Positions 1 through 20,144 of a stretch of 20,144 nt of DNA are shown here, one piece after another (positions within the stretch are counted from its first letter, which is position 1; each line of letters starts with the position of its first letter). Source of the stretch: a virus; IMG/VR virus record IMGVR_UViG_3300028557_002461, positions 1-20,144 of that record. One strand, written 5' to 3'. The position numbers were made by a program, and so were the translations under genes. Below the pieces are notes generated by a model. That model was not told where the DNA came from. It saw only the letters and a program-made list of their open reading frames with translations, and did not search any database.

Positions 1-393
1 TGGAGTTGAAGCAGAAATGTACGCAGGAGATCCTTGACCAGTGCATGTCAGACTACCATTACCAGGACCTGTTGCACCTCTATCAAAAGCAATTGCCATG
101 GTATTACCAGCTGGTATATTAGGCCATCTGTAACTGCCCCTGAATTCTCTCATGGCGGTATATCTATAAGAGCCTCCTGGTCCAGTTGGGGCCCATACAT
201 CGTTCTTCTGTATTTGCCCTGGCATACAAACACCATAAGTCAAGAGATCGTTCATATAATTTTTCTCTCTTGCGTCTAATGATGTATTAGGGGTATTAGC
301 TGCCAATGTCATTAATGAATTAATTCCTCTGGATGCTCCAGCAGTATCACCTATGCTAACTGCCCCTGTCGTTGGTATGCCACTACTTGCCAT
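1..393 (-). CDS. Partial virion adhesin-like protein (N-terminal 131 residues)
   Basis: The reading frame starts at ATG 393 on the minus strand and runs open off the window edge, so only the first 131 residues are visible. It begins MASSGIPTTGAVSIG and is rich in Gly, Ser, Thr and Asn, with no signal peptide or membrane segment. This composition is typical of beta-rich phage structural proteins. It follows the S74 fibre gene with one base between them, so it is the downstream member of the same minus-strand late operon. No catalytic motif is visible. Tail or fibre component is inferred from position and composition; I do not recognise a named family. Confidence 0.7.
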   Translation of the reverse strand, partial: MASSGIPTTGAVSIGDTAGASRGINSLMTLAANTPNTSLDAREKNYMNDLLTYGVCMPGQIQKNDVWAPTGPGGSYRYTAMREFRGSYRWPNIPAGNTMAIAFDRGATGPGNGSLTCTGQGSPAYISASTP

Positions 394-394
394 A

Positions 395-2380
395 TTATTT
401 CTTATTATTTAATTGTTTTATAGCTTCAATCAAGAGAGGTATAATTTTTTCATATCTTACTGCCTTGTAACCATCGTCTCTTGTAACCACTATTTCAGGC
501 ATTATGGCTTCAACTTCTTGAGCTATGACACCATAATCTCTGCCAGTGTAACCAGATTTGTCATTCCAATCAAATAATACACCAGATATTTTTTCTAATT
601 TCTCTAATGCATTATCAATGGGCTTGATGTTGTCTTTTAATCTTTTGTCAGAACTAGAGAAGGCAACAACATCTGCACCCACATACAGATTCTTTTTAAT
701 AAAGGCACCCCCTGAAGTTGTTATTGAACCAACATTATCTGTGCCGTTTGCATCTGCTACATTTTGAGTATGAAAATATCCATTTGTATCAATATGACCA
801 TTCTGGTCTATGTCGAAATCACCAGATGATACAATAAAATCACCACTGCCATTGCAAATTATTGACACATTGCCATTGTTTGTGGTGGTGAGACTGTGAT
901 CAGTACCTGTGGCTCTGAAGAACCCTGTCAGAGTGGTGTCTCCCACAATGTAATTGTTGGTGGCAGTAATGGTGTTGCTGGCAGATTTGATGGTGTTTGC
1001 CACAGCAGATTTGATGGCAATGCTTTGAGAAGAGCTTTCTATTCTAACACCTTGTGCGCCTGAAAGATCCAACACATTAGTTACATCTATGCCGAAGTTA
1101 CCTACTCCTATGCCACCATTATTCACATTGGGATGGGTCTTGAAAACAGCATCACCAAAAGCCACAATGCTGTAGTTGGGAAAACCAGATTCAATATTAT
1201 ATGCTTCTGGTGCATTTATTGCCAAGAACTGACGCTCTTTCAGCTGCAACACAGGTCTTCTAGTACTCCCAGGAAGGTACTTTAAATCATCAGTGAACAA
1301 TCCAATGGTTTGATTGTTTGAATCACTTGTTTGAAATTGACCCACAAACAGTGCAGGAGAATTAAAATCCCTATTGATGACGCTCAATGCACTGGTGGTT
1401 GTGACAATTGTGTCCAGATAAACTGTGTCTCCTAATACTGAAAGATTGCCCATGATGGTGACATCAGCTGCTACATCAAAGTACACATCATCCCGGAACA
1501 AGGTTTTGCCAGTGAAGTCAAAATTTGGATTGGACATGCTGCCTGTGTTGGGAGCAGAAGAAAATACTATGTTGAATGTGTTGCCAGAACCAGCAGATTG
1601 TCTTATTGACAGAGCATCTTTTTTCTGCACTGAGAAGTTCAAAGATTTATCTGCTATGATATCAAAACCGCCACTTATGGATTCCATTGTGGAGAAAGAA
1701 CTCTTCAGAGGATTCTCTGCATAAAACTTTATTTGCCTTGGAGCACCTTGATGTGTGTTCAAGAACAATGAATTGTGCACATTCAATGTGGCACTCAAGT
1801 TGTTTGTTACTGTTTTCTGATTGATATTGCCCAGATAAAAACTGCAATCATGGCTGGGTTCATCACCATAGGCACACAGAGATATGTAACGGGCATCAAA
1901 ATCCAATCTATTGTATTGTTTAGTGATGGAGCGCAAAGTGTTTGGATTGGTGTCTGTGTATAGAATAGTGAACCCACTGTTGGGAAAAGAGTCATCACCA
2001 GCAAATTCTTTGGCCAGTCTCCATTTGCCCAATGGTCCTTTTTCCAAAGATCCCACATATGGTTTGGGATGCACATCCAACCATGGGTCACCAAGTGTGG
2101 TGCCAGGTGAATATGAATACAGAGTGTTGTCTGTGGTTTGATACACATAATCACCCACTTGTGAGATGGAATTGTATCCTAATTTATCACCAGCCAATCC
2201 TAGAAATTTGTTGCCAGCCACAATGCCGCCAGTGGTAATGCCATCACCTATGAACACTCTCTGTGTATCCACACAATATCCTAATTCACCCTCTGTGAGG
2301 GTGGTCAACTGACGTTCAGAATCTGTGCCTCTTCGTACCAGAATCTTGACAACTGTGTCTGATGAGATTTCTATGGCCAT
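395..2380 (-). CDS. Tail fibre/spike with C-terminal S74 intramolecular chaperone
   Basis: A 661-aa probable receptor-binding fibre. Residues about 10-52 carry a head motif (RRGTDSERQ, then GELGY and IGDGITTGG) of the kind found at the N-terminus of phage tropism or fibre proteins. The middle is beta-rich with a stretch near NLSVLGDTVYLDT, a style common in T4-like marine phage fibres. The last 85 residues match the S74 intramolecular chaperone of endosialidases: SDKRLKDNI starts at Ser577, followed by DYGVIAQEVEAIMPE and a helical tail. In that family Ser and the Lys five residues later drive self-cleavage after trimer folding; both are present here (Ser577, Lys582). The gene lies one base after the stop of the paralogous short fibre gene. 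The receptor cannot be told from sequence. Confidence 0.88.
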   Translation of the reverse strand: MAIEISSDTVVKILVRRGTDSERQLTTLTEGELGYCVDTQRVFIGDGITTGGIVAGNKFLGLAGDKLGYNSISQVGDYVYQTTDNTLYSYSPGTTLGDPWLDVHPKPYVGSLEKGPLGKWRLAKEFAGDDSFPNSGFTILYTDTNPNTLRSITKQYNRLDFDARYISLCAYGDEPSHDCSFYLGNINQKTVTNNLSATLNVHNSLFLNTHQGAPRQIKFYAENPLKSSFSTMESISGGFDIIADKSLNFSVQKKDALSIRQSAGSGNTFNIVFSSAPNTGSMSNPNFDFTGKTLFRDDVYFDVAADVTIMGNLSVLGDTVYLDTIVTTTSALSVINRDFNSPALFVGQFQTSDSNNQTIGLFTDDLKYLPGSTRRPVLQLKERQFLAINAPEAYNIESGFPNYSIVAFGDAVFKTHPNVNNGGIGVGNFGIDVTNVLDLSGAQGVRIESSSQSIAIKSAVANTIKSASNTITATNNYIVGDTTLTGFFRATGTDHSLTTTNNGNVSIICNGSGDFIVSSGDFDIDQNGHIDTNGYFHTQNVADANGTDNVGSITTSGGAFIKKNLYVGADVVAFSSSDKRLKDNIKPIDNALEKLEKISGVLFDWNDKSGYTGRDYGVIAQEVEAIMPEIVVTRDDGYKAVRYEKIIPLLIEAIKQLNNKK

Positions 2381-2381
2381 A

Positions 2382-3074
2382 TTATGTGGTCATCCTCACA
2401 TATCCTGAACCATCCACCCACAACAGACCTGTGTCTGTGCCCACTAATCCAGGTGATGTTCTGTATGATACTAGTTTGAGTGCACTGGCATTTAACGATT
2501 GAGAGATGCTGTCAATGGAACCCAGCTTGATGCCACTTTGTATCACACTGAGCTGTCCACTGCCATTGACTGTGATGGAGGAGCTATCATATTTCACGCG
2601 AATTGCACCACCTGATGGTTTACTCAATCCTTCAGAGGACAATATCACATCACTGCCTAACTTTATAGCTGTGATGCTTGCATCTTTCACACGTATTTTG
2701 CCACTGGTATTGTATTCAATGGAACTGTCATCTGTTCTTGTTCCTATGAATTGATAAGCTGAAGGTTCATTGTAGTTTGGGAAAAAATTGGAATCGAGTC
2801 CAGTGAGGCAATACAATTTGGTATCTAACGGATTAAAGACTATGTCTCCCACTTGTGCAGTCTTGAGAGGCAATGCATTGGCAGGTGTAAAATCACCCAC
2901 ATACAATTTCATGCCTGCAGGATTGCCTCCCAGTGTGCTGCCATCCCCTATGAAGAGTCTTCTGGAATCCGTGTCAGTTGTGTATCCCAATTCTCCTATG
3001 TCCAATATGACTTGCTTGCGTTCTGTGTCCGCTCCTCTTCTTATCTTTATTTTGACTATGGAGACAGTTGCCAT
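2382..3074 (-). CDS. Short fibre-head paralogue, structural protein
   Basis: A 230-aa protein whose first 50 residues repeat the head motif of the next gene: IKIRRGADTERKQ, GELGYTTDTD, LFIGDGSTLGG. It lacks a chaperone domain and ends in a beta-rich region of short repeated strands (IEYNTSGKIRVKD, ITVNGSGQLSV). The shared N-terminus suggests both proteins attach to the same virion site or co-assemble. The next gene starts one base after this stop codon. A late promoter motif CATAAATA lies 8 nt upstream of the ATG, supporting this start. Function as a fibre connector or short fibre is inferred. Confidence 0.75.
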   Translation of the reverse strand: MATVSIVKIKIRRGADTERKQVILDIGELGYTTDTDSRRLFIGDGSTLGGNPAGMKLYVGDFTPANALPLKTAQVGDIVFNPLDTKLYCLTGLDSNFFPNYNEPSAYQFIGTRTDDSSIEYNTSGKIRVKDASITAIKLGSDVILSSEGLSKPSGGAIRVKYDSSSITVNGSGQLSVIQSGIKLGSIDSISQSLNASALKLVSYRTSPGLVGTDTGLLWVDGSGYVRMTT

Positions 3075-3082
3075 GACTTTAG

Positions 3083-3090
3083 TATTTATG
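3083..3090 (-). promoter_or_regulatory. Late-type promoter motif CATAAATA
   Basis: CATAAATA on the minus strand, 8 nt before ATG 3074, continuing as ACT in the T4 late style. Confidence 0.55.
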
Positions 3091-3112
3091 TTTCAAGCTT
3101 AAATTTACACTG

Positions 3113-3340
3113 TTATACAACAATTTCGAATGCTTTAGTTGCAACTATCTGATATGACAGTTCATAATCCAATGTGCAGAAGCTGGATGCCAGAGGTTCA
3201 TGAGGCACATATGCTTGCCCAGGATTGCTTGGATCTATGAGAAAAATTATTTCCAATGAATCATCGTAATCACTCAATTGTGCAGAAATAGTGCTTGGAT
3301 AAACTAAGTCTGACTTTCCCTCAGGTACAGGAATAACCAT
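3113..3340 (-). CDS. Hypothetical 75-aa protein in the virion operon
   Basis: A small acidic protein starting MVIPVPEGKSDLVYP. It begins 2 nt after the stop of the 214-aa stalk gene, so it is probably translated from the same late transcript. There is no membrane segment and no recognisable motif. The same-strand placement between two structural genes suggests a small virion or assembly protein, but this rests on position only. The opposite-strand frame over this span is shorter and has no start signal. Confidence 0.6.
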   Translation of the reverse strand: MVIPVPEGKSDLVYPSTISAQLSDYDDSLEIIFLIDPSNPGQAYVPHEPLASSFCTLDYELSYQIVATKAFEIVV

Positions 3341-3342
3341 GA

Positions 3343-3987
3343 TTATTCACCAGGCTGTCTGGGATAGGCAGAAGTGTAGAAGCTGAATGTGGCACTGTTA
3401 GAAAACACTTGGTAGAACTTTTTGGAAGGTGTGGGTCCAAAGGGCACTTGATATGCAAATGGATCATTGGATCTGCTTGAGTTGAATCTGATAATGGCTC
3501 TCATGACGTTATCCACTCTAATAAACATCGTATTGTTTTCTACAACACTTGCTTCAATTCTATCAAAGTAAAGATATGATGCATCATCCATGCCATACAT
3601 GACCTGCACGCCATTCTGTTGAAACAGTGGGAATGTAGGCGTTATAGGTCCTAAAATATTTGCTACCCATGTGTCTTGTGGAGCCAATGTCCATGTGGGG
3701 GTTACTGTGGGCGTCATGGTGGGTGTGTATGTGGGTGTCACAGTGGGTGTGTATGTGGGTGTCACAGTGGGTGTTTCGGTGGTGGTGGGAGTAAAAGTGG
3801 GTGTCACTGATGGTGTTAAGGTGGGTGTCACAGTGGGTGTTGCTGTCACAGAAGGTGTGGGAGGGAAATTGCCTCTGCCAACTGATGCGCCTGCTCCTGC
3901 AGCAACTTTGGATTGAATTGATGCTACTCGCAATAAACTGCTACTTTTCAAGCGCTGTAAATTCCTAAAATCAGGAGGTGTTGCCAT
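3343..3987 (-). CDS. Pro/Thr-stalk virion protein, 214 aa
   Basis: Three parts are visible. Residues 1-41 form a short helical head with DFRNLQRLKSSSLLR, which resembles the head of the 731-aa protease (SFQDLNRARVRAASNL). Residues 42-101 are an almost pure Pro/Thr stalk (repeats of TPTVTPT). Residues 102-214 form a compact, probably beta-rich tip domain that I do not recognise. The architecture of anchor, extended stalk and tip fits a virion surface decoration or adhesin. A perfect T4-type late promoter TATAAATA lies 5 nt upstream of the ATG and decides the start. The stalk is a low-complexity DNA repeat that may vary between relatives. Confidence 0.75.
   Translation of the reverse strand: MATPPDFRNLQRLKSSSLLRVASIQSKVAAGAGASVGRGNFPPTPSVTATPTVTPTLTPSVTPTFTPTTTETPTVTPTYTPTVTPTYTPTMTPTVTPTWTLAPQDTWVANILGPITPTFPLFQQNGVQVMYGMDDASYLYFDRIEASVVENNTMFIRVDNVMRAIIRFNSSRSNDPFAYQVPFGPTPSKKFYQVFSNSATFSFYTSAYPRQPGE
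3685..3864. repeat. Low-complexity Pro/Thr codon repeat (214-aa protein)
   Basis: A degenerate GTGGGTGT-type repeat on the plus strand encodes the stalk on the minus strand. It is a candidate site for slippage or recombination with the longer tract at 4418-5500. Confidence 0.85.
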
Positions 3988-3992
3988 ACTAA

Positions 3993-4000
3993 TATTTATA
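3993..4000 (-). promoter_or_regulatory. Perfect T4-type late promoter TATAAATA
   Basis: TATAAATA on the minus strand, exactly 5 nt before ATG 3987. Confidence 0.75.
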
Positions 4001-4036
4001 TTACGCTACTCATTTTTTACTGATTTTTTTACAATC

Positions 4037-5590
4037 TTATCCAATATACAGTGCATCTCTGGGCATCACAATGGTGTTTACAGCTATCAGAGGTGTAGGG
4101 ATTTGGAATATGTAAATTTTGTTGTCATATGCATACCTTATGCCCACATACTTGTTTTCTTGAATGCTTTTTGGCAAGCCGCTTAGGAATATAAAATTCC
4201 ATGCTGAAATATAGTTGGATGTGGTGGTGCGAGTGCCCCCAGTGAGATACACAGTGTAAGAGTATGGAGTACCTTGAAATCCGCTATTATCCTCTGCTCC
4301 AATGGCTTGGAAGTAAGCTGAAACACCGGTATAGTTGTTTTGCACTTGCATGCTGTACCACAAGTCGTTGGGTGTTGCAGTTCCAGAAGCCACATAAGTT
4401 CCATCCCAAACAATATTGCGTGTGGTTGTCACAGTGGGTGTGACAGTTGGTGACAGAGTTATGGTGGGTGTGATGGTAGGAGAAAGGGTGATGGAAGGTG
4501 TGACAGGGGGGGTCTGAGTGGGCGTTTCAGTTGTAGTGGGCGTGGGTGTGATCATTTCAGTGCGTGTGGGTGTCACAGTGGGTGTTTCAGTGGGTGTTTC
4601 TGTAGGTGTTTCTGTTGGTGTGAGCGTCACAGATGGAGTCAAGGTGGGCGTTTCAGTGGGCGTTTCAGTGGGGGTGGGGGTGATCAGTTCAGTGCGTGTG
4701 GGCGTCACAGTGGGTGTTTCAGTTGGAGTCACAGTTGGAGTGCTTGTGAGCGTTTCTGTGGGGGTGGGTGTGGGGCCCATAGTGCGTGTGGGTGTCACAG
4801 TGGGTGTTTCAGTTGGAGTCAAAGTGATGGTTTCTGTTACAGTTGGTGTGATAGTTGGTGTCACTGTGACTGTGGGTGTGACTGTGGGTGTAGTAGTAGG
4901 AGTCTCTGTGGGTGTCTCAGTTGGAGTTACAGAAGTGGTTATAGTTGGCGAGACTGTGGTTGTCACTGTGACTGTGGGTGTCATGGTGGGTGTGGTAGTC
5001 ACAGTTTCTGTGGGTGTGGATGTTATTGTTACAGTTGGGGTTTGAGTGGGTGTTTCAGTGGGTGTTTCAGTTATAGTAGGTGTACATGTAGTTGTCACTG
5101 TGACTGTGGGTGTCATGGTGGGTGTGGTAGTCACAGTTTCTGTGGGTGTGGGAGTTGTGGTGGGTGTCTCTGTGACAGTGGGAGTCTGTGTCGGAGTTAT
5201 GGACACTGTCAATGTGAGTGTGGGTGTTGCTGTGTTTGTGTTGGTGACAGTGGGTGTGTGGGTGGGGGTCACAGTGATGGTGTTGGTGACTGTGGGTGTG
5301 AGAGTGGGCGTCTTGGTGAATGTGGGTGTCAAGGTACTGGTGGGTGTCATGGTGGGAGTAGGTGTAATTGATGTCTTGGTGGGTGTGATGGTGTTTGTAG
5401 GCGTGGGTGTATTGGTGCATGTGACTGTAGTGGTGGGTGTGGGAGTGAGAGAATAAGTGGGTGTGACTGTGGGAGTCACAGTGGGCGTGGGTGTAGGAGA
5501 AGGCAGTATGGGTGTCAAGGGCAGCATGCCGATGCCTCTTTTGACCACAAGAGCATCATTCTGCATAACACGGAATACTACATTAGACAT
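4037..5590 (-). CDS. Long Pro/Thr-stalk virion protein, 517 aa
   Basis: The start is ATG 5590 rather than an alternative codon six bases upstream, because a late promoter motif GATAAATA ends 7 nt before it. Residues 1-30 form a short head (MSNVVFRVMQNDALVVKRG). Residues 31-391 are a roughly 360-residue stalk made of TPT, TVTPT and TETPT units. Residues 392-517 form an unrecognised tip domain with many aromatic residues (DLWYSMQVQNNYTG). Such stalks are expected to be stiff, extended and rich in possible O-glycosylation sites. It is the first gene of the minus-strand virion operon. Adhesin or capsid/tail decoration is the likely role. No enzyme motif is visible in the tip. Confidence 0.75.
   Translation of the reverse strand: MSNVVFRVMQNDALVVKRGIGMLPLTPILPSPTPTPTVTPTVTPTYSLTPTPTTTVTCTNTPTPTNTITPTKTSITPTPTMTPTSTLTPTFTKTPTLTPTVTNTITVTPTHTPTVTNTNTATPTLTLTVSITPTQTPTVTETPTTTPTPTETVTTTPTMTPTVTVTTTCTPTITETPTETPTQTPTVTITSTPTETVTTTPTMTPTVTVTTTVSPTITTSVTPTETPTETPTTTPTVTPTVTVTPTITPTVTETITLTPTETPTVTPTRTMGPTPTPTETLTSTPTVTPTETPTVTPTRTELITPTPTETPTETPTLTPSVTLTPTETPTETPTETPTVTPTRTEMITPTPTTTETPTQTPPVTPSITLSPTITPTITLSPTVTPTVTTTRNIVWDGTYVASGTATPNDLWYSMQVQNNYTGVSAYFQAIGAEDNSGFQGTPYSYTVYLTGGTRTTTSNYISAWNFIFLSGLPKSIQENKYVGIRYAYDNKIYIFQIPTPLIAVNTIVMPRDALYIG
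4418..5500. repeat. Long low-complexity Pro/Thr codon repeat (517-aa protein)
   Basis: About 1.1 kb of degenerate GTGGGTGTCACAGT-type units encode the stalk. Larger sub-repeats recur, such as the segment ending in GTGCGTGTGGGTGTCACAG near 4559, 4690 and 4783, suggesting growth by duplication. The open frames on the plus strand here (Gly/Val repeats) are mirror images, not genes. Confidence 0.88.
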
Positions 5591-5597
5591 TAACAAG

Positions 5598-5605
5598 TAT
5601 TTATC
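5598..5605 (-). promoter_or_regulatory. Late-type promoter motif GATAAATA
   Basis: GATAAATA on the minus strand, 7 nt before ATG 5590; likely start of the virion operon. Confidence 0.6.
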
Positions 5606-5665
5606 ACCAGTTTAGCGATTTACATATTTTAATTGGTATTAAATATATTTTTGATAAGTATTGTT

Positions 5666-5851
5666 ATGATTGATGATACTAATGCATGTTGGATAAAGCC
5701 CAATGCAAATCGCAGTCTTTTGGAGATGATCTTGAATATGGCACTTGCCATACCACTGGTATTTCTTGTGTGTGCATATAAATTGTTAGACATTTCATAT
5801 GAATTACGAAATTCTCTCCGAAAAACAGATAGATATCATAAAACGAGTTGA
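5666..5851 (+). CDS. Possible small membrane protein (weak call)
   Basis: An open frame from ATG 5666 gives 61 residues starting MIDDTNACWIKPN, with one plausible membrane helix (LEMILNMALAIPLVFLVCAYKLL). It overlaps the start of the antitoxin-like gene by 53 nt. No promoter motif or ribosome binding site stands out before it, and the opposite strand is also open here. It may be a real upstream member of the plus-strand group or a chance frame. An upstream TTG at 5633 would extend it. Confidence 0.3.
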   Translation: MIDDTNACWIKPNANRSLLEMILNMALAIPLVFLVCAYKLLDISYELRNSLRKTDRYHKTS

Positions 5852-6005
5852 GCTCATGTTTGAGAATGCTGCTCAAATGGAGACATGGTTTTCTCTTCCC
5901 AATAAACTATTTAGAGGGAAAGCTCCCATGGATTTGTTGCTGGCTGGTAATTTTGATTATTTTGAAAGGCTGCTCAACAAAGAACCTTTGGATTATGTCC
6001 TATAA
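5799..6005 (+). CDS. Orphan MbcA/ParS/Xre-type antitoxin toxin-binding domain
   Basis: A 68-aa protein made almost entirely of a domain resembling the C-terminal toxin-binding region of MbcA/ParS/Xre antitoxins (formerly DUF2384). The matching pattern is a helix with LMFENAAQMETW, then PNKLFRGKAPMDLLLAG (residues 34-50), then a final FERLLN helix. In that family the conserved W, PN and G-x-x-P-x-D/E-L-L segments contact RES-type toxins. The usual N-terminal helix-turn-helix DNA-binding part is absent, and no toxin gene is next to it. It may neutralise or mimic a host antitoxin; this is inference. The fold assignment is from motif reading only. Confidence 0.55.
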   Translation: MNYEILSEKQIDIIKRVELMFENAAQMETWFSLPNKLFRGKAPMDLLLAGNFDYFERLLNKEPLDYVL

Positions 6006-6028
6006 CTCATTGATTACAATTATAATTC

Positions 6029-6036
6029 CTTAAATA
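6029..6036 (+). promoter_or_regulatory. Late-type promoter motif CTTAAATA
   Basis: CTTAAATA ends exactly 5 nt before GTG 6042 and supports that non-ATG start. Confidence 0.5.
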
Positions 6037-6041
6037 TACAG

Positions 6042-6683
6042 GTGGAAAAGGATCCGTTTTTTAATTTCATTTCAGATCTCTCTGATAAGATACAAATAAG
6101 CAGAGAGCACAAGCAAATCATGGAAAGGGTGAACAGCCCAGAATCCTCTGCAGATGCATCCGAGACATCATTGGACCGAGGCAGAATGAGATTGAGTAGA
6201 AATTTAAATGACACACAGATACCACCACCTTTGATTTATGTAGGACTGAGCGGCATCAATGGATCAGACATGCTGACTCTGTATGGCAATAGTCCAGTGA
6301 GTGCTCATGCTGGATCTTTGTCTGCATTCAATATAGAGTTGTGGTGTGAAAATGGTGACTATAATTTGTTTCCTTCCACAGTTACCAGCATGACTTCTGC
6401 CACTTACAATAGTTTTTTAAACCATATTCAGTACCGGTTGCACAATGGATTTTCCTTGGCTAATACCAGCATGGTTTTTCCTTTATGTGCATTCACTTTA
6501 GGAGCAGGCCAAACAGTGACCCGAAGCATTGGTGGACAATTGACCAAAACATATCGCAAATTATGCACTGCCACAGTGGCACCAACTGCAGCTTGTATTA
6601 TTAGAAATCATAGCACTGCATATTCATATCTGAGTGATTTTGAAGTGCTAATTACAGATTTCTCCTTTAATTATGTGCCTTAA
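6042..6683 (+). CDS. Unknown 213-aa protein with GTG start
   Basis: A 213-aa protein beginning MEKDPFFNFISDLSDKIQ. The start is GTG at 6042, supported by a late promoter motif CTTAAATA at 6029-6036 placed exactly 5 nt before it, as in other genes of the window. Residues 1-50 are charged and helical. The rest is beta-prone, with Ser, Thr and aromatic residues (IPPPLIYVGLSGINGSDML, FNIELWCENGDYNLF). No signal peptide, membrane helix or catalytic motif is visible. Late expression suggests a structural or assembly protein. I do not recognise a family. Confidence 0.7.
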   Translation: MEKDPFFNFISDLSDKIQISREHKQIMERVNSPESSADASETSLDRGRMRLSRNLNDTQIPPPLIYVGLSGINGSDMLTLYGNSPVSAHAGSLSAFNIELWCENGDYNLFPSTVTSMTSATYNSFLNHIQYRLHNGFSLANTSMVFPLCAFTLGAGQTVTRSIGGQLTKTYRKLCTATVAPTAACIIRNHSTAYSYLSDFEVLITDFSFNYVP

Positions 6684-6710
6684 TGTCAATTGATGATTAC
6701 GTCATTTCAG

Positions 6711-6718
6711 AATAAATA
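6711..6718 (+). promoter_or_regulatory. Late-type promoter motif AATAAATA
   Basis: AATAAATACT runs into ATG ATG at 6721; the second ATG is at the usual 5-nt distance. Confidence 0.6.
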
Positions 6719-6720
6719 CT

Positions 6721-7830
6721 ATGATGCAAGTGTTAGATAAACCTAAATATCATACAATTTTTGGCTTTGATACTTCACATAAAATCTCAGCTCAAGCCAT
6801 TGATATCATATATTGGATCATTATTGCAGCTGCATATTGCTTTGCATTTCATGCACTTAGCTTGATTCTTACATCATGGAATTGGTTCCTGGTAGGATTA
6901 ACATCTCTGGGTGTTGTTGGATTGCCTTACTGTGTTAAAATCATACTGTTTGGCAGAGACAAGTTTCCTCGCAAAGCTGCATTGCTTTGTGCATTTCTTA
7001 GCTTGCTTCCCACCATATTTGACTTTGCTGGCTTGTATTCAGAAACTGGATTGCAAGACAGTTTGAAATTGAGCAAAGTAAAAATACTAGAACAGATCAA
7101 TGATTTTGAAGCTAATAGTAAGAAAGCTGCACAAATAGATGCAGATACAATTAAAGAAGAAGAAAGAACTAAAATAGCAGATATAGAGGCTGCAGCTTCT
7201 CGCAAACTAACAGACATTAAGAAAGAAATTAATGAAGCCAATCAAAAGGTAATTGATGAAAAGTCTGGTGTCAAAGCTGATTACTCTACTGGTAAACCTG
7301 GAGATGGCCCTCGTTCCAAAGAATTAGTGGCTGCAGTGAGACGTTTGCAAAGTGAAGCAGACATTGAGCAGAGCAATGCTCGTGACAAGATTGAACGTGA
7401 TGCCAATGTGGTAAAAGATCAGACCAAGGATGCCATGAAGAAGTCAGCAGAAGTGAGCAAGCTCATTGATGAGAAATTTGCAGACATCAAGAAAGAAGTT
7501 AACAAAGCTCATAACTTTAAAGAATTAGAGTTATCTGTTATTAACGCAAACGGGGTATTATCCACAGTGGCTTCCAAAGTTAATGTGGAATTCCGAGCCA
7601 CAGAAATAGCAGGTTCAGACAACATCATCAGACTTTCATTTGGCTCTCTTATGCAGTTGGAAGTGACTGCTCTGGTGTGCTTGTTGTTGGCTTTCTTGAT
7701 GGAGATAGGAGACATTGTCATTGTGTATGTGATTCGTCATGAGAAGGAAAAAAAAGAAGAGCCTCACATAGAGCCAGTTGCAATGCCAGTTAGAGTAGCT
7801 ATGTTTAAGAAGACATATGATGGTTATTGA
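6721..7830 (+). CDS. Membrane protein with four TM helices and long coiled coil
   Basis: A 369-aa protein. Three hydrophobic helices lie near residues 29-51, 56-78 and 86-106. They are followed by a long charged Ala/Lys/Glu coiled coil (about 112-268) and a fourth helix near 312-338, then a basic-acidic tail (RHEKEKKEEPHIEP). The layout resembles DUF4407-type bacterial membrane proteins, but I claim architecture only. The first codons are ATG ATG. A late motif AATAAATA at 6711-6718 lies 2 nt before the first and 5 nt before the second, so translation may begin at 6724. It probably sits in the host inner membrane with the coiled coil on one face. Roles in lysis timing, membrane remodelling or superinfection exclusion are guesses. 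Confidence 0.8.
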   Translation: MMQVLDKPKYHTIFGFDTSHKISAQAIDIIYWIIIAAAYCFAFHALSLILTSWNWFLVGLTSLGVVGLPYCVKIILFGRDKFPRKAALLCAFLSLLPTIFDFAGLYSETGLQDSLKLSKVKILEQINDFEANSKKAAQIDADTIKEEERTKIADIEAAASRKLTDIKKEINEANQKVIDEKSGVKADYSTGKPGDGPRSKELVAAVRRLQSEADIEQSNARDKIERDANVVKDQTKDAMKKSAEVSKLIDEKFADIKKEVNKAHNFKELELSVINANGVLSTVASKVNVEFRATEIAGSDNIIRLSFGSLMQLEVTALVCLLLAFLMEIGDIVIVYVIRHEKEKKEEPHIEPVAMPVRVAMFKKTYDGY

Positions 7831-7838
7831 ACAATAAA

Positions 7839-8042
7839 ATGAATATAATAAACCAAGACAAATTCATGATCAAAATAACACATCCCAAATTGTTGTTGCA
7901 TCGCAAGAGCGATTTTGGTGACACAGAATGTGGGCCATATTTAACAGATGCAGACACAGGCATATACTACAGTCATTATGACTATGGACATGCATTCAAA
8001 CTGCAATTGTTGGGTTTTGGAATTGATATTTGGTGGCTTTAA
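7839..8042 (+). CDS. Small unknown protein, 67 aa
   Basis: ATG 7839 gives MNIINQDKFMIKITHPK; a second in-frame ATG at 7866 is also possible. A TTG further upstream is unlikely because it overlaps the previous stop. The C-terminus is aromatic-rich (YSHYDYGHAFKLQLLGFGIDIWWL). It follows the membrane protein by 8 nt on the same strand, so it is likely co-transcribed. Its stop codon overlaps the stop of the convergent gene in the palindrome TTAA at 8039-8042. No family recognised. Confidence 0.6.
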   Translation: MNIINQDKFMIKITHPKLLLHRKSDFGDTECGPYLTDADTGIYYSHYDYGHAFKLQLLGFGIDIWWL

Positions 8043-8257
8043 ATGGGCACCACCATGGTGTATGGTGAAATGGTGTAGCCTGCAGGAATGGCAGCCCATA
8101 TCTCTTTGTCATTCACCCGTAGTTTGCGATCACCACTCACCACCGCTGAACAATCTGTGTTGCGTACCAGTCTCAAGTCTCTGTACAAATTGCTGAGACC
8201 TGGTATGACAAACCTGCATCCATAATTCAACCAACCCAGAGGCATTTCTTTTTCCAT
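8039..8257 (-). CDS. Small unknown protein, 72 aa, leaderless
   Basis: The longer open frame to 8422 is not used here. A promoter (TTGTAT, 16 nt, TATACT) puts transcription start at or next to ATG 8257, giving MEKEMPLGWLNYGCRFVIPG. The protein has a Trp/Tyr-rich N-terminus and a basic middle (RDLRLVRNTDC). It ends tail to tail with the plus-strand gene, the two stop codons sharing bases. It is divergently transcribed from the 105-aa gene at 8333. No family recognised. Confidence 0.65.
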   Translation of the reverse strand: MEKEMPLGWLNYGCRFVIPGLSNLYRDLRLVRNTDCSAVVSGDRKLRVNDKEIWAAIPAGYTISPYTMVVPI

Positions 8258-8263
8258 GACCAC

Positions 8264-8291
8264 AGTATACAGGTGATTCAAAATAATACAA
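8264..8291 (-). promoter_or_regulatory. Leaderless sigma70-type promoter for the 8257 (-) gene
   Basis: Reading on the minus strand: TTGTAT at 8291-8286, 16-nt spacer, TATACT at 8269-8264, then 6 nt to the ATG at 8257. Confidence 0.7.
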
Positions 8292-8298
8292 GCTTTTC

Positions 8299-8326
8299 TT
8301 GACTTAACAAAAAATACATTTAATAT
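8299..8326 (+). promoter_or_regulatory. Leaderless sigma70-type promoter for the 8333 gene
   Basis: TTGACT at 8299-8304, 16-nt spacer, TAATAT at 8321-8326, then 6 nt to the ATG. Its -35 box is 7 nt from the -35 box of the divergent promoter. Confidence 0.75.
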
Positions 8327-8332
8327 TATAAC

Positions 8333-8650
8333 ATGAGCTTGGAGACTGTAGCAAAAGAGCTTGAAAAAGAAGCATCTTTTAATGGTGTGGAAATTTTTGT
8401 AGATGAAACTGTTATTAATCATAGTTTCATTCCCATCATAAATGATCGAGGCATAGTTGGAGCTGTGGGTGAATATGTTGAAAATAAGAAAGTTAAAATA
8501 GGTTTCTTCATTCTGAATAATAAAATTGTGAGATATGCATTAAATGAGGGATTCAGCAAAGAGCAGTTGTTTGAATGTTTTAAAGACAAACTCTTTGACG
8601 AAGTTGACAAGACCAAGTTTTTTAAGATAATGACAGAAAAAAGCTTTTGA
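8333..8650 (+). CDS. Unknown 105-aa protein, leaderless
   Basis: Starts MSLETVAKELEKEASFNG at the base where transcription is predicted to begin. The protein is a mixed alpha/beta, charged, soluble polypeptide with no membrane segment. It contains NDRGIVGAVGEYVENKK followed by a Phe-rich strand and a C-terminal helix rich in Lys and Phe (DEVDKTKFFKIMTEKSF). Its TGA stop lies inside the -35 box of the next gene, so the two are separate transcription units packed end to end. No family recognised. Confidence 0.75.
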   Translation: MSLETVAKELEKEASFNGVEIFVDETVINHSFIPIINDRGIVGAVGEYVENKKVKIGFFILNNKIVRYALNEGFSKEQLFECFKDKLFDEVDKTKFFKIMTEKSF

Positions 8651-8674
8651 TTTACAGCATTTTCCTTTTATAAT
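8647..8674 (+). promoter_or_regulatory. Leaderless sigma70-type promoter for the 8681 gene
   Basis: TTGATT at 8647-8652 (containing the stop codon of the previous gene), 16-nt spacer with TTCC before the -10, perfect TATAAT at 8669-8674, 6 nt to the ATG. Confidence 0.8.
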
Positions 8675-8680
8675 AAAAAT

Positions 8681-8878
8681 ATGGCTAAATTATCCCCAAC
8701 TAAATTGAAGAAACTAATAGCTAAAGGCAGGCTGGTGCCCATCATAGCTACAAACAATGAAGGCAACAAGGTGCTTGTGGGTTACAGGCGCAAAAACAGT
8801 AGAAGTTCCAAAGCAAATGAGAATTACACGTTCTCTGAACCTATATCTTTAGAAAAACCAGTTGACTCTTCTAACTAA
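8681..8878 (+). CDS. Small basic protein, 65 aa, leaderless
   Basis: Starts MAKLSPTKLKKLIAKGRLVP. The N-terminal two thirds are strongly basic (KLKKLIAKGR, GYRRKNSRSSK) and the tail is neutral to acidic. A nucleic-acid-binding or host-takeover role would fit, but there is no specific motif. It has its own consensus promoter directly upstream with no room for a ribosome binding site. It is followed within 40 nt by the promoter and start of the GC-rich gene. Confidence 0.7.
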   Translation: MAKLSPTKLKKLIAKGRLVPIIATNNEGNKVLVGYRRKNSRSSKANENYTFSEPISLEKPVDSSN

Positions 8879-8889
8879 TAATCTATTAT
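8862..8889 (+). promoter_or_regulatory. Sigma70-type promoter for the GC-rich gene
   Basis: TTGACT at 8862-8867, 16-nt spacer, TATTAT at 8884-8889. An ATG lies 7 nt downstream (8897), the usual leaderless position, but a strong Shine-Dalgarno and a second in-frame ATG follow. Confidence 0.75.
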
Positions 8890-8901
8890 TAAAAATATGA
8901 G

Positions 8902-8908
8902 AGGAGGT
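8902..8908 (+). promoter_or_regulatory. Strong Shine-Dalgarno site AGGAGGT
   Basis: AGGAGGT is placed 9 nt before ATG 8918. It is the clearest canonical ribosome binding site I see in the window and decides the start of the downstream gene. Confidence 0.85.
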
Positions 8909-8917
8909 AATAAACAC

Positions 8918-9115
8918 ATGATCAATTATAACAGTACTGATCTTAAGCCGAAGACATTCTTCGTTAAGATCGAACGCAGTCGTAATGGCCAATTCACGGT
9001 CAAGCGCGCCAAGGTTCTCGAGCAGGCTAATCAGCATGCTCGCTCCATCCGGCGTGTTGATGCCCGCGATCTCACTCGCGCCATTAATCGCACTGGTGGT
9101 CTTAACGTTGCCTAA
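8918..9115 (+). CDS. GC-rich small basic protein, probably highly expressed
   Basis: A 65-aa protein starting MINYNSTDLKPKTFFVKIER. It is strongly basic (about 14 Lys/Arg against 5 Asp/Glu), with runs such as RSIRRVDARDLTRAINR that look helical. Base and codon use differ sharply from neighbours: C-ending codons dominate, and 36 of 60 bases in 9001-9060 are G or C in an otherwise AT-rich region. It has a canonical Shine-Dalgarno and a strong intrinsic terminator, so it looks like a highly expressed single-gene unit. A longer in-frame start at 8897 would add MRGGNKH and is placed for leaderless initiation. Nucleic-acid binding or host-machinery binding is inferred. No family recognised. Confidence 0.8.
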   Translation: MINYNSTDLKPKTFFVKIERSRNGQFTVKRAKVLEQANQHARSIRRVDARDLTRAINRTGGLNVA

Positions 9116-9131
9116 TTTTAACGTTGGAATC

Positions 9132-9170
9132 AGAACGCCGTCACTCGCAAGGGGACGGCGTTCTTTTTTT
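9132..9170 (+). terminator. Strong rho-independent terminator
   Basis: Ten-base stem GAACGCCGTC (9133-9142) pairs perfectly with GACGGCGTTC (9154-9163) across an 11-nt loop, extended by one A-T pair, followed by seven T. It ends the GC-rich gene unit. Confidence 0.95.
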
Positions 9171-9206
9171 GTATAAACAATTAAGGGAAATAGTTAAAAA
9201 ATCTAC

Positions 9207-9234
9207 TTGTTGATTATAAAAGTTCATTTATAAT
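9207..9234 (+). promoter_or_regulatory. Leaderless sigma70-type promoter for the 9241 gene
   Basis: TTGTTG at 9207-9212, 16-nt spacer, perfect TATAAT at 9229-9234, 6 nt to the ATG at 9241. Confidence 0.75.
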
Positions 9235-9240
9235 GGATGT

Positions 9241-9540
9241 ATGCTTAATAAAGATGACATCAATGCCCGGTTGAAGAGACAGCTGCAAGGCAAAACACCC
9301 AAGCTCAAGTGTCTGGTCACTGGTTTGGAAAGAATGACCAGCATGGATTATCTCAAAACCAAAGTGGATAAGTTTGGTTCTGTGGATAATTTCGTCAATA
9401 ATTATATCAGCAGTGAAGCTGTGAAACTTCTCAAACTGAAAAGAAGCACCATGGATATTAAGAATGAGTTAAATGCTGCTGCATGTTATGTTCCCAATGA
9501 AATGCATGTGACTGAAGCATGCAAGTATTACAATGTATAA
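9241..9540 (+). CDS. Unknown 99-aa protein, leaderless
   Basis: Starts MLNKDDINARLKRQLQGK. It contains KCLVTGLERMTSMDYLKTK followed by DNFVNNYISSEAVKLLKL, a pattern that looks like a conserved small phage protein, though I cannot attach a function. The protein is basic and soluble with no membrane helix. The next gene starts inside its last codons (8-nt overlap), pointing to coupled translation. It has its own promoter with a consensus -10. Confidence 0.75.
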   Translation: MLNKDDINARLKRQLQGKTPKLKCLVTGLERMTSMDYLKTKVDKFGSVDNFVNNYISSEAVKLLKLKRSTMDIKNELNAAACYVPNEMHVTEACKYYNV

Positions 9541-9748
9541 CCAGCCACCATTTCCTATAGGCTTTAAAAAGCCTGTGTTCAATTTGCCTGCAGAAAAATT
9601 ACGCAACCGATTTGGCAGAATGGTGTATGGGCATAAAACTGCGGGAGCCATTGAAGTCATGACCAAAGCATGTTGGGATTCAAACAAGAAGTACTTTGAG
9701 CCCAATGGGGCTCGCAGTTGTGTGAAAAATTTTTCAAAAAGTACTTGA
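9533..9748 (+). CDS. Unknown 71-aa basic protein
   Basis: Starts MYNQPPFPIGFKKPVFNLPAE at an ATG overlapping the end of the previous gene by 8 nt, so translation is probably coupled. The protein is basic (KLRNRFGRMVYGHK) with two Cys (KACWDSN, ARSCVKN). No membrane segment or known motif. Its TGA stop is inside the -35 box of the next promoter. Confidence 0.65.
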   Translation: MYNQPPFPIGFKKPVFNLPAEKLRNRFGRMVYGHKTAGAIEVMTKACWDSNKKYFEPNGARSCVKNFSKST

Positions 9749-9772
9749 CGTTAATGGCAAGTCAGGTATATT
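9745..9772 (+). promoter_or_regulatory. Leaderless sigma70-type promoter for the 9778 gene
   Basis: TTGACG at 9745-9750 (overlapping the previous stop), 16-nt spacer, TATATT at 9767-9772, 5 nt to the ATG at 9778. Confidence 0.75.
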
Positions 9773-9777
9773 AGGTC

Positions 9778-10038
9778 ATGGAAAAAATATATTACTGTTC
9801 GGTGTCAGGCGAACCGCTTCCTGGCTCAAGAGTTGATGCACTGCGCATGTTGGGCATGCCAGAGAACACCTGGACTGCCATATTGCATAGCAAGGTGAGA
9901 CGCAACAAAGGCATTTATTTTGGTGAGCAAGGATCAGGCAAGTTGATTATTGCAGACAAAATTTATTCCGACAGCATGTCATCCATTGATGAGGCTCTTG
10001 AAGAGCAAGAGAAGCGCGACAAAACACTGTCAAATTAA
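9778..10038 (+). CDS. Unknown 86-aa protein, leaderless
   Basis: Starts MEKIYYCSVSGEPLPGSRVDAL. The first half has short strands and a Leu/Met-rich helix (DALRMLGMPENTW). The C-terminus is an acidic-basic helix (SIDEALEEQEKRDKTL). The opening CSVSGEPLP and the following helix could form a small domain recognising DNA or protein, but nothing specific can be assigned. It is the first gene of a three-gene cluster with the two overlapping genes downstream. Confidence 0.7.
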   Translation: MEKIYYCSVSGEPLPGSRVDALRMLGMPENTWTAILHSKVRRNKGIYFGEQGSGKLIIADKIYSDSMSSIDEALEEQEKRDKTLSN

Positions 10039-10039
10039 C

Positions 10040-10309
10040 ATGAAGCGCAAGGAGTATGCTGAAGTAACAAATAAAATTGTTCACATTGAGCAGGTTATGG
10101 CTCGAGGCCAAAGAGAACCAGTGTTGGAATTGGTTTTCAAAACTTCTGGTCACAACAGGTTGGGTGGGCACAAAGTTTACATTGATTTTAAGTGTGCCAA
10201 GGAGTTACAAAAGAAACTGGCAGCAAATATAACAGAGGTTGAATCAAAATATTATGCATATGGACTATACACCAGACTACAAAGATCCGCAGACCAGATA
10301 CTTTGCTGA
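10040..10309 (+). CDS. Unknown 89-aa basic protein
   Basis: Starts MKRKEYAEVTNKIVHIEQ at ATG 10040, one base after the previous stop. An upstream in-frame extension overlapping the previous gene is not needed. The protein alternates strands and short helices, is basic, and includes GGHKVYIDFKCAKELQKKL. Co-translation with both neighbours is likely because of the tight spacing and the roughly 50-nt overlap with the next gene. No family recognised. Confidence 0.6.
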   Translation: MKRKEYAEVTNKIVHIEQVMARGQREPVLELVFKTSGHNRLGGHKVYIDFKCAKELQKKLAANITEVESKYYAYGLYTRLQRSADQILC

Positions 10310-10544
10310 CGAGATCAAGGATCTGAGCACAGATGATCTGCAACAACGTCACAAAGACATAGAGTTGTATCTCAAAACAGGTCTGCGCCCTTTGTGGACT
10401 GTGATTACCGGTTCTAATGCATTGGAGAGCATGAGGTACTGGTATCCAGAAGATCTTGTTAGATACAGAAGGATTTTGATGATGGAACTTGTTGATAGAT
10501 GTAAGTCGTTTGAGCTCATACCCAAAATAAAATTTAAATTTTGA
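10254..10544 (+). CDS. Unknown 96-aa protein
   Basis: Starts at ATG 10254 or at ATG 10260 two codons later (MDYTPDYKDPQTRYFADE). It overlaps the previous gene by about 50 nt. It is largely helical, with DLSTDDLQQRHKDIELYLK then YWYPEDLVRYRRILMMELVD, and ends basic (IPKIKFKF). No catalytic motif is apparent. It closes the cluster before the RadA-like ATPase, whose promoter begins 2 nt after its stop. Confidence 0.65.
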   Translation: MHMDYTPDYKDPQTRYFADEIKDLSTDDLQQRHKDIELYLKTGLRPLWTVITGSNALESMRYWYPEDLVRYRRILMMELVDRCKSFELIPKIKFKF

Positions 10545-10545
10545 C

Positions 10546-10573
10546 TTGACAGAACCTGCATTTCCATTATACT
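10546..10573 (+). promoter_or_regulatory. Leaderless sigma70-type promoter for the first RadA-like gene
   Basis: Perfect TTGACA at 10546-10551, 16-nt spacer ending TTCCAT, TATACT at 10568-10573, 6 nt to the ATG at 10580. Confidence 0.85.
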
Positions 10574-10579
10574 TAAAGT

Positions 10580-11503
10580 ATGAACATTAAGATGACCTCA
10601 ACAAAGTTTCAACCGGTTAATTCGGTTGTGATCCCTGAAGTGTATAGTCGGCGCATGAAGAGTGGCAATGAAAAAATTGACGCTCTGTTTGGCGGCGGCA
10701 TTTTGCCTGGTAGTTCTATAACCTTGACTGCTCGTGCAGGCATGGGTAAAACTACTTTTGTGCTGCAGCTCATTGAAAGTCTGCATAACAACAACCACCG
10801 AGTTGGTTACTGCTCTTCTGAGGAATCTGTTGCCCAGCTGGCAATGACGTGCAAGCGTCTGCAAGTTGAAAATGTTCAAGTGTGCAATGAATCAGATGTG
10901 GATACCATATCCAAGTACATGGATGACATGGATGTCATTGTCATTGATTCATTTCAAGGCCTGGTCAAAGGCAACAAGCGTGGACGTGAACTTGAGAAGT
11001 ACTGCATTGAAAGACTTGTTGTGCGTGCCAAAGAAACTGAGTGTGCAGTCATTTTGATATGTCACAATACCAAAGCTGGTGGCATCAAAGGATCTTCGTT
11101 GATCATTCATGCTGTGGATGTGAACATTAGCATCAACATGATCAAGGATGCAGATATGAATGCTCGAGCCATCAGATTTGATAAAAACCGATTTGGTCCT
11201 GCATCTGAACTGGAATGTTTCATTGAGTACAGTGGTTACGACTTTGAAACTGAGGTTGTAGTTGACAAGGACGAAGCAACCAAGACCTCCAAGTCAGACA
11301 AAAAGAAGGAACAGCGGGAATGCATTCTCAAGCTCAATACCATCACCCTGCCTGATGTTTGCAGAGAGTTGAGCATTGACTCAACGCGTGCAGGGTTTTT
11401 GCTGCGCGAGCTTCAGAACGAGGGCAAGATTGTCAAAGAAGGCCGTGGTGTAGAAGCCAGATGGATCAAGTCACAACTTCAAGTCACTGTGGTGCAGAGT
11501 TAA
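10580..11503 (+). CDS. RadA/Sms-like RecA-fold ATPase with C-terminal winged helix (copy 1)
   Basis: A 307-aa ATPase. Residues 37-59 hold FGGGILPGSSITLTARAGMG plus KTT, a Walker A loop (Lys57) in which the usual first Gly is Ala. GYCSSEES matches the RadA VSGEES region. VIVIDSFQG is Walker B (Asp123). CHNTKAGGIKG corresponds to the RadA GHVTKEG region. KNRFG (residues 202-206) is the RadA signature. The Cys4 zinc finger and Lon-like C-terminal domain of bacterial RadA are missing. Instead residues about 245-300 look like a winged helix (VCRELSIDSTRAGFLLRELQ). Likely roles are recombination, branch migration or replication-fork processing on phage DNA. It is about 70% identical by hand count to the protein at 16513. 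Confidence 0.85.
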   Translation: MNIKMTSTKFQPVNSVVIPEVYSRRMKSGNEKIDALFGGGILPGSSITLTARAGMGKTTFVLQLIESLHNNNHRVGYCSSEESVAQLAMTCKRLQVENVQVCNESDVDTISKYMDDMDVIVIDSFQGLVKGNKRGRELEKYCIERLVVRAKETECAVILICHNTKAGGIKGSSLIIHAVDVNISINMIKDADMNARAIRFDKNRFGPASELECFIEYSGYDFETEVVVDKDEATKTSKSDKKKEQRECILKLNTITLPDVCRELSIDSTRAGFLLRELQNEGKIVKEGRGVEARWIKSQLQVTVVQS

Positions 11504-11661
11504 TGTTACTTCAACTGTAACACCTGAGTAAAGCAGCTCAAAATTATTATGCTACCCATCAAAAAGAAAATCCTCATACCCCCCGAGTTATGGCCAAGCT
11601 GGGTCTAAAGGAAGATGATATCAGAGTATTCATTCAGGACTGTTTATTTCCTGAAATATAA
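11503..11661 (+). pseudogene. Broken or non-canonically started small ORF
   Basis: An ATG at 11503 overlaps the ATPase stop (TAATG), the usual coupling arrangement, but meets TAA after five codons. The same frame then stays open for 46 more codons to TAA 11661, reading SKAAQNYYATHQKENPHTPR and then VMAKLGLKEDDIRVFIQDC, which looks like real protein. Either a nonsense change has disabled the gene, or it starts at CTG 11524. A short inverted repeat (TGTTAC/GTAACA, 11504-11522) covers the stop. It sits where the base composition changes, so it may be a remnant left at a recombination joint. Confidence 0.45.
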
Positions 11662-11732
11662 AACAGTTTTTACTTTTTTTGCGGCAAATAAATTTATGAA
11701 TCACAAGCAAAGCGCTTTATAAAAGATGACTA

Positions 11733-11906
11733 TTATCTACAAGCCTTTTTACAATCTGATATTTGTATTTGATTAAAAGATAATTCTTGTAATTCATCCG
11801 AAGTAAAATATTTTGTAACTTCATTATCATCTATTTCATTTGCTTGTATTAGCCCTTTAGCTTTATTTCTTAAATATTGGTAAGCAGTATTTTTATCAGT
11901 TATCAT
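11733..11906 (-). CDS. Small unknown protein, 57 aa, downstream of the protease gene
   Basis: Starts MITDKNTAYQYLRNKAKGLI and ends ISDCKKACR. It is acidic in the middle and helical, with no membrane segment. A late promoter motif AATAAATA lies exactly 5 nt upstream of the ATG and overlaps the stop codon of the metalloprotease gene, so it may be expressed both from that motif and by readthrough. About 70 nt downstream (11662-11732) hold only AT-rich sequence with the palindromes AAAGCGCTTT and ATAAATTTAT. Function unknown; an association with the protease is guilt by position only. Confidence 0.65.
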   Translation of the reverse strand: MITDKNTAYQYLRNKAKGLIQANEIDDNEVTKYFTSDELQELSFNQIQISDCKKACR

Positions 11907-11911
11907 AAGAT

Positions 11912-11919
11912 TATTTATT
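11912..11919 (-). promoter_or_regulatory. Late-type promoter motif AATAAATA
   Basis: AATAAATA on the minus strand, 5 nt before the ATG at 11906. It matches the T4-like late element seen at other genes here. Confidence 0.55.
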
Positions 11920-14110
11920 CTAAGATTATTAATGCAGACATTGCTGAATGATTACCACATTGAAGATAATAATTACCAGGAGCTTGTCCGGGCGATATAA
12001 CCCAAACTAAATCTCCAGAACCAGAACCGTCTCCTGTCACTCCTGCGGTTACCCTAGAGGCAGGTGGTCCGTAATAGCCTGTTTGCCCCTCTACTGTAAC
12101 TATATATAAAGGATGAGAGGCTCCTAAATTTAATTTAAATGTATAGGTTAGTCCTCTCTTACAAGTTATAGGCTTTCCAGAATTAGATGTAACTTTACCT
12201 GCAACTCTATACGTGTTACCGTAAAAGCCTATATCGAGAGGTTGCCCGCTTCCATTTGAATAGATGTTAAAAACCAAGGGCTGATACGTATCCGCAAGAT
12301 CATCATTTACTTGATAACCTAAATCTAATAAACTACCTAATGTAATTCTGGATAGAGGTTGATCGTAAGCTCCTTCACTCTGCGGGGTCATTAATTCATC
12401 ATTCAGCCCAGGGGCTCCCGGAAAAGAATTACCATAATAATTTCTATTATCTGAACCATATGTTGCATCTGTATTGTACCCTTCATCCCAATGAGATGCT
12501 ATGGATCCAAATCCCCTTCCATTTTCTATAGGTATTGCTGTTAATGAAAGGTTGAATGCTAAGTTGTACGCGGAAACTGCTGCACTTCTTCCAATTAGTG
12601 AAGAACAGCAATCTCGAGCTGCTTGAAATGCTCCGTCTCCTATGTATCTTGTTGTCCCATCAATTGTTGTAGAAGAACCATAATCAGAAGAACTTCTTGT
12701 TCCTCCTAATGCACTACATGTATAAAATAAATTTTTTGATGCTCCTAATCCTAAGGGATTTGTACTGTTATCTCCTGCTCCTACTCGATAGCCCCTATAT
12801 AAAATAGAAGGCGATGTAGTAGAATCTAATTTAAACCAATTAGTACCTATGCCCAAACAATGTCCAATTTCATGAAGGGCGGTATAATAAAATGTATTTC
12901 TATTGTTAACTGTAGTTTCTAGCACGTCTAAATCGGTGTAATATGAATTAAAAACAATTGATGCTGTAAATGGAACATCCCATTGAGTTGTACTTGTTAC
13001 TCCTACTCTGCGTGTACCGGTTATACCTGCAGCTCCTAGCGTTAAACTTACACTATCATAATAACTACTAACATACATTACAAGGGTTGTATTAGGATTA
13101 CCATTCATAGGATTAGATACTAGTTCATAGCCATTACTAATAGTTGAGTCTTGTGTTCTTAATGCAAAAGTGTTACCTGCTAATACATTTCCCCACCTAT
13201 CTATGGCAGATAAAAATGTGTTTGTTGTGGCTAAACTAAAGCCTGGAGTTTTATCAAAAATAGCAGATATTTGATATCCTACAGTTACATATACATCTTT
13301 ACCACTTCCAAGATAATTAACAAAATATCTACCTCGTCCAATCGGGTTAAAGTTATTTTGTGTAGGAGTAATAGTGGGAGTAATAGATGGTGTAAGACTT
13401 ATGGTTGGAGTGGGAGTTCCAGTTGGTGTTATCGAAATAGTAGGAGTTACAGAAATAGTTGGTGTTGGAGTAATTCCAGTTGTTTGTGTAATTGTAGGGG
13501 TTAAAGTAATTGTGGGGGTAATAGAGATTGTTGGAGTTGGTGTAATTGTTGAGGTTTGAGAAATAGTGGGTGTAATCGTTATAGTTGGAGTCAAGGTAAG
13601 AGTAGGTGTAATGCTAGGAGTTATAGAAGTTGTAGGTGTATTTGTGGGTGTAGAAGAAGGGGTAATGGTGTTTGTGGGTGTAATGGTTGGTGTAAGAGAG
13701 ATAGTTGGTGTATTTGTTATTGTAGGTGTTACGGATGGGGTTAATGTAGGTGTTTGAGTTTGAGTTAAAGAGATTGTTGGGGTAACAGTAACCGAAGGGG
13801 TTATGCTACTAGTAGGAGTAACGGTTTGTGTAATAGTTGAAGAGGGTGTTACAGTAACAGTTGGAGTATTAGGAGGAGTTGAAGTAGGGGTTTCTGAAGG
13901 CGTTATAGTTGGTGTCAATGAAATAGTTGGCGTTAAGCTTATTGTAGGAGTTATAGAAGGTGTTGGTGTGGGGGTAGCAGGTTGAACATCTCCTCTACTC
14001 TTATTAGCAGCAGAATTTAAATTTAATACTCTTTCAAGAGAAGTTAGATTACTAGCAGCTCGGACTCGTGCGCGGTTCAAATCTTGAAAGCTTGGATAGA
14101 AAACGGCCAT
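11915..14110 (-). CDS. Stalked leishmanolysin-like metalloprotease with cupredoxin domain
   Basis: A 731-aa predicted virion surface enzyme. Residues 1-44 form a helical head similar to the 214-aa protein. Residues 45-250 are a Pro/Thr stalk. Residues about 255-605 match a leishmanolysin-type (M8-like) metalloprotease: HEIGHCLGIG supplies His413, Glu414 and His417; SHWDEG gives the distant third ligand His540; DELM gives the Met-turn Met574; LSRITLGSLLDLGYQV closes the fold. Residues about 611-731 look like a cupredoxin with candidate copper ligands His666, Cys718, His721 and Met724 (YYLQCGNHSAM). No signal peptide is present, so delivery would be on the virion. Likely substrates are host surface proteins; this is inference. 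Codons are AT-rich, unlike the left-hand stalk genes. Confidence 0.85.
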   Translation of the reverse strand: MAVFYPSFQDLNRARVRAASNLTSLERVLNLNSAANKSRGDVQPATPTPTPSITPTISLTPTISLTPTITPSETPTSTPPNTPTVTVTPSSTITQTVTPTSSITPSVTVTPTISLTQTQTPTLTPSVTPTITNTPTISLTPTITPTNTITPSSTPTNTPTTSITPSITPTLTLTPTITITPTISQTSTITPTPTISITPTITLTPTITQTTGITPTPTISVTPTISITPTGTPTPTISLTPSITPTITPTQNNFNPIGRGRYFVNYLGSGKDVYVTVGYQISAIFDKTPGFSLATTNTFLSAIDRWGNVLAGNTFALRTQDSTISNGYELVSNPMNGNPNTTLVMYVSSYYDSVSLTLGAAGITGTRRVGVTSTTQWDVPFTASIVFNSYYTDLDVLETTVNNRNTFYYTALHEIGHCLGIGTNWFKLDSTTSPSILYRGYRVGAGDNSTNPLGLGASKNLFYTCSALGGTRSSSDYGSSTTIDGTTRYIGDGAFQAARDCCSSLIGRSAAVSAYNLAFNLSLTAIPIENGRGFGSIASHWDEGYNTDATYGSDNRNYYGNSFPGAPGLNDELMTPQSEGAYDQPLSRITLGSLLDLGYQVNDDLADTYQPLVFNIYSNGSGQPLDIGFYGNTYRVAGKVTSNSGKPITCKRGLTYTFKLNLGASHPLYIVTVEGQTGYYGPPASRVTAGVTGDGSGSGDLVWVISPGQAPGNYYLQCGNHSAMSALIILE
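13361..13978. repeat. Low-complexity Pro/Thr codon repeat (731-aa protein)
   Basis: This tract encodes the third stalk. The amino-acid pattern matches the two tracts on the left, but the codons are AT-rich (GTAGGAGTAATAG style) rather than GTGGGTGT style, so the tract was not copied recently from them. Confidence 0.85.
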
Positions 14111-14119
14111 ATGTTATAA

Positions 14120-14127
14120 TATTTAAT
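14120..14127 (-). promoter_or_regulatory. Late-type promoter motif ATTAAATA for the protease gene
   Basis: ATTAAATA on the minus strand, 9 nt before ATG 14110. It abuts the -35 box of the divergent promoter on the plus strand, so the two could compete. Confidence 0.45.
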
Positions 14128-14155
14128 TTGATTTATTTATTATTTACTATATATT
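14128..14155 (+). promoter_or_regulatory. Leaderless sigma70-type promoter for the lipoprotein operon
   Basis: TTGATT at 14128-14133, 16-nt spacer, TATATT at 14150-14155, 6 nt to the ATG at 14162. Confidence 0.75.
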
Positions 14156-14161
14156 GATTGA

Positions 14162-14374
14162 ATGATTCTGATATTAATTGTACCGTTAATGTTATGCTCT
14201 TGTTCATCCACAAGCAATTACCGCAATGGAATGCAAGAAGATAGCATTACATGGGAATGGGATAAACGAACAGATAGTCGTCCGAGTACACGTAATATGA
14301 ATAATAATCTGCTTGACTCACCAGATGGGAGCTCATATATTGGAGATGGTATGGGAGCAAGTATTCGATTCTAA
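14162..14374 (+). CDS. Small predicted lipoprotein, 70 aa
   Basis: Starts MILILIVPLMLCSCSSTSNY: a short hydrophobic signal followed by a lipobox-like LCSC, predicting lipidation of Cys14 after signal peptidase II cleavage. The mature part of about 57 residues is polar with WEWDKRTDSRPS and an Asn-rich segment, and ends GDGMGASIRF. Size and lipidation recall outer spanin subunits or superinfection-exclusion lipoproteins, but the sequence is not distinctly proline-rich and no inner spanin is adjacent. It heads a plus-strand operon of overlapping genes (TAATG overlap with the next). Confidence 0.7.
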   Translation: MILILIVPLMLCSCSSTSNYRNGMQEDSITWEWDKRTDSRPSTRNMNNNLLDSPDGSSYIGDGMGASIRF

Positions 14375-14556
14375 TGAACAGACATTATGTTATCACTACA
14401 AAATACCAAGGACGTCTACCTTATTACGAGGTGGTTGAGGTATCCAAAGCAGAAGATAATCTTCATATCGAAGATTTCAAGACTTATGAAGAAGCTCTAC
14501 AGCATGTAAGAATACTAGAAGTTAATAATCGATTTTATGAAAAACTGGCTCTATAA
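14374..14556 (+). CDS. Unknown 60-aa protein
   Basis: Starts MNRHYVITTKYQGRLPYYEV, overlapping the lipoprotein stop by one base, so translation is probably coupled. It looks like a small alpha/beta domain: two strands, then an acidic loop and the helix TYEEALQHVRILEVNNRFYEK. No catalytic motif or membrane segment. The next short gene begins inside its last seven codons. Confidence 0.65.
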   Translation: MNRHYVITTKYQGRLPYYEVVEVSKAEDNLHIEDFKTYEEALQHVRILEVNNRFYEKLAL

Positions 14557-14680
14557 AGTAACTAAAATTATAGTAAATGATTGCTCTGTAGGTATGTTTT
14601 TAATTGTTATAGGATTTCTTCTAGGATGGATGTCACAGTCAATCTTTACTTTAATATCTAGCATTGTTAAAAGATTCTAA
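14537..14680 (+). CDS. Short single-pass membrane protein, 47 aa
   Basis: An ATG inside the end of the previous gene (14537) opens a 47-codon frame: MKNWLYKVTKIIVNDCSVGM, then a hydrophobic helix (FLIVIGFLLGWMSQSIFTLI), then a basic end (SIVKRF). Positive charges at both ends flank one membrane helix. Its stop TAA shares a base with the next ATG, so it fills the space between two coupled genes exactly. This supports a real gene. Function unknown. Confidence 0.6.
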   Translation: MKNWLYKVTKIIVNDCSVGMFLIVIGFLLGWMSQSIFTLISSIVKRF

Positions 14681-14946
14681 TGGCTAAGGTCAAGAGGGTA
14701 AGTACGTTACCAAGTAACTATCTGGTAAAAATAGAAGTAAAAGATGAGCATTGCACATTTTCTATAAACCCCTATATTACGTTTATGAAGTTGGTAAAAG
14801 CTGCAAATATGAATGCTGCGGTAAAAGCTGCAGCTACATATTGTAATAAGCAAATGAAAGAGTATCCAGGTACCTGGTTTTCATATTCTACCAGTGAAGT
14901 AGAACCTTATTTTTACCCGCTTCCTTATAGGAGGTTTGAAGATTAA
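14680..14946 (+). CDS. Unknown 88-aa protein
   Basis: Starts MAKVKRVSTLPSNYLVKIEV, coupled by TAATG overlap to the short membrane gene. A beta-rich start (YLVKIEVKDEHCTFSINPYI) is followed by an Ala/Lys helix (AANMNAAVKAAATYCNKQM) and an aromatic tail (PYFYPLPYRRFED). The pattern suggests a compact single domain. No known motif; member of the operon led by the lipoprotein. Confidence 0.65.
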   Translation: MAKVKRVSTLPSNYLVKIEVKDEHCTFSINPYITFMKLVKAANMNAAVKAAATYCNKQMKEYPGTWFSYSTSEVEPYFYPLPYRRFED

Positions 14947-14947
14947 T

Positions 14948-15079
14948 ATGTGGGATCCAATTAGTGTGTTTTGTATTATATGGGCGCTTAACGTCGGTCT
15001 GCCTTGTTCACGCTTATCTGTGCATGATGTTCAGAAAGCTAACGAAAAGCAAGCTAACTCAATAGTTGTCAATAAATGA
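14948..15079 (+). CDS. Short protein, 43 aa, with hydrophobic N-terminus
   Basis: ATG 14948, one base after the previous stop, gives MWDPISVFCIIWALNVGLPC, then RLSVHDVQKANEKQANSIV and a stop. The N-terminal 20 residues are hydrophobic and could be a signal anchor. The rest is a polar helix. Its TGA overlaps the next ATG (ATGA), so it is tied into the operon by coupled translation. Function unknown. Confidence 0.55.
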   Translation: MWDPISVFCIIWALNVGLPCSRLSVHDVQKANEKQANSIVVNK

Positions 15080-15330
15080 AGTTTTGTAAAAGAAAGCGCA
15101 ACAGTTATATGAGCTGTGGTAAGGTTTGTTCAACTGACTATATTCTATCAGAAGATGTATTAGCTTTTCATGGCAAAGTATTCTTTGAAAAATGGAAAGA
15201 GTTTATGAAATCTGCTAGGACTGTTCTTATTGAAGATGTTAAATCAAAGAAAGATTTAGTCGGATACTATTATGCCGACTACGAACACTATGCTAGAATG
15301 ACGGATTTTTATTTAAATCCTACAAGCTAG
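15076..15330 (+). CDS. Unknown 84-aa protein
   Basis: Starts MKFCKRKRNSYMSCGKVCST with a basic, Cys-containing N-terminus (C4, C14, C18) that might bind metal, although the spacing does not match a zinc finger I know. The remainder is helical and aromatic (FFEKWKEFMKSARTVLIED, YYYADYEHYARMTDFYL). It overlaps the previous stop by four bases (ATGA). No family recognised. Confidence 0.65.
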   Translation: MKFCKRKRNSYMSCGKVCSTDYILSEDVLAFHGKVFFEKWKEFMKSARTVLIEDVKSKKDLVGYYYADYEHYARMTDFYLNPTS

Positions 15331-15343
15331 AATAAGTAATTAC

Positions 15344-15544
15344 ATGAACATCGTAGAAAAAGTAGTCGACTTATATTATTCATTAAGGTTTGCTGTTGAA
15401 GATCTTTACTATAAGGTAAAAGATAAATTCGGTTTTGATGACACCGAATATAATTATTCTGATTACTCTAATCCTGTCGATGAAGTTGTAGAAGAGAAGC
15501 CAAAAAAGAAGAAAAAGAAAAAGACAACTAAAAAGAAGAAATAA
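15344..15544 (+). CDS. Small protein with poly-Lys tail, 66 aa
   Basis: Starts MNIVEKVVDLYYSLRFAVED. It has an amphipathic helical N-terminus, an acidic Tyr/Asp middle (DDTEYNYSDYSN), and ends in about 15 residues that are nearly all Lys (KPKKKKKKKTTKKKK). A Lys tail can bind DNA, RNA or acidic membrane lipids. It is the last gene of the plus-strand operon and ends one base from the stop of the convergent gene. Function unknown. Confidence 0.65.
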   Translation: MNIVEKVVDLYYSLRFAVEDLYYKVKDKFGFDDTEYNYSDYSNPVDEVVEEKPKKKKKKKTTKKKK

Positions 15545-15545
15545 A

Positions 15546-15833
15546 TTATTCTTCTACTTGAATGTCCAGCTTGCCTTCTAGCTTATATACAAACATTTGA
15601 TCATTCGAAGCAACAGCTTCTTTCTTTAACTCACTGTAATTACTGAGCAGCCCTGTGCTTAGAGCAATTACATCATATTTAAAATCGCGTTGATCTTTAG
15701 GTGATTTTGTTTTCATGTAAACTTCAACAATACAAGCTTTGGGGTCTCCAAAACTAAATATATCTCCATTCTTTAAATCATTGAATGTGTTTTTGTTATC
15801 TTTTCGTTCTTGTTTTGAGAAGTTTACTTTCAT
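15546..15833 (-). CDS. Unknown 95-aa protein (minus strand)
   Basis: Starts MKVNFSKQERKDNKNTFNDL. It looks like a small beta-barrel type domain (NGDIFSFGDPKACIVEVYMK, KYDVIALSTGLLS, MFVYKLEGKLDIQVEE), soluble, with no membrane helix. A late-type motif TGTAAATA lies exactly 5 nt before the ATG, supporting both the start and the strand. It is transcribed against its neighbours and divergent from the GIY-YIG-like gene. No family recognised. Confidence 0.7.
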   Translation of the reverse strand: MKVNFSKQERKDNKNTFNDLKNGDIFSFGDPKACIVEVYMKTKSPKDQRDFKYDVIALSTGLLSNYSELKKEAVASNDQMFVYKLEGKLDIQVEE

Positions 15834-15838
15834 AATAT

Positions 15839-15846
15839 TATTTACA
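15839..15846 (-). promoter_or_regulatory. Late-type promoter motif TGTAAATA
   Basis: TGTAAATA on the minus strand, 5 nt before ATG 15833. Confidence 0.5.
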
Positions 15847-15877
15847 TAGGTTTATAAAAAATCAAAAGAAAAAAAGC

Positions 15878-15905
15878 TTGACTATTATACTTGTTCAAAG
15901 ATAAT
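15878..15905 (+). promoter_or_regulatory. Leaderless sigma70-type promoter for the 15912 gene
   Basis: TTGACT at 15878-15883, 16-nt spacer, GATAAT at 15900-15905, 6 nt to ATG 15912. This decides against the TTG start 21 nt upstream, which would lie upstream of the transcript. Confidence 0.8.
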
Positions 15906-15911
15906 AGATGT

Positions 15912-16367
15912 ATGGAGCCAATCGTCTCTTTTGTAAATTACAAGTTTAAAAGGTATGACAACTCTCGTCTAAAAGAAACATATAAACATCTTAAAAATAT
16001 AAAGCTATATCTGCTTGAACTTACTTTTAAGGATACAGGCGAACAAATCCATAAGTTTGGAGTAACATCTTACTTTGATGTTATTAAAAGAATGGAAGTT
16101 AGTGATTATCATCCTGAGTATAAAATGTTTAGCCGTGTGCGTGCTCTAGCTAGTGCTTATCTTCCTGTTGATGTAGCTCTTGAGCAGGAAAAGTATTTTC
16201 AAAACCATTATAAGAAAGAAATATATATACGTAAACCTTATTATTTTAATGGTATATCTGAAGCTTTAATTCTATTTCCAAAGGATAGAAGGGATAGTAT
16301 TATAAAGATTATGAATTTACATAAAGAATATAAAGCAAAAAGGTTGAATTTATTAGAGGTTAAATAA
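15912..16367 (+). CDS. GIY-YIG-like nuclease-fold protein, 151 aa
   Basis: Starts MEPIVSFVNYKFKRYDNSRL. From residue 31, IKLYLLELTFKDTGEQIHKF leading into GVTSYFDVIKRM resembles the GIY-YIG core found in T5orf172-like proteins: a first strand with Tyr, then K-F/I-G-V-T and a downstream Arg (Arg60). ALEQEKYF (Glu91 or Glu93) could supply the metal-binding Glu, and YYFNGISEALI matches the end of the fold. The first motif is degenerate (LYL rather than GIY), so catalytic activity is uncertain. Possible roles are a homing-type or host-DNA-degrading nuclease, or a non-catalytic relative. It stands alone behind its own promoter. Confidence 0.5.
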   Translation: MEPIVSFVNYKFKRYDNSRLKETYKHLKNIKLYLLELTFKDTGEQIHKFGVTSYFDVIKRMEVSDYHPEYKMFSRVRALASAYLPVDVALEQEKYFQNHYKKEIYIRKPYYFNGISEALILFPKDRRDSIIKIMNLHKEYKAKRLNLLEVK

Positions 16368-16375
16368 ATTATATT

Positions 16376-16465
16376 ATGATAGACGGAGACAAGCTATACG
16401 CACTTAGTTTGTATAGTGTATTAGCTCTGGCATTTATATATTATTCGTTCCTTACTAAAGTTTAA
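16376..16465 (+). CDS. Short membrane peptide, 29 aa
   Basis: ATG 16376, 8 nt after the previous stop, gives MIDGDKLYALSLYSVLALAF then IYYSFLTKV and a stop. Residues 8-25 form one hydrophobic helix with an acidic front and a Lys near the end. It has no promoter of its own and would be translated from the upstream transcript. It is short enough to be a chance frame, but its placement fits the packing of the region. Confidence 0.4.
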   Translation: MIDGDKLYALSLYSVLALAFIYYSFLTKV

Positions 16466-16475
16466 TAAAAAGTTC

Positions 16476-16503
16476 TTGACAGAATTACGTTTTCCTACAT
16501 AAT
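16476..16503 (+). promoter_or_regulatory. Sigma70-type promoter for the second RadA-like gene
   Basis: Perfect TTGACA at 16476-16481, 16-nt spacer ending TTCCTA, CATAAT at 16498-16503, 9 nt to ATG 16513. An alternative -10 TAATAT (16500-16505) would give an 18-nt spacer and 7 nt to the ATG. Either way the leader is at most a few bases. Confidence 0.8.
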
Positions 16504-16512
16504 ATAAGGACA

Positions 16513-17430
16513 ATGAACGTTAAATTACAAAGCACTAAATTCGTATCAATTAAAGATGTAACTATTCCCGATGTTTTCTATCGGAGAATGCAAACGGGTA
16601 TCGAGAAACTCGATGCAATGTTTGGGGGAGGTATTCTTCCTGGTTCTTCTATTACATTAACTGCACGAGCTGGTCTCGGAAAGACCACGCTTGTACTGCA
16701 AATGTTAGAAAGACTGGTAAAGAGCGGTAAACGTGTTGGTTACTGCTCCTCAGAAGAATCTATTGCCCAGCTTGCTATGACCTGTAAACGACTAAATGTC
16801 GAGAACGTTCAGGTATGTAACGAGGGTAATGTCGATAAGATCTCTAATCATATGAAAGATCTCGATATTATTGTTGTTGATTCGTTTCAAGGTCTTATAA
16901 AAGGTAATCTTCGAGGACGAGAGCTAGAGAAGTATTGTATTGAAAGACTTGTAGTTAACGCTAAAGAGACTGAATGCGCGATTGTATTAATCTGTCATAA
17001 TACTAAAGCGGGTGGAATTAAGGGTAGTTCTCTTATTATTCATGCTGTAGATGTTAACGTTAGTATTCATCCTATCAAGGAAGCAGAAGCAAATGCTCGT
17101 GTCATAACCTTTGATAAGAACCGTTTTGGTCCTTCTGCAGATGTAGAGTGTTATATTCAGTATAGTGGGTATGATTTTGAATCTGAAGTAATTGTTGAAG
17201 AAGAAAATACTTCTAAAACTGCTCGTAAGAAAGATCAGCGTAATAAGATTTTGTCTATGAATGGCGATATTACGCTCCTTGAAGTGTGTAAACAACTTAG
17301 TATTGATAGTACTCGTGCTGGGTTCCTTCTTCGTGAGTTACAGAATGAGGGCAAGCTGGTCAAAGATGGTAGAGGAGCGGATTCGATCTGGAAGAAGAAC
17401 GAGCTTCAGATTACTGTTGCACAGAACTAA
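16513..17430 (+). CDS. RadA/Sms-like RecA-fold ATPase with C-terminal winged helix (copy 2)
   Basis: A 305-aa paralogue of the gene at 10580, about 70% identical by hand count and nearly gap-free for 230 residues. All motifs are kept: Walker A ARAGLGKTT (Lys57), SSEES, Walker B IIVVDSFQG, CHNTKAGGIKG, KNRFG and the winged-helix end SIDSTRAGFLLRELQNEG. Divergence is highest at the N-terminus and in the charged linker near 230-245. Codons are clearly different from copy 1 (AT-rich third positions here). As with copy 1, the zinc finger and Lon-like domains of bacterial RadA are absent. Two copies may form hetero-oligomers, act at different times, or reflect joining of two related genomes. Confidence 0.85.
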   Translation: MNVKLQSTKFVSIKDVTIPDVFYRRMQTGIEKLDAMFGGGILPGSSITLTARAGLGKTTLVLQMLERLVKSGKRVGYCSSEESIAQLAMTCKRLNVENVQVCNEGNVDKISNHMKDLDIIVVDSFQGLIKGNLRGRELEKYCIERLVVNAKETECAIVLICHNTKAGGIKGSSLIIHAVDVNVSIHPIKEAEANARVITFDKNRFGPSADVECYIQYSGYDFESEVIVEEENTSKTARKKDQRNKILSMNGDITLLEVCKQLSIDSTRAGFLLRELQNEGKLVKDGRGADSIWKKNELQITVAQN

Positions 17431-17444
17431 ATTACCTTTATACT
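17417..17444 (+). promoter_or_regulatory. Leaderless sigma70-type promoter for the 17451 gene
   Basis: TTGCAC at 17417-17422 inside the end of the RadA-like gene, 16-nt spacer, TATACT at 17439-17444, 6 nt to ATG 17451. Confidence 0.65.
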
Positions 17445-17450
17445 ACTTAA

Positions 17451-17831
17451 ATGATGAACCTTAAGACCGCACAACTACCTGAACAAGCGCCTTTTGTAGG
17501 CCAGCACGTTACAGAATTTCACTATACAGATCGTGATGCTTGGGAGGTAATTGAGGTTATGAGCCCTCGAAGGATAAAAATTCGAGAGTTTGATGCAGAG
17601 TGTACCCTTAAACCTAAAGATTTTCATCCTGGAGGCTTCTGTGGTCACTTTGCTGATAATCATTCACAGGAATATAAATTTACAAGTAATCCTAAAAATC
17701 AAGTAAAGGTACTTAGCTGGCGCTCTAAAGCTAAACGCTGGGCTGAAGTAGGACAAAGGACTCAGTATAGTCTGTTCGGCTTACATAGGAAAGGTGAGCA
17801 AGCTGTTAAGTTTTATGATTACAACTTCTAA
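17451..17831 (+). CDS. Conserved-looking unknown protein, 126 aa, leaderless
   Basis: Starts MMNLKTAQLPEQAPFVGQHV. The core HVTEFHYTDRDAWEVIEVMS followed by PRRIKIREFDAE looks like a small beta-barrel seen in phage hypothetical proteins, where a strand-turn-strand with YTDRDA-type wording recurs. Further on, HPGGFCGHFADNHSQEY holds three His and a Cys that could bind metal. It ends HRKGEQAVKFYDYNF. Function unknown. The next gene overlaps its end by 17 nt. Confidence 0.75.
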   Translation: MMNLKTAQLPEQAPFVGQHVTEFHYTDRDAWEVIEVMSPRRIKIREFDAECTLKPKDFHPGGFCGHFADNHSQEYKFTSNPKNQVKVLSWRSKAKRWAEVGQRTQYSLFGLHRKGEQAVKFYDYNF

Positions 17832-18078
17832 AGTACAAGACTATATTAATTCAGGTCATGACGAGCATGATGTGGCTCGTTGGTTGATCAATCTAAACAT
17901 TAACAAATATGTTCCAATGGAGCTAGATGACTTAGCCGATACTAGCGTTGTAGCTAGTGAAGTGGATGCTATTGTTGAATGCATTCAAGAAAAAGATTAT
18001 GAAGACGCCATTAGTATTGCAGAAGACAGCGCTGTTGTTATTCTCGAAGATGAAGGGTTTGATGTTAGCAACCACTAA
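17815..18078 (+). CDS. Acidic helical protein, 87 aa
   Basis: The start is taken as ATG 17815 (MITTSKVQDYINSGHDEHDV) inside the previous gene's end, rather than GTG 17794. The protein is very acidic and helical (ELDDLADTSVVASEVDAIVE, QEKDYEDAISIAEDSAVVI). Small acidic phage proteins can mimic DNA, but this one is too short and too hydrophobic in places to assert that. Its 3' end overlaps the convergent minus-strand gene by 14 nt. Confidence 0.65.
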   Translation: MITTSKVQDYINSGHDEHDVARWLINLNINKYVPMELDDLADTSVVASEVDAIVECIQEKDYEDAISIAEDSAVVILEDEGFDVSNH

Positions 18079-18259
18079 CAATTGTATTAATAAGTTCTTT
18101 AGCTTTAATTAGAGTTTGCGCGCTTCCTATTATCTTATTGTTTTCAAATATATAGTGGAAGCCTTTCTTTTCAACAATCCTATATTGTTCGTAATGTATA
18201 CCTTCAACCCCAGGATGATTTAATTCTCCTAGGTGTTTATTAATCAGGTCGACGAACAT
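18065..18259 (-). CDS. Unknown 64-aa protein (minus strand)
   Basis: Starts MFVDLINKHLGELNHPGVEG. It looks like a small alpha/beta domain with HYEQYRIVEKKGFHYIFENN followed by the helix SAQTLIKAKELINTIVSG. A late-type motif ATTAAATA lies exactly 5 nt before the ATG, which supports a real minus-strand gene among plus-strand ones. No family recognised. Confidence 0.65.
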   Translation of the reverse strand: MFVDLINKHLGELNHPGVEGIHYEQYRIVEKKGFHYIFENNKIIGSAQTLIKAKELINTIVSGC

Positions 18260-18264
18260 AGAAA

Positions 18265-18272
18265 TATTTAAT
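18265..18272 (-). promoter_or_regulatory. Late-type promoter motif ATTAAATA
   Basis: ATTAAATA on the minus strand, 5 nt before ATG 18259. Confidence 0.5.
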
Positions 18273-18292
18273 AAAAAAATGAAGATATACTC

Positions 18293-18320
18293 TTTAAAAA
18301 AGACCTCTGTAATGTATAAT
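18293..18320 (+). promoter_or_regulatory. Leaderless promoter for the 18327 membrane gene
   Basis: Weak -35 TTTAAA at 18293-18298, 16-nt spacer, perfect TATAAT at 18315-18320, 6 nt to ATG 18327. The box plus leader TATAATAAAAATATG is identical to that of the 8681 gene. Confidence 0.65.
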
Positions 18321-18326
18321 AAAAAT

Positions 18327-18671
18327 ATGATGTTATGGATTATTACAGATTTGATAGGATCATTGCTTGATATTATTCGTGATTCAATCTATGCATATGT
18401 ACGAATAGTAAGAGAAGGCTTGACTGTCTTTATTAAAGCAGCTATTATTATCCTTATGTATATGAAAAGTATTGCAGATAAAAGTGTTATACCTTCAATC
18501 TTTGAGTTTAGCTTCTTTCTTATAACAGTCTCTATAACTATCTTATTTGATTTTATTGTAATTATTTCTTCGTTTTTCTTATTTTTATCTAACATCTGTA
18601 TAAATATTTCAAGGTTAACGCAAACTGCTGCTAAAAACTTACAAAAAAGATATACCTGGTTGAATGGATAA
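18327..18671 (+). CDS. Hydrophobic membrane protein, 114 aa
   Basis: The frame is open from 18279, but a consensus TATAAT ending 6 nt before ATG 18327 makes that the likely start (MMLWIITDLIGSLLDIIRDS). Two or three hydrophobic stretches follow: about residues 31-46 (LTVFIKAAIIILMYMK) and a long one at about 54-90 (FEFSFFLITVSITILFDFIV and ISSFFLFLSNICI) that could span twice. The C-terminus is basic (KNLQKRYTWLNG). It could be a holin-like or other inner-membrane protein; nothing specific supports either. The next gene overlaps by 8 nt. Confidence 0.65.
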   Translation: MMLWIITDLIGSLLDIIRDSIYAYVRIVREGLTVFIKAAIIILMYMKSIADKSVIPSIFEFSFFLITVSITILFDFIVIISSFFLFLSNICINISRLTQTAAKNLQKRYTWLNG

Positions 18672-18948
18672 GAGTAAACAAATTCAAGAGACGATTGAGC
18701 TAATCAAACAGCTAGACCTCATTCAAGATCAATTCAAGTTTTACGAAGAAGAAGGTGATAGGCTTACAATAGAGCACATGACTATTATTAAAAATAAAGA
18801 GCATTTATTCCCCGAGGGTGCAGAGAAACTAAAAACGATTGATAAGAAATTAGACGAACTTACAATTAGGTTTGAGAAAGATAATAGTCTGTTTAATAAA
18901 ATTTTAGTTAAGGTAAGTAGTTTGTTAAAAAAGCACAATAATGTTTAA
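18664..18948 (+). CDS. Coiled-coil protein, 94 aa
   Basis: Starts MDKSKQIQETIELIKQLDLI. It is almost entirely charged helix with heptad-like spacing of Leu and Ile (ETIELIKQLDLIQDQFKFYE, KLKTIDKKLDELTIRFEKD), so a dimeric coiled coil is likely. ATG overlaps the stop of the membrane gene by 8 nt, and its own end overlaps the next ATG by 8 nt: a chain of coupled genes. A partner role for the preceding membrane protein is possible. No family recognised. Confidence 0.7.
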   Translation: MDKSKQIQETIELIKQLDLIQDQFKFYEEEGDRLTIEHMTIIKNKEHLFPEGAEKLKTIDKKLDELTIRFEKDNSLFNKILVKVSSLLKKHNNV

Positions 18949-19273
18949 AAGAAAACCGAAAGGAGATCTTTTCAACTTTGAGGAGTTTACTGTGTATAGC
19001 CCTAAGCAGTTTAATAATAACTTAAGCATAGAAGATAAAGACATAACGTTCTATATTAAAGTATGCACCAATTCGAATAGAGCATTTACATGTCCTTTTC
19101 CTCATATAGATAACACGGTAGGTAGTGAAGAACTTAGTAATAAGGAAGTTAAGAAGATTGTTGACTTTATTAACAATACTCCAGAAGCCATTGTATATAC
19201 CTCGGAGTATTCTATTGAAAATGTTGATGGTAGGAGATTAGAGATGTATTACGGAAAGCTTGATAATATCTAA
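18941..19273 (+). CDS. Unknown 110-aa protein
   Basis: Starts MFKRKPKGDLFNFEEFTVYS, coupled by 8-nt overlap to the coiled-coil gene. It is a soluble alpha/beta protein with FYIKVCTNSNRAFTCPFPHI, a helix KEVKKIVDFINNTPEAIV and a strand-rich end (YTSEYSIENVDGRRLEMYYG). Two Cys and one His are clustered (residues near 42-55) but do not form a known metal motif. The promoter of the downstream small RNA begins inside its last codons. Confidence 0.65.
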   Translation: MFKRKPKGDLFNFEEFTVYSPKQFNNNLSIEDKDITFYIKVCTNSNRAFTCPFPHIDNTVGSEELSNKEVKKIVDFINNTPEAIVYTSEYSIENVDGRRLEMYYGKLDNI

Positions 19274-19287
19274 TGTTCCTACATAAT
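19260..19287 (+). promoter_or_regulatory. Sigma70-type promoter for the small RNA
   Basis: TTGATA at 19260-19265, 16-nt spacer ending TTCCTA, CATAAT at 19282-19287. Transcription should begin near 19294. Unlike the other promoters of this class, there is no start codon at that position. Confidence 0.75.
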
Positions 19288-19293
19288 AAGTTT

Positions 19294-19393
19294 ATTGTCC
19301 GAGCAATCGGAGGGTAAGCCGGTTCCCCGTTAAGAAACTGGTCATCATCTTGAGTTTTGCTGTTCTCAAGTAAATCAAAAACAGCCTTTTTTT
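19294..19393 (+). ncRNA. Predicted phage small RNA with GNRA hairpin and terminal pseudoknot
   Basis: This is the one sizeable stretch between plus-strand genes without a convincing ORF, and it has its own promoter and a 3' end rich in T. In order: hairpin TCCGA-GCAA-TCGGA (19298-19311) with a GNRA loop; hairpin GCCGGTT/AACTGGT (19318-19342, with two G-U pairs); an H-type pseudoknot with stem 1 CTTGAG/CTCAAG (19349-19354 with 19365-19370), loop 1 TTTT, stem 2 GCTGTT/AACAGC (19359-19364 with 19380-19385), no bases between the stems, loop 3 TAAATCAAA; then C and seven T. Stem 2 with the T run can act as the terminator. The next gene's promoter starts 12 nt later, so this is a separate unit. Function unknown; it does not match an RNA family I can name. 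Confidence 0.65.
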
Positions 19394-19404
19394 GAAAAAA
19401 ATAG

Positions 19405-19432
19405 TTGACCTATTCCTAGATTCAGCCATAAT
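19405..19432 (+). promoter_or_regulatory. Leaderless sigma70-type promoter for the 19439 gene
   Basis: TTGACC at 19405-19410, 16-nt spacer, CATAAT at 19427-19432, 6 nt to ATG 19439. Confidence 0.75.
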
Positions 19433-19438
19433 ATTTAC

Positions 19439-19702
19439 ATGATGAAAAAACAAACGAACAAAGAATATAGTCTATTGGTGTTTATGAAAGCTCAGCACAA
19501 GTATACCGATTCAGAGGTTCAATTAGAAACGCTGTGTAAAGAGTTTAATGGACGAGCGGTAGGGGGAGGTACAGATCTATGTACAGGTAAGCGAGATCAA
19601 CAGTTTGCCTTCTTTAATAAAGCTGGTGCAAAAGCCTTTCTTAAGCATCCTTTTACCAAAGCAGTTACCCTTAAAGATTACGACCTAGTAGAGGTAGATT
19701 AA
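19439..19702 (+). CDS. Unknown 87-aa protein, leaderless
   Basis: Starts MMKKQTNKEYSLLVFMKAQH. The pattern of a strand (YSLLVFMKAQ), a helix (SEVQLETLCKEFNG), a glycine-rich turn (RAVGGGTDLCTG), a strand (DQQFAFFNKAGAKAFLKH) and a last strand resembles a small ferredoxin-like alpha/beta domain. No catalytic or DNA-binding motif is evident. It sits directly after the small RNA unit and before two further small genes. Confidence 0.7.
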   Translation: MMKKQTNKEYSLLVFMKAQHKYTDSEVQLETLCKEFNGRAVGGGTDLCTGKRDQQFAFFNKAGAKAFLKHPFTKAVTLKDYDLVEVD

Positions 19703-19708
19703 TAAATA
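19701..19708 (+). promoter_or_regulatory. Late-type promoter motif AATAAATA
   Basis: AATAAATA begins within the previous stop codon and ends exactly 5 nt before ATG 19714. Confidence 0.5.
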
Positions 19709-19713
19709 ACTTT

Positions 19714-19908
19714 ATGACATACGCAAGACTAAGAGATGTTTTGAACATGCTTAAGCCGGATCAACTCAATCAAGAAGCTCAAGTCCTTACAGGAGGTAAA
19801 ATGGTTCAAATTGATCAAGTTGAATCATTTAGAGGCGATGAAAATCTAGCTGGTAAGTTTGGAGCTCATCCAAAGCAAGTATTCTTAACTAATAATAAAG
19901 AACTATAA
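19714..19908 (+). CDS. Small unknown protein, 64 aa
   Basis: Starts MTYARLRDVLNMLKPDQLNQ. The opening helix LRDVLNMLKPDQLNQEAQVL followed by a short strand region resembles small conserved proteins of T4-like phages and bacteria that begin with a TY-x-x-LR-x-x-L-x-x-L pattern; no function is known to me for them. The rest (QIDQVESFRGDENLAGKFGA) is polar and ends with a strand. It is preceded by a late-type motif and followed after 3 nt by the next gene. Confidence 0.65.
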   Translation: MTYARLRDVLNMLKPDQLNQEAQVLTGGKMVQIDQVESFRGDENLAGKFGAHPKQVFLTNNKEL

Positions 19909-19911
19909 TCA

Positions 19912-20109
19912 ATGAAAGCAGTGTTAATATACGACATAGAATATGAGTCGTATGATAAGCGCAAAAAGCTTCCTACAGAGCTTGTTGCAGATCTAGATGA
20001 TTATCAATGTCAAGTAGGGTTTGGTAGCTTAAATTATCGCTCACATCAAGCAGTTAAAGATGCTACAGGCGTTAATACAAAGTACTGTAAAATAAAAAAT
20101 CTTGACTGA
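19912..20109 (+). CDS. Small unknown protein, 65 aa
   Basis: Starts MKAVLIYDIEYESYDKRKKL and includes PTELVADLDDYQCQVGFGSL. It is a mixed strand and helix protein with no membrane segment. It lies 3 nt after the previous stop, so it is probably co-transcribed. Its last codons contain the -35 box of the next promoter. No family recognised. Confidence 0.6.
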   Translation: MKAVLIYDIEYESYDKRKKLPTELVADLDDYQCQVGFGSLNYRSHQAVKDATGVNTKYCKIKNLD

Positions 20110-20129
20110 TTTCTATATTCCTGCATAAT
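20102..20129 (+). promoter_or_regulatory. Leaderless sigma70-type promoter for a gene running off the window
   Basis: TTGACT at 20102-20107, 16-nt spacer ending TTCCTG, CATAAT at 20124-20129, 6 nt to ATG 20136. Confidence 0.75.
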
Positions 20130-20135
20130 ATATGT

Positions 20136-20144
20136 ATGATGAAA
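20136..20144 (+). CDS. First codons of the next gene (partial)
   Basis: ATG ATG AAA follows the promoter at the exact 6-nt distance, the same opening as the gene at 19439. Only three codons are visible, so nothing can be said of the product. Confidence 0.5.

Follow-up and report, generated by a model that had tools for sequence, protein, structure and literature searches.

Genes that stand first in their transcripts in a lineage of uncultured T4-superfamily phages are very probably leaderless, in the early as well as the late expression class. Leaderless transcription is strongly supported, although without RNA data both the exact +1 sites and the way translation initiates remain inferences from the placement of promoters; the sequence arrangement itself, its conservation and its specificity are observed directly. 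The stretch analyzed here (the window) is a 20,144-nt fragment, positions 1 to 20,144 of IMG/VR record IMGVR_UViG_3300028557_002461, and is from this lineage, judging by genes shared with relatives. In the proposed scheme, early genes would be transcribed from host sigma70-type promoters (TTGAC, 16 to 17 nt, TATAAT) and late genes from T4-type gp55 promoters (TATAAATA), both placed so that transcription would begin at, or at most ∼3 nt from, the A of the AUG. The ribosome would then bind the 5′-terminal AUG and translate without a Shine-Dalgarno (SD) sequence, and many genes farther along would be reached via coupling to the preceding gene's stop codon.

Early promoters in the window

The preliminary description of this DNA held that thirteen genes start at a fixed distance from a sigma70-type promoter. 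A search for TTGN3-N16-NATNNT-N5-7-ATG, compared with 200 dinucleotide shuffles, confirmed a real excess: positions 8000 to 20144 hold 14 sites against a shuffled mean of 0.80 (maximum 4; none of the 200 shuffles reached 14), and positions 1 to 8000 hold one site with 1.0 expected. Eleven of the thirteen starts matched exactly (marked below), 8333 and 18327 fitted only a looser form, and three of the 14 pattern matches (14189, 14785 and 18050) were not at gene starts. Over the whole window, neither a general sigma70 scan (75 versus 65.9) nor TATAAT alone showed enrichment; the signal is a fixed position relative to the ATG, not the number of promoters. The early features are as follows.

8255..8291 (−), early-type promoter and leaderless ATG 8257, exact pattern match
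8299..8335 (+), TTGACT-16-TAATAT-N6-ATG 8333, weaker −10 box
8647..8683 (+), early promoter and leaderless ATG 8681, exact pattern match
8862..8899 (+), early promoter with ATG 8897 at +1, open reading frame to 9115, exact pattern match
9207..9243 (+), early promoter and leaderless ATG 9241, exact pattern match
9745..9780 (+), early promoter and leaderless ATG 9778, exact pattern match
10546..10582 (+), early promoter; ATG 10580, leaderless, opens a RadA/DnaB_C-like ATPase gene, exact pattern match
10580..11503 (+), RadA/KaiC/DnaB_C-like ATPase, 307 aa, with Pfam and PHROGs matches
14128..14164 (+), early-type promoter and ATG 14162, exact pattern match
15878..15914 (+), early promoter and leaderless ATG 15912, exact pattern match
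16476..16515 (+), TTGACA/CATAAT promoter with ATG 16513, 9 nt past the −10 box, near-leaderless
16513..17430 (+), paralog of 10580..11503, 71% amino acid identity
17417..17453 (+), early promoter and leaderless ATGATGA start 17451, exact pattern match
18293..18329 (+), TTTAAA-16-TATAAT-N6-ATG 18327, weak −35 box
19405..19441 (+), early promoter and leaderless ATGATGA start 19439, exact pattern match
20102..20138 (+), early promoter and leaderless ATGATGA start 20136, gene exits the window, exact pattern match

Late promoters and the position of +1

A second class, missing from the preliminary description, consists of T4-type late promoters (TATAAATA) that end 5 nt before the ATG.

3985..4000 (−), late promoter TATAAATA-N5-ATG 3987
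6711..6726 (+), late-type AATAAATA-N5-ATG 6724 (the second ATG of ATGATG)
11904..11919 (−), late-type AATAAATA-N5-ATG 11906
15831..15846 (−), late-type TGTAAATA-N5-ATG 15833
19701..19716 (+), late-type AATAAATA-N5-ATG 19714

The −10 boxes of sigma70 promoters span −12 to −7. T4 late boxes are 8 bp long and begin at −13, thus covering −13 to −6 (PMC2988020). A late box ending 5 nt and a −10 box ending 6 nt before the ATG would therefore each place the A of the AUG at +1, and since both spacings equal the known offsets of two sigma systems, they support phage-wide leaderless transcription. This earlier proposal is upheld by these two offsets together with sharp distance peaks and conservation over many contigs, as an inference made without RNA mapping.

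Conservation and specificity across the lineage

A simple script assigned the gene starts. A promoter at leaderless distance was found for 30% of genes in ten contigs of the lineage (923 starts), against 0 to 9% in eleven control phages. Among 552 starts, exact TATAAT ended 6 nt before the ATG in 30 genes (0 to 4 at other distances), TTGAC ended 29 nt before it in 35 and TATAAATA, with one mismatch, ended 5 nt before it in 42. When 80 loci were retrieved by capsid protein instead, TATAAATA ended 5 nt before the ATG at 110 of 909 structural-region starts, compared with ∼3 per position. The pattern excess was present in the window and in each relative, and the early peak was absent from all eleven control phages, which included T4, RM378, cyanophages and phiM12.

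The early class was retained in 407 of 517 ortholog comparisons (pairs of <90% identity). The ATPase gene at 10580 keeps an early promoter at or near leaderless distance in every relative examined, the gene at 19439 keeps its early leaderless promoter in six relatives, and the gene family of ATG 8897 is conserved in two (G001 and G006). Conservation at the protein level, accompanied by silent changes in the DNA, begins with the codon that directly follows the +1 ATG (MNIKM...), which argues that this ATG is the start. A loose SD string preceded 7% of lineage starts versus 13 to 65% in controls, and over the 909 structural-region starts there was no SD excess, the signal being at background. 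About one-third of starts have no leaderless promoter, no SD and no nearby upstream stop.

Affiliation and comparison with known systems

The lineage is widespread, with genes for a related capsid protein in at least 600 IMG/VR stretches. The T4-type capsid and portal genes were matched in one relative (G010; phrog_138 and phrog_213) and lie outside the window. Likewise not in the window are a gp55-type late sigma factor (43% identity over 95 aa to that of P-SSM4) and a clamp-like protein (E = 1e-5), both encoded by the 217-kb relative G012. The gp55 gene adjoins gp47 and was recognized by reading open reading frames, after a four-phage profile and a rough residue pattern had both missed it. 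In a capsid (gp23) tree the lineage and RM378, which sits on a very long branch, do not group together; published Pavin Far-T4 contigs were not included.

The lambda cI transcript is the classic phage case of a leaderless mRNA. Leaderless mRNAs of actinobacteria and Deinococcus resemble those predicted here in having the −10 box 5 to 7 nt before the AUG, no SD and an expected start at the AUG; the difference is that here the arrangement is widespread across a phage lineage, early and late, under two different sigma factors. The T4 late system (gp55, gp45) shares TATAAATA promoters with the lineage, as well as the gp55 and clamp-like genes of G012, but most T4 late boxes lie 12 to 30 nt upstream of genes that have an SD, whereas the lineage box lies 5 nt before the ATG and the SD is missing. 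The T4-like, bS21-encoding Pelagibacter phages HTVC008M and Mosig have late boxes 5 nt before the ATG in 10 and 6 genes, respectively; unlike the lineage, they retain strong SD use and have no clear early leaderless class. Far-T4 phages are likewise aquatic, uncultured members of the T4 superfamily (PMC4360716), but RM378, their only cultured member, has no leaderless peaks and is not placed with the lineage clade. Freshwater phages encoding bS21 are large aquatic myoviruses whose bS21, like that of the lineage, has aromatic residues near the C terminus; leaderless genes are not mentioned there (PMC9723584). Our literature search, for which subscription papers were mostly out of reach, turned up no description of a phage lineage with leaderless genes throughout. 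AR9 was rejected as a precedent, its leaders measuring 26 to 491 nt, though its authors note in an aside that leaderless transcripts are frequent among phages (PMC5312081).

Host habit or phage-encoded bS21

Two explanations concern the cause of leaderlessness, not leaderlessness itself, and neither is settled. The host, which is unidentified, may itself initiate translation on mRNAs without a leader or without an SD, and the phage may simply follow suit, a proposal that we regard as evenly poised. Its difficulties are that the canonical TTGAC/TATAAT form of the early promoters differs from the consensus known for Bacteroidota, that the capsid tree does not put the clade and RM378 together, and that GTDB genomes scanned with the ATPase alignment and with the capsid alignment yielded no host link. 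It is in keeping with the background SD level of the structural-region starts, with the existence of leaderless-rich and SD-less bacteria (PMC3160421, PMC9976891) and with the association of Far-T4-like phages with Flavobacteriales, whose ribosomes ignore SD sequences (PMC13037479, PMC9976891).

Alternatively, phage bS21 might replace host bS21 and occlude the anti-SD, disfavoring host SD mRNAs and sparing leaderless phage mRNAs. The protein is encoded by the largest two relatives, of 217 kb (G012, where it is divergent) and 230 kb, and by 36 IMG/VR loci, and nearly all copies end in KWK plus an aromatic residue. PF01165 scores were 40.6 bits in G017 and 29.1 in G014 (curated cutoff, 27), with G012 below the cutoff at 24.1; at the position of Tyr54, G017 has Phe (alignment extended by hand) and the others have Trp two residues later. 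In Bacteroidia, bS21 together with bS18 and bS6 hides the anti-SD, and Tyr54 of bS21 matters (PMC9976891); phage bS21 has also been proposed to favor phage transcripts (PMC9723584). Against such remodeling, the window and most fragments yielded no bS21, and early leaderless genes would have to be read at a stage when little phage bS21 is present. Moreover, four bS21-encoding control phages (Melnitz, Mosig, Kolga and HTVC008M) show strong SD use, which rules out bS21 as a sufficient cause. The earlier suggestion of altered ribosomes thus gains a lead in the bS21 of the large relatives, but bS21 alone does not explain the pattern; its role is a hypothesis, and we consider remodeling doubtful.

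The start at 8897/8918

That SD sites are absent, as previously stated, is true of the lineage-wide signal, which is near background, but not of every gene, as one exception lies just inside the gene at 8897.

8900..8920 (+), perfect SD-like AGAGGAGGT followed by in-frame ATG 8918 at normal SD spacing

The element is kept in relatives as RGGRGGT and, because of it and the in-frame ATG 8918, this gene may be leadered. Were this the general case, the promoters would be real, the +1 AUG coincidental and translation would begin downstream with an SD; elsewhere the 909 starts show no SD excess and conservation of the proteins already sets in at the +1 ATG, making this very unlikely. Chance in AT-rich DNA, where single short boxes are common (as the unenriched TATAAT and general promoter scans illustrate), is ruled out for practical purposes by the shuffles, the position-specific peaks, conservation and AT-rich controls such as T4 and HTVC008M.

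A candidate small RNA

Upstream of the gene at 19439 lies a conserved candidate small RNA.

19260..19287 (+), promoter TTGATA-16-CATAAT of the candidate
about 19294..19398 (+), candidate small RNA with covarying stem, pseudoknot-like 3′ part and T-run
19342-19349 (+), invariant TCATCATC

Over eight sequences, 100% of cells in the structure are paired, with 13 double-change cells; the RNA has no Rfam match, and its single-sequence fold is unremarkable (z = −1.23). Its invariant UCAUCAUC is the complement of AUGAUGA, with which early leaderless genes begin more often than with any other sequence (40 of 211, against 4 of 712). At independent loci of the wider lineage, only 2 of 79 strict early-type genes start with AUGAUGA; such starts are therefore not general there, limiting the idea to the sub-lineage and the region with the RNA. 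An IMG/VR-wide pattern search found one contig outside the lineage (L271/G024, 98.6 kb), rejected as a carrier because it is an unrelated SD-using phage and a chance match. A role for the RNA is a hypothesis resting on complementarity alone, with pairing and regulation inferred. A fuller picture, in which SD initiation is nearly abandoned, first genes are leaderless, bS21 possibly weakens host SD use and a sub-lineage RNA with a UCAUCAU seed pairs with the AUGAUGA at the 5′ end of early leaderless mRNAs and covers their start codons to switch the early set as a group, strikes us as improbable as a whole.

Implications

Leaderless initiation is usually regarded as the less common route, or as a peculiarity of the host, and this lineage appears to use it for both early and late genes. 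It makes testable the ideas that viruses can run on leaderless mRNA and that a phage bS21 can shift mRNA choice. Gene finders that rely on SD sequences may misplace starts in genomes of the lineage. The small RNA, if its role is real, would be a regulator adapted specifically to start codons without a leader. mRNAs predicted to start at the AUG and near-absent ribosome-binding sites point to an unusual mode of protein production in these phages.

Window content and lineage

No tRNAs or Rfam families were found across the window, a 20,144-base fragment held as an IMG/VR virus record. Its first third carries minus-strand tail-fibre-like genes (S74 peptidase chaperone and Mtd_N domains), and the rest consists of short genes, largely on the plus strand, including two ATPase paralogs of the RadA/KaiC/DnaB_C-like type (71% identity, ~5 kb apart). 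Both are preceded by early (sigma70-type) promoters at or near leaderless distance, i.e., placed so that the mRNA would begin at or beside the AUG:

10580-11503, plus strand, RadA/DnaB_C-like ATPase
16513-17430, plus strand, RadA/DnaB_C-like ATPase paralog

Long Thr/Pro repeat tracts (TPTxTPT) occur in the proteins from 3343-5596 and 11915-14110 (both minus strand, opposite to the early genes), and the 731-aa Thr/Pro-repeat protein has a zinc protease motif of metzincin-like type, ALHEIGHCLGIGTNW. Positions 6721-7830 encode a membrane protein of 369 aa with weak similarity to DUF4407, under the Pfam cut-off.

Relatives were retrieved with the ATPase and with the capsid protein of G010, a 97.7-kb relative encoding T4-type capsid and portal proteins (portal ~33% identical to cyanophage portals). 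In a capsid tree the lineage formed a single clade (100/98 support), separate from eight cultured T4-like phages and RM378. Scans of GTDB genomes with ATPase and capsid alignments gave no host link; the early promoters resemble those found in bacteria that have a canonical sigma70.

Early and late promoters at leaderless distance

The preliminary description had proposed phage-wide leaderless transcription from the pattern TTGN3-N16-NATNNT-N5-7-ATG. This pattern occurred at 14 sites in positions 8000-20144 (0.80 in shuffled sequence), matched exactly at 11 of the 13 starts listed for it, and was similarly enriched in every relative; in positions 1-8000 of the window it showed no excess over chance. 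A strict form (TTGAC-N17-TATANT-N4-8-ATG) was present in 12 of 13 relatives searched and nearly absent from T4-like controls. Upstream of the ATPase, relatives retained promoter and distance while the spacer sequence diverged.

Promoter-to-ATG distances were tallied at 552 gene starts, drawn from six relatives as well as the window. An exact TATAAT gave a single sharp peak ending 6 nt before the ATG (30 genes vs 0-4 elsewhere), with TTGAC peaking 29 nt before it, and the T4 late box TATAAATA (one mismatch allowed) peaked 5 nt before the ATG (42 vs ~2). Across 80 further loci retrieved via the capsid gene (909 starts), the late box ended 5 nt before the ATG in 110 and 6 nt before it in 37, vs ~3 per position. 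The -10 box of sigma70 promoters occupies positions -12 to -7. With a length of 8 bp and its first base at -13 (PMC2988020), the T4 late box ends at -6. Judged from sequence, the 1-nt gap between the early (6 nt) and late (5 nt) peaks is what an A of AUG at +1 would require in both systems. Because different sigma factors read the two promoter types, we consider this offset the strongest single argument. Both peaks are present in G012, a 217-kb relative that encodes gp55 (43% over 95 residues) and a clamp-like protein.

When orthologs sharing less than 90% identity were paired, the partner of an early leaderless gene was itself early leaderless in 407 of 517 comparisons. The arrangement was found in all members of several families (e.g., the MMKKQTNK family, 7/7), and the ATPase family kept the early promoter in 10/10 when near-leaderless cases were counted. 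From the codon that follows the +1 ATG onward the protein is conserved despite silent nucleotide changes, which identifies that ATG as the translation start.

The further claim that Shine-Dalgarno (SD) sites are absent held over the 909 starts, where SD strings 4-10 nt before the start showed no excess (14 vs a background of ~17), but has a possible exception in gene 8897/8918. Downstream of the +1 ATG in this gene lie AGAGGAGGT and another in-frame ATG, a layout kept in two relatives with a spacing of 6-9 nt. This gene may be leadered and SD-driven, or the SD-like bases may merely encode RGG. The stretch 8897-9165 encodes a small basic protein; its gene has the one perfect SD observed in this region, differs from the neighbouring genes in its GC-rich codons, and is followed by a terminator-like hairpin (GAACGCCGTC...GGGGACGGCGTTC, then a T-run). 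The gene is perhaps very highly expressed.

Comparison with control phages

No clear leaderless peaks were found in T4, RM378, P-SSM4, S-PM2, BUCT-ZZ01, phiM12, Ma-LMM01, Melnitz or Kolga, all of which had an SD signal above background. The Pelagibacter phages HTVC008M and Mosig share with the lineage a late peak 5 nt before the ATG, of modest height, but differ in their strong SD use; their late boxes are a partial form of the arrangement alongside normal SD use. TATAAATA boxes ending 5 nt before the ATG were seen at 10 genes in HTVC008M (L066-L073) and six in Mosig (L259-L265). With one common classifier, 30% of 923 lineage starts were leaderless (20% early, 10% late) vs 0-9% in controls, and 7% had a loose SD string vs 13-65%. 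Another 31% began -30 to +20 nt from a stop codon upstream, an equal share to that in controls; for these, translational coupling is a plausible inference.

A candidate small RNA

One non-coding element was conserved in the lineage:

~19294-19398 (within 19273-19439), plus strand, conserved structured non-coding RNA with a promoter of its own (19260-19287) and a T-run at the 3' end

It had no Rfam match; eight lineage contigs carried one copy apiece and the control phages none. Covariation was seen in two helices (100% of cells paired, 13 double-change cells, score 0.464 vs 0.223 shuffled), and in most copies a third pairing makes the 3' part pseudoknot-like. In several relatives the RNA is extended 5' with a conserved TTCGGAGGCCGAC element. 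Its longest invariant block, TCATCATC, contains the exact complement of ATGATGA starts, which open 40 of 211 early leaderless genes vs 4 of 712 others (P = 6e-23; by gene family, 18/116 vs 3/422, P = 2.5e-10) and none of 99 late leaderless genes. We hypothesize, from complementarity only, that the RNA regulates early leaderless mRNAs by pairing. The pairing is predicted to be of modest strength (-7 kcal/mol), and in single-strand folds part of the seed is already base-paired. AUGAUGA starts were rare in independent loci (2/79; mostly structural and replication regions), confining the small-RNA link to early genes of this sub-lineage.

Ribosomal protein S21 as a possible contributor to leaderless expression

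In Bacteroidia, the anti-SD is hidden by bS21 together with bS18 and bS6 (PMC9976891), and one proposal is that bS21 encoded by phages favors phage transcripts (PMC9723584). Divergent bS21 genes were found in G012 (L192), G014 (230 kb; L191) and a third relative, G017 (L190), with the C-terminus KWK[YF]Y, and bS21 in 36 IMG/VR loci, nearly all with C-terminal KWK plus an aromatic residue. In G012 and G017 the same genes flank bS21. As a sufficient cause bS21 was ruled out, since pelagiphages and a methylophage that carry bS21 genes make use of SD sites; it may contribute to the leaderless habit, although this is not shown. On genomic evidence alone, leaderless transcription of both early and late genes is strongly supported in this lineage.

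Follow-up and report, generated by a model that had tools for sequence, protein, structure and literature searches.

A tandem double-pseudoknot RNA in large T4-like phages carries an invariant linker complementary to the predicted 5' ends of many leaderless mRNAs

The RNA locus

The window analysed here is IMG/VR virus record IMGVR_UViG_3300028557_002461, a stretch of 20,144 bases. Its plus strand carries a noncoding RNA at positions 19294–19393, recognized from the sequence, a covariance model and homologues, with a predicted +1 at 19294 and an end formed by a run of T residues. A sigma70-type promoter, TTGATA-N16-CATAAT (19260–19287, plus strand), lies upstream, with TTGATA at 19260–19265, CATAAT at 19282–19287 and the A at 19294 six bases farther on. 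The promoter of the next gene is spaced identically (TTGACC, 16 nucleotides, CATAAT, 6 nucleotides, ATG at 19439). The RNA promoter also has a TTCC element in its spacer at -18 to -15, which recurs across the leaderless genes of this phage. A preliminary description of this DNA had assigned the RNA a promoter of the protein-gene class and noted the lack of a start codon at the transcription start; the spacing and the TTCC element confirm the former, and no ATG is present at 19294.

The RNA has a 110-aa neighbour (18941–19273, plus strand), which the PADLOC model HEC-02B matches weakly (E 6e-4). Elsewhere in the window are two paralogous RecA/DnaB-like ATPases of KaiC type (10580–11503 and 16513–17430, plus strand), both preceded by leaderless-type promoters, and, on the minus strand at 11915–14110, an apparently virion- or fibre-type protein of 731 aa with proline-threonine repeats and a metalloprotease-like motif, HEIGHCLGIG. 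Searches for tRNA and tmRNA in the window, and for tmRNA in its relatives, found none.

Structure of the RNA

The RNA begins with a hairpin, P1 (UCCGA-GCAA-UCGGA, 19298–19311), followed by an H-type pseudoknot, PK1 (19311–19341), in which AGGG (19311–19314) pairs with CCC (19326–19328) to form S1 and CCGGUU (19319–19324) pairs with AACUGG (19336–19341) to form S2, with UAAG as L1. A single-stranded linker, UCAUCAU (19342–19348), separates PK1 from a second H-type pseudoknot, PK2 (19349–19385), which consists of CUUGAG (19349–19354), the L1 loop UUUU, GCUGUU (19359–19364), CUCAAG (19365–19370), the L3 loop UAAAUCAAA (19371–19379) and AACAGC (19380–19385). Here CUUGAG pairs with CUCAAG (S1) and GCUGUU with AACAGC (S2). 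A C and seven T residues follow (19386–19393) and together with S2 of PK2 resemble a terminator, one that a simple terminator scan did not flag at the RNA 3' end because the loop is long. The 3' pseudoknot in the preliminary description, with its 6-bp stems, U loop, 9-nt loop and T7, thus agrees with the sequence base for base. The GNRA hairpin described there is real in the window as the GCAA hairpin, but homologues differ in its sequence and length, and what had been taken for a plain second hairpin is in fact PK1.

The nested fold of the 100 nucleotides is ordinary (folding z-score -0.97). A 6-bp H-type pseudoknot with the geometry of PK2 occurred in one of 1000 dinucleotide shuffles of these nucleotides; since two such geometries are found on the whole 20-kb plus strand and zero to two in shuffled windows, the geometry by itself proves little. 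We accept the pseudoknot structure because the homologues covary. We also considered a hidden peptide and rejected it, as the short frames from possible starts differ between homologues (for example, the reading frame in L008 vs that in L009).

Homologues and covariation

Loci retrieved by way of neighbouring genes contain clear counterparts of the RNA, and we also searched for it with the covariance model. Full homologues are present in 14 other IMG/VR records (E 7e-9 or better), with one strong copy in each, and a partial homologue is found in one further record, G022. G007 and G020, contigs of 217 and 230 kb, contain a single copy each. A scan of IMG/VR for the PK2 pattern recovered known family members only, and in GTDB genomes it gave three chance matches that the covariance model did not support. 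The exact 5' pattern of the RNA was not found in IMG/VR, nor did direct DNA comparison with named phages give a match, and in four T4-like control phages the model found weak matches only (best E 0.04). Searches of Rfam 15 at gathering and loose thresholds matched no family in the window or the homologues, apart from tRNAs elsewhere.

Thirteen distinct sequences were aligned manually on the proposed structure. Standard pairs occupy 255 of the 260 base-pair cells (98.1%), a figure that hand alignment favours; controls in which the register was slid have 29–47% of cells paired, and the covariation score is 0.452 vs at most 0.079 with the partner slid, a gap far larger than the bias of hand alignment can explain. 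Two-sided changes occur in 13 of the 22 pairs and all four stems are compensated, so that each pseudoknot consists of two interleaved stems with compensatory changes. Paired changes in both stems of the 3' pseudoknot, proposed in the preliminary description as a check, are therefore present in the homologues, and the uncompensated changes that would have told against it are rare (5 of 260 cells are unpaired). The structure is well supported and the family is almost certainly real. It belongs to no known RNA family and constitutes a new one, a tandem double pseudoknot supported by covariation with many compensated pairs.

The core consensus reads AGGK-UAAG-S2-C-MCCU-(A-rich)-S2', the linker UCAUCAU, PK2 with a U-rich L1 and an A-rich L3, and the T-run. 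The PK1 loops, L1 UAAG and the A-rich L3, are conserved among homologues, and UCAUCAU is invariant in every homologue that retains both pseudoknots. The region 5' of PK1 holds variable hairpins in the relatives, mostly behind a near-invariant hairpin, P0 (UUCGGAGGCCGACAG), which replaces P1 or is added to it in most relatives. P0 includes GGAGG, differs by hardly a letter between divergent phages, and within each genome that has it is found at this RNA alone. A search of IMG/VR for a P0 15-mer gave 23 stretches, nine of which are this RNA and 14 unrelated. The window and L011 lack P0, and both have their own promoter. In L172, L173 and L177 a longer 5' domain, absent from the window, precedes the RNA core; it contains a covarying-looking hairpin (CATGG/CCATG, CGTGG/CCACG) and a conserved GCAACGCGAYC. 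The partial homologue (L203 in G022, 11164–11299) keeps P0 and PK1 and has an ordinary terminator-like hairpin in place of PK2 and the linker.

Genomic context

The genes around the RNA vary, three families being found upstream of it and a number of different genes downstream, which argues that the RNA is a self-standing module of one phage group. Several genomes besides the window provide it with its own promoter. In several relatives it lies 26–83 nucleotides behind an ORF without an evident promoter; in L008, L009, L010 and L012 its T-run directly abuts the ATG of genes from a 65-aa family, and in L182 and L184 the T-run is weak. Compensation in four stems, the presence of own promoters and the changing downstream gene strongly support the earlier view that this is a structured RNA of the phage in its own right, with a pseudoknot at its 3' end. 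The carriers are large, uncultured T4-like water phages with a T4-like tail sheath and DNA polymerase, the latter about 33% identical to that of Kyanoviridae. A search for isolates of the group found none.

Complementarity of the linker to leaderless gene starts

The linker is the exact reverse complement of AUGAUGA. We counted starts in about 0.9 Mb of sequence from 11 records that bear the RNA, defining a leaderless start as a promoter 4–9 nucleotides before the ATG of an ORF of at least 60 aa. There are about 170 leaderless promoters, of the type TTGAC-N16-TATAAT and mostly with the ATG six bases past the -10 box. ATGATGA stands at 59 of 172 leaderless starts vs none of 163 Shine-Dalgarno (SD)-led ORFs and 10 of 1443 others (Fisher p 8e-54), where the ORFs are mechanical calls and the comparison classes thus include false starts. 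After removal of duplicates, inclusion of record G005 and exclusion of G022, the complement of UCAUCAU occurs in the first 20 nucleotides of 52 of 169 leaderless mRNAs, and other 7-mers of the window RNA have at most three such matches. Unrelated phages (980 kb) have three leaderless starts and two Kyanoviridae have seven, none of them ATGATGA. In G022, which has lost the linker and PK2, ATGATGA is found at one of seven leaderless starts, and at none of 12 in G014, G015 and G018, contigs with no detected RNA that are fragments and hence weak evidence. We searched the homologues for joint changes of linker and gene starts and found none.

Across the genomes studied, genes that start with ATGATGA share the strand of the RNA, mostly lie no more than about 20 kb away, and are small (median 93 aa). 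Candidate targets in the window, both on the plus strand, are the leaderless ATGATGA starts of an 87-aa gene directly downstream of the RNA (19439–19445; ORF 19439–19702) and of a 126-aa gene (17451–17457; ORF 17451–17831). About two thirds of the leaderless genes do not start with AUGAUGA. The promoters of the ATGATGA genes are more conserved than other leaderless promoters in TTGAC, the TTC element and a G at -2, and conservation past +1 peaks over bases 1–8. AGGAG precedes the ATG directly in some of these genes; it lies upstream of the expected +1 and we therefore read it as a promoter discriminator. Leaderless initiation, or the promoter as such, may favour the motif AUGAUGA. The candidate targets and the RNA share one gene island, where the spread of a promoter by duplication could add to the ATGATGA count.

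The linker is computed to be 79% unpaired even in an ensemble free of pseudoknots, and its duplex with the target is predicted at -6 to -8 kcal/mol, seven base pairs being a short seed. The RNA thus has what is expected of an antisense small RNA (sRNA), a conserved unpaired seed complementary to candidate target mRNAs beyond chance.

A possible mode of action

From the computed structure, conservation, complementarity and clustering we infer a transcript, its pairing, repression and timing as follows. The two H-type pseudoknots would hold the 7-nt linker UCAUCAU open. A cluster of small and probably early genes would be transcribed from strong promoters with +1 on the A of the ATG, giving mRNAs that start 5'-AUGAUGA, and the linker would pair with their first seven bases, start codon included. 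Ribosomes bind leaderless mRNA via the 5' AUG, on which initiation depends (PMC9031893). Pairing of this kind would keep ribosomes off the 5' AUG and damp the whole gene set together; as it covers the AUG and leaderless initiation needs a 5' AUG, the simplest expectation is repression. The RNA and its candidate targets share a promoter class, which suggests co-expression, and in the window this arrangement could act as a built-in feed-forward brake.

Judged from the complementarity, the linker probably pairs in trans with AUGAUGA mRNAs. That the RNA as a whole acts in trans by pairing with leaderless 5' ends, most simply as a repressor, we rate at about an even chance. The preliminary description had offered a ligand sensor, a regulatory antisense RNA or an RNA that sequesters a host factor. 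The antisense function fits best because the invariant linker complements the 5' end of many leaderless mRNAs, and the variable downstream gene speaks against the ligand sensor.

Alternative functions

Binding or sequestration of a host or phage protein, or of the ribosome, would account for the near-perfect P0 with its GGAGG, for the conserved UAAG and A-rich L3 of PK1 and for a single copy per large genome. The linker and P0 would then be protein or 16S sites and the match to AUGAUGA a coincidence; however, among the 7-mers of the window RNA the linker alone is complementary to many leaderless starts (52 vs at most three), and the absence of P0 from the window and L011 indicates that this hairpin is not essential everywhere. 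We regard such a role as rather unlikely. The same linker complementarity and common promoter class, together with the SD-like GGAGG in P0 of most relatives, would also suit an RNA that pairs with AUGAUGA mRNAs and helps them, by shielding the 5' end from decay or by bringing the mRNA to the ribosome. The start codon must be free for initiator tRNA, however, and the pairing would cover it; P0, moreover, is not universal, and we find a helping role improbable. Little credence attaches also to a 3'-end module, a pseudoknotted terminator that stabilizes the upstream mRNA without activity in trans. Its terminator-like S2 of PK2 with the T-run, and the position behind an ORF without an evident promoter in several relatives, speak for it, but the RNA is preceded by a promoter of its own in the window and in several relatives, occurs once per large genome despite many operons, carries an invariant linker and a PK1 that a terminator does not need, and has a weak T-run in L182 and L184.

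Two further readings are very improbable. Tandem pseudoknots of about 31–37 nucleotides whose loops are rich in U and in A are reminiscent of ToxI units (PMC5086642); the RNA could be an antitoxin decoy directed at a type III toxin-antitoxin (abortive infection) system of the host, in the manner of the pseudo-ToxI of phage phiTE. Yet PK1 and PK2 differ in sequence and are not tandem repeats of one unit, there is no conserved cleavage sequence between them, and the window neighbours include no good match to a toxin model, only weak hits to HEC-02B and DpdD. For a cis-acting riboswitch or ligand sensor, the contact of the T-run with the ATG of the 65-aa gene family would be a natural arrangement, but the downstream gene is a different one in the window and other relatives, and no Rfam riboswitch was matched.

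Relation to RegA and other known systems

In phage T4 the protein RegA and the ribosome compete for the AUG of about 30 early mRNAs; as of 2010, every T4-related genome then sequenced was reported to encode RegA (PMC3014915). The RegA profile (PF01818) matches four T4-like controls, a coliphage, a pelagiphage, a cyanophage and phage C48C1, at E 1e-45 to 1e-75. It detects nothing in the 217-kb G007 and 230-kb G020, an absence that is no more than suggestive because the sliding clamp model, weak even in most controls, also fails in these two contigs, and that could reflect divergence. The candidate RNA and RegA are alike in that one trans-acting regulator would cover the AUG region of many early mRNAs in the same broad phage lineage. 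They are unlike in that RegA is a protein, and at most the RNA works in the same manner without being a member of that family. We tentatively suggest, as a possibility with somewhat less than even odds, that a dedicated phage RNA recognizes leaderless mRNAs as a class via their 5' AUGAUGA and switches an entire early regulon, in place of the RegA protein of other T4-like phages. If true, a regulatory RNA would stand where related phages use a protein.

Bacterial trans-acting antisense sRNAs share with this RNA a short single-stranded seed, many targets and a terminator-like 3' end, but its scaffold is two tandem pseudoknots. Known antisense sRNAs act chiefly by blocking the SD or leader region, and Hfq often assists them; a search of these phages found no encoded Hfq. 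Regulation of leaderless mRNA is poorly understood, and the relevant passages of a 2022 review (PMC9031893) expect control by sRNAs, naming it as a possibility alone without giving a case. A compact RNA with a 7-nt seed that matches the 5' end common to a set of genes is a directly testable system.

The type III antitoxins ToxI, AntiQ and CptI and the phage pseudo-ToxI are likewise built of H-type pseudoknot units of about 35 nucleotides. In contrast, the phage RNA described here has no repeats and no toxin gene, and possesses an invariant linker complementary to mRNA. The T4-type gene 32 leader pseudoknot is also H-type, belongs to a T4-like phage and controls translation; however, it acts in cis in the autoregulation of gp32 (PMC3014915), whereas the RNA of the window is tied to no single gene.
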